64,000 bases of DNA from Amycolatopsis balhimycina FH 1894 (GTDB lineage Bacteria > Actinomycetota > Actinomycetes > Mycobacteriales > Pseudonocardiaceae), in NCBI RefSeq assembly GCF_000384295.1, contig NZ_KB913037.1:1032762-1096761 (forward strand), written 5' to 3'. The position numbers and the translations under genes were made by a program. This document shows, piece by piece, positions 1-64,000 of this stretch; within the stretch, counting starts at the first letter, position 1, and every line of letters starts with the position of its first letter. Under the pieces are notes generated by a model. It did not search any database, was not told the DNA's origin, and saw nothing but the letters and a program-made list of their open reading frames with translations.

Positions 1-998
1 CGGCCGGTGCCGGTGCCCTGCGTGCTCGGCGCCTGTTCCGGGGGACGGTTGCGGATCAGCAGCCGCGCCCGGCCGTCGACCACCCGGAACTCGACGACGA
101 CGTCCACCGGTCCGGCGTGCTTGTGCACGTTCGTCAGCGCCTCCTGGACGACGCGCCGGACGACGTCGGCCAGTTCGGGAGGGAGTTCGTGGAGGTCACC
201 GGGCAAAGTGGACTCGATGCGCAAGCCCGCGCGGCGGGAGGAATCGATGAGGGTGTCCACTGTGACCGGTTCGGCGTCGAGCACCCGGACGATCTGCCGC
301 AGATCATGCATGGCGGCGCGGCTGGTCCCGCCCAGCAGCCGCGCGGTCTCGGCGTCCGCGGCGCCGCCGAGTTCGAGCCGCCCGGCGTGCAGCGCGATGA
401 GGCTGAGCTTGTGCCCGAGGACGTCGTGCATCTCGCGGGCGATCCGGTCGCGCTCCTGCGTGAGCACCAGGTCCCGCTGGATCGCCGCCATCTGCCGGGA
501 ACGCCGGACGTAGGCGCCCGCCATGAGCGGCACCAGCACCTGCACCCCCACCTCGGCCACGAACAGGGTGCCGTCAGGATCAGGTACATCCGGCATATCC
601 GGCGCCGGCAGCGCGAACACCACCGCGGTCGCGACGACCGCGAGGGCACCGGGAACCGCACGCCCGAACGCACCGACCGCGTACAGGGCACACATCGGCA
701 CGACGATGGCGTCGGAAGGCGAGAACGCAACGAGCGCCGTGATCGCGAGCAGCACCGCCGAAGGCGCCTTCCGCCGCGCCGCAAGCAAGGCGGCTGCGCC
801 GGCGTTCCACCACGCCTCCTCGGCCCCGGCCGCCAGCACGACACCCAGCGTGACGCAGCTCCCGGTGACCGCCGCGTCGACGATCAGCTCCCGGCTGCGT
901 CGGCCGAGGCCATGCCACCGGGCCCGGAACCACTCGACAACGGAACTGTCCACGGCCACCAGTTTGACACCTGCCCGAGTGCTCGCGTGGAGGCCCAT
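1..998 (-). CDS. NarL/DesK-type sensor histidine kinase, C-terminus cut by window edge
   Basis: Read leftward, this frame encodes a membrane sensor kinase of the HisKA_3 type. After about 35 residues come several hydrophobic stretches, then the dimerisation helix with the phospho-acceptor box ERDRIAREMHDVLGHKLS, then the start of the HATPase domain with the N-box VVQEALTNVHKHAG. The last visible residues are RNRPPEQAPSTQGTGTG, so the GxGL end of the ATPase domain lies outside the window. I chose the ATG at 998 because it is the first start that keeps the N-terminal segment; GTG codons at 959 and 953 are alternatives and no clear ribosome site decides. A partner NarL-type response regulator probably lies to the left. 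The family autophosphorylates the His and passes phosphate to a LuxR-type regulator; the signal is unknown. Confidence 0.85.
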   Translation of the reverse strand, partial: MGLHASTRAGVKLVAVDSSVVEWFRARWHGLGRRSRELIVDAAVTGSCVTLGVVLAAGAEEAWWNAGAAALLAARRKAPSAVLLAITALVAFSPSDAIVVPMCALYAVGAFGRAVPGALAVVATAVVFALPAPDMPDVPDPDGTLFVAEVGVQVLVPLMAGAYVRRSRQMAAIQRDLVLTQERDRIAREMHDVLGHKLSLIALHAGRLELGGAADAETARLLGGTSRAAMHDLRQIVRVLDAEPVTVDTLIDSSRRAGLRIESTLPGDLHELPPELADVVRRVVQEALTNVHKHAGPVDVVVEFRVVDGRARLLIRNRPPEQAPSTQGTGTG

Positions 999-1072
999 CC
1001 GGCGCGCTTGCCGGAGGTCCGAAACCCGCAAGGCCAGGCATTGCCCAGAGTTCTCCGCTCGTTACGCCGAGT

Positions 1073-3979
1073 TCAGCTGTGGTCGGTTGTCGCGGTGAAC
1101 GTGTCGGATGATCGGCCCACCGGGTCGATGCCGGTCGATGGTGCGAGGGTGGTGCGGACGCCCTTGCGGTCCGTGCCCAGCTTCGCCAGGATTCGAGCCA
1201 CGTGCTTCTCGACCGTGCGGGGCGAGAGGAACAGGGTCTCGGCGATGTCGGCGTTGGTGGCGCTGCGGCTGAGGAGTTCGGCGACCTCCAGCTCGCGGGG
1301 TGACAGCTCGTCGCCGTACCCCCGGCGTCCGCGCCTGGCCGATTCCTCGACCCCCAGCGCGCGCAGAGTGTGCTGGCAGCGCATGGCATCCGCGATCGCG
1401 CCGAGTCCGCTGTGGACGTGCGCGGCTTCGGTGAGGTGCGCGGCCGCGTCCTCGGGGCAGGAGCGCACCAAGGCGTTCGCGAGCTGTTCCGCGGCCTGTG
1501 CCGCGTGGTAGGGCCTGCCGATGTCCTGCCACGCGGCGCGGGCCGTGGCGAAGTGCTCGGCGGCGGTGGCCGGTGCGCTGTCCCGCGCGAGCAGTCCGGC
1601 TGCGAGCTCGAGTTCGGCCGTGGCAGCGGGAGCATCCCGGTCCCGCACACCGCGTGCGGCATCGGCCACCAGCCGCTCGGCTTCCTCGCGGTGTCCGCCG
1701 GCCAGTGCGGCTTCGACCGCGACCGGGACCAGGCCCGTGGTGCGCGTCCAGCTGCCGAGCCGGCGCAGCATGGTCACCGCGGGTTCGGCGCTCGCCCACG
1801 CCGCCCGCGGGTCGTTCTGTGCGAGTCGCACCGCGGTGAGGCCGGCGGCGATGCTCATGCTCACGTCCGCCTCGGACGTCTCACGTCCACGCCCGGCGGC
1901 GGCGAAGTGCTCGAGTGCCTGGGAGTGTTTGCCCTGGGCGAGCGCCAGATGTCCCCGGTACAGGGCGCGGTCGAGGTCGGCCTGCCGGACGTCGGGATAG
2001 GCCCGGCACAGCACGTCGTACTGCTCGTCCAGACCGACCCAGCGACCGGCCAGCCAGTCCGTGCGCAGCAGCCTGACGCGAGTGAGGCACTCGAGCGGGG
2101 CGTTCTCCGTGCGGGCGGCCAGATCCTGGCTCTCCAGCATCAGGCCGCGGGCGCGCCGGTCGTGGCCGAGCTGGAGGGCCGCCTCGCTGAGGTTGTACAG
2201 CGCTTGGCACATCCGACGCAGCACGGGCTCGGCCGCGTCCCGGCGCGGCAGCCGGTCCACCAGCGGCCACACGGCGGGATCGCCGGCCCTGGCCATCAGC
2301 ATGAGCCTGGTGACCTGGACGTCTGTCCGAACCGGCTCGTCAGTCTCGTCAGTGCTGTCGCGGACGGCCTGCTCGGCCCGGTCGAGCCACTCCCACGCGT
2401 GCGCGGCGGCACCGTCGTACTCGTTCAAAGCCAGCGCGATCATGGCCCTGGCCGCCTTGCGCGGGAGTGTGCCCAGTTCTTCGACGGCGCGTTCGAGCTC
2501 GCAAAAACCCGCCGGGTCGCCCGCGAGGTTGAGCATGATCAGCCCCAGACCGAGGCGGATCTCGCCGCGGACCTCCTCCGGCAGCCGGTGGTCGGCGAGC
2601 ACGGCGGTGAGCACGGAGGCGGTCGCGGCGTAGTCGACGCCGGCACTGGCAATCCTGGCGAGTCCGAGCGCGGCCCTGGACCGCCGGTCGGCGCCGATGT
2701 CCTGCCGGTTCAGGATCTGGCGCAGGAGGGTGGCGGCGGTGCCGGTGTCACCGAGCGCCACGGCCTGGTCGGCCGCTTGTTCCACGCGCACGAGCCAGGT
2801 TTCGTGGTCACCCGCGGCGAGCGTGTGGTGCGCGACCTGCACCAGCGGCGCCGGATCGTGGGTCTCGAACACCTCGACGGCTCGCCGGTGCAGGCGGATG
2901 CGACACGGGCCGGGAATGTGCCGGTAGGCGACCTGCTGCGCCAGCACGTGCCGGAAGCCGTACCGGCCCGTGCCGGCCTCCCTCAGCACGGCGGCGTCCA
3001 GTACGTCGATCAGGCCCTGAGCGCCCTGCTCGGGATCCAGCCCGGCGATCTCCGTGAGCAGCGCTTCGGTGGCGGGGACGGCGAGCACGGCCGCCGCGTC
3101 GACCACCGCCGCCCCTGCGGGTGACAGGGCGACGAGCCGCTCGGTGATCGCCGCGCGCAGTCCTAGTGGCACGTCGGCGTGCTCCAGCGCGGCGGCGTCC
3201 TGGCGCTCCTGGTGGCGGAAGGTCAGCAGATCTTCCTCGGCGACCAGCGGCAACCCCTCGCTGCGGCGGTGCAGCACAGCGCAAAGCTCCGGCGTGGCCC
3301 TGGCACCCAGCACGGCCCCGGCCAGCTCGGCGACGTCGGTCTCGGTCAGCGGCGCCAGCCGGATCACCGTGGGGCGGCAGGCGCCACCGAGCACACAGGA
3401 CCGATCCTCGGCGCGCCAGGTCAGCACCAGGGCGAGGTGGTCGGGCAGGTCGCGGGCGAGCATCACGAGCAGCTCGCGGGTGGCGTCGTCGACCCAGTGC
3501 AGGTCCTCGACGACCACAATCACCCGGCCGAGCGAGGCGAGCACCGACCGCACGGCCTGGATCAGCTGGTGCCGGGCGACGCCCGGATCGTCCGGTGTCG
3601 GCGGTGCGGGCGGCAGCAGGCCGGCGAGATCCGGGAGCAGCGGTGCCAGCGCACCGGCAGTGGGCGGCAGCTCGGCACCCGGCAGCCAGGGGCCGACCTT
3701 GCGCAGCGCTTCCACCACCGGCCCGTAGGGCAACGGCTCGCGCAGCGGGTGGCAGAAGCCGGTCACCACCCGCCACCCCTCCCGCTCCAGGATCGTGGTG
3801 GCCTCACGCACCAGCCGGGACTTGCCCATGCCGGCATCGCCTTCGACCACGACCACGGCCGGTGCGCGCCGGACCGCATCGACCAGCTGCCCCAGTTCGT
3901 GACGGCGGCCGACGAATGCGAAACCCCGGCCAAATCCGGCATTCCGATCCACCGCGTCACCGTCCTCCCGCATACCCAT
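1073..3979 (-). CDS. LAL-family (large ATP-binding LuxR) transcriptional regulator
   Basis: 968 residues with the standard LAL layout. An N-terminal AAA/NACHT-like ATPase carries Walker A GDAGMGKSR near residues 47-55 and a Walker B-like VIVVVEDLHWVDD. A long alpha-helical TPR-like middle follows. The C-terminal LuxR helix-turn-helix is clear: SPRELEVAELL, then SRSATNADIAETLFLSPRTV. Such proteins are usually ligand-responsive activators of sugar, secondary-metabolite or catabolic genes. It ends 75 bases from the sensor kinase on the same strand, but LAL proteins are not usual response regulators, so a phosphorelay link is not implied. The start is the first of two ATGs (3979, 3973). The next gene is divergent, across a 396-bp gap. 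Confidence 0.9.
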   Translation of the reverse strand: MGMREDGDAVDRNAGFGRGFAFVGRRHELGQLVDAVRRAPAVVVVEGDAGMGKSRLVREATTILEREGWRVVTGFCHPLREPLPYGPVVEALRKVGPWLPGAELPPTAGALAPLLPDLAGLLPPAPPTPDDPGVARHQLIQAVRSVLASLGRVIVVVEDLHWVDDATRELLVMLARDLPDHLALVLTWRAEDRSCVLGGACRPTVIRLAPLTETDVAELAGAVLGARATPELCAVLHRRSEGLPLVAEEDLLTFRHQERQDAAALEHADVPLGLRAAITERLVALSPAGAAVVDAAAVLAVPATEALLTEIAGLDPEQGAQGLIDVLDAAVLREAGTGRYGFRHVLAQQVAYRHIPGPCRIRLHRRAVEVFETHDPAPLVQVAHHTLAAGDHETWLVRVEQAADQAVALGDTGTAATLLRQILNRQDIGADRRSRAALGLARIASAGVDYAATASVLTAVLADHRLPEEVRGEIRLGLGLIMLNLAGDPAGFCELERAVEELGTLPRKAARAMIALALNEYDGAAAHAWEWLDRAEQAVRDSTDETDEPVRTDVQVTRLMLMARAGDPAVWPLVDRLPRRDAAEPVLRRMCQALYNLSEAALQLGHDRRARGLMLESQDLAARTENAPLECLTRVRLLRTDWLAGRWVGLDEQYDVLCRAYPDVRQADLDRALYRGHLALAQGKHSQALEHFAAAGRGRETSEADVSMSIAAGLTAVRLAQNDPRAAWASAEPAVTMLRRLGSWTRTTGLVPVAVEAALAGGHREEAERLVADAARGVRDRDAPAATAELELAAGLLARDSAPATAAEHFATARAAWQDIGRPYHAAQAAEQLANALVRSCPEDAAAHLTEAAHVHSGLGAIADAMRCQHTLRALGVEESARRGRRGYGDELSPRELEVAELLSRSATNADIAETLFLSPRTVEKHVARILAKLGTDRKGVRTTLAPSTGIDPVGRSSDTFTATTDHS

Positions 3980-4375
3980 CTTTTGCGCATACTACCCACT
4001 CAAATCCGTTCCCCATTGCTGCGGCCTGCGCAGGACCCGCATCGTCTGGATCGTTCGAGAGCACGACGGCGCGGTCACGCTCACTCCACCGCGTGAAAAC
4101 GGAGCGCAAACGCCATGACCCACTAGTTGTTCGCGCCGGGGCCGAGGTGCGGGGCCCGCCATGGGCCGACGACCGGACTGTCCGGGGGGTACCGGTAAAC
4201 AACCCGTGAACCCCGAGCGACCCGTTGAACTCCAGCGGGGTCGTGTGCTCCCGAGCGCCGAAACAACGGGAAATCCGCCGATCGGAACCGCTTCTCCAGC
4301 GCCGGGCCACCTCACCCGGCGCGCCACTCGCGGCCGGCCAACCGGGGCAGGTCCGCACCATTGAAAGGGAAGACA
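3980..4375. promoter_or_regulatory. 396-bp divergent intergenic region
   Basis: No credible gene lies here. It separates the leftward LAL regulator from the rightward secreted RNase-like gene and must hold both promoters. The only decisive site I see is a ribosome-binding stretch GAAAGGGA at about 4363-4370, six bases before the ATG at 4376. A weak GACCC/GGGTC inverted pair at 4219-4242 is too short to call. Confidence 0.4.
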
Positions 4376-5257
4376 ATGAAAACGAAGAACGTGCTCGGGG
4401 CGGTTCGTTCCCGCCTTGGGACCGCGCAGAACCGGGGGCGCACATCTCCCGAGATCGGCGGCAGCGCGTCCAAGCGACGCCCGCGCAGGATGATCGTCCT
4501 CGTCCTGGCCGCCGTCCTGGCGTCCGTGCCGATCTCGGCCACCGTCCAGACGGTCGGCGCGGGCAAGGCCGACGCGGCCGTCGACGACCGCTACTCCTGG
4601 GTCACCAGCACTGTGGCAATGACGGCCTTCAGCTACTGGATGAACACCGCGAACTGGCCGGCTACCGGCTCCCAAAACGCTGCGTTCAACACGGGTCACG
4701 GGTATGTGAACGGGGGCGGGGCGTACGGCGACCGCGACGGGCAACTGGCCGGCTGGCTCTCGCGGCAGACCGGCCACTGGGGGCCGTGGGATTTCCGGGA
4801 GTACGACGGCGAGGTCAGGCAGCACACGTGGGACAACCGGGGCGCCCAGCGATATGTCCTCAACCTCCAAACGGGCATCGTCTTCCACACCGAAGACCAC
4901 TACGCCGACTTCACCCCGCTCAACTTCGGAAACCTGCCCACCCCCGGTTTCCCCGACCACGTGTTCTGCTACGAGCACCCGACCGGTCAGCCGAACGACA
5001 GGCGGATCGTCCTTCACTCGGGCCACTGGAACCGCGCTGAGTGGACGGTTCACGGGCTTCCAGGCTCCGGAATGGAAGTGGACTACCAGCGGGATTGGGA
5101 GTGGTGGAACTCCCACGATGGCCAGTACTACGTGGACACCAATGCCGACAATTTCCGTCAATACATCAGCTTCAACGCCCAGCACTCATTGAACATTCAC
5201 AACGACCCCAGTGCACTCTGCCGGGAATTTACCGGTTTTTGGTACGGAACCTGGTAG
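4376..5257 (+). CDS. secreted guanyl-specific ribonuclease-like protein with C-terminal extension
   Basis: 293 residues. A long basic n-region leads to a hydrophobic core (about residues 39-58) and an AxA-like end KADAA near 64-68, so export by Sec with signal peptidase cleavage is likely. Residues about 115-183 match the barnase/RNase Sa core by eye: YGDRDGQLAG (family F-NREG-LP), then FREYD, NRGAQR and FHTEDHYADF. These place the family's catalytic Glu, Arg, Arg and His at E142, R155, R159 and H175. About 110 further residues after the usual family end are unrecognised and hold C198 and C282, a possible disulphide. RNases of this family cut RNA after guanosine. The start is set by GAAAGGGA; an upstream TTG at 4361 is less likely. 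A paired inhibitor (barstar-like) was not seen. Family assignment rests on motif recognition, not a search. Confidence 0.6.
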   Translation: MKTKNVLGAVRSRLGTAQNRGRTSPEIGGSASKRRPRRMIVLVLAAVLASVPISATVQTVGAGKADAAVDDRYSWVTSTVAMTAFSYWMNTANWPATGSQNAAFNTGHGYVNGGGAYGDRDGQLAGWLSRQTGHWGPWDFREYDGEVRQHTWDNRGAQRYVLNLQTGIVFHTEDHYADFTPLNFGNLPTPGFPDHVFCYEHPTGQPNDRRIVLHSGHWNRAEWTVHGLPGSGMEVDYQRDWEWWNSHDGQYYVDTNADNFRQYISFNAQHSLNIHNDPSALCREFTGFWYGTW

Positions 5258-5302
5258 TACCGCGACAAGACCACCACCAGGCCCGTCACGGCCGACCGGA
5301 TC

Positions 5303-5332
5303 GGGTCCCAGGGGGCAGTTCCGCTGGGACCC
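5303..5332. terminator. hairpin between convergent genes
   Basis: A perfect 9-bp stem, GGGTCCCAG (5303-5311) with CTGGGACCC (5324-5332), encloses a 12-base loop. It lies between the stop of the RNase-like gene (5257) and the stop of the flavin reductase read from the other side (5354), so it can serve both. It lacks a U-tract, as is common in high-GC actinomycetes. Confidence 0.5.
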
Positions 5333-5353
5333 ACCGGCCGGTCGCGACGCCGC

Positions 5354-5842
5354 CTATACAGGCGCCAGCCTTTCGAAACGCCCGCGGTGGAAAACCAGAG
5401 GCCGGATCCGAGGGAACGGAGTCACCCGTCGGAGGCGCAGCAGGGCGATCACGTGGTCGCCGGCATCCACCTCGGCCTCGAGCGAGCATTCGAGCCACAG
5501 CGCCGTCTCGTGCAGGAAGATCGCACCGGATTCCCCTGCCTCCCATCGGATGCCCGCGAAGCGGTCCCCCGCCGGAGCGGACAGCTGGCGGCACAGGTCG
5601 CCGTGGTTCTCCCCCAGCACGCTGACGCCCAGGCCCCGCGCTGCGCGCAGCACACTCCACGTGCGCGAAGTGCGCATCGCACAGAACGAGACCAAGGGAG
5701 GGTCGAGGGAGACCGGGACGAAGGAGCTCGCCACCATCCCGACCGGCTTGCCGTCCACGAGCCCGCAGACCGCCACCACCCCTGATGCGGTGTGGCCGTA
5801 GGCATCGCGTAGTTCGCGCGACGCGTTCGGACCGACTGCCAT
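5354..5842 (-). CDS. flavin reductase family protein (two-component monooxygenase partner)
   Basis: 162 residues of the FMN-binding split-barrel flavin reductase family: ASGVVAVCGLVDGKPVGMVAS, then SLDPPLVSFCAM, then a block around HETALWLECSLEAEV and the final GDHVIALLRLRRV. These enzymes use NAD(P)H to make free reduced FMN or FAD for a partner oxygenase. The start at 5842 is chosen over 5863 because GGAGGA lies just before it and the gene then begins 14 bases after the stop of the upstream gene. It is the last gene of a leftward MFS/NTF2-like/reductase set. The acyl-CoA-dehydrogenase-like monooxygenase at 11637 is the obvious candidate partner in this window; that pairing is inference. Confidence 0.8.
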   Translation of the reverse strand: MAVGPNASRELRDAYGHTASGVVAVCGLVDGKPVGMVASSFVPVSLDPPLVSFCAMRTSRTWSVLRAARGLGVSVLGENHGDLCRQLSAPAGDRFAGIRWEAGESGAIFLHETALWLECSLEAEVDAGDHVIALLRLRRVTPFPRIRPLVFHRGRFERLAPV

Positions 5843-5856
5843 GGCTATCTCCTCCG

Positions 5857-6687
5857 TCACCATGCCTGCGGCGTTCCGAGCGGCAGGATCTCCCGGATCT
5901 CGTCGATACTGCGGATCTCGTTGTCGACCACTTTGAAGACCGCCACCATGTAGAAGGTCCCGCTGTCGGGTCTCGGACTGTGCGTCACCGGGTGGAAATC
6001 GACCATGACCGTGCTGACGGCGACGCCACGGGCCGGATCGAGAACGGGGAAGTGACCTCCGCGGACGGTCGGCCTGGCCCCTCGGGTCTGGTTGAGGCAG
6101 CTGGCGACGGTGTGCACTGTCGCGTCGGGTGACAACAGCGTCGTGAGCGTGTTCGTCACCTTCTTGCCGTTGTCGTAGCGGTCGCAGCGGTAGCCGATCC
6201 GCGCCAGGCTGCCGTCGCTCTCCCCCAGGGCCGACCAGTAGCCGCCGGCCACCGCCGCGAGCGCGTCGCGGTCGCAGGCGCGTTCGGGCGGCACCCGTGC
6301 GTCGTAGAGCACGTCGGGAGTCAACAGCCGGTCGACGTCGGCGAAGTGCCCGGCCGTGTCGGTACTGACGAGCAACTCCGCTTCGCTCACCGCATCGTCC
6401 GCCACCCTGAGCCGGAGCGCGAACGGACGGCGTTGCCCGGCGCAGACCGCGACCCCCGTCGTCGCGAGCTGGCCCTGTTCGACGTCGACGAACGTCTGCA
6501 GGCCGAGGAAGTCGCCGACCGTGTTCCAGAGCCCTTCACCCGGCTTGATTTCGACGGCGTTCTCCGTCACCCGGGAGGAGTTGTTCCACCGGGCGAAGCC
6601 AGGGTCGTGGCGGACCAGGCTGTCCAGGAAGCGATCACCGTGCCCTCGGAGCATCCGCTCGACTTCCTGGACGGGCGCGGCGGTCAT
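5857..6687 (-). CDS. NTF2-fold (SnoaL/DUF8021-like) protein, function unknown
   Basis: 276 residues with no signal peptide. The C-terminal half (GTFYMVAVFKVVDNEIRSID and similar) looks like a SnoaL/NTF2 cone fold, and the N-terminal half may be a second related unit. I do not recognise a catalytic motif that fixes a reaction. Its start overlaps the stop of the MFS gene by four bases (ATGA at 6684-6687) and the flavin reductase follows 14 bases after its end, so the three are surely co-transcribed and probably co-translated. Proteins of this fold in catabolic clusters can be isomerases, dehydratases or binding proteins. The function here is left open. Confidence 0.6.
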   Translation of the reverse strand: MTAAPVQEVERMLRGHGDRFLDSLVRHDPGFARWNNSSRVTENAVEIKPGEGLWNTVGDFLGLQTFVDVEQGQLATTGVAVCAGQRRPFALRLRVADDAVSEAELLVSTDTAGHFADVDRLLTPDVLYDARVPPERACDRDALAAVAGGYWSALGESDGSLARIGYRCDRYDNGKKVTNTLTTLLSPDATVHTVASCLNQTRGARPTVRGGHFPVLDPARGVAVSTVMVDFHPVTHSPRPDSGTFYMVAVFKVVDNEIRSIDEIREILPLGTPQAW

Positions 6688-7955
6688 CGCTCGGCCGGGG
6701 AAGCCAGGACGGCGCTCTCGCTGCGCGCCGGCGTCCGCGACACCGTGTAGGTGAAGGGCTTGAGCGTCGCCATGAGCAGGAAGGCGACCACGGTGGCGCC
6801 GATGACCAGCGCCATGGGCACCGTGAAGCTGCCGGTGGCGTCGAAACCGTCGCTGATGAGCAGGGTCGCCGTCCCGATGCTCACGACGTTGAGTCCGAGG
6901 CTGAAGCCGAAGATCTCCGCGGACGCCTTGAGGCCGAAGTACCGGGTCACCAGGTACGGCAGGAGCATGGTCACGGTACTCAGCGCGACCCCGGAGAGGA
7001 CGGCTCCGAGGAACTGGAGAGCGAACGACGTCCCGGAGAAGAACAGGAGCATCGTGCCGGAGACGGGAATCAGGTACAGGGCAGCGATGAAGCGCTGCGA
7101 TTGAATGCGGTCGGCGAAGAACGCGCAGAACACCACGCCGGCCATGCCCGAGAACGCCAGCACCGAGGCCAGGAGGGTGGTGCGGTCCGCCGAGACCCCG
7201 CGGCCCGCCAGCCAGGGCACCAGGTGTGTCTGGGTGCCGACCAGCGACCCCGCCGCCAGGCAGTCGGCCAAGGTCAGGGCCCAGTAGGTCCGCGTGCGCA
7301 TCGCCTTCGTCCCCGAAGCTCCCGCGTCGGCTGCCGGGCCGGCACCGTCATCCGCAGTCGGGGCGCCGAGCGGCTCGGCCGGGTTCAGCCGGAGCAGGAA
7401 CGCCGCCGCGCCGCCCGCGCAGATGAGCACCGCCAGGGCGAGCACCCGCAGGGCGAACCGCCAGTCGTGGGTGTCGATCAGCCAGCGTGCGACCGGCGCG
7501 ACCCACGTCTGTGACAGCTGTACCGCGACGGCGGTCACCAGGGCCAGCATGAGCGCGCGGTTGGCGTCGTACCAGGACGAGACGACCCGCGCGTAGACGA
7601 CCGGCCCGGACAGGCCCGCGCCGAGCCCGATGCCGACGATGCCCAGCCAGTAGAGCGGCCCGGCCGAGTCCATTTGCGACAGGGCGAGCAGTCCGCCCGC
7701 GAACAGCACCACGCCGGTGGTGGCCGTGATGCGCACCCCGACGAGTCTGATGATTCGGCCGCCGAGCGGGCAGGCCGCAGCGGTGACGTACTGGGAAACG
7801 GAGAACACGAGCGTGAAGACGGGCAGTCCCCAGTGCATCGCCTGCGAGACCGCGGGCAGGAAGACCGAGAAAGAGCCCACGAAAATGCCGGACATGCTGA
7901 ATGTCATGCAGATGAACGTGGCTACCGTAGCCTGAATACGCAGTGATTTCGCCAT
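6684..7955 (-). CDS. MFS transporter, monocarboxylate/OFA-like
   Basis: 423 residues with about twelve hydrophobic segments split by a charged loop near the middle (PTADDGAGPAADAGASGTKA). It fits the major facilitator superfamily; the loop and the N-terminal pattern VGSFSVFLPAVSQAMHWGL recall the monocarboxylate/oxalate-formate group, which moves organic acids by proton symport. The true start is the ATG at 7955 (MAKSLRIQ), preceded by GGCAGGAAAACA; the open frame runs further upstream but that part is not protein-like. It is divergent from the first cleavage oxygenase across 209 bp. The likely role is uptake of the pathway substrate. Confidence 0.85.
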   Translation of the reverse strand: MAKSLRIQATVATFICMTFSMSGIFVGSFSVFLPAVSQAMHWGLPVFTLVFSVSQYVTAAACPLGGRIIRLVGVRITATTGVVLFAGGLLALSQMDSAGPLYWLGIVGIGLGAGLSGPVVYARVVSSWYDANRALMLALVTAVAVQLSQTWVAPVARWLIDTHDWRFALRVLALAVLICAGGAAAFLLRLNPAEPLGAPTADDGAGPAADAGASGTKAMRTRTYWALTLADCLAAGSLVGTQTHLVPWLAGRGVSADRTTLLASVLAFSGMAGVVFCAFFADRIQSQRFIAALYLIPVSGTMLLFFSGTSFALQFLGAVLSGVALSTVTMLLPYLVTRYFGLKASAEIFGFSLGLNVVSIGTATLLISDGFDATGSFTVPMALVIGATVVAFLLMATLKPFTYTVSRTPARSESAVLASPAER

Positions 7956-8164
7956 TGTTTTCCTGCCACTTCGTCGTGGGGGCGACCGTGCTCCACGATG
8001 GTAGGTGGGGTACTCGCCCAAACAAGGCGGCGAAACCCGGGGCCGTGGCGGGGGGCGCCCGGTCTCCAATCCGCCGTCTGGTTTGACTCCAGGATGCGTC
8101 CTACCGTGACGCAAGCCGCAGGGAGCGGCACGTACCACCCAGGTCAGTCAAAGGAGACGGCGTC
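7956..8164. promoter_or_regulatory. divergent promoter region of the catabolic island
   Basis: 209 bp between the leftward MFS operon and the rightward oxygenase operon, so both promoters and probably the operator of the nearby GntR protein lie here. TTGACT at 8083-8088 is a possible -35 box for the rightward side, but no good -10 box sits at the right distance. AAAGGAGA just before the ATG at 8165 is a strong ribosome site. Confidence 0.45.
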
Positions 8165-9646
8165 ATGGCAAAGGCTTTCCCGCCGGAGCTCACCTCGGGT
8201 ATGGACGAGCCGTGCCGGTTCGATCTCGAGGTGTTCGACCTGGAAGTCGTGGACGGCGAGGTGCCGGCGGACATCGACGGGCTGTTCGTCCAGGCCGTGC
8301 CGGACCAGGTGTACCTGCCGGACGTCCCGGTGCTCTACCCGATGACCATCGCGGCGGGCGGGGACGGCGCGGTCCGGGCGTTCCGGATCAAGGACGGCTG
8401 CGTGGACTTCCGGACGCGCTATGTCCGCACGGAACGGTTCGAACTGGAGCGCAAGGCGCGCAGACCCCTGTTCGGGAACTACCGGGACCCGTACTCCGAC
8501 GACCCCAGCGTCGCCGGCAAGGACCGGACCACCGCGAACACCGCCATCTACTGGCACGCGGGCCGGATGCTCGCCTCCAAAGAGGACGGGCTGCCGTACG
8601 AGGTCGACCCGGTCACGCTGGAGACCCGCGGGGTCTGGAACGCGCACGGGGCCATCACCAGCCTCACCTTCACCGCGCATCCCAAGTTCGACCCGGACAC
8701 CGGCGAGATGTTCGGCTTCGGCTACGCGGCCCGGGGCGAGACGACCCGGGACATCGCGTACTACGTGATCGACGCCGCGGGCAAGGTCACCCACGAGGCG
8801 TGGTTCGAGGCGCCGTACTCGGCCATGATCCACGACTGCGCGCTGACCGAGCACTACATGCTGTTCCCGATCATGCCGGTCACCAGCGATCTCGACCGGC
8901 TGAAGGCCGGCGGCCCGCACTTCGTCTACGACGCGGACCTCCCGCAGGTCTTCGGCGTCATGCCCCGTTACGGGAGCGCCGACGAGGTGCGCTGGTTCCA
9001 GGCACCGCACGCGTTCCCCGGCCACACGATCAACGCCTACGAAGAGGACGGCACGATCGTCTTCGACCTGCTGGAGACCGACGGCAACGGCTTCGCCCCG
9101 GTCGTACCCGACAAGAACGGCGCGCCGATGCGCCCGGACGGCCTCACCACGCGCCACGTGCGCTGGCGCATCGACTACTTCGCCGACGACGAGCACCTGG
9201 TGGAGCGGGAGGTGCTGGCCATCGTCAACGGCGAGGGGCCGCACGTCGACCCCCGGCGCCAGTTGAAGCCGTACCGGCACGTGTTCGTGCCGACCCTGGA
9301 CCGCGGCAAGCTCGCCACGGACGTCAACGGCCGCCCCTACCCGGTGATGTTCAACCAGCTCAGCCACTTCGACCTGGAAGCGGGCACCCGCGAGGACTGG
9401 TACCCGGGGCCGGCCGCGACGTTCCAGGACCCGGTGTACTTCACCAAGTCCGCCGACGCGCCCGAACACGACGGGTACCTGATCGCCACGCTCAACTGGC
9501 CGCTGGAGCGGCGCAGCGAACTCGTCATCCTCGACACGCTCGACCTCGCGCGCGGGCCGGTCGCCCGGCTCCGGCTCCCCGTCCGCATGCGCCTCGGCAT
9601 CCACGCCACGTGGTTCGACGGCGCCGAAATCCCCACCTGGAGGTAG
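8165..9646 (+). CDS. carotenoid/lignostilbene cleavage oxygenase (RPE65 family), first copy
   Basis: 493 residues, normal length for the family. These enzymes use a non-haem Fe(II) held by four histidines in a seven-bladed propeller to split a C=C bond of carotenoids or stilbenoids into two aldehydes. The four ligands are visible: H172 (TAHPKFDP), H223 (MIHDCALTEHY), H287 (GHTINAYEEDG) and H480 (GIHATWF). The DGLPYEVDP and GYLIATL blocks also fit. It has no signal peptide, so it is cytoplasmic. It heads an operon with the SnoaL-like protein (6-base gap) and perhaps the GntR regulator. Lignostilbene dioxygenase-like activity is preferred over carotenoid cleavage because ring-processing enzymes surround it; the substrate is unproven. 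Confidence 0.88.
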   Translation: MAKAFPPELTSGMDEPCRFDLEVFDLEVVDGEVPADIDGLFVQAVPDQVYLPDVPVLYPMTIAAGGDGAVRAFRIKDGCVDFRTRYVRTERFELERKARRPLFGNYRDPYSDDPSVAGKDRTTANTAIYWHAGRMLASKEDGLPYEVDPVTLETRGVWNAHGAITSLTFTAHPKFDPDTGEMFGFGYAARGETTRDIAYYVIDAAGKVTHEAWFEAPYSAMIHDCALTEHYMLFPIMPVTSDLDRLKAGGPHFVYDADLPQVFGVMPRYGSADEVRWFQAPHAFPGHTINAYEEDGTIVFDLLETDGNGFAPVVPDKNGAPMRPDGLTTRHVRWRIDYFADDEHLVEREVLAIVNGEGPHVDPRRQLKPYRHVFVPTLDRGKLATDVNGRPYPVMFNQLSHFDLEAGTREDWYPGPAATFQDPVYFTKSADAPEHDGYLIATLNWPLERRSELVILDTLDLARGPVARLRLPVRMRLGIHATWFDGAEIPTWR

Positions 9647-9652
9647 CACACC

Positions 9653-10075
9653 GTGACCATCGACCACACCGAAGCACCGGTCACCGACCTCGTCGCGGCC
9701 CAGCTCGCGGCGCACAAGCAGACCGTGCTGACCATGATGTCACTTTTGACCGATCCCGCGACCTCCGAGCAGGCACGCGCCCACCTCACCGAGACCTACC
9801 TCCAGCACAACCCGAACATCGCCTCGGGAGCGGACGCCATCATCGCCTGGACGAAGACCGAGGAGGCACGGCACGCGCGCGAATCGATGCGTCCCGCACC
9901 CGAACCTCCGGTTATGGTGGCCGAAGGCGACAAGGTCGTGATGATGATCAGCCGGGACCTGCCCGACCCGCGGGAACCGGGCAAGACCTACCGGTCCTAC
10001 TGGTTCGACATGTGGCGCGTCGAGGACGGCAAGCTCGCCGAGCATTGGGACGGCGCTCCGGTGAGCACCGAGTAG
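9653..10075 (+). CDS. SnoaL-like (NTF2-fold) protein
   Basis: 140 residues of the SnoaL-like aldol-condensation/COG4922 type. The block YLQHNPNIASGADAIIAW near residues 49-66 and the C-terminal YRSYWFDMWRVEDGKLAEHWD are typical. The GTG start at 9653 has GGAGG eight bases upstream. It follows the cleavage oxygenase by six bases, so it may act on the aldehyde product (isomerisation, dehydration or retro-aldol) or protect it; that role is inference. It is unrelated in length and detail to the larger NTF2-like protein at 5857. Confidence 0.75.
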   Translation: MTIDHTEAPVTDLVAAQLAAHKQTVLTMMSLLTDPATSEQARAHLTETYLQHNPNIASGADAIIAWTKTEEARHARESMRPAPEPPVMVAEGDKVVMMISRDLPDPREPGKTYRSYWFDMWRVEDGKLAEHWDGAPVSTE

Positions 10076-10099
10076 ATCGCAGAACGGAGGGAGGCGGCC

Positions 10100-11548
10100 A
10101 TGAGCAGCACCGAGATCTCTCGCCGCTCTTCCCGGCCGGGTGCGGACGCGAAGCCCGGGCCGACGATCTCCGCTTTGTATTCCAGCGTGGTCGGCGCCGA
10201 GGAGGCGCAGACGAAACTGCCGCTGCTCGTGGCCCGGGACATCGAGGAGCGGTTCATCCGGGACGGCTGGCCGGTGGGCCGGGTCTACGGCAGCGAGGCC
10301 GAGATGGCAGCGCACTACGGGGTGGGCCGCGATGTGATGCGCGAAGCCGCGCGCGTGCTCGAAGCGCGCCAAGCGCTCCAGGTGCGGCGCGGCCCGCGCG
10401 GCGGTCTCGCGGTCGCGAAGCCGTCCGGAACCCACCTGCGGGTCATGGTCGGCGGCTACGCGCACCTCACCGGCATCGAGCTGCCGGAAATCGTCGAGGC
10501 CTGGGTCGCCATTCATGTCACGGCCGTGCGCCTGATCGGTGCGCACCGACCCGGTGCGACGCCCTCCGGCGCGGACATCGAGCAGTTCGCCGCCCAGGTC
10601 ATCGAGTGGAGCGGAAGCGGCGTTCTCCGGCGCCTGCGCGACATCATCGCCCCGCTGCTGCCGCCGCTGCACCTGGACCAAGCCGATGCCGCGCCGGAAC
10701 TGATCATCGGCGACCTCGAGCACGGCCGCGGCGACGAGGCCGCGCGGCGGACCCGCGTCCTGCTGCGCGCCGCGGCGCGCGAAACGCTGGACCGATCGGC
10801 GAGCTGGTCCGGCACGGAGGTGCCGGCACCGCTCGATCAGCTCCGGATCCCGGCGTTCCGGATCGTGCGCGAACTGATGTCGGAAATCACCCCGGCCGAG
10901 TGGGTCAAGGGCCGGCCGCTGGGCAACGAGTTCGACCTCGCCGAGCGGCTCCGCGTCGATCGCAGCGTGATCCGCCAGGCCATCCGCATCATGGAGGACG
11001 CGGAGACCGCGGTGCCCCTGCCCGGGCGCGGGCGCGGCCTGATGACCCGCTGCCCCAGTTCGGGGCCGCTCAGCCGCCAACTGTGCATCCACCTCGCCGC
11101 CCGTGGCGAACCGTGGGATCAGACCGCGCGAGCGCTCGGCGGCCTGATGATCGAGCTGGCGGAGCTCGCGGCGCGCAAGGCCGATCCGGACGACGCCGCC
11201 CTGCTCGACGCGGCCTACGACCGGCTGCGCGAACCGGCCCAGGCGGCGCCGATATCAGCCGTCCAGCCGATCGAGAGGTTGCAGAACCAGCTGGCGCACA
11301 ATGCCCTGCTGGCACTTTTCGTGGACGGCATCAAGGCGTATTTGTCGTGGAGCATGCGTGATGAGCTGTACGCGCCGTCCTGGGTCATCGACTTGTACGC
11401 CAGGTCCACCGAGAACGTCCTGCGGGCCATCGGCCGCGGCGACCCCGAGGAGGCCGAGCGCCTCCAGTCGGTGAAACTGGAAACGCTCGCGGAGTGCCGC
11501 CACATGCTGCTCACTTCGGAGCACGGCCTGCCCGACGCCGGTCTCTGA
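10100..11548 (+). CDS. tandem-duplicated GntR (FadR-like) transcriptional regulator
   Basis: 482 residues, about twice the usual GntR length. Two GntR-type units lie in one chain. The first winged helix is around residues 48-100 (YGSEAEMAAHYGVGRDVMRE, then ARQALQVRRGPRGGLAV), followed by an all-helical FCD-like segment. The second is around 265-325 (LGNEFDLAERLRVDRSVIRQ, then GRGRGLM), followed by another helical segment. The ribosome site GGAGGGAGG precedes the ATG at 10100. It stands 24 bases after the SnoaL-like gene on the same strand and probably represses the divergent 8 kb promoters until a pathway acid or CoA ester binds. A single chain with two DNA-binding domains could act as a pseudo-dimer. 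Confidence 0.85.
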   Translation: MSSTEISRRSSRPGADAKPGPTISALYSSVVGAEEAQTKLPLLVARDIEERFIRDGWPVGRVYGSEAEMAAHYGVGRDVMREAARVLEARQALQVRRGPRGGLAVAKPSGTHLRVMVGGYAHLTGIELPEIVEAWVAIHVTAVRLIGAHRPGATPSGADIEQFAAQVIEWSGSGVLRRLRDIIAPLLPPLHLDQADAAPELIIGDLEHGRGDEAARRTRVLLRAAARETLDRSASWSGTEVPAPLDQLRIPAFRIVRELMSEITPAEWVKGRPLGNEFDLAERLRVDRSVIRQAIRIMEDAETAVPLPGRGRGLMTRCPSSGPLSRQLCIHLAARGEPWDQTARALGGLMIELAELAARKADPDDAALLDAAYDRLREPAQAAPISAVQPIERLQNQLAHNALLALFVDGIKAYLSWSMRDELYAPSWVIDLYARSTENVLRAIGRGDPEEAERLQSVKLETLAECRHMLLTSEHGLPDAGL

Positions 11549-11636
11549 CTGCTCGCCCCCGGCCGGAATTCCACCGTCTTTTTTCCCGGGAAGCCCGACT
11601 CTAGCATCAGAGAAAAGCGGCTTCGAAAGGCAAGAA

Positions 11637-12947
11637 ATGGTTGGAATACCGTCTGTTCACGAGTCACCTTTCAGCACGCCCGAGGGGCGCCGTATCCGCG
11701 ACGAGGTACGCGAACTCGTTCCGTTGATCCGGGAGCACGCTGCGGCCGGCGAGGAACTCGGATGCCTGCCTCCGGCGACGCTCGACGCACTGCACCGCAC
11801 GGGTCTGTTCCGTGCCTCGGTACCGCCTGAATTCGGCGGCTACGCCCTCGGAGCCCGCGACCTCGCCGAGATCGTGACCGCGGTCGCGACCGGCGACGGG
11901 TCCGCGGCGTGGATGGCGATGATCGCCAGCGGGTTCGCCCGGGTCATGCTGACGTTCCCCGAGGACGCCGTGCGCGAGGTCTACTCACGGTCGCTCGAAT
12001 GGCCTGGGCCGGTGGTGGCCAGCGCATCGCTGTTCTCCGAGCGGATCCAGCGGGCGAGCCGCGTCCCGGGCGGCTATTCGATCCCCTCCGGCGGCAAATG
12101 GGGATTCGGCAGCGGCTGCAAGCACGCCGCGTACGTCGTCGTCGGCATCGAGGTGCCGACCGGCCCCGGCTCGGTGCTGCGGGCCATGGCGCTGCTGGAG
12201 AAGGGCCAGTACGAGATCGTCGACGACTGGCACGTCATGGGCCTGCGGGGCTCGTCGAGCAACAGCGTCAGGACGACGGAGGAGATCTTCGTTCCCGAGC
12301 AGCGTGTTGCCGACCTGGCCCGGATGCCGGAGCGTCTCGACCAGCTCCACGAGCGCTACCAGGGGCTCGGCTACCAGCTCGACGGACGCGGCCAGATGCT
12401 GATTCCCGCGTTGGAGACCATGGCCGTCACGCTGGGGATGGCCCAGGGCGCCTTCGAGTGCTTCCTCGACCAGTCCCGCCGGAAAAAGCCGTTCAACCTG
12501 CCTTACGACACGCTGGCCGCCACCCCGTCCGTCCAGGTCGCCGCGGGCAAGACGCACGCGATGATCAACGCCGCGGAATGCCTGCTGTTCGGCCGGGCGG
12601 ACCACATCGACCGGAAGGCGCAGGCCCGGGAGCCGTTCACGGCCGCCGAGGAGTCCGCGATCATGATGGACCTCGTCCACGCCGGGAACGTGTGCGGTGC
12701 GGCCATCGACACCCTTCAGCTCACCCTCGGGTCCTCGACCGTCAGCGTGCGCAACCCGATCCAGCGGTTCGCCCGCGACGTCCGCGTCGCCCTGACGCAC
12801 GGCTCGACCCGGCTCGACCCGTCCGCCGAGATCAGCGGGCGGCATCTGCTCGGGCAGCCGCCCTTCACGGACGGCATGGCGGCGGTACCGGGAGTGGCCA
12901 AGGCCGCCGAAACCGCCCAGGTCGCCGTCCCCGTCCCCGTCGCCTGA
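11637..12947 (+). CDS. acyl-CoA dehydrogenase-like flavin-dependent monooxygenase (group D)
   Basis: 436 residues with the acyl-CoA dehydrogenase fold: an N-terminal helical domain (PATLDALHRTGLFRASVPPE), a beta domain (GKWGFGSGCKHAAYVVVG; DDWHVMGLRGSSSNSV) and a C-terminal helical domain. It lacks the catalytic Glu region of true dehydrogenases and is closer to the HsaA/HpaB-like oxygenases that take reduced flavin from a separate reductase. That is why the flavin reductase at 5354 is interesting. It probably hydroxylates an aromatic or cyclic intermediate. An 88-bp gap before it may hold its own promoter; the SDR gene follows after 19 bases. Confidence 0.8.
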   Translation: MVGIPSVHESPFSTPEGRRIRDEVRELVPLIREHAAAGEELGCLPPATLDALHRTGLFRASVPPEFGGYALGARDLAEIVTAVATGDGSAAWMAMIASGFARVMLTFPEDAVREVYSRSLEWPGPVVASASLFSERIQRASRVPGGYSIPSGGKWGFGSGCKHAAYVVVGIEVPTGPGSVLRAMALLEKGQYEIVDDWHVMGLRGSSSNSVRTTEEIFVPEQRVADLARMPERLDQLHERYQGLGYQLDGRGQMLIPALETMAVTLGMAQGAFECFLDQSRRKKPFNLPYDTLAATPSVQVAAGKTHAMINAAECLLFGRADHIDRKAQAREPFTAAEESAIMMDLVHAGNVCGAAIDTLQLTLGSSTVSVRNPIQRFARDVRVALTHGSTRLDPSAEISGRHLLGQPPFTDGMAAVPGVAKAAETAQVAVPVPVA

Positions 12948-12966
12948 ACCGGGCAGGAGAACCCAG

Positions 12967-13767
12967 ATGGACCTCGGACTTTCCGGTAAGCGCGCCCTCG
13001 TCACCGGCAGCAGCTCCGGCATCGGCGCCGGCGTCGCCCTGATGCTGGCAGCCGAAGGCGCCCACGTCGTCGTGCACGGCCGGGACAAAGAGCGCACCGC
13101 CGAGACCGCCGCCACGATCCGCGACCACGGCGGACGGGCCGACGAGGTGCTCGGCGACCTCACGGTCGAGCCGGAAGCCGCGGCGGCCTGCGAGCAGATC
13201 CTCGCCTCGGGCGGCGTCGACATCCTGGTGAACAACGCGGGCGGCCGCTACGGCGGCTGGGAACGCAACGGCTGGCTGGCGACCCCGCCGGGCAACTGGC
13301 TCGAGACGTACAAGCTGAACGTCGTCTCGACCGCCACCCTGATCAACCGGCTCGCGCCGGTCATGGCGGAGCGCGGCTGGGGGCGGGTCATCCAGATCGC
13401 CAGCGCCGTGGCCCTGCACCAGCCGCCGCACTTCCCGGACTACCAGGCGGCGAAGGCCGCGGAAATCAACCTGACGCGCAGCCTCTCCAGGAGCCTGGCC
13501 GGCACCGGCGTCACGGCCAACTGCATCAGCGCCGGAATCATCCATACCCCCGGCTCGGCCGCGGAGCTCGACGACATCGCCGCGGAACTCCGGCTCGACG
13601 GCGGATGGCGGGCCCACGAGCGCCACCTCGCCGTGGAGGTGTTCCAGCAGACGACCGGGCGGGTCGGGCGCCCCGAGGACATCGCCGCCGCCGTCTGCTA
13701 CCTGGCCAGCCCGCGGGCCGACTTCGTCACCGGCGTGAACCTGGTGGTGGACGGCGGTACCGACTGA
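12967..13767 (+). CDS. short-chain dehydrogenase/reductase
   Basis: 266 residues, classical SDR. The NAD(P) motif TGSSSGIG is at residues 13-20, NNAGG at 89-93, and the catalytic Ser-Tyr-Lys set is S146, Y159 and K163 (IQIASAVA, DYQAAK). The C-terminal VTGVNLVVDGGTD is typical. It oxidises or reduces an alcohol/carbonyl or a cis-diol. It lies between the monooxygenase and the aldehyde dehydrogenase in one operon, so an alcohol-to-aldehyde or diol-to-catechol step is plausible. GGCAGGAGAACCC gives the ribosome site. Confidence 0.88.
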   Translation: MDLGLSGKRALVTGSSSGIGAGVALMLAAEGAHVVVHGRDKERTAETAATIRDHGGRADEVLGDLTVEPEAAAACEQILASGGVDILVNNAGGRYGGWERNGWLATPPGNWLETYKLNVVSTATLINRLAPVMAERGWGRVIQIASAVALHQPPHFPDYQAAKAAEINLTRSLSRSLAGTGVTANCISAGIIHTPGSAAELDDIAAELRLDGGWRAHERHLAVEVFQQTTGRVGRPEDIAAAVCYLASPRADFVTGVNLVVDGGTD

Positions 13768-13820
13768 CCGCCGGCAGTTCATCGGCCATCCAAGCCGCAC
13801 AACGACGTGAAAGGAACATC

Positions 13821-15284
13821 ATGACTCTTCTCGATTCCGATGACTGGCAGGGACGGATTTTCTCCTCCGGCTGGGTGCAGGGTTCCGGCGAGGCGTACGA
13901 CTCGACCGAGCCGGCCACCGGCAAGACGCTCGGGCGGGTCGGCGCGGCGGCTCCGTCCGATGTGGACCAGGCGGTGGCCCGGGCGCAGCGGGTCCAGGCC
14001 GAATGGGCCGCGCTGCCGTACACAGAGCGGGCGCGGGTGCTGCGCCGGGCCGGGCAGCTCTTCGAGGAGCACCAGGAGGAGATCGCGGAGTGGATCGTGC
14101 GCGAGGCGGGCACGCACCCGGGCTTCGCGGCCTTCCAGACTTCCAATGGCGCGGCCGAGGAGTGCTACGAGGCGGCGGCGCTGGCTGCCGCGCCGTACGG
14201 TGAGGTGCTGCGCTCGGTCGAGCAGCGGCTTTCGTTCTCGCGCAGGCGCCCGGTCGGCGTGGTGGGCGTGATCTCCCCCTTCAACGCGCCCATGGTGCTG
14301 GCCATGCGCGCGCTCGCCCCGGCACTGGCCCTGGGCAACGCGGTCGTCCTCAAGCCGGACCCACGCACCGCGATCTGCGGCGGCGTCACCATCGCGCGCG
14401 TGTTCGAGGAGGCCGGTCTCCCCGAAGGCGTGCTGCACGTGCTGCCGGGCGGCGCGGACGTGGGCGCGGCGCTCGTGGACCACCCGCGCGTCCCGGTGCT
14501 CGCGTTCACCGGCTCGACCCGGGCGGGCAAGGCGATCGCCGCGGCCGCCGCGCAGCGGCTCAAGCGCGTGCACCTCGAGCTCGGCGGCAACTCCGCGCTG
14601 ATCATCCTCGACGACGCGGATCTGGAGAAGGCAGCCTCCGCCGGAGCATTCGGGTCCTTCCACCACGCCGGACAGGTGTGCATGGCTTCCAGCCGGCACC
14701 TGGTGCACGCTTCGGTCGCCGGCCTGTACGCCGAACTGCTGGTCGAGCGCGCGAACGGCGCGCCGGTAGGCGACCCGGCGAGCGGCCCGGTCGCGGTGGG
14801 CCCGATGATCGACGAGCGGCAGCTGCTGGCCGCGCACGCCGTCGTCACCGACAGCGTGGCGGCCGGGGCGCGCCTGGCCGCCGGCGGCACCTACGAGGGC
14901 CTGTTCTACCGGCCGACCGTGCTCACCGACGTCCCGCTGACGGCCCGCGCCTACGCCGAGGAGATCTTCGGCCCGGTTGCGCCCGTGGTCGCCTTCGGTG
15001 ACCTCGACGAGGCGGCCCGGCTCGCCGCCGACACGGAGTACGGGCTCTCCCTCGGCATCCTGACGCGGGACGTGGCCAAGGGCCTCGCGCTCGCCGAGCG
15101 CATCCCGACCGGTCTGGTCCACATCAACGACCAGACCGTCAACGACGAGGCCACCGTCCCGTTCGGCGGTGTCGGCGAGTCCGGCAACGGCTCCCGGCAC
15201 GGCGGCGCCGCCGCCAACCTCGAGGCCTTCACCGAGCTGCAGTGGGTGACCGTGCACGGCGAAATCCCCGCCTACCCCTTCTGA
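13821..15284 (+). CDS. aldehyde dehydrogenase (benzaldehyde/vanillin dehydrogenase-like)
   Basis: 487 residues, normal for the NAD(P)-dependent aldehyde dehydrogenase family. The key positions are present: N155 (SPFNAP), E254 in LELGGN, and catalytic C287 (HHAGQVCMASS), with EEIFGPVAPV near the end. The start is the ATG at 13821 with AAAGGA upstream; the frame is open further left but overlaps the SDR gene. It would oxidise the aldehydes released by the two cleavage oxygenases to acids. The block after SNGAAEECYEAAA resembles vanillin/benzaldehyde dehydrogenases, which fits a phenyl aldehyde. The second oxygenase follows after 19 bases. Confidence 0.9.
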   Translation: MTLLDSDDWQGRIFSSGWVQGSGEAYDSTEPATGKTLGRVGAAAPSDVDQAVARAQRVQAEWAALPYTERARVLRRAGQLFEEHQEEIAEWIVREAGTHPGFAAFQTSNGAAEECYEAAALAAAPYGEVLRSVEQRLSFSRRRPVGVVGVISPFNAPMVLAMRALAPALALGNAVVLKPDPRTAICGGVTIARVFEEAGLPEGVLHVLPGGADVGAALVDHPRVPVLAFTGSTRAGKAIAAAAAQRLKRVHLELGGNSALIILDDADLEKAASAGAFGSFHHAGQVCMASSRHLVHASVAGLYAELLVERANGAPVGDPASGPVAVGPMIDERQLLAAHAVVTDSVAAGARLAAGGTYEGLFYRPTVLTDVPLTARAYAEEIFGPVAPVVAFGDLDEAARLAADTEYGLSLGILTRDVAKGLALAERIPTGLVHINDQTVNDEATVPFGGVGESGNGSRHGGAAANLEAFTELQWVTVHGEIPAYPF

Positions 15285-15303
15285 GGCACTGGAGAACACT
15301 CAC

Positions 15304-16746
15304 GTGCACACCGACAACAAGTTCCTGGCCGGGCCGTTCGCTCCCTGGGCCGAGGAGAACGTGGCCTACGACCTGGAAGTCGACGGTCAGATCCCCGAAG
15401 ATCTCGCCGGCGCGCTGTTCCGGATCTCCGCGAACCCCCGCTTCGCGCCGCTGGACCTCGACCGGTACCACTGGTGGGAGGGCGACGGCATGGTCTGCGG
15501 CGTCTACCTGCGCGACGGCCGCGCCGCCTACCGCACCCGCTGGGTCGAGACCGACTCGATGAGGTTCGAGGTCGAGCAGGGCGAAGCCGTCTACAGTGGA
15601 TTCGCCAACGGCGGAAACCCGCGCCCGCTCCCGCCCGGCGCCCCACCGGCGAAGAACGTCGCGAACACGAACGTGGGCATCTTCGACGACCACCTGCTGG
15701 TCTATTTCGAAGGCGGGCTGCCCTACTCGATGCATCCCGAGACGCTGGAGACGTACGGCACGTACGACTTCCACGGCGGCATCGACGTTCTCTGCACCGC
15801 CCACTACAAGATCGACCCCTCCGGCGGCGACATGCTGTTCTTCGCCGCGACCGGGCCGAGGATCACGTGGTTGCGGGCGGACGCGAAGACCGGGACCGTG
15901 ATCGACATCCACAGCTTCGACATCGGGGTTCCGGTGTTGATGCACGACTTCGCGGTCAGCGAAAACTACGCGGTCTTCTTCGTCACCCCGGCGCAGTTCC
16001 GGCTCGACCACATCATGCAGGGCAAGCCCGGCGTGGTGTGGGACGAGAAGTCGTTGCCGCACGGCGTGCAGATCGTGCTGCTGGACCGGCGCACCCACGC
16101 CGTCACGTGGCACGAGGTGGGCGGCAGCTGGGCCAACACGCACTTCTACAACGCGTACGAGGACAGCGGCCGGCTCATCATCGACGGGCACCGGATCACG
16201 CGGCTCGGCACGCCGGCCGACCGGCTGGACGCCCCGCCGTCGGCACACTCGTGGTTCCCGCCGGCGATCCCGCACCGATGGACCGTGGACCTGGCCACCG
16301 GCACGGCGAAGGAAGAGAGGGTCAGCGGGCTCGCCGGCGAGTTCCCGAAGATCAACGACGACTACACCGGACGGCGCCACCGGTACGGGTACTTCGTCAC
16401 CACACGGGGTGTCTCGCGCGACATCATGAGCGATGGCCTGGCCAAGCACGACTACCTGCGGGACACCACCGTCGTCGTCGAGGGCCCCGGGCCGCTCACC
16501 AGCCCCAGCGAACCGGTCTTCGTCAGCCGGGCCGACGCCATCGGCGAGGACGACGGCTACCTGCTTTCGCTGTGGTGGAACCGCGAGACGGACCTGACGG
16601 AGCTGCTCGTCCACGACGCCGCGGACCTGATCCGCCAACCGCTGGCCAGGGTCAAGCTACCGAGCCGGGTCCCGTTCGGGTTCCACGGCTCCTGGGCCGG
16701 TCAGGCGACGCTCGACCAGGCCGTCGCACGGCAGAACGAGGGCTGA
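15304..16746 (+). CDS. carotenoid/lignostilbene cleavage oxygenase (RPE65 family), second copy
   Basis: 480 residues, same family as the gene at 8165 but clearly diverged. The four iron ligands are H167 (TAHYKIDP), H214 (VLMHDFAVSENY), H280 (THFYNAYEDSG) and H461 (GFHGSW). The N-terminal PEDLAGALFRISANPRF and DRYHWWEGDGMV blocks are more canonical than in the first copy. The GTG start at 15304 has GGAG 11 bases upstream. It ends the rightward operon, just before a strong hairpin. Two paralogues in one island suggest two cleavage steps or two stereo- or regio-isomers; that is inference. Confidence 0.9.
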   Translation: MHTDNKFLAGPFAPWAEENVAYDLEVDGQIPEDLAGALFRISANPRFAPLDLDRYHWWEGDGMVCGVYLRDGRAAYRTRWVETDSMRFEVEQGEAVYSGFANGGNPRPLPPGAPPAKNVANTNVGIFDDHLLVYFEGGLPYSMHPETLETYGTYDFHGGIDVLCTAHYKIDPSGGDMLFFAATGPRITWLRADAKTGTVIDIHSFDIGVPVLMHDFAVSENYAVFFVTPAQFRLDHIMQGKPGVVWDEKSLPHGVQIVLLDRRTHAVTWHEVGGSWANTHFYNAYEDSGRLIIDGHRITRLGTPADRLDAPPSAHSWFPPAIPHRWTVDLATGTAKEERVSGLAGEFPKINDDYTGRRHRYGYFVTTRGVSRDIMSDGLAKHDYLRDTTVVVEGPGPLTSPSEPVFVSRADAIGEDDGYLLSLWWNRETDLTELLVHDAADLIRQPLARVKLPSRVPFGFHGSWAGQATLDQAVARQNEG

Positions 16747-16753
16747 TCGGATC

Positions 16754-16792
16754 GTTTTGGGCCGGGCCGTGAAACACGGCCCGGCCCAAAAC
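16754..16792. terminator. perfect 18-bp hairpin, bidirectional terminator
   Basis: An unbroken 18-bp stem (16754-16771 with 16775-16792) closes on an AAA loop. Its outer part is GTTTTGGG/CCCAAAAC, so a T-run follows the stem on either strand. It sits eight bases after the stop of the second oxygenase and 11 bases from the stop of the convergent VOC gene, which makes it an ideal two-way terminator. Confidence 0.85.
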
Positions 16793-16802
16793 CGTCGATA
16801 CG

Positions 16803-17318
16803 TCACCTGGCCGGATCCGGCTGCGTGGTCACCGGCTGGTAGGCGGCGCCGCCGTCGCTCAGCAGCCGCTCGGCCTCGGCGAGGATCGCCTCGAGGTCCT
16901 GGTCGAGGTTCAGCGACTTCCGGAACGGCTGGCGCACGTCCTTGTCGATGCGCAGGTAGACCTCGTTGCGGTTGCCCTCGGGGTCGAAGAAGTAGATGCC
17001 GATGGCGTTGCCGTGGGTCACCTCCTGCTGCACCTGGACGCCTTCGGCCCGAAACCGCTGGTGGTACTCGACGATGGCCTCCAGGGAGTCCACCCGCCAC
17101 GAGACCTGGTGGGTGAGCAGCGAGCCCGCGGGAGCGGTACGACCGTTCGCCAGGACGAACTCGTGGTGCTCGACCTCCGGGCGGGACGAGAGGAAAACGA
17201 TGCCGAGCTCGTCGTCCTCGTCCGTCACGGTCAGGCCGAGCACCCGCGTGTAGAAGTCGCGCATCTTGGCGAGGTCCTCCACCCAGAAGCCGGTGTGGCC
17301 CAGTTCAACGATCGACAT
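16803..17318 (-). CDS. VOC-superfamily (extradiol ring-cleavage) dioxygenase
   Basis: 171 residues of the vicinal-oxygen-chelate fold with two beta-alpha-beta-beta-beta modules. The metal ligands expected for a type I extradiol dioxygenase are H8 (LGHTGF), H70 (LLTHQVSW) and E119 (RNEVYL). The FFDPEGNRNEVY block is typical of catechol 2,3-dioxygenase relatives. The start at 17318 has AAAGGAGA before it; the frame extends upstream but without protein character. It is divergent from the FAD hydroxylase across a 120-bp regulatory gap. The likely role is meta-cleavage of a catechol made by that hydroxylase. Confidence 0.8.
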   Translation of the reverse strand: MSIVELGHTGFWVEDLAKMRDFYTRVLGLTVTDEDDELGIVFLSSRPEVEHHEFVLANGRTAPAGSLLTHQVSWRVDSLEAIVEYHQRFRAEGVQVQQEVTHGNAIGIYFFDPEGNRNEVYLRIDKDVRQPFRKSLNLDQDLEAILAEAERLLSDGGAAYQPVTTQPDPAR

Positions 17319-17438
17319 GATGTCTCCTTTGGCAGGACAGATGCTCTGAATATCAGAACGTACGGCTTGACACGAAGAGAGAGCAAGTCCTGTAATGAGA
17401 GACACGCATCCTGCTTAACGAGACAAGGAAGTGGCGTA
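17319..17438. promoter_or_regulatory. divergent promoter with sigma-70-type boxes and palindromes
   Basis: For the rightward hydroxylase I see TTGACA at 17367-17372 and TGTAAT at 17391-17396, spaced by 18 bp, one of the best consensus promoters in the window. A palindrome TCTGA-ATA-TCAGA lies at 17345-17357, and CAGGACA occurs at 17333-17339. The same CAGGACA is half of the inverted repeat at the start of the IclR gene (20662-20680), so IclR may control this promoter. Confidence 0.6.
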
Positions 17439-19076
17439 GTGCGCGAAGAGCCGGACGTCGACGTGATCGTCGTCGGGGCCGGGCCGGTCGGTATGACGGC
17501 CGCGGCCTTGCTGGCGGCGCAAGGCGTGTCGGTCATCGTCCTGGAGGTGCAGGCCGAACCGGTCGCCGAGCCCAAGGCGATCAGCATCGACGACGAGTCG
17601 CTCAGGACCTACCAGGCGGCGGGGATCGCCGACCGGATCATGCGCATCGTCGTGCCGGGCACCGGCACCGTCTATTTCGGACACGACGGGCGCCGGCTGT
17701 TCCAGGCCTCCGGCCCGGCGCCGTACCGCCTCGGCTTCCCGTTCAAGAACCCGTTCGCCCAGCCGGAACTGGAGCAGGTGCTGCGCACCGTGCTGACCGA
17801 GAACCCGCACGTAGACCTGAGGTTCGGGTCGCGCGTCGTGAACGTCACCCAGGACCGGCACCGGGTCTGCGCCGTGACCGAGGTGGCGGGCGTCGCGCGC
17901 AGCGTCCGGGCGCGCTACCTCATCGCGGCGGACGGCGGGCGCTCGACCGTCCGCACCCTGCTCGGGATCGACCTGACCGGCCGGTCCTATTCGGACAACT
18001 GGCTTGTCGTGGACACCCTCGAGGACACCCGCACCGAGCGGTACGCGATGCACTACGGCTGCCCGGAAAGGCCGCACGTCATCGTGCCCGGCCTGGACGG
18101 GCGATGCCGCTACGAGTTCGCCCTTCAAGGCGGAGAGGCAGAGCCCGGCCCCGACCCCGGCTTCGCCCTGATCGAGCGCCTGCTCGAACCCCATCGGACC
18201 ATCAGGCCGGACCAGGTGCAGCGGGCGGTGGTCTACCGGTTCAACGCGGTCAACGCCGACGAGTGGCGGCGCGGCAACATCTTCCTGATGGGCGACGCGG
18301 CCCACATGATGCCCCCCTTCGCCGGCCAGGGGCTCAACTCGGGAATTCGGGACGCGGCGAACCTCTGCTGGAAGCTCGCCGGGGTCCTCGGCGGCACCCT
18401 CGAGGAGCACCTGCTCTCGACGTATGAAACCGAGCGCCGACCGCACGTGGACGCCACCATCCGGGTCTCCGAGCGCCTCGGGCGCGTCGTGATGACCACG
18501 TCGAACCGGCTGGCGACCGGCCGGGACCGGATCATCCGCCGGATGCTCGAGACGGACGACGGGCGCAACTACCTGGAGCAGATGCGCTACCGGCCCGCCA
18601 ACACCGTCGCCGCCGGGCTGGTGCGCAGCGGCGACCTCGGAGCCGGCACCGCCGTGGCCCAGCCGCGCGTGTTCGACGCCGCCACCAGCAAGGTCCGGAT
18701 GCTGGACGAGCCGGCGGGCCACGGATGGACGACGATCGGCGTGGACGTTCCCGCGGCAGCGTGGACCGATGCCGAGTCCGTCTGCGCCATGACCGGTGCT
18801 CGACGCCTGCACGTCGTGGTCGGCCAGACGCTCCCCACCGCGATGGCGAACGCGCGCGTGCTCGTCGACGTGGACGGCGGCCTCGTGCGCGAGTTCGAGC
18901 CCTACCGCGGCAGATTCCTGCTCGTGCGCCCCGACCGGCTCATCGCAGCCTCATGGACTCCAGGCTACGGGGACGACGTCCGCGCATGGCTGGGCCAGTG
19001 GATTGACGACAAGGAGAAGAAATGCGACTCACCCGCTACTACGACGACAACGGCAACACCCGCATCGGCGAGGTGA
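17439..19076 (+). CDS. FAD-dependent aromatic hydroxylase, MhpA-like
   Basis: 545 residues. The FAD-binding motif VVGAGPVG is near residues 11-18, the DG motif falls in LIAADGGRSTVRTLLGI, and the second FAD block is GDAAHMMPPFAGQGLNSGIR. The length and the C-terminal thioredoxin-like extension match 3-(3-hydroxyphenyl)propionate hydroxylase and relatives, which add an ortho hydroxyl using NAD(P)H and oxygen. The GTG at 17439 is chosen because AAGGAAG lies about eight bases upstream and the protein begins just before the Rossmann strand. Its 3' end overlaps the next gene by 55 bases, so coupling is likely. Confidence 0.85.
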   Translation: MREEPDVDVIVVGAGPVGMTAAALLAAQGVSVIVLEVQAEPVAEPKAISIDDESLRTYQAAGIADRIMRIVVPGTGTVYFGHDGRRLFQASGPAPYRLGFPFKNPFAQPELEQVLRTVLTENPHVDLRFGSRVVNVTQDRHRVCAVTEVAGVARSVRARYLIAADGGRSTVRTLLGIDLTGRSYSDNWLVVDTLEDTRTERYAMHYGCPERPHVIVPGLDGRCRYEFALQGGEAEPGPDPGFALIERLLEPHRTIRPDQVQRAVVYRFNAVNADEWRRGNIFLMGDAAHMMPPFAGQGLNSGIRDAANLCWKLAGVLGGTLEEHLLSTYETERRPHVDATIRVSERLGRVVMTTSNRLATGRDRIIRRMLETDDGRNYLEQMRYRPANTVAAGLVRSGDLGAGTAVAQPRVFDAATSKVRMLDEPAGHGWTTIGVDVPAAAWTDAESVCAMTGARRLHVVVGQTLPTAMANARVLVDVDGGLVREFEPYRGRFLLVRPDRLIAASWTPGYGDDVRAWLGQWIDDKEKKCDSPATTTTTATPASAR

Positions 19077-19849
19077 CCGACGGGATCGTCACTCCGCTGG
19101 AGGGCATCACCACGATCGACGCCACCACCGGCATCGACCGCCTGGCTTCGGCGGCACGCGACGAGGCCGGCCGGTTCCCGTTCGAGGAGCGGGTGCTCGC
19201 CCCCATCGCCGACCCGCGGCGGGTCGTGTGCGTGGGGCTCAACTACCTGACCCACGTCGACGAGTCAAAGCGCGAGCTGCCGACCTACCCGGTCCTGTTC
19301 ACCAAGTTCGCCTCCGCACTGATCGGTGCGCACGACGACATCCTGCTCCCGCCGGAAGCCGGACAGGTGGACTACGAGGGCGAACTCTCCGTGGTGATCG
19401 GCCGGGCGGGCCGCCGCATCCCGGCGAAGGACGCCACTTCGCACATCCTCGGCTACAGCGTGGCCAACGACGTGACCATGCGCGACTACCAGTACAAGAC
19501 ACACCAGTGGCTGCAGGGCAAGGCCTGGGACAACTCGACCCCGCTCGGCCCGGTCGTCGTCACCCCGGACGAGGTCGAGATCGAGTCCCGGACACTGACG
19601 ACCACGCTCAACGGCGAGGTCGTCCAGTCTTCCTCGCTGGACCGGCTGATCTTCTCGATCTCCGAGTTGATCAGCACCGTCTCGGAGTTCACGAACCTCG
19701 AGCCGGGCGACGTCATCCTCACCGGGACGCCCGGCGGCGTGGGATACCGGCGCGACCCCCAGCTGTTCCTCAAGGACGGCGACAAGGTCAGCGTCGAGGT
19801 CACCGGCATCGGCAAGATCGAGAACCGAGTCGTCGCGGAGACGGTCTGA
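19022..19849 (+). CDS. fumarylacetoacetate hydrolase family protein
   Basis: 275 residues with the FAH catalytic domain: CVGLNYLTHVDE, PVLFTKFASALIG, DYEGELSVVIG (metal-binding acids), ANDVTMRDYQ and the end GTPGGVGYRRDP. Members hydrolyse, decarboxylate or hydrate oxo-acids made after ring cleavage. The start has AAGGAGAAGAA directly upstream and lies inside the end of the hydroxylase gene. With the VOC dioxygenase and hydroxylase it forms a plausible hydroxylation, meta-cleavage and hydrolysis set. It ends 20 bases from the convergent IclR gene. Confidence 0.88.
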   Translation: MRLTRYYDDNGNTRIGEVTDGIVTPLEGITTIDATTGIDRLASAARDEAGRFPFEERVLAPIADPRRVVCVGLNYLTHVDESKRELPTYPVLFTKFASALIGAHDDILLPPEAGQVDYEGELSVVIGRAGRRIPAKDATSHILGYSVANDVTMRDYQYKTHQWLQGKAWDNSTPLGPVVVTPDEVEIESRTLTTTLNGEVVQSSSLDRLIFSISELISTVSEFTNLEPGDVILTGTPGGVGYRRDPQLFLKDGDKVSVEVTGIGKIENRVVAETV

Positions 19850-19868
19850 CCGCGCCCACCTCCGTCGC

Positions 19869-20684
19869 TCAGCCGGCGAGGGCCAGCCGGTCGCTGACGC
19901 GGGCCGCGGCGTCGACCACGGCAGCAACCACCTCGGGCAACCGTTCGTCGGGGACCCGGGTCTCGAGGGCTGCCACACTGACGGCCGCGGTCACCGCTCC
20001 GCTCGCATCGACGATCGGAGCCGCGACGCCCAGAATGTTCTCGTCCAGCTCCCCGCGCGCGACGCAGTAGCCGTCGGCCCGGATCGACTCGAGCCGCGCC
20101 AGCAGATCCTCGACCTTGGTGAGCGTGCGCGGCGTGAACTGCTGCAGCCGCTCCCGCTTCAGCAGCACCTTGCTTTCGGCGGGAGGCAGGTGGGCGATCA
20201 GGACGAGCGCCGATGCGCCCGCGTTGACCGGCAGGGTACTGCCCCGCTCGTACGAGATGCGGACCGGATGATCGGCCTCCACCCGCTCCAGGCAGATCGC
20301 ATGGGCCCCGGCACGCCTGGTGAGCAGCACCGTCTCGCCGAGCTTCTCGCAGAGCTCGAGCATGATCGGCAACGCCACGTCCGAGAGGCCGTAGCTCCGC
20401 CGGGCGAGGCGGCCGAGCTCCAGCACGCGCGGACCGAGCCGGAAGCCGCCGGCCGGGGCTTCCTCGAGGAAACCCGCTCCGACAAGGCTCTGCACGTAAC
20501 GGTATGCCGTCGACCGCGCGGTACCCAGCGCCTGCGCGACCTCCTGGGCGCTGACGCACAGCCGGGTGTCGCAGAACAACCCCAGGATGTCCAAGGCTCG
20601 GTCGGCCGTCGAATTGCGTTCGCGATAATGGCTCGCAGCTGCGGGCTCACCACTCGGCACCTGTCCTGACATGCAGGACATCAT
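19869..20684 (-). CDS. IclR-family transcriptional regulator
   Basis: 271 residues. The N-terminal winged helix (NSTADRALDILGLF; SAQEVAQALGTARSTAYRYV; FLEEAPAGGFRLGPRVLELG) and the C-terminal effector domain (ARGELDENILGVAAPIVDAS; AAVSVAALETRV) are standard. IclR proteins bind small acids and often regulate aromatic catabolism. The start is uncertain: ATGs at 20684, 20681 and 20672 are all possible, and the long open frame upstream is not protein-like. A perfect TGTCCTG-ACATG-CAGGACA repeat overlaps the start codons and suggests autoregulation. Its position at the end of the VOC/hydroxylase/FAH block makes that block its likely target. Confidence 0.85.
   Translation of the reverse strand: MMSCMSGQVPSGEPAAASHYRERNSTADRALDILGLFCDTRLCVSAQEVAQALGTARSTAYRYVQSLVGAGFLEEAPAGGFRLGPRVLELGRLARRSYGLSDVALPIMLELCEKLGETVLLTRRAGAHAICLERVEADHPVRISYERGSTLPVNAGASALVLIAHLPPAESKVLLKRERLQQFTPRTLTKVEDLLARLESIRADGYCVARGELDENILGVAAPIVDASGAVTAAVSVAALETRVPDERLPEVVAAVVDAAARVSDRLALAG
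20662..20680. promoter_or_regulatory. inverted repeat over the IclR start, candidate operator
   Basis: Perfect 7-bp arms TGTCCTG (20662-20668) and CAGGACA (20674-20680) with a 5-base spacer. It overlaps the possible start codons of the IclR gene. One arm recurs in the divergent promoter at 17333-17339. Confidence 0.5.
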
Positions 20685-21174
20685 AGCTGAAGATCCGACA
20701 TATGGCTGGCTTGACGCCGACCCTTCAACCAGCCCTTTACCACTGCACCGAGGTCGACCCGGCTGCCTATGGCGGGCACCGGCAGCAGAGTGAGCAGCCG
20801 GTGGGACCGACGGAAGCGCAGACCCTCTACGAGTGCCACTCGTGAGCGGCGTTGCCCGGCACCCCTCGCAGCCGCACCTCGTGACGGCCACACTCCGGCT
20901 GCCGGCAACGGCCGCCGCAGCGCACTCGAAGGTCACCCACCCCAACAGCTGGTTTTGTTCGCGAGATGCGATCGCGTTTCTCTGTGAAGACCGACCGCAC
21001 GGGGTTCGGTGGGGAGGCTTGTGTTCGTGATGCCCGACCGCACTTGATGCCCGGCTTGTGAGACGGGGACTCCGTCACTTCGCGCCCGAGCCGACGAGGT
21101 CCAGAAGAAGCCGGGAACCAGTGCCACCGGGTCAGCCTGCGCACGCCGGCGCGCAGGGTCGGGGAATGGTGCGG
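20685..21174. other. 490-bp stretch without a credible gene; one IS-end-like site
   Basis: Frames here are open only because of GC bias and show no domain. At 21022-21044 a 23-mer beginning TGTTCGTG and ending GACCGCACT resembles the complement of the phased repeats at 23777-23868 (16 of 23 positions match the outermost copy). The stretch otherwise separates the catabolic island from the decayed mobile region. Confidence 0.35.
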
Positions 21175-21959
21175 TCAGCGGGGATCCGGTCCGGGGATGC
21201 GGATGCCGGCGGCGCGGAGCTTGGCTTCGAACAGTGCGGTCAGCCGCGCCGCCGCCGGGGTTGGCTCTTCGCCGTGGTGGGCGATCAGCGTGTAGCGGGT
21301 GCTGCGTCGGTGCGGGCTTGCAGGCCGGTGACGGTCTTCAACAGTGCGGGGTTGGCGAGGTAATGGTCGGCGACGGCGGTGGCGAGTTCGTCGATGCGGG
21401 GGTCGTCCGGTTCCCAGGCCGCGGCTTCGGCCGCTTGCCGGGTCAGGGTGACGAGCCGGGTGTCTTCGAGGGCGTGCTCGAAATGGGTGAGGTAGTCGTC
21501 GAAACCGTCGGGCACCAGGGCCTCGGCCAGCACCCAGCCTTCTCGGGTGGCCGCTACCTCGTCGGCGGGGAACCCGATGTCGTGCATCCGTGCCAGCAGC
21601 GCCACGGCGCGGTCGGGCAGCAGCGCACGGTCGCCGTCGGTGAGCCGGTGCAGTATGGCGCGCCGCGTGATCAGCTCGTCGATCCGGGCGGTGAGCTGCC
21701 GATCGACGTCGGCGAGCGTGGCGGCGAATCCGGCGGCGTCGGCGTCGAGCAGGCGTCCGATCTCGGCCAGCGGCACCCCGGCGGCGGCCAGCGTCCGGGA
21801 CTGCACCAGCCGCAACAGTTCGGCCGAGCCGTATCGCCGGTAGCCGGAGCTGTCGCGTTCCGGCTCCGCGACCAGGCCGAGCTTGTGGTAGTGCCGCACC
21901 GTCTTCACCGTGACGCCGACGAAGGCCGCCGCCTCCCCGATCGGGACCCCATTCCTCAT
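21175..21959 (-). pseudogene. MerR-family regulator with a C-terminal frameshift
   Basis: The N-terminus MRNGVPIGEAAAFVGV then TVKTVRHYHKLGLV is a MerR winged helix, followed by the coiled coil and a helical effector region ending ADHYLANPALLKTVTGLQAR. The uninterrupted frame stops at 21285 (224 residues). The next frame continues sensibly from about 21300 to a stop at 21175, reading TRYTLIAHHGEEPTPAAARL and LTALFEAKLRAAGIRIPG, which I recognise as the usual family end. One base appears to be missing near 21300-21306. The DNA-binding half is intact, so a truncated product may still work. The start overlaps the hydrolase stop (ATGA). A sequencing error is the main alternative. Confidence 0.65.
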
Positions 21960-22963
21960 GGGGTCAGCTTGCCCGGTGCGACGAACACCTCGTCGACGAG
22001 CCTCTGCTGGGCGTTCCGGAACGCTGCCGCGATGGACATGCCGGCGTCGTCCACGCAGTTGAGCGCGGCGGTCAGGGTCTTGCTGCCGTCGGGTGAGCTG
22101 TACATCAGCGCCGCGTGACCGACGGTGGCGCCGTCGGCCGTGGTAAGCACGAACACGCCCAGGCCGTAGTCCATGTCCGGGATACCGGTCGGGTGCGGGG
22201 TGCACATCTCGGCCAGCAGCTCGCCCGGCAGAAGCCTGCCACGCATCAGCGCGGCGATGAACGTGTGGAGGTCCCGGGTGGTCGAGATCATGTCGCCCCC
22301 GGTGGAGAGCCAGGACGGGTTGTGCCGGGTGACGTCGATCGTCTTCTGTTCGCCGGCGTCCTCGTATCGGTAGTAGGCGTGGGCGTGCGGCTCGGGGATC
22401 TCCGGTGAGGCGTCCGGAACCACGGTGCCGGACAGCCCGAGCGGTTCTGCGATCCGCTGCCGCAGCTGCTCGGCGAGCGAGTTGCCGGTGACCTTCTCGA
22501 TCAGCAGCCGGATCAGCGCGTAGTTGGTGTTGGAGTAGCTCCAGCCCGTCCCCGGCTCGAACCGCACCGATTTGGCCGACGCCAGCCGCACCAACGCCTC
22601 CGGGCGGTAGGTCGTGAACCGGCTTTCGACCCACTCCGGGCCCGCGCTGCCGTACGGAATGGGGATCCCCGGCGTTACGGTCCCTTCGTCGGACACCTCG
22701 CCGGTGAAGTTGAACAGTCCGCTGGTGTGCTGCAGCAGCATCCGGACCGTGATGCGCTCGTCCAGCCCATACTCGGGCAGGTAGCCCGCCACGAGACGGT
22801 CCAGTCCGATCTTGCCCTCGGCCACCAGTTGCAGCGCCAGGGTCGCGGTGAAGGTCTTGGTGTTGGAACCGATCCGGACGTGCCCGTCGACCGACGGTTG
22901 CATGGTCCCGCCCAGCTCGGCCACTCCGGCACTGCCGACCCACTCGCCCCGCTCGTCGTGCAC
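21956..22963 (-). CDS. serine hydrolase, beta-lactamase class C/DD-peptidase family, 5' end frameshifted
   Basis: 335 residues from a GTG at 22963. The nucleophile motif SNTK is at residues 33-36, the LQHTSGLFNF block follows, then YSNTNYALI (the YxN motif) and a GHAAL in place of the usual HxG. Relatives are esterases or D-Ala-D-Ala carboxypeptidases. The natural N-terminus is in another frame: LRKAIQEIVDSGFLGVSLR runs directly into VHDERGEWVGSAGVAEL if one base of the G4 run at 22963-22966 is removed. No ribosome site precedes the GTG, so expression as annotated is doubtful. It overlaps the MerR gene by four bases. Confidence 0.65.
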   Translation of the reverse strand: MHDERGEWVGSAGVAELGGTMQPSVDGHVRIGSNTKTFTATLALQLVAEGKIGLDRLVAGYLPEYGLDERITVRMLLQHTSGLFNFTGEVSDEGTVTPGIPIPYGSAGPEWVESRFTTYRPEALVRLASAKSVRFEPGTGWSYSNTNYALIRLLIEKVTGNSLAEQLRQRIAEPLGLSGTVVPDASPEIPEPHAHAYYRYEDAGEQKTIDVTRHNPSWLSTGGDMISTTRDLHTFIAALMRGRLLPGELLAEMCTPHPTGIPDMDYGLGVFVLTTADGATVGHAALMYSSPDGSKTLTAALNCVDDAGMSIAAAFRNAQQRLVDEVFVAPGKLTP

Positions 22964-23435
22964 CCCGCAGCGACACCCCCAGGAAACCGGAATCGACGAT
23001 CTCCTGGATCGCCTTCCGCAGCTCCGGCCGATCCGGCTCGGCGATGTCGAGCACGGCGGCGATCTTGCGGGCCATCTCGGCCATGGTCGGGCTGGGCCCG
23101 CCGTGGCGGGTGGCTTCGACGGCGAGCAGGACCGTGTCGCGGAAGTGGGCGGCCTCGGCTGGTTCCTGCCGGTTCAGCAGGTTCACGGCAGCGGCCAAGG
23201 CCAGCAGCACCTGATCGGCGAGTGCCGCGGCGGACTTGCCCTTCAGGTCGATGTCCTTGACCTTCGCGGCGAGGACATGCCCGAGCGGACCGGTCGCCGA
23301 CGCCAGGGCGATGCTGCCGTCGGTGGCGATCTCGACGGGCTTGCCGGCAGCACCGGCGGCGGCCATCAGTGAAACCGCACCGTAAGCGGCGGTGCGCAGG
23401 GTGCTCCGGTCCTCATCGGTCAGGGTGATGGACAT
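22964..23435 (-). pseudogene. conserved actinobacterial ~150-residue protein fused to the hydrolase N-terminus
   Basis: The first ~135 residues (MSITLTDEDRSTLRTAAYGA; AADQVLLALAAAV-like helices; PSPTMAEMARKIAAVLD) match, from memory, a small conserved helical protein of Streptomyces and relatives that normally ends here. Instead the frame continues as EPDRPELRKAIQEIVDSG, which reads like the N-terminus of the downstream hydrolase, then loses frame at 22963-22966. A deletion that joined two neighbouring genes, followed by a one-base insertion, would explain this. AAGGAG lies before the ATG at 23435. The frame stays open through to the MerR gene only because of GC bias. Confidence 0.5.
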
Positions 23436-23776
23436 GGCGGTGCTCCTTCAACTCGGTCGTCCCGGGGCTTGATGCGCCGGTGCGACGAGCTTCCGGCCTG
23501 CCCCAAGGTCAACCTCAACCGTAATCTGGCTCACGCAGTCAGCGGCGAGACGTACGCTCATGGCTCATGGCTTACCGGTCGTTCGGGAAGGCGGCGGCGT
23601 TCGCCAGCCGCCAGCGCGATAACCCGTTCCACTTCCGCGCTCCTCGGCCACCCACGACTGACAACGCGGTGGCCCCGCAACGACGAAAGACAACTGGGGC
23701 GTCCGGCGCGAAGCGGAGGACGAACGATCTGAACAGGCCTCACGCAGCGGCCCGACTTGATCACAAGTAATGCCAT
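23436..23776. other. 341-bp gene-free stretch upstream of the MSITL gene
   Basis: No protein-like frame. Two direct GGTTGA units on the minus strand (about 23507-23520) precede the MSITL gene and could belong to its promoter, but no convincing -10 box follows. The left of the window's phased 23-bp repeats begins immediately after this stretch. Confidence 0.3.
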
Positions 23777-23868
23777 AGTGCGGTCGGAACTCGGCGACAT
23801 TGATCATGGCAGGTGACCGACATGTGCGGTCAGAATCCACGAACAAGTGCGGTCAAAACTCGCGGACA
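23777..23868. repeat. four phased 23-bp units, probable IS21-like terminal repeat
   Basis: Units at 23777-23799, 23823-23845 and 23846-23868 share the pattern (A/T)GTGCGGTC-(A/G)(A/G)AA-...-ACA. A degenerate fourth unit (23800-23822) keeps only the GACCGACA end, so all four are in a strict 23-bp phase. Multiple internal copies of a terminal motif ending in CA are characteristic of IS21-family ends. No istA/istB gene is nearby, so this would be an orphan end. The outer boundary at 23868 abuts an IS3-type transposase fragment whose stop codon falls inside the last unit. Confidence 0.5.
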
Positions 23869-24050
23869 TAAACATCGGCCCGCTCGGCCGCCTCCAGAGG
23901 CTTGTCGCCGTGGACCTCGGCCGCGGTAATCCGGCGTAGTTCGTCTTTGGCCCAGACGCTGAGCATGCCCGCGTCGATACCCAGCTCGCGGGCGACCTCG
24001 GAGATCGTCCGGCCGGAATCGATCACCCTTGTGGGCAGCCTCGACCTTGT
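23853..24050 (-). pseudogene. IS3-family transposase OrfA fragment, frameshifted and truncated
   Basis: Minus-strand reading gives RYKVEAAHKG, then after a one-base shift VIDSGRTISEVARELGID, AGMLSVWAKDELRR and ITAAEVHGDKPLEAAERA. This is the HTH and linker of IS3-type OrfA proteins. The N-terminal tail and the leucine zipper are missing; the right-hand part is replaced by the 23-bp repeat array that supplies the stop at 23853-23855. A dead remnant. Confidence 0.6.
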
Positions 24051-24099
24051 ACCTCAAACACCCGACACAGGGTCGGCACAACACCCCTGGGGCCGGCAA

Positions 24100-24273
24100 C
24101 GCCATGGGCCCCGACCGGTCAACCCGCCGGCGCCACAGCACCCGGCGACCGTAGCTGTTCGTGGCCGCGACATAATCAAGGTCCGCCCCCGTGGAGTCCG
24201 CCCCGCAGCTTGCTCCTCGAGATAGAACACCCACATCTGTTGCTCAGCCGACTCATCGACAGGCGGCAAGAGC
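24100..24273 (-). pseudogene. fragment resembling the tail of a plasmid DUF2637/Spd-type protein
   Basis: PPVDESAEQQMWVFYLEEQA then AGRTPRG is followed, after a one-base shift in a G5 run near 24190, by ADLDYVAATNSYGRRVLW. The pattern (E..AAGRTP.GA.L..VAGT..YGRR) is one I associate with C-terminal tails of actinobacterial plasmid transfer proteins. Only about 45 codons remain. Assignment is tentative; what is solid is the frameshift inside a protein-like stretch. Confidence 0.3.
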
Positions 24274-25224
24274 TTAAGCGGCCTGATAATGAGGTCGGCT
24301 GATAACCGAGTTGCGCTCGCGGCTTTCCGCGAGCGGGTGAGTCTCGCCGGTCATGGCGGCCAGAGCAGCGGCGACTTCGTGGAGATCGGCCCGGACGTAG
24401 GTGGTCGTGGTGCCGGCGTCGCTCTTGCCGGTATGCCCCGCGTACTCCCGCGCGACACCATAGCCGAAGTTCCGCTCCACCCAGGTCAGGGTCGTGTGTC
24501 GCAGCCAGTGCGTGGTGACTCCCTGCCTTGCGACCCACGGCAGGTGCTTTCCCAAGCGCGTCCACAAGTAGTCGTAGCGCCGAGCAGTGATCGGCTGGCC
24601 AATGCGATACCTCAAGAGCTGGTCACCGGAGGTCGCGCCACGCTCTTCAGCGTGCCGGAGGAGATGGCGCATCAGGGTGGGAGACACCGGCTGCCACCGC
24701 ACCGTCTCGCCCTTCTCACGCAACCGAACCAGACACTGCTCGGCGTCCAGGTCGTCGGGACACAGGGCGAGTGCCCCACCCCGGCGGCACGCTGTCTCGG
24801 TGTGCAGTCGCAGGATGAGCAAGTCGAGTTCCGGATCGTTTCCGGTCGCCGCGGCGACGTCGTTGATCTCAGCGAGTCGCTCGTTCGGCAATGCCCGTCG
24901 GGTGCTGGCCAGCCGTCGAGGCTTGGCAACGCGTGTCGCCGGGTTGTCCGCCTCGGCGATCAGCTGATCGGCGACAGCATGCCGATACATGCACCTCAGC
25001 GCAGCGATCAAATGCTCCGCCGCGCTTCGCCCGCCCCGTGAGTTCTTCCGGACGACAACGCGAGCCTTCACCTCATCGGCAAGTTGCCGGATTTCCAGCG
25101 GCGTCGGCTCGTCGATTCGCCGATCGCCCCAGACCGCGACGACGCGTTCCCAGTACGAGCCGTAAACGCGACGAGTACCTGCTGGGACAGCATTGGCGAC
25201 CTGCGGAAGGTAGTCAGCGCTCAT
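24274..25224 (-). CDS. tyrosine recombinase/integrase, apparently intact
   Basis: 316 residues. An N-terminal SAM-like core-binding domain (about 10-100) is followed by a catalytic domain with the full set: Arg near 147 (TACRRGG), H239-x-x-R242 (THWLRHTTLT), H264 (YAGHTGKS) and nucleophile Y276 (TTTTYVRAD). Such enzymes integrate and excise ICEs, plasmids or phages. Its start overlaps the stop of the AbrB-like gene (ATGA, 25221-25224), a pairing common at the ends of actinomycete integrative elements. It is unlike the two trio recombinases at 26125 and 52064. No tRNA or obvious attachment site was found next to it. Confidence 0.85.
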   Translation of the reverse strand: MSADYLPQVANAVPAGTRRVYGSYWERVVAVWGDRRIDEPTPLEIRQLADEVKARVVVRKNSRGGRSAAEHLIAALRCMYRHAVADQLIAEADNPATRVAKPRRLASTRRALPNERLAEINDVAAATGNDPELDLLILRLHTETACRRGGALALCPDDLDAEQCLVRLREKGETVRWQPVSPTLMRHLLRHAEERGATSGDQLLRYRIGQPITARRYDYLWTRLGKHLPWVARQGVTTHWLRHTTLTWVERNFGYGVAREYAGHTGKSDAGTTTTYVRADLHEVAAALAAMTGETHPLAESRERNSVISRPHYQAA

Positions 25225-25855
25225 CCTGGGACCCGGCTCCCGACCCGAAGCGCTTCGCGATACGCGAGCAACATCGCATCAAGAGCAGAATCGATGTACA
25301 CCGCCAGCACGTCGCATGTCGGAAAGGCGGCGACGAGGACGCGACAGCCGGGCTCAAGTCGACACAGGTGCCGGATCCGCGCGGGAGCCGAACATGCCCC
25401 TGGCCGGTGATCGTGTCCGGGCCGTCGCAGCGCCGGATAAGGATCAGCTCACCTTTGACGGTCTCGATGGAGACTCGCGACAGCGGCGACCAACCGAGGA
25501 CGCGCAACGGTGATCGATCGGCCAGACGCCCCCGGCTGTCGACGGTCGTCACCGCGTAGTACGCCATGGTCTGGGGTGCGCGCTCGATGAGTGTGGCAAC
25601 CGGCAATCTCGGCGGCGATGCGGCCGTCGGCACCTGAGACGGATCGCCGGTCCTGGGTTCGACGCCACGTCTACTCAGCGGTGTTCGAACGACGTCAGCG
25701 AGCTGCTCCAGCACGGAGGACTGGCGTTGGCGGACGTCATCCGGCACGGTCGGCGAAGTGGCCGCCCGCACCGCCCCCACCGCCAGCGTGGTGACGGCGA
25801 CGAGGGCGGAGTCGCGCTCCGACCGAGCGCGGGTGCGGGGTAGCCGGGTAGTCAT
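25221..25855 (-). pseudogene. AbrB/MazE-like DNA-binding protein, frameshifted
   Basis: The frame from 25855 reaches MAYYAVTTVDSRGRLADRSP, LRVLGWSPLSRVSIE and GQGHVRLPRG, then degenerates. A one-base shift near 25374-25384 restores sense: RIRHLCRLEPGCRVLVAAFP, TCDVLAVYIDSALDAMLLAY and a stop at 25221 that overlaps the integrase ATG. The second half is a clear SpoVT/AbrB swapped-hairpin unit. The overlap with the integrase shows the ancestral gene ended at 25221. Intact, it would be a small regulator of integration. A sequencing error cannot be excluded. Confidence 0.6.
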
Positions 25856-25928
25856 GCCGCCCAGCTCTCCGACACACTCGACTCGCCCCTCGGGTTCCCG
25901 GCGTGTCGCGCTCGGCCGGTGAGGAACC

Positions 25929-25963
25929 GTCGCGAATCCGAACGGTCCGTCGAGATTCCTGAA
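25929..25963 (+). repeat. tandem pair of 15-bp end motif, left of trio 1
   Basis: GTCGCGAATCCGAAC (25929-25943) and GTCGAGATTCCTGAA (25949-25963) are 20 bp apart. The second is identical over 14 bases to the motif left of trio 2 (51998). Confidence 0.55.
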
Positions 25964-26078
25964 CCCGCCGAGCGGGACAGTACGACATCACCCGAGTTCG
26001 TTCGCGTCCTTGGTGCCGACTGGCCGCTGATCAGCGGCTTTGTGTCCTCCGCTGCGGCTGTCGGCGTGTTGAAGTTGC

Positions 26079-26093
26079 TTCGGGATTTCTGAA
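26079..26093 (+). repeat. 15-bp end motif, left of trio 1
   Basis: TTCGGGATTTCTGAA, 46 bp before the recombinase start and 130 bp after the tandem pair. It matches the right-hand copy at 29248 in 12 of 15 bases; the match extends three bases upstream (TGC). Confidence 0.55.
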
Positions 26094-26124
26094 GTGGTTT
26101 CATCGCGTGTGATCTCATTCCAGG

Positions 26125-27222
26125 TTGAGTGAAGACAGGTGGTGTGAGTTGGCGGTCGCGGCAGTGCGGGACCTGCGGTCACATCGGCCGTCGCCCTCGG
26201 CGGATGAGCTCGAGCAGTTCGAGGTCGACGTGATGGCCGGGTTGGTGCTGGCCCGGTCTTCGGCCGGGATGGCGGACAAGACCATCCGTGGCGAGCTGAG
26301 CAACCTGGAGCAGATCCGGGACTGGTTCGGACGGCCGCTGTGGGAGATGGAACCGTCCGATGCGGACGTCTACTTCGGACGCGAGCTGCGGAAGGCGCCG
26401 AGCGGGACCCGGCTGGCGCGGGCGAGCGCGCTGTCCCTGTACTTCGAGTTCCTGGAGTTGCGGCACAAGGTCGAGCTGCACGCGATGACCGGCCGGGTCG
26501 TGGAGTGTCCGCTCGACGAGGTGAACCGGCCCCGCGGCAACAAGAACGCGAAGCTGCGCATCCCGCCGCTGGAGTCCGAAGTCCGCACCTTGTTCACGGG
26601 GTGGGCAAGAAGTCTCGCGGACTGCCGGAAGTACGCCCCGACGGCCCGTAACTACGCGGCGGCGCGGTTGATGGCCGATGTCGGGCTGCGCATCAACGAG
26701 GCCCGCCACCTCGATCTGGACGACATTCGGTGGGAACTGGGCCGCTTCGGGAAGCTGCACGTCCGCATCGGCAAGGGCGCGCGAGGTTCCGGGCCGCGGG
26801 AGCGGATGGTGCCGCTGCTCAACGACGCCGGCCGCACCTTGCGCTGGTACATCGAAGACGTGTGGGGCCAGTTCGACGACGATCACACCCGTCACGGCGC
26901 GCCGCTGTTTCCCTCCGAGCGCCGCCACACGGACCGGTCGCGTTGCCGGGTCAGCTACAACGCGCTGCGGGTCGGGCTGGTCGAGGCAACCGCCGAGCAT
27001 CTGCCGTCGTGGGCGGGGCGGCTGACGCCACATGTGCTGCGGCACTATTGCGCTTCGCAGCTCTACTTGGGCGGCGTCGATCTGATCTCCATTCAGGAGA
27101 TGTACGGCCACGCTTGGGTTGCCACCACGATGAAGTACGTCCATGTGCAGCGCAGCCGGATCGAGGACGCCTGGATCGCCGGGCAGAAACGCGCTGCCGC
27201 GCGGCTGGAAGGGCTGATGTGA
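26125..27222 (+). CDS. tyrosine recombinase of trio 1
   Basis: 365 residues. A core-binding domain at about 25-125 and a catalytic domain with R189 (VGLRINEARHL), H303-x-x-R306 (TPHVLRHYCAS), H329 (MYGHAWV) and Y338 (TMKYVHVQ). It is a paralogue of the recombinase at 52064, sharing blocks such as LTPHxLRHYCASxLY and RIPPxxxEVxTLFTxW. The TTG at 26125 is taken as start but the ribosome site is weak (CCAGG); a start a few codons later is possible. The next gene begins directly after its stop, so the trio is one transcript. Confidence 0.85.
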   Translation: MSEDRWCELAVAAVRDLRSHRPSPSADELEQFEVDVMAGLVLARSSAGMADKTIRGELSNLEQIRDWFGRPLWEMEPSDADVYFGRELRKAPSGTRLARASALSLYFEFLELRHKVELHAMTGRVVECPLDEVNRPRGNKNAKLRIPPLESEVRTLFTGWARSLADCRKYAPTARNYAAARLMADVGLRINEARHLDLDDIRWELGRFGKLHVRIGKGARGSGPRERMVPLLNDAGRTLRWYIEDVWGQFDDDHTRHGAPLFPSERRHTDRSRCRVSYNALRVGLVEATAEHLPSWAGRLTPHVLRHYCASQLYLGGVDLISIQEMYGHAWVATTMKYVHVQRSRIEDAWIAGQKRAAARLEGLM

Positions 27223-27549
27223 ATGCGGTGGAACCTGCGGCTGGCCGCCGCGAATCGCGGCATCTGGCAGGCATCCGACCTGCAACGCATGCTGGCCGAA
27301 CGCGGCCTGGTCGTCTCGCTGGGCAAAATGTCGAATCTGTGGTCCGGACAGCCGGCGTCGATCAAGCTCGCCGATCTGGAGGTGATCTGCGCGGTGCTGG
27401 GCTGCGAGGTCGGCGAACTGCTGATCCCGGAACCGGAAACCGTGCCGCAGCCCGAGACTGCCGCGTCCGATCAGTCGGTCGCAGGCGAACGCCCGACGCC
27501 GCGTGTGGTGCCGCGGCGACGAGATGGCCGATCGCTTCCCCCGACGTGA
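27223..27549 (+). CDS. small Cro/C1-type HTH protein of trio 1
   Basis: 108 residues. Residues 1-70 form an XRE-like helix-turn-helix of the HTH_26 type: WNLRLAAANRGIWQASDLQR, LVVSLGKMSNLWSG and KLADLEVICAVLGCEVGELL. A basic, proline-rich tail follows. The ATG directly follows the recombinase stop. Its partner in trio 2 (53151) shares MRWNLR, SxGKMSxLW, LEVICAVL/LDVICAVL and the final SLPPT/SVPPA, so the pair is homologous throughout. It may repress the trio or direct the recombinase to its sites. Confidence 0.8.
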   Translation: MRWNLRLAAANRGIWQASDLQRMLAERGLVVSLGKMSNLWSGQPASIKLADLEVICAVLGCEVGELLIPEPETVPQPETAASDQSVAGERPTPRVVPRRRDGRSLPPT

Positions 27550-27552
27550 TCG

Positions 27553-29241
27553 GTGGTCGCCCGCGACGGCTGCGGCCGGAAGATCCCTCGTGCGGTGACC
27601 AGCTGCGCGGAGTGCTTCGCGTGGGGCGAAACGCACGCCCAGGGCGTGTGCCTGGCCTGCTACAACTTCTCCGCGCCGCACTTCGGGCACCACGTCGGTG
27701 ACTGCGGCGCGTGCGGCCGCCGGATACCGCTGAAGCAGGGGTATTGCCGGCTGTGCTGGTTCCAGGCTCGGGAAGATCGCGCCGTCGCCGCCGAAGACGC
27801 GCGCTCCCGCGTCGTACTCGCCCCCTACCTCCCACGCGTGCGCTGCCAGCAACTGTTCTTCGCCGGGATGACCAAACGCCGCGGCCGCCCGCGCACCACG
27901 CCCCGCCGTTACGGCGAGAAGGGCCGACCCCACAAGACTCCGCCGACTCCGCAGGTGCGTCCGGTCAGCACCGGAACGCAACTGGCGCTGGTGTCCGCCG
28001 AGGACCTTCCGCGCAGCTTTGCGGCCGTGCGGTTCGACCTGCGCTCGGCACCCGCACCAGATAATCCATGGCTGGCCTGGGCGCTCTACCTCGCGCATGC
28101 CACCGCCGAGGCGCGCGGCTGGTCGCCGATCGCGCGCCGGGCGATGCAGCGCACGCTGGTGCGTCTGCTCGCCGACTACGACGACGGTGATCTCGTCAAG
28201 GCATCCGAGGTGCGGGCGATCGCGTTGCGCTTCTGCGTAAACGTCAACAACGCGACAGACATCCTCGACCGCATGGGCATCCTGATCGAGGATCGCACGC
28301 CCACCTTCGAGCTGTGGCTGGAGGCGAAACTCGAGGGCCTCGCCCCGGGGATCGACGCGCCGGTCCGCGACTGGGTGCGCGTCCTGCGCGACGGCGGCCC
28401 GCGCAGCCGTGCCCGACACCCGGACACCGTGTGCGCCTACCTGCGCAGTGTGATGCCCGCCTTGCGAGACTGGACCACCCGCTACGACCACCTGCGTGAA
28501 GTGACCCACGACGACGTGCTCGCCTACCTTGATCCGCTGCAGGGCAGTGCCCGGGACAGCACCGTGACCGCACTCCGTTCCGTGTTCACCTGGGCGCGGC
28601 GAAACGGGGTGATCTTCCGCAATCCCGCCACCCAAATCCGACTCGGAAAACGCGCGCACCGGATCTGGCAGCCCTTGACCGACGCCGACCTGGCCGACGC
28701 GGTCGCGGCGGCCACGACACCACAAGCACGGCTGTGCGTTGTCCTTGCCGCCGTGCACGCCGCTCGGCCGGGCCAGATGCGCGCACTGAAACTCGACGAC
28801 ATCCGCCTCGGCGACCGGCGACTCACCATCGCCGGAACCACCCGGCCACTCGACGAGCTGACCCACCGCGTTCTGCTCGACTGGCTCGATCACCGGCGCG
28901 GCCGTTGGCCGCACACCGCCAACCCGCATCTGTTGGTCAGCAAGGAAACCGCCTTGCACCACGGTCCGGTCAGCGCCACCTGGATCCTCGACCTTCGCGG
29001 CCTGCGCGCAACCCTGGAACGGCTGCGCATCGACCGGCAACTCGAGGAAGCACTCACCAGCGGCGGCGACCCACTTCGCCTGGCGACCGTTTTCGGGATC
29101 TCCCACACCGCCGCGGTGCGCTACGCCGTGAACGCCCTGCGACTGCTCGAGGACGATCATGCTGCCGCGCCCTCGGATCCCTTGCGAACCCGAGCATCCA
29201 ACCCTGACAATGACCCAGGTGCGTGCTCGGGTTCGGTCTGA
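27553..29241 (+). CDS. zinc-ribbon protein with degenerate recombinase-like C-terminus, trio 1
   Basis: 562 residues. The N-terminal ~75 residues carry paired Cys motifs (TSCAEC, GVCLAC, GDCGACGRR, GYCRLC), likely zinc ribbons. The rest looks like a tyrosine-recombinase scaffold: a core-binding-like part (YDHLREVTHDDVLAYLDPLQ) and a catalytic-like part (AVHAARPGQMRALKLDDIRL; FGISHTAAVRYAVNALRLL). The LRH box is missing, so catalysis is doubtful. It is homologous to the 760-residue protein at 53462 but lacks that protein's first zinc block. The GTG at 27553 follows the HTH stop by three bases. The 3' end overlaps the convergent methylase gene by 85 bases. Confidence 0.7.
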   Translation: MVARDGCGRKIPRAVTSCAECFAWGETHAQGVCLACYNFSAPHFGHHVGDCGACGRRIPLKQGYCRLCWFQAREDRAVAAEDARSRVVLAPYLPRVRCQQLFFAGMTKRRGRPRTTPRRYGEKGRPHKTPPTPQVRPVSTGTQLALVSAEDLPRSFAAVRFDLRSAPAPDNPWLAWALYLAHATAEARGWSPIARRAMQRTLVRLLADYDDGDLVKASEVRAIALRFCVNVNNATDILDRMGILIEDRTPTFELWLEAKLEGLAPGIDAPVRDWVRVLRDGGPRSRARHPDTVCAYLRSVMPALRDWTTRYDHLREVTHDDVLAYLDPLQGSARDSTVTALRSVFTWARRNGVIFRNPATQIRLGKRAHRIWQPLTDADLADAVAAATTPQARLCVVLAAVHAARPGQMRALKLDDIRLGDRRLTIAGTTRPLDELTHRVLLDWLDHRRGRWPHTANPHLLVSKETALHHGPVSATWILDLRGLRATLERLRIDRQLEEALTSGGDPLRLATVFGISHTAAVRYAVNALRLLEDDHAAAPSDPLRTRASNPDNDPGACSGSV

Positions 29242-30260
29242 ACCTGCTTCGGTTTTTCTGAACTTGAGCGGGTTCGGGGCTCACGGAACACGACGACGTC
29301 CTCGTGAGCGATCAGGTGCAAGGGCAGGCCGGCGTCGCGCTGCTTGCGGATGAAGTCGCGTTGGAAGAAGCTGCCGCGCGTGACCAGCTCGGTGTCCGCA
29401 ACCCGGGCCAAGAGGGCCACGCACCGCTCGACCGGGATCAAGCCGGCAGCAGCGCCGCAGGCGACCACCTGCGACGGAAGGTCGACCAGCTCGGCGTGCT
29501 CGCGCCACGGCCGGACCGTGATCGCCACGTGGCCGCCCGGGCGTACGACGCGTGCACAGGCGGTCAGGATGCGGGTGAAACCTACGAGCAGCCGGTGGTG
29601 CCCGATGTTGGCGAGGTTGCCGCGGTCGAGTGCGCTGCCGTAGCGGTAGTGGCGTTTGCTGACCTTGTCGATGCCGGGCTCCCGGTTCGTGTTGACCAGG
29701 CCGTGCACCGACGGCCCATACGGTGGCGAGGTGACGACCAGCGCGACCTGGCCGACGTACTCGGCGGGCAGCAACCGTGCGAGCTGGCGGGCGTCACCGC
29801 GGACAACCTGGCCGTCATGATCGTGGCCGCGCTCGCGGGCGAAGCGCAGGTTCGCCCGGGCGATGTCGGCCCAGTGCGGCTCGTACTCGACGCCGACGGC
29901 GCGGCGGCCGAGGTCAATCGCCTCGATCAGGGTGGTGCCGATCCCGCACATCGGGTCCAGCACCACCTCCCCCGGTTTGGTGTAGTGCTCGATGGCGTGC
30001 GCGGCGACGGCGGGCAGCATTTTGGCCGGGTGCGCGGTCGACTCGGGCACGTACCGGCCTTTGCGCTGCGCGGCCGGCGAGGCCTGCGCGGTCGCCCACA
30101 CTGACACCGGCAGATCGCCGAAGTCGGCGGGCGGGGTGGTGTCGAGGGCGTCGATGAACGCGCGGGAAAGCGGCATGGTCGGCTCGTCGGCCGAGGACGA
30201 CGCGGTGTTCGGCGGCGTGGTGGTCATGGCGGTGCACGTGCCTTTCGGTCGGCTGGTCAT
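29157..30260 (-). CDS. DNA methyltransferase (N6-adenine/N4-cytosine type)
   Basis: 367 residues. The SAM-binding motif I is VLDPMCGIGTTLIEA and the catalytic motif IV is TSPPYGPSVHG, as in amino-methylating DNA methylases of the DPPY/SPPY class; ANLRFARERG and VRPGGHVAITV fit motifs between and after. There is no obvious target-recognition insert and no restriction partner nearby, so it is probably an orphan methylase that protects the element or regulates it. Its start overlaps the preceding gene's stop by four bases. The 3' end overlaps the trio 1 gene tail-to-tail. Confidence 0.82.
   Translation of the reverse strand: MTSRPKGTCTAMTTTPPNTASSSADEPTMPLSRAFIDALDTTPPADFGDLPVSVWATAQASPAAQRKGRYVPESTAHPAKMLPAVAAHAIEHYTKPGEVVLDPMCGIGTTLIEAIDLGRRAVGVEYEPHWADIARANLRFARERGHDHDGQVVRGDARQLARLLPAEYVGQVALVVTSPPYGPSVHGLVNTNREPGIDKVSKRHYRYGSALDRGNLANIGHHRLLVGFTRILTACARVVRPGGHVAITVRPWREHAELVDLPSQVVACGAAAGLIPVERCVALLARVADTELVTRGSFFQRDFIRKQRDAGLPLHLIAHEDVVVFREPRTRSSSEKPKQVQTEPEHAPGSLSGLDARVRKGSEGAAA
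29232..29262 (+). repeat. 15-bp end motif and a shorter neighbour, right of trio 1
   Basis: TTCGGTTTTTCTGAA at 29248-29262, preceded at 29232-29242 by a contracted TTCGGTCTGAA that contains the trio's stop codon. Same orientation as the left copies. Confidence 0.5.
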
Positions 30261-31135
30261 CGGAGGTCTTCGGGCTGCGTGGCGTCGGCGTGGGCTTGGG
30301 CGAAGACGAGGACGTCGCCGTGCGCCCGCGTGTGCGTCGTCGGCGCGGCGGGTTCTCGGCCGCCGCGCGCACCGTCGGTTCGGTCCGTCGCGGTGGGCGG
30401 CTGTAGGCGGCCGTTTCGGATGGGGGTGTGGAGGGTGACGATGTGCTGGAGGTAGAGGAGGTCGGCGTTTTGCCCGGCCGCGATCATCGGGCCTGACGGG
30501 TCGGTCAGCCGGCCGCTCGACCAGTCGCTGTAGGTGTAAACGGCGAGGATGCCGCCGAAGGCGAGGACCTGAGCTGCCGCGAGCGCCAGCGTCTCGACCG
30601 AGCCGTCGGCGCCGCGTTCCGGCGGCAGCGACGTGATGACCAAGTCGACTCGCTCGACAGCCGCGACCGAGGCTGACGTCGTCGCGCCGCTCGTGGACGC
30701 CTCGTCCGTGGTCTGCGATTCGAGCTTCGTGATCGCGGGGTGGCGACCGAGCGCGTGCACGGCATCAAGCGCAGCGTCCAGTTCGCCGACGTGCTCTGCG
30801 CGGCTCGCGGCCTCCTCAGCGGCCGGCCATGGCGCGAGCAGGACCCGGGCGCCGGGTGCCGAGAAGCTGGTCGTGATGGTCTCGATGATCGGCACCGGCC
30901 AGGTGGCTGCCGGGTCGATCGGGTCGGGCCCGGCGGTCCACACCGTCGGCGGAATCGGTGCCGGCTCGCGGGTGGCGGCCGGTCGTTTCGCGGAGCGGCG
31001 GGTGCGAGCGCTCGAGCCGGCAGGGTCGGGTGCGCCTGGGTACGGGATGCCGTTGGTGGGCCGGGTGCGCGGTGGGCGGGTCGAGCCGTCTCGATTGGAC
31101 GGCCGGTTGGCGGCGGACGGCGGACGTCGAGTCAC
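30257..31135 (-). CDS. methylase-associated Rossmann-like protein
   Basis: 292 residues, read with a GTG at 31135 because GGAGGT lies seven bases before it; a GTG at 31189 in the same frame has no ribosome site. A basic, proline-rich N-terminus is followed by blocks that mimic a methylase core: PVPIIETITTSFSAPGARVL then LLAPWP, and VDLVITSLPPERGADGS, in which the SPPY-like position reads SLPP. AQVLAFGGILAVYTYS resembles a late Rossmann strand. It is translationally coupled to the active-looking methylase, so it is likely a degenerate partner subunit. Function beyond that is unknown. Confidence 0.6.
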   Translation of the reverse strand: MTRRPPSAANRPSNRDGSTRPPRTRPTNGIPYPGAPDPAGSSARTRRSAKRPAATREPAPIPPTVWTAGPDPIDPAATWPVPIIETITTSFSAPGARVLLAPWPAAEEAASRAEHVGELDAALDAVHALGRHPAITKLESQTTDEASTSGATTSASVAAVERVDLVITSLPPERGADGSVETLALAAAQVLAFGGILAVYTYSDWSSGRLTDPSGPMIAAGQNADLLYLQHIVTLHTPIRNGRLQPPTATDRTDGARGGREPAAPTTHTRAHGDVLVFAQAHADATQPEDLR

Positions 31136-31452
31136 GAGCGGAACCTCCGGAGGCGGGTCACCGACGGATCGAGTCGGCAGCTTCTGCACGGTCGCCGCCT
31201 AACTCCGGGAACGAGGTCGCCAAGAGACACCGTCACGCCGGATCCGTGTTTTCCGTCCGGCGGCCGAACCTCCGTGGCGAAGTCCGAGCAGGTCTGCAGC
31301 CAGATCTCCCCATAATTTCGAGGCCGGGGTGCAGGCGTGAAACGGCTTTGAAGCGGCCTTGGCACGCCTCTGACCTGGTCTTGAAGCGGTTTTGAGGCGC
31401 CCCGACGGGCTTCCTGGCGACGTCACCTTTCCGCTCGCTCAGGAGTGCCGCC
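31136..31452. promoter_or_regulatory. 317-bp divergent region with 33-bp-spaced direct repeats
   Basis: This separates the leftward methylase pair from the rightward conjugation operon. Two related direct repeats, around TTGAAGCGG at 31348-31356 and 31381-31389, extend to GGCTTTGAAGCGGCCTTGG (31344-31362) and GGTCTTGAAGCGGTTTTGAG (31377-31396). The 33-bp period is close to three helical turns, as for a dimeric operator. TCAGGAG precedes the ATG at 31453. Confidence 0.5.
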
Positions 31453-32406
31453 ATGGACCACCCCTCATCACCGAAACACCCCGCATCCGGCCCGCCAGCG
31501 CGTCCGCGTGGCGAGCCCGGCGTGTTCGATACCGCCCGCACCGCATTCGCCTGGCTGGTCACCGGACCGCACCCGGTCGCCCTCGACGGCCGCCAGATCC
31601 GCGGACTGCCACCGCGGCTCGTGCCGCTGGACGAAGTCGGCAAGCTGACCGTCTCGAAAGGATGTCCACAGCAGACGCGAGACGCGGTGTGGACAGCGCT
31701 CGTAACGCGGTCCCGTGCCGAGGGCAGCACGTGGACGGTCGCGTGCGCCGGGCTCGCGCTGCCCGTCCTGTTACCGGTCGCGGCGAAGCTGACCAACCGG
31801 TTCCGCGGCGAGGTCCATGACATCCACGCCGCGGTGCTGACCGGCTTCCTCGAAGCGCTCACCGACGTCGACCTCGACCGGCCGGCCATCCTCGTCCGGC
31901 TGCGCTGGGCCGCCTACCGCGCCGGCCACCGCGCCTTGCGTGAGGCGCTCGACGCTGCGGCGCCGGTCGCCGACCTCGGCGCTCGCGCTCCCGGGCCGGA
32001 GCAGGTCGGCGGACATCCCGATTTCGTTCTGCTCGCCGCCGTCGAGGCCGGTGTTCTTACTGCTGCCGAAGCCGCGCTGATCGGCGACACGAGGTTTGGC
32101 GAGATGTCGCTGGCGGATGCGGCGCAGGCCCGCGGACAGACGTATAAGGCGACGCAGCAGGCCCGGCACCGCGCCGAACGCAAGCTCGCCGAATACCTGA
32201 ACGCTATGCGCGAGAGCGACGCGGCAACGCGGCCGAAGAGGCGGCGCACTGTCGCCCGCGAACCCGAGAAGACGCGGCGTCCGGTGTCTCCCCGGCCACC
32301 GAAATTCGGAGTTGGTGAGCGCGGGACGCGAGTGCCCGCTCGCCCTCGCCCATCCCGGTCCACGTCGGAACCGGGCGCCGTTCAGGAGGCGTCCTCATGC
32401 GACTGA
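31453..32406 (+). CDS. sigma-70 region 4-like protein at the head of the conjugation operon
   Basis: 317 residues. The middle (LLAAVEAGVLTAAEAALIGD, then MSLADAAQARGQTYKATQQA and RHRAERKLAEYL) resembles sigma region 4 HTH as found in sigma-like proteins of actinomycete conjugative elements. Region 2 is not clear, so it may be a non-sigma regulator. The C-terminus is basic and disordered. TCAGGAG lies before the ATG. The pilin gene starts ten bases before its stop, which ties it to the transfer operon and suggests it controls that operon. Confidence 0.55.
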   Translation: MDHPSSPKHPASGPPARPRGEPGVFDTARTAFAWLVTGPHPVALDGRQIRGLPPRLVPLDEVGKLTVSKGCPQQTRDAVWTALVTRSRAEGSTWTVACAGLALPVLLPVAAKLTNRFRGEVHDIHAAVLTGFLEALTDVDLDRPAILVRLRWAAYRAGHRALREALDAAAPVADLGARAPGPEQVGGHPDFVLLAAVEAGVLTAAEAALIGDTRFGEMSLADAAQARGQTYKATQQARHRAERKLAEYLNAMRESDAATRPKRRRTVAREPEKTRRPVSPRPPKFGVGERGTRVPARPRPSRSTSEPGAVQEASSCD

Positions 32407-32891
32407 TCTCGCACCGCCCCGGTCATCACACACCCGCCCGCCGACCGCCGAACCGGCGCTACCACCGCACGACGGCTCGAGTTCCAGTTCACGCGACGAG
32501 CTGCCGCCAGACCCGTTCTGTGCTGAAAGCTCCGATCTCTCGTGTGCGATCGCGTCGTCGCCGGGTCATGGTGCTCGGCTGCATGCTGGCCGCCGCCGCG
32601 CTGCTGCTCGGTGGTTCCGCGGCGCACGCGGAGACCGTGCAGTACGTCGCGCTCGCCCAGTCCGTCGATCAGGTCCTGTCGAATATCCGCTCGTGGATCA
32701 TGGGCATTCTCGCCGGCGTCGCGCTCGTGTTCCTGACCATCGGCGGGCTCCGCTACCTCCTGGCGTCCGGCGATCCGGGCGAGATCGAGAAGGCGAAGGG
32801 CGCGTTCAAGGCCGCCGGGATCGGGTTCGGTCTCGCCGCGCTCGCGCCGCTGGTCGTCGAAATCCTCAAGACGATCGTCGGCGGGGTGTAG
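32397..32891 (+). CDS. VirB2/TrbC-like conjugative pilin
   Basis: 164 residues. A basic N-terminus of about 55 residues leads to a long signal-type hydrophobic stretch (VMVLGCMLAAAALLLGGSAA) ending HA-ET, then a mature part with two membrane helices (NIRSWIMGILAGVALVFLTI; GIGFGLAALAPLVVEIL) joined by a charged turn, the VirB2/TrbC layout. It would form the transfer channel's pilus or inner-membrane pore. GGAGG seven bases before the ATG at 32397 sets the start. Confidence 0.75.
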   Translation: MRLISHRPGHHTPARRPPNRRYHRTTARVPVHATSCRQTRSVLKAPISRVRSRRRRVMVLGCMLAAAALLLGGSAAHAETVQYVALAQSVDQVLSNIRSWIMGILAGVALVFLTIGGLRYLLASGDPGEIEKAKGAFKAAGIGFGLAALAPLVVEILKTIVGGV

Positions 32892-32894
32892 ACG

Positions 32895-35087
32895 ATGTCC
32901 GCCCACGCCTCACGCCGCATGGTCGCACCCAGGGATTCGGTTCGGCCGTCGCGTCGCCACCGCTCGTTCTGGCTCGTTGCCCTGGCGGCGTTGCTCGCGG
33001 CCGTGCTCGACGGCGTCGCGTCCAATGCAGCCGCCGCCGGCCCGCGACACGCCGCCGCAGTCCAGCTCGCTCCGGCACAGCCACCGTTGCCGCTGCCACC
33101 CAACCCGCAATGCGATCCAGGTTCCGCGGAACCGGCCTGTCACCTTCCGAGCGCGAGCTCGGTCTCGTCGATTCCGGCGACTCCCCTGCCGCCGATCACC
33201 GAGCTGCCTGCTCCGCCGTCATGCTTTCCCGGGTCGTTGGATCCCGGCTGCACACCGGCCGGCAGCACCTCGCCGTGTCAGGGGCCGAATTGCATCCCGC
33301 AGCCGTCCACGCTCGTGCCGAGTACGCCACCGACAGCTCAGGTCCCGGACGGCGCCGGCGACGCCGCGGAGTGCGGCCTGACCGATCTCACCGGGTGCAT
33401 GGTCGTCGCCGCGAGCGCACTGCTGGCCGCGGTCGTGGCCGCCGGGATGAACCCGCTGCTCGATCTGCTCGGCAAGACGCTGCTGACGACCCCGGAACCG
33501 GATCAGCTGCCCGGCCTCGGCGCCGTGTGGACCGGCTCGTGGCACATCCTGCTCACCGCCTACGTGATCCTCGTGCTGCTGGCCGGGCTGATCATCATGA
33601 GCTACCAGACCCTGCAGGCCCGCTACACCGTCAAGGAAATCGCGCCCCGGCTTGTGATCGGATTCCTCGCCGGGACGCTCTCCCTGTTCCTGATGACCAA
33701 GGCCATCCAGGTCGCCAACGCGCTCTCAGCCGCGGTCCTCGGCGAAGGCGTCGACCAAGCGCAGCTGACACGCAGCTTGATCACAATGGTGCAGAGCTCC
33801 CTGCACGGCGGCGGCATCTTCCTCGGCATTCTCGGCCTGGCCCTGGTGGCGATGCTCCTGATCCTGCTGGTCGTCTTCGTCGTGCGAGTGATGGTGACGA
33901 TCCTGCTGGTCGCCGCCGCCCCGATCGCCCTGATGTTCCACGCCCTCCCCCACACCGAAGGCATCGCCTACCTCTGGTGGAAAGGCTCCGGCGGAGTGCT
34001 GTTCATCCAGGTCGGTCAGTCGTTGACGCTCGTGGTCACCGTGCGGGTGTTCTTCGCACCGGGCGGGTTCACCATCTTCGGGCCGTCGCTCTCGTCGCTG
34101 ATGAACCTGCTGCTGTGCATCGCTCTGATGTACGTGCTCATCAAAATCCCGTTCTGGTTCCTCGCCCCGCTCCGCTCCGGCCGCCCCTCGCTGCTCGGGC
34201 GGATCGCACGCGGCGTGATCGCCTACAAGACCATGGGCCTGCTCGCCGGCGCCGCCGGTGCCCGCGGCACTGGACGCCCGCGTATCGGCAGGCCGCCCGG
34301 CGCGCTACCCGATCCGCCAGCGACGCGGTCGGGCCAGTTCATGCTGCCCATGCGCCTGCGCCGCACTACCAGCTCGCCCCGGAATTCGCGCCGCCGGTGG
34401 GACGAGCCGCCGACGACCGGTGTGCTCGACGGGACGCCGGTCCCAGGCCAACTGTCGCTATTCACCAAACGCACCCACGACAGGCACCCGGAAGTGCATC
34501 CGAATCCGCGCGCATTGCCACTGAAGGACCTGCCGAACGCGCTGCCGGCCGACCAGCTCGGATTGCCGATGACCGTCCGACGCGACCCCGACCGCATTCC
34601 GCGACGCACCCTCGCCGACGACCCCACGCACCCAGCACCTGTTCGGCCACCGCGCCAGCCGGGCCTGCTCATGCCCGACGGGCGGATCAACCGCAACGCC
34701 CGCCCACCCGCCAAACTGCCGAACGCGCTGATCCCACCGAGCGCGGGCATGCTGCCGATCCACCTCCCGCCGCAAACTACGCGACCCGCGCGGCGCACCC
34801 TCGCCGACGACTTCGGACAGACCAACCCGGCGCCACAGACCGGACCGGGGCTGATCACGCCGTCCGGGCAGATCAACCGCGCGGCCCGCGCTCACCGACG
34901 CCCCGCGCCCGACGCCTTCAGCGGCAACCGGCCGCTCGCGTCCGGGCAATACCCGCTCCCGCTCGGCCTGCGCCGCCAGCCGAAACCCACACCGCCGCCA
35001 CCAGCGCCCGCGCGAAAACCCGCCGACACCCAGCTGCCATTGCCGCTGAGCATGCCGTTGCGGCGCCACCGCCCGAAGTCGAAGTGA
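32895..35087 (+). CDS. VirB6/TrbL-like polytopic channel protein with repetitive tail
   Basis: 730 residues. A signal-like N-terminal helix (about 24-45), a proline-rich extracellular stretch with several Cys (QCDPGSAEPAC; CFPGSLDPGC; CQGPNC), then six or so membrane helices at about 165-450, as in VirB6/TrbL inner-membrane channel components. The last ~270 residues are soluble, basic and repetitive: two copies of RRTLADD followed by PxGxINRxAR, and several QLxLPxxL-type motifs. It lies three bases after the pilin and before PrgI, the usual order. The tail is unusual for the family and may dock the ATPases. Confidence 0.75.
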   Translation: MSAHASRRMVAPRDSVRPSRRHRSFWLVALAALLAAVLDGVASNAAAAGPRHAAAVQLAPAQPPLPLPPNPQCDPGSAEPACHLPSASSVSSIPATPLPPITELPAPPSCFPGSLDPGCTPAGSTSPCQGPNCIPQPSTLVPSTPPTAQVPDGAGDAAECGLTDLTGCMVVAASALLAAVVAAGMNPLLDLLGKTLLTTPEPDQLPGLGAVWTGSWHILLTAYVILVLLAGLIIMSYQTLQARYTVKEIAPRLVIGFLAGTLSLFLMTKAIQVANALSAAVLGEGVDQAQLTRSLITMVQSSLHGGGIFLGILGLALVAMLLILLVVFVVRVMVTILLVAAAPIALMFHALPHTEGIAYLWWKGSGGVLFIQVGQSLTLVVTVRVFFAPGGFTIFGPSLSSLMNLLLCIALMYVLIKIPFWFLAPLRSGRPSLLGRIARGVIAYKTMGLLAGAAGARGTGRPRIGRPPGALPDPPATRSGQFMLPMRLRRTTSSPRNSRRRWDEPPTTGVLDGTPVPGQLSLFTKRTHDRHPEVHPNPRALPLKDLPNALPADQLGLPMTVRRDPDRIPRRTLADDPTHPAPVRPPRQPGLLMPDGRINRNARPPAKLPNALIPPSAGMLPIHLPPQTTRPARRTLADDFGQTNPAPQTGPGLITPSGQINRAARAHRRPAPDAFSGNRPLASGQYPLPLGLRRQPKPTPPPPAPARKPADTQLPLPLSMPLRRHRPKSK

Positions 35088-35100
35088 GGTCGCGACGCCC

Positions 35101-36138
35101 ATGTCCTATCCCGTGCGCATTCCCGCCGACGTCGACCGGCCCGACCGCGTCCTCGGCCCGCTGACCGCCCGGCAGCTGGCGATCCTCGGCGTCACCGGCC
35201 TGCTGCTCTACGCCCTCTACAACGCCACCCACAGACTCGTCCCGCTGCCGCTGTTCCTGGTTTTCGCAGCTCCGGTCGCGCTCGCAGTCACGGTTGTCGC
35301 GCTCGGCCGCCGCGACGGCGTCCCGCTCGACCGCCTGCTGGCGGCCGCGGTCCGGCAACGGTTCACACCGCACCACCAGGTGTCAGCGCCCGAGGGCATC
35401 CAGCCGGTTCCGGAATGGCTCGCCGGCAGCCACTCGGGAGATGACGTGGCGCCGACACCGCTGGAGCTGCCCGCCCGCGGCGTCGACGGCGGGACGGCCG
35501 CGGGCATCGTGGACCTGGGGCCGGATGGGCTCGCGGTGATCGCCGCGTGCTCGACGGTCAACTTCTCGCTGCGCACTCCCGCCGAGCAGGAGGCCCTCGT
35601 CAGCTCGTTCGCCCGCTACCTGCACTCGCTCACCGCGCCGGTTCAGTTCCTGGTTCGGGCGGAGCGGCTCGACCTCGCCCCGCAGATCGCCGAGCTGCGC
35701 GCACGAGCCGGCGGGCTGCCCCATCCCGCGCTCGAAGCCGCAGCGCACGACCACGCTGACTACCTCATCCAGCTCGCCGAGCACGCCGACCTGCTGCGCC
35801 GCCAGGTCCTGCTCGTCCTGCGCGAACCCGCCCGCCCGACCGTCACCTCGGCGCTAGGACGCTTCCGGCGCAGCGCGGCAGCCGAAGTGATCGACCCCGC
35901 CGCGCGCCAGGCTGGCGAGCAGCGACTCGTCCGGCGCCTCACCGAGGCGGTCGAGCTGCTCACCGCGGCTGGGATCGCCGTCACCGCGCTGGACGCCGCG
36001 ACCGCCACCGGGGTGCTGGCCGCCGCCTGCAACCCCGACACCTTCCTCCCACCCTCGGCCGCGCTCGCAGGCGCCGGTGACATCGTCACCGCCGTCCCGG
36101 GCACCGACCTCTACGACGACGAGATCGAAGGCCGGTGA
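35101..36138 (+). CDS. PrgI-family (VirB3-like) type IV secretion protein
   Basis: 345 residues. The first ~90 residues match the PrgI pattern: MSYPVRIPADVDRPDRVLGP then LTARQLAILGVTGLLLYALY, two membrane helices and a DGVPLDRLLAAAVRQRFTPH end. The rest is a soluble alpha/beta domain typical of the longer actinobacterial SCO6880-type fusions. It anchors VirB4 at the membrane. It overlaps the VirB4 gene by four bases (GTGA). Confidence 0.82.
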   Translation: MSYPVRIPADVDRPDRVLGPLTARQLAILGVTGLLLYALYNATHRLVPLPLFLVFAAPVALAVTVVALGRRDGVPLDRLLAAAVRQRFTPHHQVSAPEGIQPVPEWLAGSHSGDDVAPTPLELPARGVDGGTAAGIVDLGPDGLAVIAACSTVNFSLRTPAEQEALVSSFARYLHSLTAPVQFLVRAERLDLAPQIAELRARAGGLPHPALEAAAHDHADYLIQLAEHADLLRRQVLLVLREPARPTVTSALGRFRRSAAAEVIDPAARQAGEQRLVRRLTEAVELLTAAGIAVTALDAATATGVLAAACNPDTFLPPSAALAGAGDIVTAVPGTDLYDDEIEGR

Positions 36139-37937
36139 CCGCGATGTCCAAGATCCAGCACCGCAGTTCGACGGCCGAGGCGTTCACGCCGGACGCGCTG
36201 TCGATCGGCAGCCGCCACCTCGAAGTCGGGAACGAGTGGGTCGCCTCGTTCGGCGTGACCGGCTACCCGCAGGAGGTCTACCCTGGCTGGCTCGCGCCGC
36301 TGCTGACCTACCCCGCAAGGCTCGACGTCTCCGTACACGTCCAGCCGGTCGATCCGGTCACGGCGACCAGCGGGCTGAAGAAGCAACGCGCTCGGCTGGA
36401 GTCCTCGCGACGCCACCACGCCCGGCACGACCAGCTCGACGACCCCGATCTCGACGCGGCCGCCGAAGACGCCGCCGACCTCTCGCGGCGCATCGCCCGC
36501 GGCGAAGGCCGGCTGTTCAAATTCGGCCTCTACCTCACCATCCACGCACCCGACGAGGAGACACTCGCCGAGGAAGTGTCGGCGCTTCGGTCGTTGTGCG
36601 CGTCGCTGCTGCTGGACGCCAAACCGGCGACGTACCGGTCGCTGCAAGGCTGGGTCACCACGCTGCCGCTCGGGCTGGACTCCCTCGGTCTGAAAAGGAC
36701 GTTCGACACCGCCGCCGCGTCCGCCGCATTTCCCTTCACATCACCGGACCTGCCCGCCGTCGATCCGACCTCGTCCGTGCCGAGCGGCGTGCTCTACGGC
36801 TACAACGTCGGCTCCCAAGGGCTCGTGCACTGGGACCGGTTCGCCTGCGACAACCACAACGCCGTCGTCCTCGGCCGATCCGGCTCGGGCAAGTCCTACC
36901 TGGTCAAGCTCGAGACCCTGCGCAGCCTCTACCGGGACATCCAGGCGTTCGTCATCGACCCCGAAGACGAATACGCCCGCCTCGCCGCCCAGGTCGGCGG
37001 CGCCTACGTCCACCTCGGCGCCGGCGGCGTCCGGCTCAACCCCTTCGACCTGCCCATCCACATCACCGCGGCCGGACGCCGGACCGCGCCGCAGGACGCG
37101 CTGACCCGGCGCGCGCTGTTCCTGCAGACCGTCCTCGCGGTGTGCCTCGGTGCCGAGCTGACCGCCGGCGAACGCGCCGCCCTCGACACCGCGCTCACCA
37201 CGACCTACGCAAACGCTGGCATCACCACCGACGCCCGAACCTGGACCCGGCCAGCACCGCTGATGCGGGACCTGCGCGACGTCCTGGCAGCGAGCGGCGA
37301 TGCCGTGGCCACGGACCTCGCCGCCCGGCTGCACCCATTCGTCGACGGCGCCTTCGCCGACCTGTTCTCCGGCCCGACCACCACAGCACCGGATGGCCAC
37401 CTCGTCGTGTTCTCCCTGCGGGACCTGCCCGAGGAGCTCAAGGCGATCGGCACGCTGCTGACCCTCGACGCGGTCTGGCGGCGGGTGTCCAACCCGGCCG
37501 ACCGGCGCCGGCGGCTGGTGGTCGTCGACGAGGCGTGGCTGCTGATGCAGTCCCCCGATGGCGCGAAGTTCCTCTACCGGATGTCCAAGACTTTCCGGAA
37601 GCACTGGGCCGGGCTCACGGTCGCGACCCAGGACATCGACGACGTCCTGCACAGCGAACTCGGCCGGGCGATCGTGGCCAACGCCGCCACCAGCGTCCTG
37701 CTGCGCCAGTCCCCGCAGGCGATCGACCAGATCGCGGCGACCTTCAACCTCTCCGAAGGACAACGCCAGTTCCTGCTCACCGCCGACCGCGGCCAAGGCC
37801 TGCTCGGCTCCGGTACCGAATGGGTTGCTTTCCAAGCGCTCGCCTCGCCGGCTGAAGACGTCCTCGTCACGACTGACCCGGAGTTCCTGTCGACGCTGCA
37901 GGACGCGGACGCGAACCGTGAATGGGTGGAGCTGTGA
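36135..37937 (+). CDS. VirB4/TraC-like conjugation ATPase
   Basis: 600 residues. Walker A GRSGSGKS at 247-254 with YLVKLETLRS after it, Walker B RLVVVDEAWLL near 456-466, then KTFRKHWAGLTVATQDIDDV and LLRQSPQAID typical of VirB4/TraC. It powers pilus assembly and transfer. The GTG at 36135 overlaps the PrgI stop; an ATG at 36144 is an alternative. The next transfer gene (VirD4) is displaced by an opposite-strand insertion. Confidence 0.9.
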   Translation: MTAMSKIQHRSSTAEAFTPDALSIGSRHLEVGNEWVASFGVTGYPQEVYPGWLAPLLTYPARLDVSVHVQPVDPVTATSGLKKQRARLESSRRHHARHDQLDDPDLDAAAEDAADLSRRIARGEGRLFKFGLYLTIHAPDEETLAEEVSALRSLCASLLLDAKPATYRSLQGWVTTLPLGLDSLGLKRTFDTAAASAAFPFTSPDLPAVDPTSSVPSGVLYGYNVGSQGLVHWDRFACDNHNAVVLGRSGSGKSYLVKLETLRSLYRDIQAFVIDPEDEYARLAAQVGGAYVHLGAGGVRLNPFDLPIHITAAGRRTAPQDALTRRALFLQTVLAVCLGAELTAGERAALDTALTTTYANAGITTDARTWTRPAPLMRDLRDVLAASGDAVATDLAARLHPFVDGAFADLFSGPTTTAPDGHLVVFSLRDLPEELKAIGTLLTLDAVWRRVSNPADRRRRLVVVDEAWLLMQSPDGAKFLYRMSKTFRKHWAGLTVATQDIDDVLHSELGRAIVANAATSVLLRQSPQAIDQIAATFNLSEGQRQFLLTADRGQGLLGSGTEWVAFQALASPAEDVLVTTDPEFLSTLQDADANREWVEL

Positions 37938-37981
37938 AGGCGTCCGCGGAACCACGTGGTGCGGGTCTGCCGTCGTGCCCC

Positions 37982-38905
37982 TCAATCGATGTGCAGTTTG
38001 AAGGCGTGGGTGACGTCGTTGGGACAGGCGAAGATGTTGAAGGCGCCCTGTCTGCCGAATTCCCACCCGACGGGGTCCGGCTGGTCTTGCTCGCAGGAGC
38101 ACAGCGCGTCCTTGTGCTCGTAGGAGTGCAGCGAGAGCAGAAGACGAAGACCGGCGCCGCAGTCCTGGCAGTCGTGTTTCCACGGACTGCTCTGCCACCA
38201 GAAGGCCCAGCCACCGACCTTGCTGCTCTGGCCGACCTTAGGCCAGCCCTCGTAGTTGTCGACGAACCCGCCCGGCTGCACAAAGGACAACGTCCGTTTG
38301 ATCTCGTCCGGGACCTCGTCGAGCGCCGGGTATTCGACGACCTGACAAGGAGTGAACAGGCACGGACGGGGCACGAATTCGCCGCCGACGCTCGCCGGCT
38401 GTGGCGGTTGCCCGGCGACCTCGGTCACCTCGGCGGATGCGCGCCAGACAAGGTGGGCAGCCGGACCGTAGTAGTAGTCCGCCCCGCTGCGATCGAGCTG
38501 GTGCTCGTTGGGGCACAGCAGCACTTGCAGCAGGTCAGTGCCCTCGGGAAACGGCAGGTCGGGGAAGTCACGGCGGAACAGCTGGGCAGCGCCGATCAGC
38601 GCAATCGGCCCGTCGACCTCGTGCTCGGCTGTCCAGCAATCCTGTGGTCTTCCGCTGGAGGTGGGCATTCGTCCGTCGCAGTGCGGCCACGGCTCGTCGG
38701 CGGGCCACCACAGTGGCCCCCCGATGTGGCTGTCGCGAGCGGTGGGCGCGCCAGGTCGCGGGTGCAGGCGCGTGGCAGTACGAGCGAATCCCGCAATACC
38801 GGGAATCTCGCGGCCGTTGTCAGTGGGAGCTGCGGTGGAAGTCACGGTCGCGGACCCTACCGGCGACCACCGACAATCCGGGGCCCTTTCCGGAGGGACC
38901 GACAC
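37982..38905 (-). CDS. DUF1963 (YwqG-like) protein, cargo on the opposite strand
   Basis: Up to 307 residues. Blocks GGPLWWPADEPWPHC, LPFPEGTDLLQVLLCP and the C-terminal DCQDCGAGLRLLLSLHS with GRQGAFNIFACP fit the DUF1963 family, whose biochemical role is not known. Paired Cys in CQDCG may bind metal. The start is uncertain: GTG at 38905 or GTG at 38845, neither with a strong ribosome site. It is the only leftward gene inside the 31-43 kb transfer operon and separates VirB4 from VirD4, so it looks like a late insertion. Confidence 0.7.
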   Translation of the reverse strand: MSVPPERAPDCRWSPVGSATVTSTAAPTDNGREIPGIAGFARTATRLHPRPGAPTARDSHIGGPLWWPADEPWPHCDGRMPTSSGRPQDCWTAEHEVDGPIALIGAAQLFRRDFPDLPFPEGTDLLQVLLCPNEHQLDRSGADYYYGPAAHLVWRASAEVTEVAGQPPQPASVGGEFVPRPCLFTPCQVVEYPALDEVPDEIKRTLSFVQPGGFVDNYEGWPKVGQSSKVGGWAFWWQSSPWKHDCQDCGAGLRLLLSLHSYEHKDALCSCEQDQPDPVGWEFGRQGAFNIFACPNDVTHAFKLHID

Positions 38906-39018
38906 CGATCAATGAAGTTTCGGTTCACAAGAACCGCCGAAGAGCCAGTCGACTCACGACGTCGCCAATCCAAGGCGCTGCCGTCATCACTCCATCGCGC
39001 TCACACGGAGGTCAGCTC

Positions 39019-41529
39019 GTGATTCTCGGGTATACATCCGAACTCCATCGAGGGTTGGTCGGCAGCTACCTGACCGATCCCTGGACCTCGATCCACCACC
39101 TGCTCGCCGAGGTCGTCGAGTGGGCGCTGTGCTGGGGTCCGGTCGCTGTTCCGGCGCTCGCCGTGTTCGCCGCAGGGCAAGCCGCCGGTCGCTGGTGGTG
39201 GCGAGCCCGCTGCCACGCCCAGCTCGTCGCCGACGCGCGGTGCATCACCGTGCTCGCCCCGCCCACCGTCGATCCCGCCGGCGGCGTCCTCCTGTGGGCC
39301 AATCTCGTCGGACTGCTGCGGCCGAGCTGGCGACGCTGGCTCACCGGCCAGCCGCACCTCGCCTGGGAGTACCGGTTCTCCGAACACGGCGTCACCCTGC
39401 GGCTGTGGGTCCCGGGCGTGATCCCGCCGGGCCTGGTCGAGCGCGCGATCGAAGCCGCGTGGCCCGGCACGCACACCCGCGCCGTCCCCGCCGAGGCACC
39501 GCTACCCGAGCAGAAGAACCGACGGGCCATCACGGTAGGCGGCCAGCTGAGGCTCGCCCGCTCCGAGGCGCTGCCAATCCGGACCGGGTTCGACGCCGAC
39601 CCCATCCGCGGGCTGCTCGGCGCACCGGTCGGCCTCGGCCGGGACGAGCACGCCAGCGTGCAGGTCCTCGCCCGGCCAGTCACCGGCCGCCGGGTGGGCC
39701 GAGCTCGGCGTGCCGCCCGGCGGGTGCACGCCGGCTCTTCCGGGCGGCTCGGCGGTCGACTGCTTGACCTCGTCACGCCAGGCGCGTCGGCAAGTAGTCC
39801 CCGGCGTACGCGCGATGCCCGCCGGATCAGCCAGGATCCGCAGCTGTCGCTGGAGTACTCCGCGCAGAACCGGGCGATCGTCGGCAAGCAGCGCGGCTCC
39901 CAGTACGAGACCGTCGTCCGCTACGCCGTCACCACCCACCTCCCCTCCGACGCCACCGACGCCGAGGTGCGGCGGGCTCGGGACACCGCGCGCGGCCGCG
40001 CTCATGCCTTGGCCGCCAGCTTCGCCGCCTACACCGAGCACAACCACTACACCCGGATCCGCCTCCGCCACCCCGACCGAGCACTCGCATCTCGGCGCCT
40101 CGACCGCGGCGACCTGCTCTCCGTCCCCGAGCTGGCCGCGATCGCGCACCTGCCGGTCGACGCCGAGATCCCCGGCATCGAACGCGCCGGCGCCAAAGCC
40201 GTCGCCCCACCACCGGGCATCGCTGTACCCGGCCCCGAGGTCAAACCGCTCGGCGTCGCCGACACCGGCCACGCCCGCCCCATCGGGCTGCGCGTCCCGG
40301 ACGCCCGCCACCACCTGCACGTCCTCGGCGCCACCGGGTCCGGGAAGTCGACCCTGCTGGGCAATCTGATCCTCGACGACGCGGACGCCGGCCGCGGCGT
40401 CGTGCTCATCGACCCCAAGGGCGACCTGGTCACCGACGTCCTCTCCCGGCTCCCGCGCGAGGCTGCGGACCGGGTCGTGCTGTTCGACGCCGACTCCCGC
40501 CAACGCCCGCCCTGCCTCAACCCCCTCGAAGGCGGCGAGACCGACCGCGAGGTCGACAACCTCGTCTCCGTCTTCCGTCGCGTCTACTCCGCGTTCTGGG
40601 GCCCGCGCACCGACGACCTCATGCGCGCCGCCTGCCTCACCCTCCGCGCCCAAGACGGCGTCCCCACCCTCGCCGATCTCCCCAAGCTCCTGACCAGCGA
40701 AGCCTTCCGGACACGGATCACCGGCGGGCTGACCGACCCGGTCCTGGCCGGGTTCTGGGAGTGGTACGACGAGCTCACCGACTCCAGCCGAAGCCAAGTC
40801 ATCTCCCCGCTGATGAACAAACTCCGCGCCTTCCTCCTGCGCCCGTTCGTCAAAGACGCCATCGCCGGCGGCCGCTCCACCGTCAACATGCACCACGTCC
40901 TCGACCAGGGCGGCATCTGCCTGGTCCGGATCCCCAAGGGCTCGCTCGGGGACGAGACGACCCGGCTCGTCGGGTCACTCGTCGTCGCCCGCACCTGGCA
41001 GGCCACCACCGGCCGCGCCCGAGTCCCCCAGCGCGAACGCCTGGACGCCTCGCTGGTCATCGACGAGTGCCACAACTTCCTCAACCTGCCCTACCCGATC
41101 GAGGACATGCTCGCCGAAGCCCGCGGCTTCCGGTTGGCCATGACGCTCGCGCATCAGCACCTCGGCCAGCTGCCCCGCGAGCTCAAGGAAGGTATCTCCA
41201 CCAACGCCCGCTCGAAGATCTTCTTCAACGCCTCCCCCGAGGACGCCCGCGAACTCGCCCGCCACACCGCACCGCGGCTGTCCGAACACGACCTCGCCCA
41301 CCTCGGCGTCTACCACGTCGCCGGACGGCTCGTCGTCAACGGCGCCGAAACCGAGCCGTTCACCATGACCACCTCGCCGATGCGCCCCGCCGTTCCCGGA
41401 CGAGCCAAAGAAATCCGTGCAGCAATCCGCAGCGCCGAGGCCGCGCCCCCGGGCCACTTACCTTCCCCAGGACCACACGGACGCAAGACCGATCCCCGCC
41501 GCGACGTTTCGCTCGGAGGTTCGCCGTGA
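39019..41529 (+). CDS. VirD4/TraG-like coupling ATPase
   Basis: 836 residues. An N-terminal membrane helix (VEWALCWGPVAVPALAVFAA), a ~400-residue soluble region, then the motor: Walker A GATGSGKSTLL near 437-447, VVLIDPKGDLVTDV, Walker B LVIDECHNFLNL and LAHQHLGQLPRELKEGI. It couples relaxase-bound DNA to the secretion channel. GGAGG seven bases before the GTG at 39019 sets the start; the frame is open for 600 bases upstream but there it overlaps the DUF1963 gene. The next gene starts within its stop (GTGA). Confidence 0.88.
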   Translation: MILGYTSELHRGLVGSYLTDPWTSIHHLLAEVVEWALCWGPVAVPALAVFAAGQAAGRWWWRARCHAQLVADARCITVLAPPTVDPAGGVLLWANLVGLLRPSWRRWLTGQPHLAWEYRFSEHGVTLRLWVPGVIPPGLVERAIEAAWPGTHTRAVPAEAPLPEQKNRRAITVGGQLRLARSEALPIRTGFDADPIRGLLGAPVGLGRDEHASVQVLARPVTGRRVGRARRAARRVHAGSSGRLGGRLLDLVTPGASASSPRRTRDARRISQDPQLSLEYSAQNRAIVGKQRGSQYETVVRYAVTTHLPSDATDAEVRRARDTARGRAHALAASFAAYTEHNHYTRIRLRHPDRALASRRLDRGDLLSVPELAAIAHLPVDAEIPGIERAGAKAVAPPPGIAVPGPEVKPLGVADTGHARPIGLRVPDARHHLHVLGATGSGKSTLLGNLILDDADAGRGVVLIDPKGDLVTDVLSRLPREAADRVVLFDADSRQRPPCLNPLEGGETDREVDNLVSVFRRVYSAFWGPRTDDLMRAACLTLRAQDGVPTLADLPKLLTSEAFRTRITGGLTDPVLAGFWEWYDELTDSSRSQVISPLMNKLRAFLLRPFVKDAIAGGRSTVNMHHVLDQGGICLVRIPKGSLGDETTRLVGSLVVARTWQATTGRARVPQRERLDASLVIDECHNFLNLPYPIEDMLAEARGFRLAMTLAHQHLGQLPRELKEGISTNARSKIFFNASPEDARELARHTAPRLSEHDLAHLGVYHVAGRLVVNGAETEPFTMTTSPMRPAVPGRAKEIRAAIRSAEAAPPGHLPSPGPHGRKTDPRRDVSLGGSP

Positions 41530-42596
41530 TCATCACGACCACCCGCCAGCACCACCTGCGCCAGCACCTTCCCGGCCGGACGACCGCCCGCGCGGCCAGC
41601 TCGGTCGAGCACCAGGCCGCACTCGCAGCCCGCCTCACCGCCCGGGACAAATGGCTGCTGGCCCTGCTCCACGAACACCGCGTCCTGACCTCCACCCAGA
41701 TCCAGGACGCCGCGTTCCCCTCGAGCCGCTCGACCCGCCAGCGTCTGCGCGAGCTGTATCTCTGGCGCGCTGTCAGCCGGTTCCAGCCGTTCCGGCCACT
41801 CGGCTCGGCGCCGATGCACTACGTCCTCGGTCCCGCCGGCGCCGCCGTCTTGGCTGCCGAGCATGGCTTGGAGGTCAAGGACCTCGGCTACCGGCACGAC
41901 CGCGCGATGGCCATCGCCCACAACCAGCGCCTCGCCCACACCGTCGGCGTCGCCGACTTCTTCACCTCGCTGATCGCGCTCAGCCGACGCCGCGACCCTG
42001 TTCGACATGGTGAGGGGGTCACGGCCTGGTGGTCGGAGACCCGCTGCGCCCGGCACTTCGGTGACCTCGTCATCCCGGACGCCTACGGCCGCTGGCGCAG
42101 CGCCACCGGCGAACTCGAGTTCTTCCTCGAATTCGACACCGGCAGCGAGTCGCTGACCAAGGTCGCTCGCAAGCTGCTCGCCTACGCCCGGCTCGCCGAC
42201 TCCACCCGCATCGCCACCCCGGTGCTCTTCTGGCTCCCGACGAGCCGCCGCGAGGCCGGTGCGCGCTCAGCGCTCGCCCGCATCCACGCCGACCTCGACC
42301 AGACCGCCGGCGTCCCCGTCGCCACCGCGGCCGCCGACCTCCTCGACGCGGCCACAGCCTGCCCGAGCCCTGCCGACGAGGTCTGGCTCCCGCTCAACGC
42401 GACGTCATCGACGCGGACTTCGCCGCGGTACGCGCTCGGCGAACTGACGCGCACGTGGCCGACCCTCGTTCCAGCGGCTGACCTTGACGACGGAATCGCC
42501 CCGACGTCCGGGCAGGCCGTGGCATACCGGCTGCCGCCGCCCGCTCCCACACCGCCGGACGCCACGCCCACCCGAACTCCCCGTCCCGAGTCCTGA
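41526..42596 (+). CDS. replication-relaxation family protein
   Basis: 356 residues. ARDKWLLALLHEHRVLTSTQ, then RQRLRELYLWRAVSRF, is a winged helix, and the following HYVLGPAGAAVLAAE, NQRLAHTVGVADFF and ELEFFLEFDTGSESL match the replication-relaxation family of actinomycete plasmids. Members are linked to plasmid replication or relaxation at oriT. The GTG at 41526 overlaps the VirD4 stop. No classical relaxase is visible in the window, so this is the leading candidate for DNA processing; that is inference. Confidence 0.75.
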   Translation: MIITTTRQHHLRQHLPGRTTARAASSVEHQAALAARLTARDKWLLALLHEHRVLTSTQIQDAAFPSSRSTRQRLRELYLWRAVSRFQPFRPLGSAPMHYVLGPAGAAVLAAEHGLEVKDLGYRHDRAMAIAHNQRLAHTVGVADFFTSLIALSRRRDPVRHGEGVTAWWSETRCARHFGDLVIPDAYGRWRSATGELEFFLEFDTGSESLTKVARKLLAYARLADSTRIATPVLFWLPTSRREAGARSALARIHADLDQTAGVPVATAAADLLDAATACPSPADEVWLPLNATSSTRTSPRYALGELTRTWPTLVPAADLDDGIAPTSGQAVAYRLPPPAPTPPDATPTRTPRPES

Positions 42597-42614
42597 CCAC
42601 GCGAGGAGAGCGTC

Positions 42615-43577
42615 ATGGGATCGAAGATCGCGGTCGGCGTCACCGTCGTGGTCGCGATGCTTCCGGTGCTGCTGGGAGCCGTGCCGCAGGCCGTCGTCAC
42701 GGCGTTCACCGGCAACGGGAGCACGACCTGCACACCCAGCGGGACGACTACCCGCACTGTGCCTGGCTACGGGCCCGATCAGCTCGCCAACGCAGCGATC
42801 ATCACCTCGGTCGGCAATCAGCTGCAGGTAACCGAACCCGGGTGGGTCATCGCGGTCGCCGTCGCCATCCAGGAATCCACCCTGCGCAACCTCGATCACG
42901 GCGACCGCGACAGCCTCGGTCTCTTCCAACAGCGCCCGTCTCAAGGCTGGGGTACGCCCCAGCAGATCATGGACCCGACCTACGCGGCGACGCAGTTCTA
43001 TCGGCACCTGCAGGCCGTGCCGAGCTGGCAGCAGATGAGCCTCAACGACGCCGCCCAAGCCGTCCAGCGGTCCGGGACACCAGAGGCGTACGGCCGCCAC
43101 GAGGCGGACGCCGAAGCCATCGTCGCCGCGGTCGCCGGAGTGGCCTGCGAACACACCGGTACCGGGGACTGCACGAACATCGCCGCGCCGACGCCCGCCG
43201 CGCTCACCGCCATCAACTACGCCTGCGGGCAACGCGGCCTGCCGTACGTGTGGGGCGGCAACGGCCCCGAGTTGGGGGACGCCGGCTTCGACTGCAGCGG
43301 CTTGACCCGAGCCGCGTACGGCGCCGCCGGCATCCCATTGCCACGAACCTCGCGCGAGCAGTACGCCGCCGGACCGCGCGTGCCCGCCGGCGCACCGCTA
43401 CTTCCGGGCGACCTCGTTTTCTACGCGACCGCCGGGCGCGTGCATCACGTCGGCCTGTACGTCGGCGGCGGCAACATGATCGACGCACCTGACTTCGGAC
43501 AGGCCGTGAGAGTGGAGCCGTACCGCCACTCCGGCGACGGCTACATCGGTTCCACCAGGCCAGTTTCGCCACGTTGA
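42615..43577 (+). CDS. lysozyme-like/NlpC-P60 peptidoglycan hydrolase (VirB1-like)
   Basis: 320 residues. A signal-anchor (about 5-30), a lysozyme-like domain (VAVAIQESTLRNLDHGDRDS then LGLFQQRPSQGWG; catalytic Glu in QESTL) and a C-terminal NlpC/P60 domain with catalytic Cys in AGFDCSGLTRAAY and His in VHHVGLYVGGG. It opens the cell wall for the transfer channel. GAGGAG precedes the ATG at 42615. It closes the transfer operon. Confidence 0.9.
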   Translation: MGSKIAVGVTVVVAMLPVLLGAVPQAVVTAFTGNGSTTCTPSGTTTRTVPGYGPDQLANAAIITSVGNQLQVTEPGWVIAVAVAIQESTLRNLDHGDRDSLGLFQQRPSQGWGTPQQIMDPTYAATQFYRHLQAVPSWQQMSLNDAAQAVQRSGTPEAYGRHEADAEAIVAAVAGVACEHTGTGDCTNIAAPTPAALTAINYACGQRGLPYVWGGNGPELGDAGFDCSGLTRAAYGAAGIPLPRTSREQYAAGPRVPAGAPLLPGDLVFYATAGRVHHVGLYVGGGNMIDAPDFGQAVRVEPYRHSGDGYIGSTRPVSPR

Positions 43578-43754
43578 GACCTGAAACACAAGCACTTCTG
43601 GGCGATACGTATGTCTTGTTTGGACAATAGCTTGACACGAAGTGGCTGACGGAGCGTCGATGGACGTGTAGCCCGAACCACCGGATGCGCACCGGCGGGC
43701 GAACGCCCCGGCCGGGGCATGACCACCCACCGCTTCAACCGAAACGGAATCGTC
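43578..43754. promoter_or_regulatory. promoter gap before the HTH protein gene
   Basis: 177 bp. TTGACA at 43632-43637 is a good -35 box, though no clear -10 follows at 17-18 bp. A perfect 8-bp palindrome ATACGTAT lies upstream near 43604. The DNA is less GC-rich than the genes on either side. Confidence 0.4.
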
Positions 43755-44339
43755 ATGTCTCAGAACGACTCGTCGAACACCAAACCCGAAACCGCGGAGC
43801 CGAAGGTTCGCCGCGCGCTCGAAGCCAACCCCGGCGCAACCGCCGCACGGATCGCGACCAAAGCCGGAGTCGGCCGCTCGACAGCCACGAAGATCCTCTC
43901 CCGCTGGGCCGCCGAAGGACTGGTGACCCGCACCACCGGCAAGGACCAGTCGGTCCCCGTCACGTGGACGGTCCACGACGATCAGACCAACGACGCAGCC
44001 GAAGTCGTGGAGCCCGGCGACGTGCCCGCCACGGCAGATCAGGAGGCGGAACGTCCCGTCGGACCCGCCGACGAACGAGAGGCCGATGCCTCCTTGCCTG
44101 ACCCCGGCGCTACCGCTACGGCGGAAACGCCGCAGAAGGACCGGTTGCCGAAGGGCGCGCTTTACGAGCTGGTGAAGGAGTTCCTTCAGGCGCATCCCGG
44201 CGAAGAGTTCGGCCCCGCCAAGATCGGAACAGAGCTGGTCCGATCCAGCGGCGCAGTGAACAACGCCCTCGAGAAGCTCGTCACCAACGGGCTGGCAACG
44301 AAAACGTGCGAAGCGCCGAAGCGCTTCACTTCCAGCTGA
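43755..44339 (+). CDS. protein with two winged helices
   Basis: 194 residues from the ATG at 43755; an ATG at 43719 in frame is an alternative. The N-terminal unit (KVRRALEANPGATAARIATK, then GVGRSTATKILSRWAAEGLV) is a MarR/FaeA-like winged helix. After an acidic linker a second unit appears (PGEEFGPAKIGTELVRSSGA, then VNNALEKLVTNGLATK). This second unit is similar to the N-terminus of the MoxR-type ATPase at 46925. It is probably a regulator of accessory transfer genes. A strong terminator follows. Confidence 0.65.
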   Translation: MSQNDSSNTKPETAEPKVRRALEANPGATAARIATKAGVGRSTATKILSRWAAEGLVTRTTGKDQSVPVTWTVHDDQTNDAAEVVEPGDVPATADQEAERPVGPADEREADASLPDPGATATAETPQKDRLPKGALYELVKEFLQAHPGEEFGPAKIGTELVRSSGAVNNALEKLVTNGLATKTCEAPKRFTSS

Positions 44340-44354
44340 CCGTCAGCGCAACCC

Positions 44355-44394
44355 GACGGGGGCGGATCACCATCGTGGTGATCCGCCCCCGTTT
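44355..44394. terminator. perfect 17-bp hairpin with T-tract
   Basis: Stem 44356-44372 with 44376-44392 around a TCG loop, followed by TTT. It lies between the stop of the two-winged-helix gene and the stop of the convergent gene at 44419, so it can act in both directions. Confidence 0.85.
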
Positions 44395-44418
44395 AGCGCT
44401 GGAACCCGGCAGGGAAGG

Positions 44419-45015
44419 TCACTGTGTCGCCTGCTGGTTCACCTCAGCCGGATGAGGAAAGATGCACTCGTCGTCGCAGTCCTGCGCGCCAGCGGTGGCA
44501 ATGAACGGGCAGTCGCCTCGATGGGCCTTGGTGAAGGTGACGCTACCGTCAGGATGTTCGAGTATGTGCAGTGCGCCGCCGTGGCGGTAGGCCCACACGA
44601 TGTCGTCCGGATCGATACACTTTTCGCCATCGAAGCCGTAAGTCATGGCCAGCAACGCACTGATCCCACCGTGGACATGAGGTGAAATGGTCTGCGTGGT
44701 CGGTGGGGCGGCAAGGATTTCGGCGGCCCTGCCGAGGAGGCGCTCGGTCAGCCCGGCGAGAGCGGTGGCAGCGTGGACGTCAGTGCTCGGTCGCGGCGTG
44801 TCGTGCCACCAGTTGCTGGGAGCGTCAGCGGCGAGACTCGTCCACGTCATCTGGTCGCTGAGTACCTCGGCGACCGCGAAGCTCTGGTTGATGTAGTAGT
44901 CGCGCTCGACGCGTGCGCGGAGCGTGCGTCCGGCAAACTCGACGACGCGGGTGTGGTGGTAGCTGGTCAGGGTGACGCCTGTCGCTTCGTCGCGTTCGGT
45001 CATCGAGGCATTCAT
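44419..45015 (-). CDS. hypothetical protein, element accessory gene
   Basis: 198 residues I do not recognise. It is soluble, acidic and has a C-terminal Cys/His cluster (HRGDCPF, AQDCDDECIFPHP) that may bind metal. The N-terminal YHHTRVVEFAGRTLRARVER and the TYGFDGEKCIDPDDIVWAYR block look like a compact alpha/beta fold. GAGGAG six bases before the ATG at 45015 sets the start. It is read leftward and follows the vWA gene after 107 bases, so it may be the last gene of that operon. Confidence 0.55.
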   Translation of the reverse strand: MNASMTERDEATGVTLTSYHHTRVVEFAGRTLRARVERDYYINQSFAVAEVLSDQMTWTSLAADAPSNWWHDTPRPSTDVHAATALAGLTERLLGRAAEILAAPPTTQTISPHVHGGISALLAMTYGFDGEKCIDPDDIVWAYRHGGALHILEHPDGSVTFTKAHRGDCPFIATAGAQDCDDECIFPHPAEVNQQATQ

Positions 45016-45122
45016 TGTGGTCTCCTCTGTCTTCGTGTGCGATTTGTTGGTCGTACAGGTCCAGTCAGGTCGTCAGGTCGAGGCAAACCCCAACAGGCGA
45101 GCCAACTCTGGCGCGATTACGG

Positions 45123-46883
45123 TTACCGGCGGGCGGCGGCGCGAAGCGCGGCGGTCGCGGCGTGCCCGATGGCACGCGCGGCCGTCGCGGGGTCGGTCAG
45201 CACGTGGACAGTCGCCCCATCGAGCGGTGTGTCGACGTCGCTGGTGGTCAGCCACAGCACCGCGCACCCGGAGGCGCGCAGCCGGTCGAGCTTCTTCTGC
45301 CCGTCGCGGCGGGGGTCGTCGCGGTAGTTGCCGTCGGACACGATGACGACCAGCCGGGCCGCGCCGGGGCGGGACAGGCCGAGGGAGCCGTCGAGGGCGT
45401 CGAGCGCGCGGGGGATGTCCTCGTAGTTGTCGTTGGAGCGGAACTCGGTGACCTCCGTAGGCGGCTTGCCCGGGTGGGTCAGCGGGCGCACATGGTTCCC
45501 GAAGATCACGCTCGCCGTGTCGGCGGGCACCCGCGTGTGACGGGCGGCGTTGGCCAGGATCCAGGCGGCCGAGGCGACGTGTTCGCGCGCCCAGCCCATC
45601 GAGCCGGACACGTCACACGCGATCCCGACCCGCAGCGGCGGCACGGTGACCGGTGTACGGATGGTGCGGGTGAACGGCTCGGCGGTCACCACGGCACCGG
45701 CGGCACGCTGGGCCTCGGCCGCCCGCACACCGCGCATCCGCAGCCGCCCGGGCGGCACCTCCGAGGTGGATCGCACGGCGACTCGTTCGCGGGTTCCGGC
45801 GGTGTCCAGCGCCCGCGCGAGCACCCGCGCGGCTGCGCACTCCTCAGGCGTGGGCGGCCGGGTGCCTGTTGTCCTGGTGTCGCCGCCACGGGGGCCGCCG
45901 GTCCCGAACACTCGTCGCGCCACTGCTCCCGCCTTCTTCTCAGCGGCCTCTTCGCTTTCCCTCGCGGCGGCCGCGACTGCGGCCGGGTCCTCGGGTGCCT
46001 TCTCCCCCGCGACGTTCGCCGCCACCCCGCCCAGCACGGCGGCAATGGCATCCGCCAACGGTGACGGGGCGGCGGGTCCGGGCGAGCTACCTGTCGGGTC
46101 CGAGGTGCCGGGCGAGGCCGGCGACGAGGCCGAGTCCGGGTCGGTGCCGAGGATCTCGCACCACTGCCGCCCGAGGTCGAGCATGTCCTCGCCCGCGTCG
46201 TCGGCAGTCCGCAGCGCCTGCCGCCACACCGCCCGCAGCTTGCCGAGAACTTCCGCGCCGAGCACGTCCTCGACGACCCGGGCGACCGGGTGGACCTCGG
46301 CGTGCGTGAGCACCCCGCCGTCGGCCCGGCCCAGCAGGAGCGCGGCGGTGCGCGCGGCGTCGGCGGCAGTCATCTTCGGCGCGGTGACGGGGTCGGCAAA
46401 CAGGTGCAAGTCGGTGGCAACGATGCCCTGCACGCACGCCCGCAGCCAGTGCCGGTCGTCCGGGCGACGGCGGATGTGCGCCGCTTCCATCCGCGGCTCT
46501 TCCAGCAGCATGGCGGCGGCAACCACGCCGGGCGGAGCGCCGTCCGGCGGTTCCCACGCGGTGTGTTTGGCGTGTCCGCACTCGTGGGTGAGGGCACCCC
46601 AGGCCGGGGCGTAGCGGGCCCGGTCGGACAGGTTCGCCGGGTCCACGGTGGCCGGGTCCACGCCGAGGTGGTCACCGTCGACCTCGATCAACGCGCGGTG
46701 CGGGTAGAAACACGCGGGGGCACCGCCGCCCGCGCCGGGAGCGACGCTGACCACGAGGTCGTCGCGGTCGGCGATCACCGGGACCTCGTCGGCGAACGCG
46801 GCGGACAGAGTCAGCCATTCCGGGCGCGCGGGGAACACGGCGGCACCGGTGGCGGCCGGGTCGGCGGTGAAGTGGGCACTCAT
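45123..46883 (-). CDS. vWA-domain protein with HExxH metallopeptidase-like N-terminus
   Basis: 586 residues. Residues 99-104 read THECGH, an HExxH zinc site, with LLEEPRMEA nearby that may give the third ligand. A long acidic linker follows. The C-terminal ~190 residues are a von Willebrand A domain with MIDAS DVSGSMG and VIVSDGNYR. The layout recalls the DUF2201 putative metallopeptidase/VWA family, which works with MoxR ATPases, and the MoxR-type gene lies 41 bases upstream. The ATG at 46883 has AAAGGA before it. It may assemble or activate a partner complex, perhaps the transfer machinery, or form a defence-like pair; neither is proven. Confidence 0.75.
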   Translation of the reverse strand: MSAHFTADPAATGAAVFPARPEWLTLSAAFADEVPVIADRDDLVVSVAPGAGGGAPACFYPHRALIEVDGDHLGVDPATVDPANLSDRARYAPAWGALTHECGHAKHTAWEPPDGAPPGVVAAAMLLEEPRMEAAHIRRRPDDRHWLRACVQGIVATDLHLFADPVTAPKMTAADAARTAALLLGRADGGVLTHAEVHPVARVVEDVLGAEVLGKLRAVWRQALRTADDAGEDMLDLGRQWCEILGTDPDSASSPASPGTSDPTGSSPGPAAPSPLADAIAAVLGGVAANVAGEKAPEDPAAVAAAARESEEAAEKKAGAVARRVFGTGGPRGGDTRTTGTRPPTPEECAAARVLARALDTAGTRERVAVRSTSEVPPGRLRMRGVRAAEAQRAAGAVVTAEPFTRTIRTPVTVPPLRVGIACDVSGSMGWAREHVASAAWILANAARHTRVPADTASVIFGNHVRPLTHPGKPPTEVTEFRSNDNYEDIPRALDALDGSLGLSRPGAARLVVIVSDGNYRDDPRRDGQKKLDRLRASGCAVLWLTTSDVDTPLDGATVHVLTDPATAARAIGHAATAALRAAARR

Positions 46884-46924
46884 GGCGCGGGTCCTTTCGC
46901 GACGGTACGCGGTGCGTGGCTGGC

Positions 46925-48151
46925 TCAGGGTTTGGTGGTGATGCGGGCGCCGAGGGCGAGCGGGGTGACGGGCTTGCCGAAGACGTCGCGCACCACGGTG
47001 GCGACGGTGGCGCGGTCCTCTTCCGGCGCGATCCCGACCAGGTTCCCGGCGGCGGCGTCGAGGTCCCACGCGTCGGCGAGCTTCTTGAACGCCAGAAGCT
47101 CCCGTAGCTGGGGCGCCCAGCCGATCTCGCCCTTCTCCTGCCGGGTCGCGAGGTTGCGCGCCACCCGCACGGCCCTCTTGTCAACCCCGAGCTGTTCGGC
47201 GAGGGCGTAGTCGCTGGAGACCTGGATGTGCACGGAGAAGCGGGACGAAAGCGCGTCGGAGAGAACCGCCCCGTGGACACCGGGGTTGTGTCCGGCCACG
47301 ACATAGAAGCCTGGTTCGGCGTGGACGACTTCGCCGCCGTTGGCCTTGATCACGATCTCGCGGCGTCCGTCCATGGCGGGGTAGACCACGGCGAGCACGG
47401 TCGGCGGGATCAGGGTCGCGTCGTCGATGAACAGCGGCACCCCGGTGCGCATCGCGCGGACCAGCGGGCCGTGGACGAACACGAAGTCGCCGTCGGGGGT
47501 TTTGGTGTAGTCGCCCACGAGGTCGGCGACCACGGTGTCGCCGTCGCCCTGCACGGTGAGGCAGTCGTTGAACGCCGCCTCCACCACCGAGGTCTTGCCG
47601 GTGCCGGGCGGCCCGTACAGGAGCGCGGCGACCCCGGCGTCACGCAACCGCGCCAGTGCAGTCACGTCCGGCATGCCGGACAGCAGCCGGGGGTGGTAGT
47701 CCATCCCGTTCGGGCGTTTCACCGGGCCGGTGACCTTCCGCGCCGGTCGGCTGGTGGTGCTGCCTGCACCGGACGGAGCGGGCGTGGTCGGGGATGCGGC
47801 GGGTGCCGTCGCGGGTGGCGTGCGGCGGGGTGCACATGGCGGGGCCGGGGTGATGGCGGGCGCGGCGGCGGCCGCCGTCATCGCGGTTGCCCGGTAGGCC
47901 AGTGGCGCGGTGGTGGCGAGTTCGGCTTCTCCCCGGTCGGTCAGCGCTTTGCAGGCGTTGCCGACAGCGCCGGATGAGCGGTTGAGGGTGTGCGCAATGC
48001 CACCGGGGGTGTGGGTGCCTGCAGGGTCATCGGCCAGGACTTTGGCGACCATCGCGCGGAGTTCGCCGTTGCGGAGCCGGGTTGCCGTCCCACCCGCCGG
48101 GGTGGTCGGCCCGGTGGCGGGTGCCGTGGCGGGCGGGGTGGGCGTGGTCAT
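46925..48151 (-). CDS. MoxR-type AAA+ ATPase with N-terminal winged helix
   Basis: 408 residues. The N-terminal ~85 residues form a winged helix (THTPGGIAHTLNRSSGAVGN, then ACKALTDRGEAEL), followed by an Ala/Pro-rich linker. The AAA+ core has Walker A GPPGTGKTS, Walker B VPLFIDDATLI, sensor-1 VVAGHNP and the arginine-finger region LSDALSSRFSV. GGAAGGGAA precedes the ATG. It pairs with the vWA protein downstream, as MoxR and vWA proteins normally do. The winged helix is an unusual addition and matches the second unit of the protein at 43755. Confidence 0.8.
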   Translation of the reverse strand: MTTPTPPATAPATGPTTPAGGTATRLRNGELRAMVAKVLADDPAGTHTPGGIAHTLNRSSGAVGNACKALTDRGEAELATTAPLAYRATAMTAAAAAPAITPAPPCAPRRTPPATAPAASPTTPAPSGAGSTTSRPARKVTGPVKRPNGMDYHPRLLSGMPDVTALARLRDAGVAALLYGPPGTGKTSVVEAAFNDCLTVQGDGDTVVADLVGDYTKTPDGDFVFVHGPLVRAMRTGVPLFIDDATLIPPTVLAVVYPAMDGRREIVIKANGGEVVHAEPGFYVVAGHNPGVHGAVLSDALSSRFSVHIQVSSDYALAEQLGVDKRAVRVARNLATRQEKGEIGWAPQLRELLAFKKLADAWDLDAAAGNLVGIAPEEDRATVATVVRDVFGKPVTPLALGARITTKP

Positions 48152-48751
48152 CGCAGGTGTTCCCTTCCAGTGCGTGACGCGGGCGGTTCGGCGAATCAGA
48201 ACGATCCGTAGCGGCCCTTAAATGTGATTTCCGGATTTCCCGGGCGACACAACAAAAGTAACTCGATAAGGCCAGTCGCACAATACCTTTCCAGGCCCCA
48301 TTCAGGTGACGAATTCCGCCATCCAGCCAAAAGCATTTGAAGTATTTCGCCGAACCGTTTGCGCAGGTCGCGGACGTCAGGCAGCCGACAACAGCCACAA
48401 CAAAGGAAATGGACAATCGTTTATTTGAGCAAAATAGAAATAGACGGATGACTGTCGACACGAGGTGAGATGACCAGGAGAGCCAGACCGTGGGGACATG
48501 TTCACAGCAGCGGGACCGACGGGGCGGCCCTGATGTGCTTACCTGCTTGTCGCCAAGCGAGTCTGGGATACCGGCGGATCCCCGCATGTAGGCCTTGACC
48601 TGCGAGCATGCCTGGAGACGGAGGATCCGGCTTAGGCGGTCCACGGAGCGCCGGGGCGATCGGCGCGTGCGGTGGCACCCCCGATGGCTGGCGGCCATCC
48701 GAGGGACGGTGCCCGCGGATGATCGGCTCCGGCGAGCGGGCCGCTCGGACT

Positions 48752-48806
48752 GTCGCACGGGCGTGTCCGTCCGTGCGACGCGTTGTGGCACCTCGATGGT
48801 GCCACA
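48752..48806. repeat. two adjacent perfect 9-bp hairpins
   Basis: GTCGCACGG (48752-48760) pairs with CCGTGCGAC (48771-48779) around ten bases; TGTGGCACC (48784-48792) pairs with GGTGCCACA (48798-48806) around five bases. The two are five bases apart. Confidence 0.7.
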
Positions 48807-48847
48807 CCAAATGGCGACTCTGAACGGAAACACGGGATGCTTTTTCT

Positions 48848-48889
48848 TCGCGACGACTATCAGTACGTCGACACTAACATCCGTCGCGA
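48848..48889. repeat. 8-bp inverted repeat with 26-base centre
   Basis: TCGCGACG (48848-48855) and CGTCGCGA (48882-48889) flank an AT-rich centre. It lies just beyond the paired hairpins and before the BTAD gene end. Confidence 0.55.
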
Positions 48890-48940
48890 CTGACCAGCTA
48901 TTTCAGCGTAGAGGTACTTTATGGCGCGCCCCGGGCCGGT

Positions 48941-51442
48941 TCAGGCCTTGGGGGCTGCGATTCCTGCGTGGGGTTCTCGGAGTCGTTGGGCGAGCTCGAT
49001 TGTCGCGGCGGTCGGTGTTTCGTCGATCTCGGCGATGCGTGCTTCGAGCAGGCGTAGCGTTCGGGCTATCGCGTCGTGCCGGCCGAGGGTGTGTTCGAGG
49101 CGCATGATGTCGCGGTAGAGCAGCTCGTTGTGCGGGTCGAAGTCCCGCGCCGCTTCCAGCAGCTCCAGCGTGGACTCGGGATCGCTGCGGACTCGTGCGC
49201 GGGCCAGGGCGGCGACGGCGTCGAGGGCGTCGCGGCGGACGCCTTCGCGCAGCGCGGTGAGCCAGCCTGCTTCGATGCCGGCGGCCAGCTCGCCGCCGTA
49301 ACTCGCGACGATCGCGGCGTAGGCCGCGGCACGGTTCTCGTCGTCGGTCGTGGTGCGGCGCCGGGCGAGCGCGCCGGCGAACGTCCAGTAGTCGACCTCG
49401 ACGACCGCGGGATCGAGGCGATATCGGCCGTGCTGTGCGACCACGAGGTCGCCGATGTCGGGTGAGGTGGCTTTGTGGACGGTGCTGCGGAGGCGGGACA
49501 GGACGGTACGCAGCACGGCGGCCGGGTCCTGCGCTGGGCGATTGGCCCACAGGCTGTCGATGATCGCGGCCCGCGGAACTCCCTCCGGATGCAGGGAGAG
49601 GTAGATCAGCAGCTCCCACAGCCGTCGCGACAAGCTGCCGGTGACTTCCACCGCGTGGTCCGGGCGAGTGAGGTCCGGTCGCCACAACAACCTCGGCTGG
49701 CCGAACACCGCCAGCACCAGCGGCGCGGCGACGTCACGCTGGTGTTCGGCGGCATTCGTCGAGTCTGGCTCGGGTACTGCTTCGGCTTGGTCCGGTGGAC
49801 CTGCGATCTCCAACCCGTGGCTGGGCTCGAGAGCAGACTCGGGGTGGTCGTCCCGAGTGCCGTGTGCGGCGTCGAAGAGGGCGAACAGCTCGCGGGTCGC
49901 GGATTCGGGAAGCGAGAAGGCGCGCCGGCCGCGTAACCGCTCCCCCGGGCCCGGCGAGGTCGCGGTGAGGGTGCCAGCGGTGTCCACGTAGGCCGTGACG
50001 CCGGGGTGCCATTGGCCGAGCAGCAGCACTGTGGTGCTCGCGCCGCCTCCGGCGAGGGCGTGCTGCAGCCGGGTGCGATCGTGTTCGCCTTCCGGCGCGC
50101 TCGCCAGCAAGATCCGGCCGGCCCTGTCTTGTGGTGTCTGGCTGTCGAGGTGTGCGAGCGCGGCGGCGAGGTCGTCGACGACGTGGACGCACTCGGGCAG
50201 GTCGGCGTTGTGCTCCGGGACGCCGAGCAAGCCACGCAGATCCGCGGCCGGCGCGACGATCTGCGGGTGACGGGTGGTGGTCATGGCCGTGAGCAGCAGC
50301 GCGCGGGCGGCGGCGTGGCTGCCCGGGCCGATGAGCCCGAGGCCGTGCGTCGCCGCGAGCTCCAGCGCCAGGTCCGCGGCGGCCTCATCGGCGGGCTCCC
50401 CCAGCTCGAGCATCGTCTCGGGCTCGGCGGCATCGGCCTCGTCGGGTCCAGCGTGGGCGTGCCGGTGGGCCAGGTGCAGCTGGTAGACGACCGGAGCGAC
50501 GGGCAGGTCGTCGTCGCGCCGGCCGCTGCCGGGCCGGTAGGCGGTGCGGTGACGTCGTCGGGCGACCAGCAGCATTGCGCTGATCGCGCCCGCCAGCCCG
50601 AGGCCGACGTACATGCCGGGCTCCCACGACGAGCTGGGGCCCGGAGCAACGGTGGGAGGTGGCGACGAGCTCGGCGGAGAGGTCGCCGTGGGCTTCGCTG
50701 GTGGCGGCTGCCGCTGCGGAGGTGTGGAGGCGGCAGGCATGGGCGTCGGCGGAAGGCGGATCCGATCGCCCGGATAGATCAGGCTGGGCGAGGTCAGCGT
50801 CCGACCGCCGGGCTGGGTGCTCTCGGCGTTCAGGCTCCAGAGCTCTGGCCACCGGTTGGCGTCACCGAGGCGGCGCTGCGCGATCCGGTACAGCGAATCG
50901 TGAACGCCGGCACGGGGCGGACGCACCAGCTCGACGTCCTCCGATCGACCGTCAACAGCCAATGGCGCGGTCACCGACGAGCTCAGGCCGGGCTGGACCG
51001 CGCCGCTTCCGCCAGAGGCGGCGAGGGCAGTGCGGCCGACGAACGACACGACCACGGTGGTGATGAGCACCGCCGCGACCCGGCGGAGCGGGCCGCCGCG
51101 CCAGGCTGCGCCCGGCAGGCCGGCGGTGCGGACGAGGTCGTATCCGCACCTGGCCAGCTCGACGAGGAACGCGCCCCACAGCAGCCACGCGCCGCACGCG
51201 AGCACATCCAGCAGCTGACTTGCCGACAGCCGAGCCGTCAGCACGTCACCGAGCTCGGCCATGGTGGGCAGGTGATCCGGGAGGGGCCAGCCGATGAACC
51301 GCACCAGCGCCCACGGCAGCCCGGCACACAACCCAGACAGCAGCGCGAGCGCTACGCCCGCCTGCAGCACCCGCCCTGCGCCACGCACGAGCGCACGACG
51401 AGCTCCCCGCGGCCCGGTTCCGGCTTGCCGTTCTACAGGCAC
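48941..51442 (-). CDS. membrane LysM/BTAD (SARP-like) regulator of the tad locus
   Basis: 833 residues. Three N-terminal membrane helices (about 25-145), a LysM-like unit (VHDSLYRIAQRRLGDANRWP, then SLIYPGDRIRLPP), a proline-rich stretch and another helix (GMYVGLGLAGAISAMLLVAR), then a cytoplasmic part ending in a winged helix and BTAD domain (SRRLWELLIYLSLHPEGVPR; VLRTVLSRLRSTVHKA; RDFDPHNELLYRDIMRLEHT). This architecture is repeatedly found beside actinobacterial tad pilus genes. It may sense the cell wall through LysM and control the locus. The GTG at 51442 has AGGGA upstream but at a long distance. Confidence 0.8.
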   Translation of the reverse strand: MPVERQAGTGPRGARRALVRGAGRVLQAGVALALLSGLCAGLPWALVRFIGWPLPDHLPTMAELGDVLTARLSASQLLDVLACGAWLLWGAFLVELARCGYDLVRTAGLPGAAWRGGPLRRVAAVLITTVVVSFVGRTALAASGGSGAVQPGLSSSVTAPLAVDGRSEDVELVRPPRAGVHDSLYRIAQRRLGDANRWPELWSLNAESTQPGGRTLTSPSLIYPGDRIRLPPTPMPAASTPPQRQPPPAKPTATSPPSSSPPPTVAPGPSSSWEPGMYVGLGLAGAISAMLLVARRRHRTAYRPGSGRRDDDLPVAPVVYQLHLAHRHAHAGPDEADAAEPETMLELGEPADEAAADLALELAATHGLGLIGPGSHAAARALLLTAMTTTRHPQIVAPAADLRGLLGVPEHNADLPECVHVVDDLAAALAHLDSQTPQDRAGRILLASAPEGEHDRTRLQHALAGGGASTTVLLLGQWHPGVTAYVDTAGTLTATSPGPGERLRGRRAFSLPESATRELFALFDAAHGTRDDHPESALEPSHGLEIAGPPDQAEAVPEPDSTNAAEHQRDVAAPLVLAVFGQPRLLWRPDLTRPDHAVEVTGSLSRRLWELLIYLSLHPEGVPRAAIIDSLWANRPAQDPAAVLRTVLSRLRSTVHKATSPDIGDLVVAQHGRYRLDPAVVEVDYWTFAGALARRRTTTDDENRAAAYAAIVASYGGELAAGIEAGWLTALREGVRRDALDAVAALARARVRSDPESTLELLEAARDFDPHNELLYRDIMRLEHTLGRHDAIARTLRLLEARIAEIDETPTAATIELAQRLREPHAGIAAPKA

Positions 51443-51457
51443 AACAGCGTCCCTGGC

Positions 51458-51865
51458 TCAGCTTCGCTGGCCGTGGACAACCGACGGCTGGATCCCGGCT
51501 GCTGGCGGCCCCGGTCGCGGTTCCGGCGGTGCAGGTGCCGGCAAAGCCTCGGGCTGAGTCTCCGGCTTCGGCCGGCGGCTGCCCGGCGGTCGACCTCGCC
51601 GGGCGCGGGGTTTGCCGACGGTGAGCCACCGGGTGAGGTCGGCGGCCGGGACGTCGGTGAACTCGGCCAGCTCGTCGATGCCGATGACGTCCGCCGCCGC
51701 GACGAGCACGGTGCCGAGCTTGCGCTCGACCTCCGCCAGCTCCTCGGCCAGCGCAGCGCGACGATGGGCGAGCTCACCTACCTCGCGGGCTGCCGCTGTC
51801 CTCCTCGCGCTCTTCTCCGCGTCGGCCTTCTCGACGCGCCGTTCGATCTCGTCGGTCATGATCAT
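51458..51865 (-). CDS. small coiled-coil protein in the tad operon
   Basis: 135 residues. Residues 5-55 are a charged coiled coil (RRVEKADAEKSARRTAAARE; HRRAALAEELAEVERKLGTV), then a short helix-turn-helix-like unit (DELAEFTDVPAADLTRWLTV), then a proline-rich tail. GGAGGAGGA before the ATG at 51865 sets the start. It lies 15 bases before the BTAD gene, so the two are co-transcribed. The trio 2 insertion begins immediately upstream and separates it from the rest of the tad operon. Confidence 0.6.
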   Translation of the reverse strand: MIMTDEIERRVEKADAEKSARRTAAAREVGELAHRRAALAEELAEVERKLGTVLVAAADVIGIDELAEFTDVPAADLTRWLTVGKPRARRGRPPGSRRPKPETQPEALPAPAPPEPRPGPPAAGIQPSVVHGQRS

Positions 51866-51978
51866 GGCGTCCTCCTCCGGTGTTCAGGGCTCCAGTGCAT
51901 GAAATGCCGCGGGTTTGCTCGGCGACCTCAGCCCCAGGTCCGGCCCTTGACCTGGTGGAACGGGGTTCACCCGATCGC

Positions 51979-52032
51979 GTGGAGATTCCGATCGAAGGTC
52001 GAGATTCCTGACGAGATGCCGATGTTCTTGAC
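51979..52032 (+). repeat. triple 15-bp end motif, left of trio 2
   Basis: GTGGAGATTCCGATC (51979), GTCGAGATTCCTGAC (51998) and GCCGATGTTCTTGAC (52018) form a tandem array with 19- and 20-bp steps. The middle copy matches the one at 25949 in 14 of 15 bases. Confidence 0.6.
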
Positions 52033-52063
52033 AGATCCCGTCTCCCGATGAACAGGGGTACCC

Positions 52064-53137
52064 GTGACGCTGGCTGAGGTGCGGTCGTTGGGGTCCGCGC
52101 GGCCGTTGCGCACCGCTCAGGAGTTCGAGGACTTCGAGCAGGAGCTGGTGGATCAGTTCGCCCTCGCGCAGGTCGGTGCTGGAGTGACCGATGGCGTCGT
52201 GGGGTCGTATCGGTCGGTGGTGTTCGAGTTCGTGCGCTCCATGAGCCGTCCGGTGTGGACGACACGACCGGAGGACGTCGATCGATTCCTGGCTGATCAG
52301 CGCAAGCGGGGCCGGGCGGCGTCCACTGTGTACTCCAAGGCCGGCACGTTGGCCGCGTTCTTCGACTTCCTGGTCGTGCGCTACCAGGGCGACATCCACG
52401 CCTTGACGGGACACGTGCTTGAACAGCCTGTCGATGAGTTCAACCGGCCCTCGAAGCCGGCCTACATAGCCGCACGGATACCGCCTTCGCAGGACGAAGT
52501 CGAAACCCTGTTCACCGCGTGGCGCGACTCGCTGCCCGACGCCCGAAAGTTCCTGCCAGCCGCACGGGACTACATGGCGGCTTCGTTGTGGCGCCGGGCG
52601 GGCTTGCGGATCACCGAGTCGCTGATGCTCGACATCCGTGACTGGCGACCTGACTTGGGCGAGCACGGCAAGGTACATGTGCGGTTCGGCAAGGGGAGCC
52701 GTGGCCGTGGCCACAAGCCCCGCCTGGTGCCGGCGATCAACGAGGTCGACGCGTTGCTGGAGTGGTGGCTGACCGACGTGCGCCACCAGTTCGGGCCGGA
52801 CTGGGCGGACCCGGATGCCCCGCTGCTGCCCAGCGAGCGCCACGACCGGGACACCGGCTTGTGCACGCGAGTCGGCGACGACGCGTTGCGCTCCGGGCTG
52901 GCCGGCGCGGTGAGCAGGTGGCTTCCCTCGTGGACGGGTCGGCTGACACCGCACGGGTTGCGGCACTATTGCGCGTCCTCGTTGTACATGCGCGGGATGG
53001 ATCTCAAAGCTATACAGGAGATTCTCGGTCACGAGTGGCTTTCGACGACGACTCGGTACATCCACGTCCATGCCAACCACGTTGAGCACGCGTGGGAAAA
53101 GGCAAACCAGCGAGTGGCGTCCCGGCTCGGGCAGTAA
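52064..53137 (+). CDS. tyrosine recombinase of trio 2
   Basis: 357 residues, paralogue of the one at 26125. Catalytic set: R182 (AGLRITESLML), H297-x-x-R300 (TPHGLRHYCASS), H323 (LGHEWLS) and Y332 (TTRYIHVH). The GTG at 52064 has AGGGG upstream. It opens a rightward trio placed inside the leftward tad operon. The HTH gene follows after 13 bases with GGGAGG. Complete and apparently active. Confidence 0.88.
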   Translation: MTLAEVRSLGSARPLRTAQEFEDFEQELVDQFALAQVGAGVTDGVVGSYRSVVFEFVRSMSRPVWTTRPEDVDRFLADQRKRGRAASTVYSKAGTLAAFFDFLVVRYQGDIHALTGHVLEQPVDEFNRPSKPAYIAARIPPSQDEVETLFTAWRDSLPDARKFLPAARDYMAASLWRRAGLRITESLMLDIRDWRPDLGEHGKVHVRFGKGSRGRGHKPRLVPAINEVDALLEWWLTDVRHQFGPDWADPDAPLLPSERHDRDTGLCTRVGDDALRSGLAGAVSRWLPSWTGRLTPHGLRHYCASSLYMRGMDLKAIQEILGHEWLSTTTRYIHVHANHVEHAWEKANQRVASRLGQ

Positions 53138-53150
53138 GGGAGGTATTGCG

Positions 53151-53465
53151 ATGCGGTGGAATCTGCGGATGAAGGCGGCTGAGGCGGGGATCTGGAAGTC
53201 CACGGAGATGCGTCGCCGGTTGGCCGACGCCGGGTTGGAGATCAGCGCGGGCAAGATGTCGGCGCTGTGGACCGGCACCCCGACCACCATCCGGCTGGAC
53301 GACCTGGACGTGATCTGCGCGGTGCTGGCGTGCGAACCGACCGACCTGTTGCTGTGCGAGCCGGAGAAGGTCGCGGCACGCAAGCCGACCAAGACGGTGG
53401 AGGCGACCGGCGGCGCGGTCGTGACACCGCGGTTGGGGCGGCACCGGTCGGTGCCTCCGGCGTGA
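53151..53465 (+). CDS. small Cro/C1-type HTH protein of trio 2
   Basis: 104 residues, homologous to the protein at 27223: MRWNLRMKAAEAGIWKSTEM, ISAGKMSALWTG and RLDDLDVICAVLACEPTDLL form the HTH. The tail is again basic and ends RHRSVPPA. GGGAGG eight bases before the ATG at 53151 sets the start over longer readings. Its stop overlaps the GTG of the zinc-ribbon gene (GTGA), so translation is coupled. Confidence 0.82.
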   Translation: MRWNLRMKAAEAGIWKSTEMRRRLADAGLEISAGKMSALWTGTPTTIRLDDLDVICAVLACEPTDLLLCEPEKVAARKPTKTVEATGGAVVTPRLGRHRSVPPA

Positions 53466-55744
53466 CCAAGCGACCGTGGCCGCGGGCCTGCCGCGTGTGC
53501 AGCGTGCGGCCGGTCAAACATCGCCAATCCGACTACTGCTACACCTGCCAGCCCGGCGGCCCCGTGACCCCACCGCCGTGTCAGCGCTGCGGAACGACTG
53601 AGAACTACTACAGCGCGGGCTTGTGCACTCGCTGCCATCGGTTCTCGCCGTTGACCATCGACTCGTGCGATGACTGCTACGCCTGGGGCGCAACCCGCAC
53701 ACACAAGTGGCTGTGTCACGGCTGCCGCGGCTGGCGGCAGCGCCGCGCGGTCGGCGACTGCCTCACGTGCGGCCGGCATGTGGCCGTCGACCCGGTGCTG
53801 CGCGCGTGCCGGCTGTGCTGGCGGCAGGCCGACCTGCTCGGCACTGACGACATCACCACCGCGGTCCAGAACGGGCACCAGCTGTTCTTCGCCGACCTGT
53901 TTCGCAGCCGAAGAGGAAAAGCCACCCACCCCGGACCGCCTGGCCAGCGTCCCGGCCCGACCGCACGGTTCGGCACCGCCGGAACCCGTCCGCCAGAAGC
54001 GCGGCAATGGACGATCTTCGACGCCCTGCGCCCGAACACCACCACGACCCCGCGGCCCTGCACCCGCTGCGGCCAGCGGCCGGTCAAGCACCACCAGGCC
54101 GAGTACTGCTACCCATGCCAGCCCGCCACCCAGGTGACACCGCCGCCGTGCAGCAAATGCGGCTCGCCCACCGACTACTACACCGCCGGGTTGTGTATCC
54201 GCTGCTACCGGTTCTCGCCGCTGACGGTGGACTCTTGCCCGGACTGCCACGCCTGGGGCACCCGCCGGGGCAACAACTGGCTGTGCGAGGGCTGCCGCGC
54301 CTGGCGTCGCAACCATCCCCACCTCGGCACCTGCGGAATGTGCCGACAAAGCCGCCATATCAACGACGACGGCATCTGCCGGCTCTGCCGCAAGCAGCCG
54401 CTCTGGCTGCCGGACACCGCACGAGCAGAACTTGCTGAGCACGTCCGGCGTTGGGGACACCAGCTGTATTTCGCCGACATGTTCTCCGGACTCGGCGTCC
54501 GTGTCGCCCGAGCCGCCGCAGCCCAACGGCGTCGCCTGCTCATCACGCACCCGATTCCGCCCCGGCACCCCGTACGCCACCAGCAATTGGCCGGCTTCAA
54601 TCTCCCCCGAGACCTCCGCGCCGGCCGCGAGCACGGTTTCCCTCCACCCGCCGATCCCGAGTTGGTGACCTATTTGGACACGTGCGTCACCGAACACGCG
54701 GCACGCCACGGCTGGGACGGGAAGGTCACCACCCGCACCCGGATGGGATTGCACATCCTGCTCGGGTTGCAGGACACTTCCGGTGCAGCCATCAACGCCA
54801 CCGATGTCATTGCCCTGTCCTGCTTGCGTGTTCCGGTGCGCCCGATCCTCGATGTCCTGACCGCGGTCGGGTACCTCCACGACGACCGCGTCCCCACCAT
54901 CGAACGGTGGTTCGCCCACAAAACCGCCGAGCTGCCCGAAACCATCGTGACCGACCTGCAGCTCTGGTTCGACGTCATGCGACACGGCCACACCAGCCCA
55001 CCCCGCAGCAAACCCCGCGCTCCACGGACGGTCCAGTCCAAGCTGCGGTGGGCACTGCCCGCCCTGCACGCCTGGGCCGAAGCCGGACACGAGCACCTGC
55101 GGGAAATCACCCGAGATCAGGTGCTCGCCGTACTGCCCGCCTCCGGCACGCCCCGGCACACCATGCTCCAGGGGCTGCGGTCGCTCTTCCGGCTGCTCAA
55201 GGTTCACAAGCGTGTCTTCGTCAACCCGACCGCACGCATCCCCGTCGGCCGGCTCACCGGACGTATTCCGTTGCCCGCCCCGGTCGACCGTATCCGTGAA
55301 GCCCTGGCCGACGACGATCCCACCCGCGCCGCGATCGCCGCGTTGGTGGCCTTCCACGCCCTGGCGTCCGGACAGCTGCGCGACCTGCAGGTCACTGATG
55401 TCTACGACGGGCGGTTGCATCTGGGCGACCGCAGCATCCCGCTGGCCTACCCGGTGCGCGACCGCCTGCGGATCTACCTCGACTACCGCGCCGCCCGCTG
55501 GCCCGCCACAGGGAACCCACACCTGTTCATCCACTACCGCAGCGCCAACCACATCGGCCCCGTCCAGATCGAATGGCTGGCACACCGCTTGGGCCTGCCC
55601 ACCCAGAGCCTGCGGGAGGACCGCATCCTGCACGAAGTCCACGCCACCGGCGGCGACATCCGCCGACTCTGCGACCTGTTCGGCCTGTCCGTCGCGGGCG
55701 CCGAGCGCTATGTCGCCGTATTCGAGCCCTCCGACCCGAACTGA
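53462..55744 (+). CDS. zinc-ribbon protein with duplicated Cys block and recombinase-like C-terminus, trio 2
   Basis: 760 residues from a GTG that overlaps the HTH stop. Two long Cys-rich blocks are duplicates of one another: PVKHRQSDYCYTCQP, PPPCQRCGTTENYYSAGLC and TIDSCDDCYAWG near the start, and PVKHHQAEYCYPCQP, PPPCSKCGSPTDYYTAGLC and TVDSCPDCHAWG about 190 residues later. About twenty CxxC-type pairs are present. The C-terminal ~350 residues resemble a tyrosine recombinase without the LRH box (HLREITRDQVLAVLPASG; FGLSVAGAERYVAVF). It is the counterpart of the 562-residue protein at 27553. It probably binds DNA as an accessory factor. Confidence 0.75.
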   Translation: MTKRPWPRACRVCSVRPVKHRQSDYCYTCQPGGPVTPPPCQRCGTTENYYSAGLCTRCHRFSPLTIDSCDDCYAWGATRTHKWLCHGCRGWRQRRAVGDCLTCGRHVAVDPVLRACRLCWRQADLLGTDDITTAVQNGHQLFFADLFRSRRGKATHPGPPGQRPGPTARFGTAGTRPPEARQWTIFDALRPNTTTTPRPCTRCGQRPVKHHQAEYCYPCQPATQVTPPPCSKCGSPTDYYTAGLCIRCYRFSPLTVDSCPDCHAWGTRRGNNWLCEGCRAWRRNHPHLGTCGMCRQSRHINDDGICRLCRKQPLWLPDTARAELAEHVRRWGHQLYFADMFSGLGVRVARAAAAQRRRLLITHPIPPRHPVRHQQLAGFNLPRDLRAGREHGFPPPADPELVTYLDTCVTEHAARHGWDGKVTTRTRMGLHILLGLQDTSGAAINATDVIALSCLRVPVRPILDVLTAVGYLHDDRVPTIERWFAHKTAELPETIVTDLQLWFDVMRHGHTSPPRSKPRAPRTVQSKLRWALPALHAWAEAGHEHLREITRDQVLAVLPASGTPRHTMLQGLRSLFRLLKVHKRVFVNPTARIPVGRLTGRIPLPAPVDRIREALADDDPTRAAIAALVAFHALASGQLRDLQVTDVYDGRLHLGDRSIPLAYPVRDRLRIYLDYRAARWPATGNPHLFIHYRSANHIGPVQIEWLAHRLGLPTQSLREDRILHEVHATGGDIRRLCDLFGLSVAGAERYVAVFEPSDPN

Positions 55745-55849
55745 CCGTCGCGCACAGATCATCATCGCCGCTTCGCCAGAAGCCCTGGCAACTGTTGACT
55801 GCCAAGGCATCATCGAAATGATGCGGACGATCTGACAAGGACGGTGACA

Positions 55850-56368
55850 GTGAACCTCGCGACGAGCGCCACTACAGCAGTGGTCACATTGCTGGGCGTC
55901 ATACTGGGCGGATGGTTGACCACTCGCAACCAGGAACGATTGTGGCGACGAGATCACGCACGTCAATGGCGCGACATCCGGCTGTCGACCTACAACGAAT
56001 TCGTCTTTGCATATCGGCAGTACATCGCCTTCGCGCTCGACGCCGACGCGATCATCTCCGCTTCCCCACACCCGTATAAGCCCGACGAGATGATGCCTTA
56101 CTTCGATGAAGCCGGTCGACCCTATCGCGAGAAGCTCGAAGCAACGATCATGGCCGTAAGGCTCGTGTCGGCGCGCCGCGAAACTGCTGACGCCGCTAAG
56201 GAACTCGTCGATTCCGCTCGTCGCATAGCTGCTGCACGGGCCACGAGAACCGGACAGAACGTTCCGACAGAATTCTTCGACAGGATGTGGCAAGCCCAAC
56301 ACAAGTTCATGGTAAGCGCGCGCCAAGAACTGGGCTTGTCGAATATCTGGCAAGACACCGAAGAGTAG
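55850..56368 (+). CDS. small membrane-anchored protein, cargo of trio 2
   Basis: 172 residues. One N-terminal membrane helix (ATTAVVTLLGVILGGWLTT) is followed by a basic stop-transfer stretch (RNQERLWRRDHARQWRD) and a helical soluble part. I know many small actinomycete proteins of this layout without assigned function. The GTG at 55850 is preferred to 55844 because AAGGAC then lies nine bases upstream. It follows trio 2 on the same strand and resembles the protein at 57126 in layout. Confidence 0.6.
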   Translation: MNLATSATTAVVTLLGVILGGWLTTRNQERLWRRDHARQWRDIRLSTYNEFVFAYRQYIAFALDADAIISASPHPYKPDEMMPYFDEAGRPYREKLEATIMAVRLVSARRETADAAKELVDSARRIAAARATRTGQNVPTEFFDRMWQAQHKFMVSARQELGLSNIWQDTEE

Positions 56369-56528
56369 ACCTCCCCTGTGCCATCTCGTCCTCCCGGGCA
56401 CTTCGTCCAGGACCCATCGAACGTCAACGCAAACCGCCGCGCCACGAACGACCGTCGGCGCAGCCACGCGCCGGGTCTGGGTTCCCGAACCCAATGGCAG
56501 AGATACGCTCTTCGACAAGGTCGACACC

Positions 56529-57005
56529 TCAGTTCCCACCAGTCGGCCCTTCAGAATTCGCGAACTCACGGGATACTTCGGTGACTCCGCGCTGGGGGTG
56601 GGCTGAGCCGCTGCCATGGGCACCGATCGACGGGATACCGATGAGCGACAGCAGCTGCGTGCGCTGGCTGGTCGTGACGGTGACGGTCACCGTGTCGGCC
56701 GTGGCCGTCACCATGCCCGTGACGCCGACGCCGGCGAGGTACCGGCGCGCGAGACCGTCGGCTTCCGCGGGCACCAGCCTCAACGCGCCGGTGGCCCGGT
56801 AGGCAGCGAGGTCGATCGCTTGCGCGCCGGCGCGTGCGGCGGATTCTGCCTGGCCGGTGGCTCGGACCTTCGCGGCGAGGGCGAGGCCGCCGTCGAGCCC
56901 GAGGCCGGCCAAGGCCATGAGCCCGAGCACCAGCACGACGAGGAACGCCGACACCTGACCTTCGTCTGCTCGCCACCAGCCACAGGGCCGGCGCCGAACA
57001 GCCAC
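56529..57005 (-). CDS. TadG-like pseudopilin/pilus assembly protein
   Basis: 158 residues. WWRADEGQVSAFLVVLVLGL then MALAGLGLDGG is the hydrophobic N-terminus typical of TadE/TadG, followed by ALAAKVRATGQAESAARAGA and a beta-rich TVTVTVTTSQRTQLLSLIGI part. The GTG at 57005 is the best start but has no visible ribosome site, perhaps because the insertion at 57126 removed it. The tail REFANSEGPTGGN is written with codons AAT-TCT, rare here, and matches the tail of the TadE at 60512. It lies between two rightward insertions. Confidence 0.7.
   Translation of the reverse strand: MAVRRRPCGWWRADEGQVSAFLVVLVLGLMALAGLGLDGGLALAAKVRATGQAESAARAGAQAIDLAAYRATGALRLVPAEADGLARRYLAGVGVTGMVTATADTVTVTVTTSQRTQLLSLIGIPSIGAHGSGSAHPQRGVTEVSREFANSEGPTGGN
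56550..56564 (-). repeat. 15-bp end motif, right edge of the trio 2 block
   Basis: On the minus strand TTCGCGAATTCTGAA, inverted relative to the copies at 51979-52032. It lies within the last codons of the TadG-like gene. Confidence 0.5.
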
Positions 57006-57125
57006 CGCCGTCGAAGCTGCGGCAGACTGAACAGGACGAAGGTCGCGTGCCGGTGACAGCTCTCCGCTCGTGCTCGGCGGACGAAGCGGCGCAGGACCGC
57101 CTCTACCGGACGCGGAGGGGAACGC

Positions 57126-57566
57126 ATGCCGTACTGGTGGCAGATCGCGACTTCGAGTGCAGCAGGGGCGTTGATCACACTTATCGGCGTATTCGTCGGT
57201 GCGGCTCTGACTGGCCGAACCCAGCGGCGTCTGTGGAACCGCACGAAGCAGATCGACAGCTGCGCCACCATCCTCGCTGAGGCAACTCGCATCAGCCATG
57301 CGCTGGCTGCCAAGTGGCGGCGAGGAACGCCGATCGAGTGGGTGACGTGGAACCAGGCGCTTGCGGCTGTGTGGCTGATCGGTGAGCCGGAAGTCGTCGA
57401 GAAGGCGTTGAGCATCGACAAGACCTTCTGGATCCAGAACGACCGGGTCAACCGGGGCGAGATCACGGATGATGCCACTATGGTGTCTACGGGCCGCACA
57501 GTGCTTAGCGAGACACGAAGTCGGCACGAACCGCGCGAAACTGCAGAGAACGAACAAACCCTGTAG
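57126..57566 (+). CDS. small membrane-anchored protein inserted in the tad operon
   Basis: 146 residues. One membrane helix (SSAAGALITLIGVFVGAAL) followed by GRTQRRLWNRTKQID and a helical soluble part, the same layout as the protein at 55850, though sequence identity is low. GGAGGGGA precedes the ATG. It is read against the tad genes on either side, in a 626-bp gap. Function unknown. Confidence 0.6.
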   Translation: MPYWWQIATSSAAGALITLIGVFVGAALTGRTQRRLWNRTKQIDSCATILAEATRISHALAAKWRRGTPIEWVTWNQALAAVWLIGEPEVVEKALSIDKTFWIQNDRVNRGEITDDATMVSTGRTVLSETRSRHEPRETAENEQTL

Positions 57567-57631
57567 GCCCGGCCGGTGGAGACCGGAGGGGTCGTCGACC
57601 CAAAGATCAAGGTGCAGCAGCGCGCCGTCCA

Positions 57632-58120
57632 TCAACTCCACCTCTTCCCGTGCTGCGTCGCCGAGGCGGCTGTGTGAGCGGCCCCCGCTCTGAAGGTGTC
57701 GATGACCTCGCTGGCCGTGGTGCTGAGCGTCCGGCTGCCGGGGACACCGAGAACGAGCGCCTGGCCGAAGTCGACGGTGCAGCGGACGGTGACGATGACG
57801 GTGCTGCCCGGGCGCCCCGAGGTCATCGTGCTGACCGCGGGGTCGCGGCAGACCAGCCCGGCGTGTGCCAGCGCCGAGCTGGCGGTCGCCTGGGCCGCGG
57901 CGACAGCTGCCGCCGGCGTGCGCTGCAGGCTCGCGGCGCGCGCGGCTTGGTGGGCGACGTCGTCGAGCCGCAGCCGGGCGTCGACGCCGCGGTGGACGAC
58001 CACGGCGACGAACACCAGCAGCATGACCAGGACCGGCGCGATCAGGATCGCCTCGACGGTCACCGACCCGCGCTCGGCGCGCCACCAGCCGACGCCCCGG
58101 CGGGGCTGTGCCGCGGTCAT
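57632..58120 (-). CDS. TadE-like pilus assembly protein
   Basis: 162 residues. [20 protein letters not shown] then [19 protein letters not shown] is the TadE motif and membrane helix; a periplasmic part with two Cys (LVCRDP, VRCTVDF) follows. The ATG at 58120 overlaps the stop of the upstream gene (ATGA), which decides against the start at 58150. It is a minor pseudopilin of the Tad (Flp) system. Confidence 0.78.
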
Positions 58121-58992
58121 GGAACCGGCTCCGTGGCCGGCAGCTCCCACGGGAACCGTCCAGCGCCTGTCAGGTCGCGGGCCGCGGTGACGTACGCGAA
58201 GACGACCCTCGGCAGCTCCTCGGCGACCTCGACGATCAGGCCGATCGACGCGGCGCGCAGCTCAGCCTCGACGGCGCTGGTGTGCTCGACGAGCTCGGCG
58301 TGACGAAGCTTGGCTTCCCATTCCCGGGTCAGCGTGACACAGCCCTGGAGGTGGAACAGCAGCTCGCTGAGCAGAGTGTCGAATTCGGCGATCGCCGTGG
58401 CGGTCGTGGTCGCGAGGTCGGCTTCGCCTGGCATCGCGACGAGCCGCGCGGCGTGCCGGCGAGCAGGCGCTGTCCGGATCAAGCGTGTCAAAGCGTCCCA
58501 CACCGCTTCGTGGGCTCGGCCGGGCAGCTCGGGGTCGATCCAGTCGCGTGAAGCCGTGGCATGGAGCTCGCCGGTGAGATCGATCAGGAGCCCGGCCGTG
58601 CGGTGCGCAGCTGGGCCGAGGTCGAGGAAGTCGTCACTGCGGAGGAAGAACTCGCCGGGAGATCGTTCCAGGGCGCAGCGACGTCCGTGCTGGTGATCGG
58701 TCGCGAGGCAGGCCGCGGTGATGCCCGCGTCGCAAAGGCCGCTCAGCAGCAACGCGATGGCGCCGCCGACCGCGAGCGCGCCGCCGAGAGTCTCGGCGGC
58801 GCCCCCACCCAGTACCAGCGCCAGGGTCAGTAGCCCGGCCACGGAACGAGTCGAGAAAAGCCGCGTGAAGAAAGCGCGGTTGACCCACCTTCGCCAGTAT
58901 TTCGTTGTGACAGCGGGATTCCACAGCATGACGTCGGGGCCGTCGGCGAAGTCGCCAACGGTCACCGCTTCCGGCTTTTCCAGCAGTGACAT
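58117..58992 (-). CDS. tad-operon membrane protein, unknown
   Basis: 291 residues. Two adjacent membrane helices near 50-90 ([40 protein letters not shown]), then a helical cytoplasmic part. I do not recognise the family, but genes of this type are regular neighbours of actinobacterial tad pseudopilins. GAAGGGAGGGGAA precedes the ATG. The MFS cargo lies directly upstream on the other strand, so its original operon promoter has been displaced. Confidence 0.55.
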
Positions 58993-59120
58993 GGTTCCCC
59001 TCCCTTCGATCAGGCGTCCGTCAGAACGCTTACAGATTCGCTTAGGCGGCAGAAGCGCTGGTCATACCGACTCGCAGGCAAGCGCGGGTTCCGGCGATTG
59101 CGAGCAGTACCTGATCGTTT

Positions 59121-59135
59121 GTCGGGATTTCCGAC
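59121..59135 (+). repeat. 15-bp end motif, left edge of the MFS cargo
   Basis: GTCGGGATTTCCGAC, about 105 bp before the MFS start. It matches TTCGGGATTTCTGAA (26079) in 12 of 15 bases and is inverted relative to the copy at 60551. Confidence 0.45.
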
Positions 59136-59240
59136 GGACTGTCGACTATTGTGACGCAGGGTCACCGCCAGTGAACCGAAGCCGTGACGTCCTGGCCGGG
59201 AGTCTGCAGCGAGGGCCTCGATACGGCATCGGCCAGACTG

Positions 59241-60488
59241 ATGACCATGACCGCCCCTGCTGAGCACCCCGACGCCACGACCGACGAGAAGCGGTGGTTG
59301 ACCCGAGGCGTCGCCGGAATCGGCACTGCCAGCCTGCTTGCCGATGTCGGCCACGAGGTACCCACCGCGCTGCTGCCGAGTCTGCTCACCAGCACCCTCG
59401 GCGCACCCGCCGCCGCGCTCGGACTGATCGAGGGCATCTCCGACGGTCTGGCCGGCGCCGCCCGTCTCGCGGGTGGTGCACTGGCAGATGACCCCGCTCG
59501 CCGCCGCAGCATCGCGGTCGGCGGCTACGCCAGCACCGCCGTGCTCGCCTCGCTCACCGGTGCGGCCACCGCCGTCTGGCAGGTCGGCATCCTCCGAGCC
59601 GGCGCGTGGGCCGCTCGCGGCCTGCGCGTTCCCGCCCGCAACGCCCTGCTTGCCGACGTGGTCCACCCCAAAGCCTACGGACGCGCCTACGGCTTCGAAC
59701 GCATGATGGACAACTTCGGCGCGATCTTCGGTCCGCTGCTCGCGCTCGGCCTGGTGGCCGCGGTCGGCGTGCGCTGGGCGATTGGCCTGTCCGTTATCCC
59801 CGGCATCCTCGCCGCCGTCGCGATCGTCTACGCCATCCGCCACACCCCGGCAGCCTCGGCGAAAGCCCGGGTACCGTTGCGTATCCGGATCAAGCCCGTC
59901 CTGCGCGGCGACCTCGGGCGGCTCATGGGCGCGGTCACAGCGTTCGAGGTCGGCAACGTCGCCGCGACTCTGCTGATCCTGCAAGCCACCCAACTGCTCA
60001 CCCCAGGCCATGGCACTGACACCGCCACCACCCTCGCTCTGGCGCTCTACACCCTCTACAACATCGCGGCCACCGTCGCCTCGATCCCGGCCGGACGCTT
60101 CGCGGACCGTCTGGGCACCCGCGGCCCGATCCGAGTCCTGACCGCCGGAGTCGCACTGTTCGCGTTGGCGTACCTCGGCTTCGCCGTCACCGGCACCAAC
60201 CTGGTTGTGCTCGCGCTGCCGTTCCTCGCCGCCGGGCTGGCCATCGGCTGTGTCGAGACCGCCCAGCACGCCGCCGTCGCCACACTCGCCCCAGCTGAGA
60301 TCCGCGGCTCGGCGTTCGGGCTGCTCGCCACGATCCAAGCAGGCGGCAACTTCGTCGCCAGCGCGATCACGGGAGTGCTCTGGACATTCGTCTCGGCGCA
60401 GGCAGCGTTCTTCTATCTCACGGCATGGATGGTGCTCGCGCTGGTCGGGCTGGCACTGGCATCCCGGCGACACAGCACAAGTTCCTGA
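59241..60488 (+). CDS. MFS transporter, cargo inside the tad operon
   Basis: 415 residues with about twelve membrane helices. DVGHEVPTALLPSLLTSTLG with LGLIEGISDGLAGAARLAGG, then RVPARNALLADVVHPKAYGR and GFERMMDNFGAIFGPLLALG, mark the efflux-type MFS group. The ATG at 59241 (or 59247) is chosen; the ribosome site is weak. It is the only transporter in the tad segment and is read against it. Its product might export a toxic compound or metal; the substrate cannot be told. Confidence 0.8.
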   Translation: MTMTAPAEHPDATTDEKRWLTRGVAGIGTASLLADVGHEVPTALLPSLLTSTLGAPAAALGLIEGISDGLAGAARLAGGALADDPARRRSIAVGGYASTAVLASLTGAATAVWQVGILRAGAWAARGLRVPARNALLADVVHPKAYGRAYGFERMMDNFGAIFGPLLALGLVAAVGVRWAIGLSVIPGILAAVAIVYAIRHTPAASAKARVPLRIRIKPVLRGDLGRLMGAVTAFEVGNVAATLLILQATQLLTPGHGTDTATTLALALYTLYNIAATVASIPAGRFADRLGTRGPIRVLTAGVALFALAYLGFAVTGTNLVVLALPFLAAGLAIGCVETAQHAAVATLAPAEIRGSAFGLLATIQAGGNFVASAITGVLWTFVSAQAAFFYLTAWMVLALVGLALASRRHSTSS

Positions 60489-60511
60489 ACCGAAGCGGTC
60501 GATCGCGCTCA

Positions 60512-60991
60512 TCAACGACCACCACCGCTCAGGTTCCCGCCCGAGACCGCTCCAGAATTCGCGAACCCTGAAACATCCGGAACGAACCTTTCGACTTCGC
60601 CTGCGGTTTCGGCGTGCACGTGCAGGTGCACGCCGGGCAGGACCGCAACGACCTCGCCCCGCACGCTGGCCGACGCCGAGGTCGCCGTGCGCTCGACGTC
60701 GATCTGCGAGGACCGCAGCGGCCCTTGCGCGAGTTGGTCCAGCAGCTGCCGGCCGGCGGCGTTGCCGGCCGCGGCCGTGCCGTTCTGGACGCGAGCCGCG
60801 GCGAGCGCTTCCGCAGCAGCTGCTTGAGCGACGTGGGTCGCGTGTGACCAGAGGGCGAACTGGATGATCGCCAGCAGGGCGAGCAGCAGGAGGGGTGTCG
60901 CGATGACCAGCTCGGCCGCGACGGCGCCGTGCTCTCCCGAGTGGACGCGACGAGCGCGCCAAGCCATTGCATTGACCGGATTCGCTGGCAT
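60512..60991 (-). CDS. TadE-like pilus assembly protein with altered tail
   Basis: 159 residues. HSGEHGAVAAELVIATPLLL then LALLAIIQFALWSHATHV is the TadE signature; the periplasmic part is Ala-rich with VRGEVVAVLPGVHLHVHAE. The tail GFANSGAVSGGNLSGGGR matches the TadG tail and again uses AAT-TCT. The ATG at 60991 is two bases after the stop of the small gene upstream; an ATG at 60967 is an alternative. Its 3' end lies 24 bases from the convergent MFS stop. Confidence 0.75.
   Translation of the reverse strand: MPANPVNAMAWRARRVHSGEHGAVAAELVIATPLLLLALLAIIQFALWSHATHVAQAAAAEALAAARVQNGTAAAGNAAGRQLLDQLAQGPLRSSQIDVERTATSASASVRGEVVAVLPGVHLHVHAETAGEVERFVPDVSGFANSGAVSGGNLSGGGR
60551..60565 (-). repeat. 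15-bp end motif, right edge of the MFS cargo
   Basis: On the minus strand TTCGCGAATTCTGGA, one base from the copy at 56550. It lies inside the 3' end of the TadE gene. Confidence 0.5.
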
Positions 60992-60992
60992 G

Positions 60993-61193
60993 TCAGCCGC
61001 CGAGGCCGAGGTCGATGCTGTTGGCTTTCGCGGTCAGCTTCGCGGCGATGATCGCGATCAGGGCGATGGCCAGCACCGCCATGAGGGCGGTCACGATGAC
61101 GGTGGTGGTGATCTCGCCGCGGTCGTTGTCCCTGCGCAGCAGAAGAATGCGGGCAGCGACGAGGGTCCAGAGCATTCGACAGTAGGTCAGCAT
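60993..61193 (-). CDS. small Flp-pilin-like protein
   Basis: 66 residues. RDNDRGEITTTVIVTALMAV followed by LAIALIAIIAAKLT gives one membrane helix after a Gly-Glu-(Ile)-Thr-Thr prepilin-type site, with the Glu expected at position +5 in the mature form. The short hydrophilic C-terminus and position between TadC and TadE fit an Flp-type major pilin. AGGAG precedes the ATG at 61193. Confidence 0.65.
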   Translation of the reverse strand: MLTYCRMLWTLVAARILLLRRDNDRGEITTTVIVTALMAVLAIALIAIIAAKLTAKANSIDLGLGG

Positions 61194-61213
61194 GGCGTGT
61201 CTCCTGTGGATGG

Positions 61214-62101
61214 TCAGAGTCCGTTGAGGACTTGGGTGACGGCCGGGTAGGCGATGAATCCGAGGAAGCCGAGGAACAGCAACGTCACCGGCAAGGCCAT
61301 GCGTTCGGTGGCGGCCTGGGCATCCGCCTCGGCATCGGCGACCAGGTGTGTACGCAACGCCTTGGCTTTCGCCGCCAGCGAGGTGCGGATCTTGGCTCCT
61401 TCGGTACCGGCGAGGGAGATCGATGCGGCGAGCTCGGCGAGCTCGCCGATGTCCAGCTCCTCGCCGAGCCTGCGGAGCGTCGACCACGGGGTGGCGCGGC
61501 TCAGCTGGGCGGCGTCCAATGCGCGGCGAAGCTGGGTGAACGCGGGCCCGCGCCCGACCTCGGCGGCTGCGAGGAGCGCAACCTCGACCCCGGCTCCGCC
61601 GGCGAGGGTGATCCAGACGAGGTCGAGAAAGACCGACAGCGCGCCACGAAAGTCAGCACGTGCTCGCGCCGCCTTGGCGCGAACCTCAAGGTCAGGAGCA
61701 AGGAACCCAGACCCAGCGAGCAGAAACGCAGCAACCAAAGCGACTTCAACGCTGACCGCCACGTCCGCGAGCGCGAGCAGGCCCTGAAGCAGGAGGGGCG
61801 TCACCAGGCCGGCGCAGCCGAGGACGACCTTGACGGCAAGGTGCGTGTCGACGCCTCGCCCGAGAACTCGCAGGTCGCGTTCGAGCTTCTCCCCCGGCAG
61901 GCCAAGGCTCCGGAGACGGGGAACGAGTGATCGCGCCACGGCCACCGCCCAGCCGGCCTCCGACACGTCCACAACCGGTGCCGCAGCAGAGTCCGCTGAC
62001 GAGAGGTGCTCGTGAAGCGATGGTTGCGGCGGGATTGCCCAGGCCAGGAGCAGCCACAAGCCGATGCCGGCACCCAGCCCGAGGCAGATGATCGGGATCA
62101 T
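61214..62101 (-). CDS. tadC: TadC-like pilus assembly membrane protein
   Basis: 295 residues with a GspF/T2SSF domain: helices at the N-terminus and middle, the cytoplasmic block FRGALSVFLDLVWITLAGGA then GVEVALLAAAEVG, ELAELAASISLAGTEGAKIR, and a C-terminal pair (MALPVTLLFLGFLGFIAYPA). With TadB it forms the inner-membrane platform. Start overlaps the TadB stop by four bases (ATGA). Confidence 0.85.
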   Translation of the reverse strand: MIPIICLGLGAGIGLWLLLAWAIPPQPSLHEHLSSADSAAAPVVDVSEAGWAVAVARSLVPRLRSLGLPGEKLERDLRVLGRGVDTHLAVKVVLGCAGLVTPLLLQGLLALADVAVSVEVALVAAFLLAGSGFLAPDLEVRAKAARARADFRGALSVFLDLVWITLAGGAGVEVALLAAAEVGRGPAFTQLRRALDAAQLSRATPWSTLRRLGEELDIGELAELAASISLAGTEGAKIRTSLAAKAKALRTHLVADAEADAQAATERMALPVTLLFLGFLGFIAYPAVTQVLNGL

Positions 62102-62982
62102 GCGCGCTCACCGTCCCACTGAACTGCGGCTCCGGCGTCCGACTCACCGAGCGACAGCACGCGAGAAGCGGCGCGGCCGGCGGCGATCCTGACCAGCCAG
62201 CCGAAGCCGGTACCGAACAGGCCGCCGATGGCGAGCAGGACGGCTTGGCCGAGCGCGCTGTCGTAGGCCGTCAGGTAGGCACGGTTGAACACCACGACGC
62301 CCACTGCGAAGGCGATCGTGGTGGCCACGACGACCCGCACGGAGGTCCGGGTGCGAGCGCGGCCGGTCTCGACGCGCATCCGCATCGCCGCCTGCGACCG
62401 CGCCGTCTCCGCGAGGGAGCCGAGCAACTCGCCGAGCTGCCGCGCCTGGTGCTCAGCGGCCAGCACCAGCGCGGCGATGACCAGGTCTGCAGTCGGGTCG
62501 GCCAGTTCCTCCGCCAGCTGCCGCAACGCCGGCGCGAGCCGACGCCCGTTCTGCAGCCGCGACGCCAGACTAGCGACCTCATCGCGGATCGCGGCGGGCG
62601 CCAGCGGGGCGGTGGCGAGGATTGCCTGCTCCAGTCCGGCTGCGGCCAAGAGCGTGTCGCGCAGCATCTCCGTCCACGACGCGACCGCCTCGATCCGAGC
62701 GACCCGGCGCACATGCGCGCGATCCGGGCCGACCAACCGCGGCAGGAACCAGACCGCCCCGGCCGCGAGCACTCCCCCGACGAGCCACCCGGTCGCGACA
62801 CCAACCAGCAGACCGGCACCCAGCGCGAGCGCCAGCCGAAGACCCCACGTCCGATCAACCCGCCAAGGCGGCACGGACCGCGGTCGGCGAACCAGCTGAG
62901 GCCCGCGGAGGCCGACGAGGACGAACAACAACCCGACGGCAGTGCCGAGCCCTGCCAGGCCGGCCACGACGGTGGTGGTCAC
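62098..62982 (-). CDS. tadB: TadB-like pilus assembly membrane protein
   Basis: 294 residues. T2SSF domain with WTEMLRDTLLAAAGLEQAIL, DLVIAALVLAAEHQARQLGE and flanking membrane helices. The GTG at 62982 overlaps the TadA stop (GTGA), which is preferred to the GTG at 62994. Platform partner of TadC. Confidence 0.85.
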   Translation of the reverse strand: MTTTVVAGLAGLGTAVGLLFVLVGLRGPQLVRRPRSVPPWRVDRTWGLRLALALGAGLLVGVATGWLVGGVLAAGAVWFLPRLVGPDRAHVRRVARIEAVASWTEMLRDTLLAAAGLEQAILATAPLAPAAIRDEVASLASRLQNGRRLAPALRQLAEELADPTADLVIAALVLAAEHQARQLGELLGSLAETARSQAAMRMRVETGRARTRTSVRVVVATTIAFAVGVVVFNRAYLTAYDSALGQAVLLAIGGLFGTGFGWLVRIAAGRAASRVLSLGESDAGAAVQWDGERA

Positions 62983-64000
62983 GTCGCCCACCACCCGTCC
63001 GGCTCGGCCAGCAGCTCGGGATCGAACCCGGCCTCGATGAGGTGGTCCAGGGTGTCCGTGCGGAGCGCTCCGGCGGCTGGGCGAGCCCGGCGGTCGGCGC
63101 CGGGGCGATAGACCTCGTTCGAGACGACCGTGCCGCCGTCGGCGTCGACGACCTCGCGGATCGAGGAGATCACCCGGGTCGCGCGATCAGCGGCTTTGTC
63201 CAGGTGCACGACGAAGTGCACGCTCGAGGCCACCAGCAGCGCGGTCGCCTCCAAGGACAGCCGCTCCGCGCTCTGCGCGGCGTAGGAGGCGAGCCGGGTG
63301 AACGCGATCCTCGAGCTGCTCGCGTGCAAGGTCGCCATCGAGCCGTCGTTGCCCTGGGACATCGCGTTGCACATCGGGATAACTTCGGGCCCGCGAATCT
63401 CGCCGACGATGACCCGGTCCGGCGACATCCGCAGCCCCCAGCGGACTAGCTCGGCCTGGCTGACCGCGCCGGCCCCTTCGATGTTCGCCTCGCGGGCCTG
63501 GAGAGCCGTGACATCGGCGTGCAACTCGGGGTCGAGCCCGAGGCCAAGTTCGAAGGCGTCTTCGATGGTGACGATGCGCTCCAGTGGGTCCATCTCCGCG
63601 GCCATTGCGCGCAGCAAGGTCGTCTTGCCGAACCCGGCGCCGCCGGTGATGAGGATGTTCTTGCGCGCCCGGACGAGTGCACGTAGGAATCGCTCGAGGC
63701 CGACGTCGAGGGTGCCGCGGCGACGCAGCTGGGCCAGGCTCGTGGTCAGGTATCCGTGCCGGCGGATCGAGCACGCCGTCACCCCTTCGGCAGTAAGCCC
63801 GAGCACCGCGAAGAGGCGCTCGCCACCGGGCAGCTGGAGGTTCAGCGCCGGCGAGCCGCGGTCGAAACGGCGCTCCTCCGACGACGCGCGGGCCGCGAGC
63901 GTCCGGACCAGGTCGGTCAGCTCATCGTTCGAGGCCGCGACCGGCGCGACCTGCGCCCGCGAGCCGTCTGCGTACTGGACGAAGACCCGGTCGAACCGGT
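62979..64000 (-). CDS. tadA: TadA/CpaF secretion ATPase, N-terminus beyond window edge
   Basis: 340 residues visible. The C-terminal domain has Walker A GGAGFGKTTLLRA, IVTIEDAFELGLG (Asp box), Walker B RVIVGEIRGPEV and SMATLHASS (His box), as in CpaF/TadA. The part to the left of the frame's internal starts (RFDRVFVQYADGS; NDELTDLVRTLAARASSEER) is clearly coding up to base 64000, so the gene continues outside. It powers assembly of the Flp pilus. Confidence 0.9.
   Translation of the reverse strand, partial: RFDRVFVQYADGSRAQVAPVAASNDELTDLVRTLAARASSEERRFDRGSPALNLQLPGGERLFAVLGLTAEGVTACSIRRHGYLTTSLAQLRRRGTLDVGLERFLRALVRARKNILITGGAGFGKTTLLRAMAAEMDPLERIVTIEDAFELGLGLDPELHADVTALQAREANIEGAGAVSQAELVRWGLRMSPDRVIVGEIRGPEVIPMCNAMSQGNDGSMATLHASSSRIAFTRLASYAAQSAERLSLEATALLVASSVHFVVHLDKAADRATRVISSIREVVDADGGTVVSNEVYRPGADRRARPAAGALRTDTLDHLIEAGFDPELLAEPDGWWAT

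Follow-up and report, generated by a model that had tools for sequence, protein, structure and literature searches.

End signals, insertion sites and a putative non-autonomous cassette of Tn554-related transposons in Amycolatopsis balhimycina

In Amycolatopsis balhimycina FH 1894 a degenerate 15-bp motif recurs around two trios of recombinase genes and around an MFS transporter gene in an ICE. This raises the question of whether the motif marks the ends of mobile DNA, and whether the transporter gene, which lies apart from any recombinase, could belong to it. We analysed a window of 64,000 bp around these genes (NZ_KB913037.1, positions 1,032,762 to 1,096,761; coordinates below are those of the window). 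With good confidence, we regard the motifs as parts of both ends of a family of tyrosine-recombinase transposons, in which the trios would be autonomous members, the MFS block a non-autonomous one, and targeting antisense and fixed in frame.

Two signals, one at each element end

The repeated motif is genuine, yet it comprises two signals, one per element end. The left signal is a 15-bp imperfect palindrome, KTCRNGATTYCYGAM, about 102 bp inward of the left end, and the right signal, CTTCAGAATTCGYGAAC, spans 28 to 12 bp before the right end. Each element has one left and one right site, trio 1 included (26079 left, 29247-29263 right). The preliminary description had taken the left motif for the edge itself; the true left edge is a different sequence, TgtCncaAnTgcCgtGaGTTCg, and the palindrome is internal at +102.

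All 11 motif stretches listed in the preliminary description are present in the window sequence. When a matrix of the seven best sites was compared with 40 dinucleotide shuffles, these sites stood out but the weak copies did not. In a leave-one-out test each of the seven ranked 1st to 8th among ~128,000 positions, and at 14 bits or more the window held 9 matches against a shuffle mean of 1.2 and a maximum of 5; at 8 bits there were 60 matches (shuffle mean 47.8, maximum 75). As this matrix was built from picked sites, independent tests carry more weight. A scan of the whole 10.86-Mb genome agreed, placing exact KTCGNGAWTYCYGAM at nine positions, five in the window, three in a second ICE at 8.76 Mb and one elsewhere; with one mismatch allowed, 75 matches were found compared with 19 for the reversed pattern. 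The right-end pattern gave 17 matches in 12 of 80 genus genomes and its reverse none. Among 64 related left ends, which include some near-duplicates, the left motif matched at 12 or more of 15 letters in 63 (simple shuffles: mean 3.75, maximum 9) and in 37 cases its distance from the edge was exactly 102 bp.

Three bounded elements and their slots

Three elements can be bounded in the window: trio 1, trio 2 with its cargo, and the MFS cassette. Their ends rest on an identical copy of trio 1, on empty sites in relatives and on 80 related loci, many of which are akin, so that counts are not of independent events. The trio 1 element (25979..29274, plus strand, 3296 bp, edges plus or minus 2 bp) has its second copy in the second ICE of the same genome; the run of 100% identity to the copy at 8.76 Mb covers 25978-29274 (3297 bp), and the flanks are diverged. 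Its left palindrome TTCGGGATTTCTGAA (26079..26093, plus) lies at +100 from the edge and is followed, all on the plus strand, by genes for recombinase A (26125..27222; 365 aa, Phage_integrase), an HTH protein (27223..27549; 108 aa, HTH_26) and the recombinase-like protein B (27553..29241; 562 aa), and by the right end, CTTCGGTTTTTCTGAAC plus 11 bp (29247..29274). Compared with the empty sites of two related loci (L163 and L164), the insertion is exact save for a 2-bp ambiguity.

These edges also bear on the motif copies at 25929 and 25949, which had been counted as element ends. Both lie outside trio 1 and are present in the two empty sites, so they are resident in the ICE DNA and not part of the element; the identity edges and empty sites rule them out as ends. 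The tandem copies, proposed as arm sites of the recombinases, were rejected in that role: 29232 and 52018 fall on other conserved end boxes, 51979 is a weak copy and 25929/25949 lie outside, so that for the most part they do not repeat a single end motif.

A further exact insertion is provided by the relative G038, which carries one element twice, once at the tadG/tadE position of the ICE cluster and once at the equivalent position of another tad cluster, the two clusters being 34-38% identical. For its copy 2, six genomes (our own included) supply an empty site, of equal length in all six and with identical letters in two. Neither here nor in trio 1, the cases compared, was a target duplication seen, and in both comparisons the right junction falls 11 bp beyond the right-end motif, in line with the expectation that empty-site junctions would fall at the motifs. 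The right outer bases are constant among copies at different targets, which led us to reject an SE-type footprint as their origin; the A+T content of the last four bases is 59%, against 34% in left flanks. A pre-existing attB of ~23 bp carrying the outer arms was likewise rejected because the empty sites hold no such sequence.

The trio 2 element with its cargo (51896..56576, plus strand, 4681 bp), whose ends were set by family alignment, lies antisense in the 3' end of tadG. From its left edge TGCATGAAATGCCGCGGGTTTGCTC (51896..51920), all on the plus strand, it runs through the palindrome GTCGAGATTCCTGAC (51998..52012, at +102) and the genes for recombinase A (52064..53137; 357 aa), the HTH protein (53139..53465; 108 aa) and B (53462..55744; 760 aa, with a Cys-rich N-terminal part) to a cargo gene (55844..56368; 174 aa, no Pfam family) and the right end, CTTCAGAATTCGCGAAC plus 11 bp (56549..56576). 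The tadG-like host gene (56529..56990, minus strand), named by its relatives, now ends in an element-encoded tail, ...SREFANSEGPTGGN; with the element removed, the flanks rejoin to read ...GVTELEP and stop. The slot is empty in L065, L066 and L068 when compared by eye, and a relative of the cargo gene sits in the same slot of genome G066, where the trio is absent. As the preliminary description had it, no end-type site was recognised by eye at the small gene at 57126, though this gene is absent from G066.

The occupied slots differ among relatives: between X and tadG in L059, L060 and L062, between tadG and tadE1 in L065, between u58117 and tadE2 in L066 (the MFS slot), and between tadE2 and tadC in L068. 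Were the trios fixed regulatory parts of the ICE, with relatives differing by rearrangement or gene conversion, their repeated position beside transfer genes would be explained, but one constant slot with co-diverging flanks should be seen; this was checked among the relatives and is already not so. Against this view stand the abrupt loss of identity at the ends, the empty sites, the variety of slots, the copies in unrelated clusters and, in draft genomes, 3.4-kb contigs made of the element alone, and we consider it extremely improbable.

The MFS block as a putative cassette

The MFS block (59019..60577, plus strand, 1559 bp) consists of a left end, the transporter gene and a right end, and lies antisense in the 3' end of tadE2. 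The preliminary description had proposed a cassette here that lacks a recombinase, and indeed both family ends are present and the recombinase is absent. The internal palindrome GTCGGGATTTCCGAC (59121..59135, plus) is at +102, and the open frame of the MFS gene (59184..60488, plus) begins with a GTG at +165, within 3 bp of the start of recombinase A in trio 2 (+168), although translation may actually begin at an in-frame ATG at 59241. The right end, CTCCAGAATTCGCGAAC plus 11 bp, occupies 60550..60577 (plus). An element-encoded tail, ...VSGFANSGAVSGGNLSGGGR, now forms the end of the host gene tadE2 (60512..60991, minus strand), and with the cassette removed its flanks rejoin to a normal tadE end, ...ERFVPDA and stop.

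The cassette is found, at 1559 bp, in two genomes, our own and G066, with a body 95% identical and flanks 81% and 89% identical. It occupies one and the same slot in both and could thus stem from a single ancient insertion that has lost its mobility. In L060 and L068 nothing is inserted at that slot, and in L066 a complete trio is found there; the cassette's ends are only 67%/76% identical to those of the L066 trio and only 63%/70% identical to those of trio 2. A search of 80 genus genomes recovered the MFS gene, besides our own, from no genome but G066 and, in two copies with 64-67% identity, G052. In the relative G039 we observed a deletion derivative, in which the start of recombinase A is fused to the end of B and followed by cargo and a right end. 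Taken together, the two ends, the lack of a recombinase, the A-like frame start and a relative's trio deleted to ends and cargo make a non-autonomous cassette with family ends a well-supported reading of the block's sequence. Enclosed by the family's two ends, the transporter gene resembles a passenger that the same enzymes might be able to move.

Alternatively, the MFS gene could be an ordinary ICE gene flanked by remnants of an earlier, decayed element. The right-end motif stands next to the gene in only two of the 80 genus genomes, in the same slot, and slot A of G066 carries a cargo gene whose right end is not recognisable. However, both ends keep the family spacing, and decay would also have to account for the equal length in both genomes, the position of the frame start, the clean rejoining of the flanks and a slot that is elsewhere empty or filled by a trio, which makes remnants improbable.

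The cassette also informs on the role of the palindrome. In most members listed the palindrome lies 67 bp before the start of recombinase A and is followed by a conserved TATTnnTGAC box resembling a promoter or operator, and similar motifs are found at 25929/25949, in the ICE beyond the element, as well as at empty sites. It could thus be solely an operator for self-repression by the HTH protein, with no recombination role and a chance likeness to the right end, a reading to which we give slightly less than even chances. As the position of the palindrome is fixed both from the left edge and from A, intact elements cannot separate the two roles. Against a role as operator only, the palindrome persists at +102 in the MFS cassette even though no HTH gene is present there, and it is also found in the aligned G066 cassette.

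Proteins, targets and relation to known elements

Recombinase A belongs to a class of ~350 aa (357/365 aa here, Phage_integrase), and R182, K210, H297, R300, H323 and Y332 are invariant in all 18 sequences compared. Protein B ranges from 505 to 766 aa (70 loci) and its profile matches XerA (E 8e-8). In an alignment of 47 sequences, R718, one Arg of box II, is invariant, as is Tyr 750, and GH is replaced by FG, while the positions of the His of box II and of the first Arg are not conserved. The third gene, between A and B, encodes the HTH_26 protein and follows A in 78 of 80 loci; in the other two, L198 and L233, it was not found, L233 being at a contig end.

Tn554 inserts without target duplication and has the gene order tnpA-tnpB-tnpC, with TnpC last. 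The elements described here are Tn554-related actinobacterial transposons, a kind already described, and they are akin to Tn554 by description: the lack of target duplication is common to both, and so are an ordinary and a large recombinase and target specificity (PMC10214605, for Tn554 of Staphylococcus). Tn554, however, has a unique integration site (PMC3414803), and here the HTH gene lies between A and B. In the passages of Van Houdt et al. 2012 (PMC3414803) on the Tn554-related pairs, a recombinase of ~350 aa stands beside a long one of 611-828 aa that is credited with a 'potential catalytic motif', and the pairs occur as identical copies and on actinobacterial plasmids and chromosomes. 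The present family resembles them in the pairing of a ~350-aa recombinase with a long one, in its identical copies and in its occurrence on actinobacterial plasmids and chromosomes, but B is often shorter than the 611 aa given there. Table 2 of that paper lists a pNOCA01 pair (Famint36/41, TnpC 'none') that very probably corresponds to the trio found here in NC_008697, matched without locus tags. Its section 10 gives no ends, target pattern or third gene for the Famint36/41 pairs, whereas in the present family A is followed by an HTH gene, the ends can be defined and some cassettes lack recombinases.

SE elements (strand-biased circularizing), as outlined in PMC10214605, share with this family a normal and a large recombinase, terminal inverted repeats, target preference and cargo, but have the four genes intA-tfp-intB-srap and a 6-bp footprint from the donor site. 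The family here has three genes, A, H and B, with a 108-aa HTH protein as H and no tfp/srap set, and shows no such footprint, its right outer bases being the same at different targets. GInt, with a ginABCD operon of three integrases plus GinD (PMC5385486), and RIT elements, with three recombinases (PMC3414803, PMC8138268), also have a recombinase operon at one end, followed in GInt by cargo; here there are two recombinase-like proteins and one HTH protein. Among the open-licence PMC papers listed by literature searches, judged by title and the start of the abstract, no description of such ends or of a tad/T4SS target was found. To our knowledge the ends, targets and cassettes are new, whereas the kind of element is known.

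Full flanks are available for 48 related loci. In 33 of these, tad-pilus or type IV secretion genes occur no more than 3 kb away, and all 33 insertions are antisense (27 with distinct A genes). The marker search gave 249 hits, with markers on both sides in 20 loci, or 15 without LysM and peptidase genes. The other 15 loci have no such marker within 3 kb, some being inside ssb or beside ordinary genes. Host genes are cut in frame 0 in 21 of 22 testable insertions, trio 1 being the exception. The distance to the host stop is at most 12 codons in 14 of 24 insertions and greater in 10, and in 13 it is 1 to 3 codons, as would be expected if only insertions sparing operon genes survived to be seen. 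Such survival could produce the antisense and frame bias in place of targeting, but insertions inside ssb-like frames (L195, L201) keep the same frame with no stop nearby, and survival alone does not account for the fixed orientation. Moreover, nine of 26 distinct targets read STWC-N6^, with GWAS at +7 of the flank, a sequence signal seen once at most at every other offset from 1 to 18; this half site is absent from the remaining 17. We therefore regard survival as a rather unlikely explanation.

In the transposon model that we prefer, an autonomous element, such as trio 1 or trio 2, would have a left end of ~170 bp with an outer core site, GTTC boxes and the palindrome at +102, then an operon of A (the catalytic tyrosine recombinase), H (the small HTH protein) and B (a long, Cys-rich and apparently catalytically degenerate recombinase homologue), optional cargo after B, and a right end with AACC, GTTC and CTTCAGAATTCGYGAAC boxes. 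A, aided by B and H, would join both ends into a circle, which would insert without duplication, many of the targets having a half site that resembles GAAC/GTAC 6 bp beyond the right edge. Read on the host strand, such half sites would often be Phe/Tyr codons near the ends of tad-pilus genes, which would dictate both the antisense orientation and the frame, so that the host protein gains no more than a short new tail. The MFS block would be a non-autonomous member that has retained both ends, a transporter gene replacing the trio; it is thus probably driven by the trio's promoter and may be open to mobilisation in trans by a trio whose ends match its own.

More broadly, though tentatively and at somewhat less than even odds, this may be a widespread actinobacterial family whose attachment sites are aromatic codons conserved close to the 3' ends of genes for conjugation and tad pili. 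It would ride conjugative elements antisense and in fixed frame, provide transposon-encoded tails to pilus proteins, and include two-ended cargo cassettes, moved in trans, that replace the recombinases behind the same promoter and putatively HTH-bound palindrome.

With its ends, target pattern and empty sites at hand, a class of transposon that is described but poorly characterised becomes directly testable. The element tends to live within other mobile elements, among their transfer genes and often sparing them, and the changed TadE and TadG tails raise the question of pilus function. If cassettes do move in trans, actinobacterial conjugative elements would have a route of gene capture besides integrons and ordinary transposons.

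Edges and empty sites of the recombinase trios

The window belongs to a single-contig chromosome of 10.86 Mb, and the region, with its VirB4- and TraD-like genes and tad-pilus cluster, has the appearance of an integrative conjugative element (ICE). Within it the tad cluster runs on the minus strand, and trio 1, trio 2 and the MFS gene on the plus strand. A related ICE at 8.76 Mb carries a second copy of trio 1 (25979-29274; recombinase A, the small HTH protein H and the long recombinase-like B), and the two copies are identical over 25978-29274. Outside this stretch, compared in 50-bp bins, the left flanks are 79-92% alike over about 250 bp and the right flanks 72-88% over 0.85 kb, except for bins at 41% and 58%. 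The same place is empty in two relatives, L163 and L164. The second ICE of this genome, locus L058 (8.755-8.775 Mb), is diverged and has the identical trio 1 in the matching slot.

The genus genome G038 carries one element twice, in the tadG/tadE1 slot of an ICE tad cluster and in a second tad cluster, the proteins of the two clusters being 34-38% identical. The second site is empty in six genomes, that of A. balhimycina included, and comparison with these six revealed neither target duplication nor loss. In two of them (G040 and G061) GACCTCATGACCG runs directly into GGCTCCG, and the occupied site reads GACCTCATGACCG, then TGTGGG...GGTGGTT, then GGCTCCG; the other four differ in letters and have the same length. 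Compared by eye, tadG is split at one place by trio 2 (51896-56576, with cargo), by its relatives in L059, L060 and L062, and by a deleted element in L090; this slot is empty in L065, L066 and L068.

Conserved ends and the 15-bp motif

Recombinase A has 361 relatives in a scan of genome contigs, and the analysis went on with the best 80 as loci; in draft genomes, element-only contigs of about 3.4 kb expose the ends directly. Alignment of 32 left and 39 right ends, near-duplicates removed, placed TgtCncaAnTgcCgtGaGTTCgt at the left edge (counted as +1), followed by CCnGG near +57, GGGTTC near +68, the palindrome GTCGgGATTcCtGAc from +103, TATTnnTGAC from +128, TGAAC from +154 and the start of recombinase A near +169. 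The right end carries AACC near -89, CttgaGTTC from -50 and CTTCAGAATTCgtGAACtCacGg from -28. Among the best 80 of the 361 relatives, the palindrome matched at least 12 of 15 positions in 63 of 64 left ends (3.75 of 64 in simple shuffles). In 37 of the 64 its distance from the edge is exactly 102 bp; in the window this distance is 100 bp for trio 1 and 102 bp for both trio 2 and the MFS cassette. The 39 elements whose two ends both scored well measure 3363-7615 bp. The end scan also gave elements of 6.9-7.6 kb at loci L205, L240, L251 and L186, where B and the right end are 3.6-4.4 kb apart.

A preliminary description had reported a 15-bp motif at the edges of both trios and the MFS block, and the listed copies are indeed present in the window. 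We built a matrix from the seven best sites; when each was left out in turn, it ranked eighth or better among about 128,000 positions. The excess over shuffled sequence held at 14 bits or more (9 matches versus 1.2) but vanished at 8 bits (60 versus 47.8). Eight of the nine exact motif places in the whole A. balhimycina genome fall in the two ICEs. Matches to the right-end form number 17, spread over 12 of 80 genus genomes, against none in the reversed control; one of the 17 (G031, locus L096) has neither a trio nor a tad gene nearby. The copies at 25929 and 25949, described as edges of trio 1, must be reassigned: this tandem pair (25929-25963, copies 20 bp apart) is ICE DNA directly outside the trio and belongs to the ICE itself, since it stands in the empty sites L163 and L164. 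It also occurs in the second ICE, with a like pair in locus L162, and is perhaps an ICE operator similar to that of the trio.

Trio proteins and trio-less cassettes

Recombinase A keeps the tyrosine-recombinase catalytic residues in 18 of 18 sequences, and the gene for H, an HTH_26 protein, follows A in 78 of 80 loci (the best 80 of 361 relatives). The N-terminal part of B is cysteine-rich, with nine cysteines invariant in 47 sequences, and its C-terminal recombinase domain matches XerA (E 8e-8). Of its active-site boxes, one box II arginine and the tyrosine are invariant; the box II histidine and the first arginine are unconserved, and FG replaces GH. B probably acts as a partner of little or no catalytic activity. 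A 2012 paper (PMC3414803) described the recombinase pair as a class of Tn554-related actinobacterial transposons. There the pNOCA01 pair is entered without TnpC; in the pNOCA01 sequence record an HTH gene sits between the two recombinase genes. Published accounts of SE, GInt and RIT elements also served for comparison. A literature search by titles and abstract starts found no description of these ends, targets or cassettes.

The MFS cassette (59019-60577) has both ends at family spacing, its gene being open from +165 against +168 for A of trio 2. Compared with the trio occupying the same slot in L066, its ends show 67% and 76% identity; compared with trio 2, 63% and 70%. Joining its flanks restores tadE2 as ...ERFVPDA*, and the slot is empty in L060 and L068. 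Genome G066 also has this cassette, 95% alike and again 1559 bp long, together with a trio-less relative of the trio 2 cargo gene. In G039 (L090, slot A) a natural internal deletion has joined the start of A with the end of B, and a different cargo gene and an intact right end come after the fusion; it illustrates how such elements can originate. We infer that the MFS cassette may move in trans. Two MFS relatives, 64-67% identical to the cassette's gene, lie near 9.28 and 8.51 Mb of G052:C1 (L263, L264). The small gene at 57126-57566, between tadG and tadE1, is absent in G066; no element ends were seen beside it, and its product resembles the cargo at 55844 at the N-terminus, by eye.

Targets, orientation and reading frame

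Among the best 80 of the 361 loci, 48 had at least 3 kb on each side, and 33 of these had a tad or type IV secretion (T4SS) gene within 3 kb (19 T4SS, 14 tad). These 33 represent 27 distinct A genes; 20 of the 33 loci have markers on both sides, and all 249 marker matches lie antisense relative to the trio. Among 30 control loci of 3 kb only one had a marker, a locus fished with tad DNA. The other 15 loci are marker-free, some lying beside ordinary genes and two (L251, L256) having transfer genes 4-9 kb away. Of 14 plasmid relatives, ten (H1-H7, H9, H12, H16) have T4SS or tad genes next to them on one or both sides; H8 and H10 are near such genes, and H13 and H14 are not.

Of 32 junctions (L183 and L184 being near-twins), 22 passed a coding filter, and in 21 of these the antisense host gene reads on into the element without a change of frame, trio 1 being the exception. 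Host genes in frame thereby acquire an element-encoded tail, for example ...FANSEG.... In 14 of 24 cases the host stop is no more than 12 codons from the insertion, against 6 of 48 for the other two frames; in 13 cases the distance is 1-3 codons. In the marker-free locus L195 an SSB-family protein adjoins the element. By eye, an ssb-like frame was recognised at the L195 and L201 junctions (near 10000-14900), with the element inserted at Arg-Phe-Thr-Pro codons and in the frame also used in tad genes. Nine of 26 distinct targets have GWAS at +7 in the right flank, and no other offset from 1 to 18 has it more than once; on the host strand it reads STWC-N6^, a pattern that Arg-Phe or Arg-Tyr codons, for example, provide. 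Both the orientation and the frame of these insertions would be explained by a sequence target lying within conserved codons, and the survival of insertions that do no harm may contribute to the bias.
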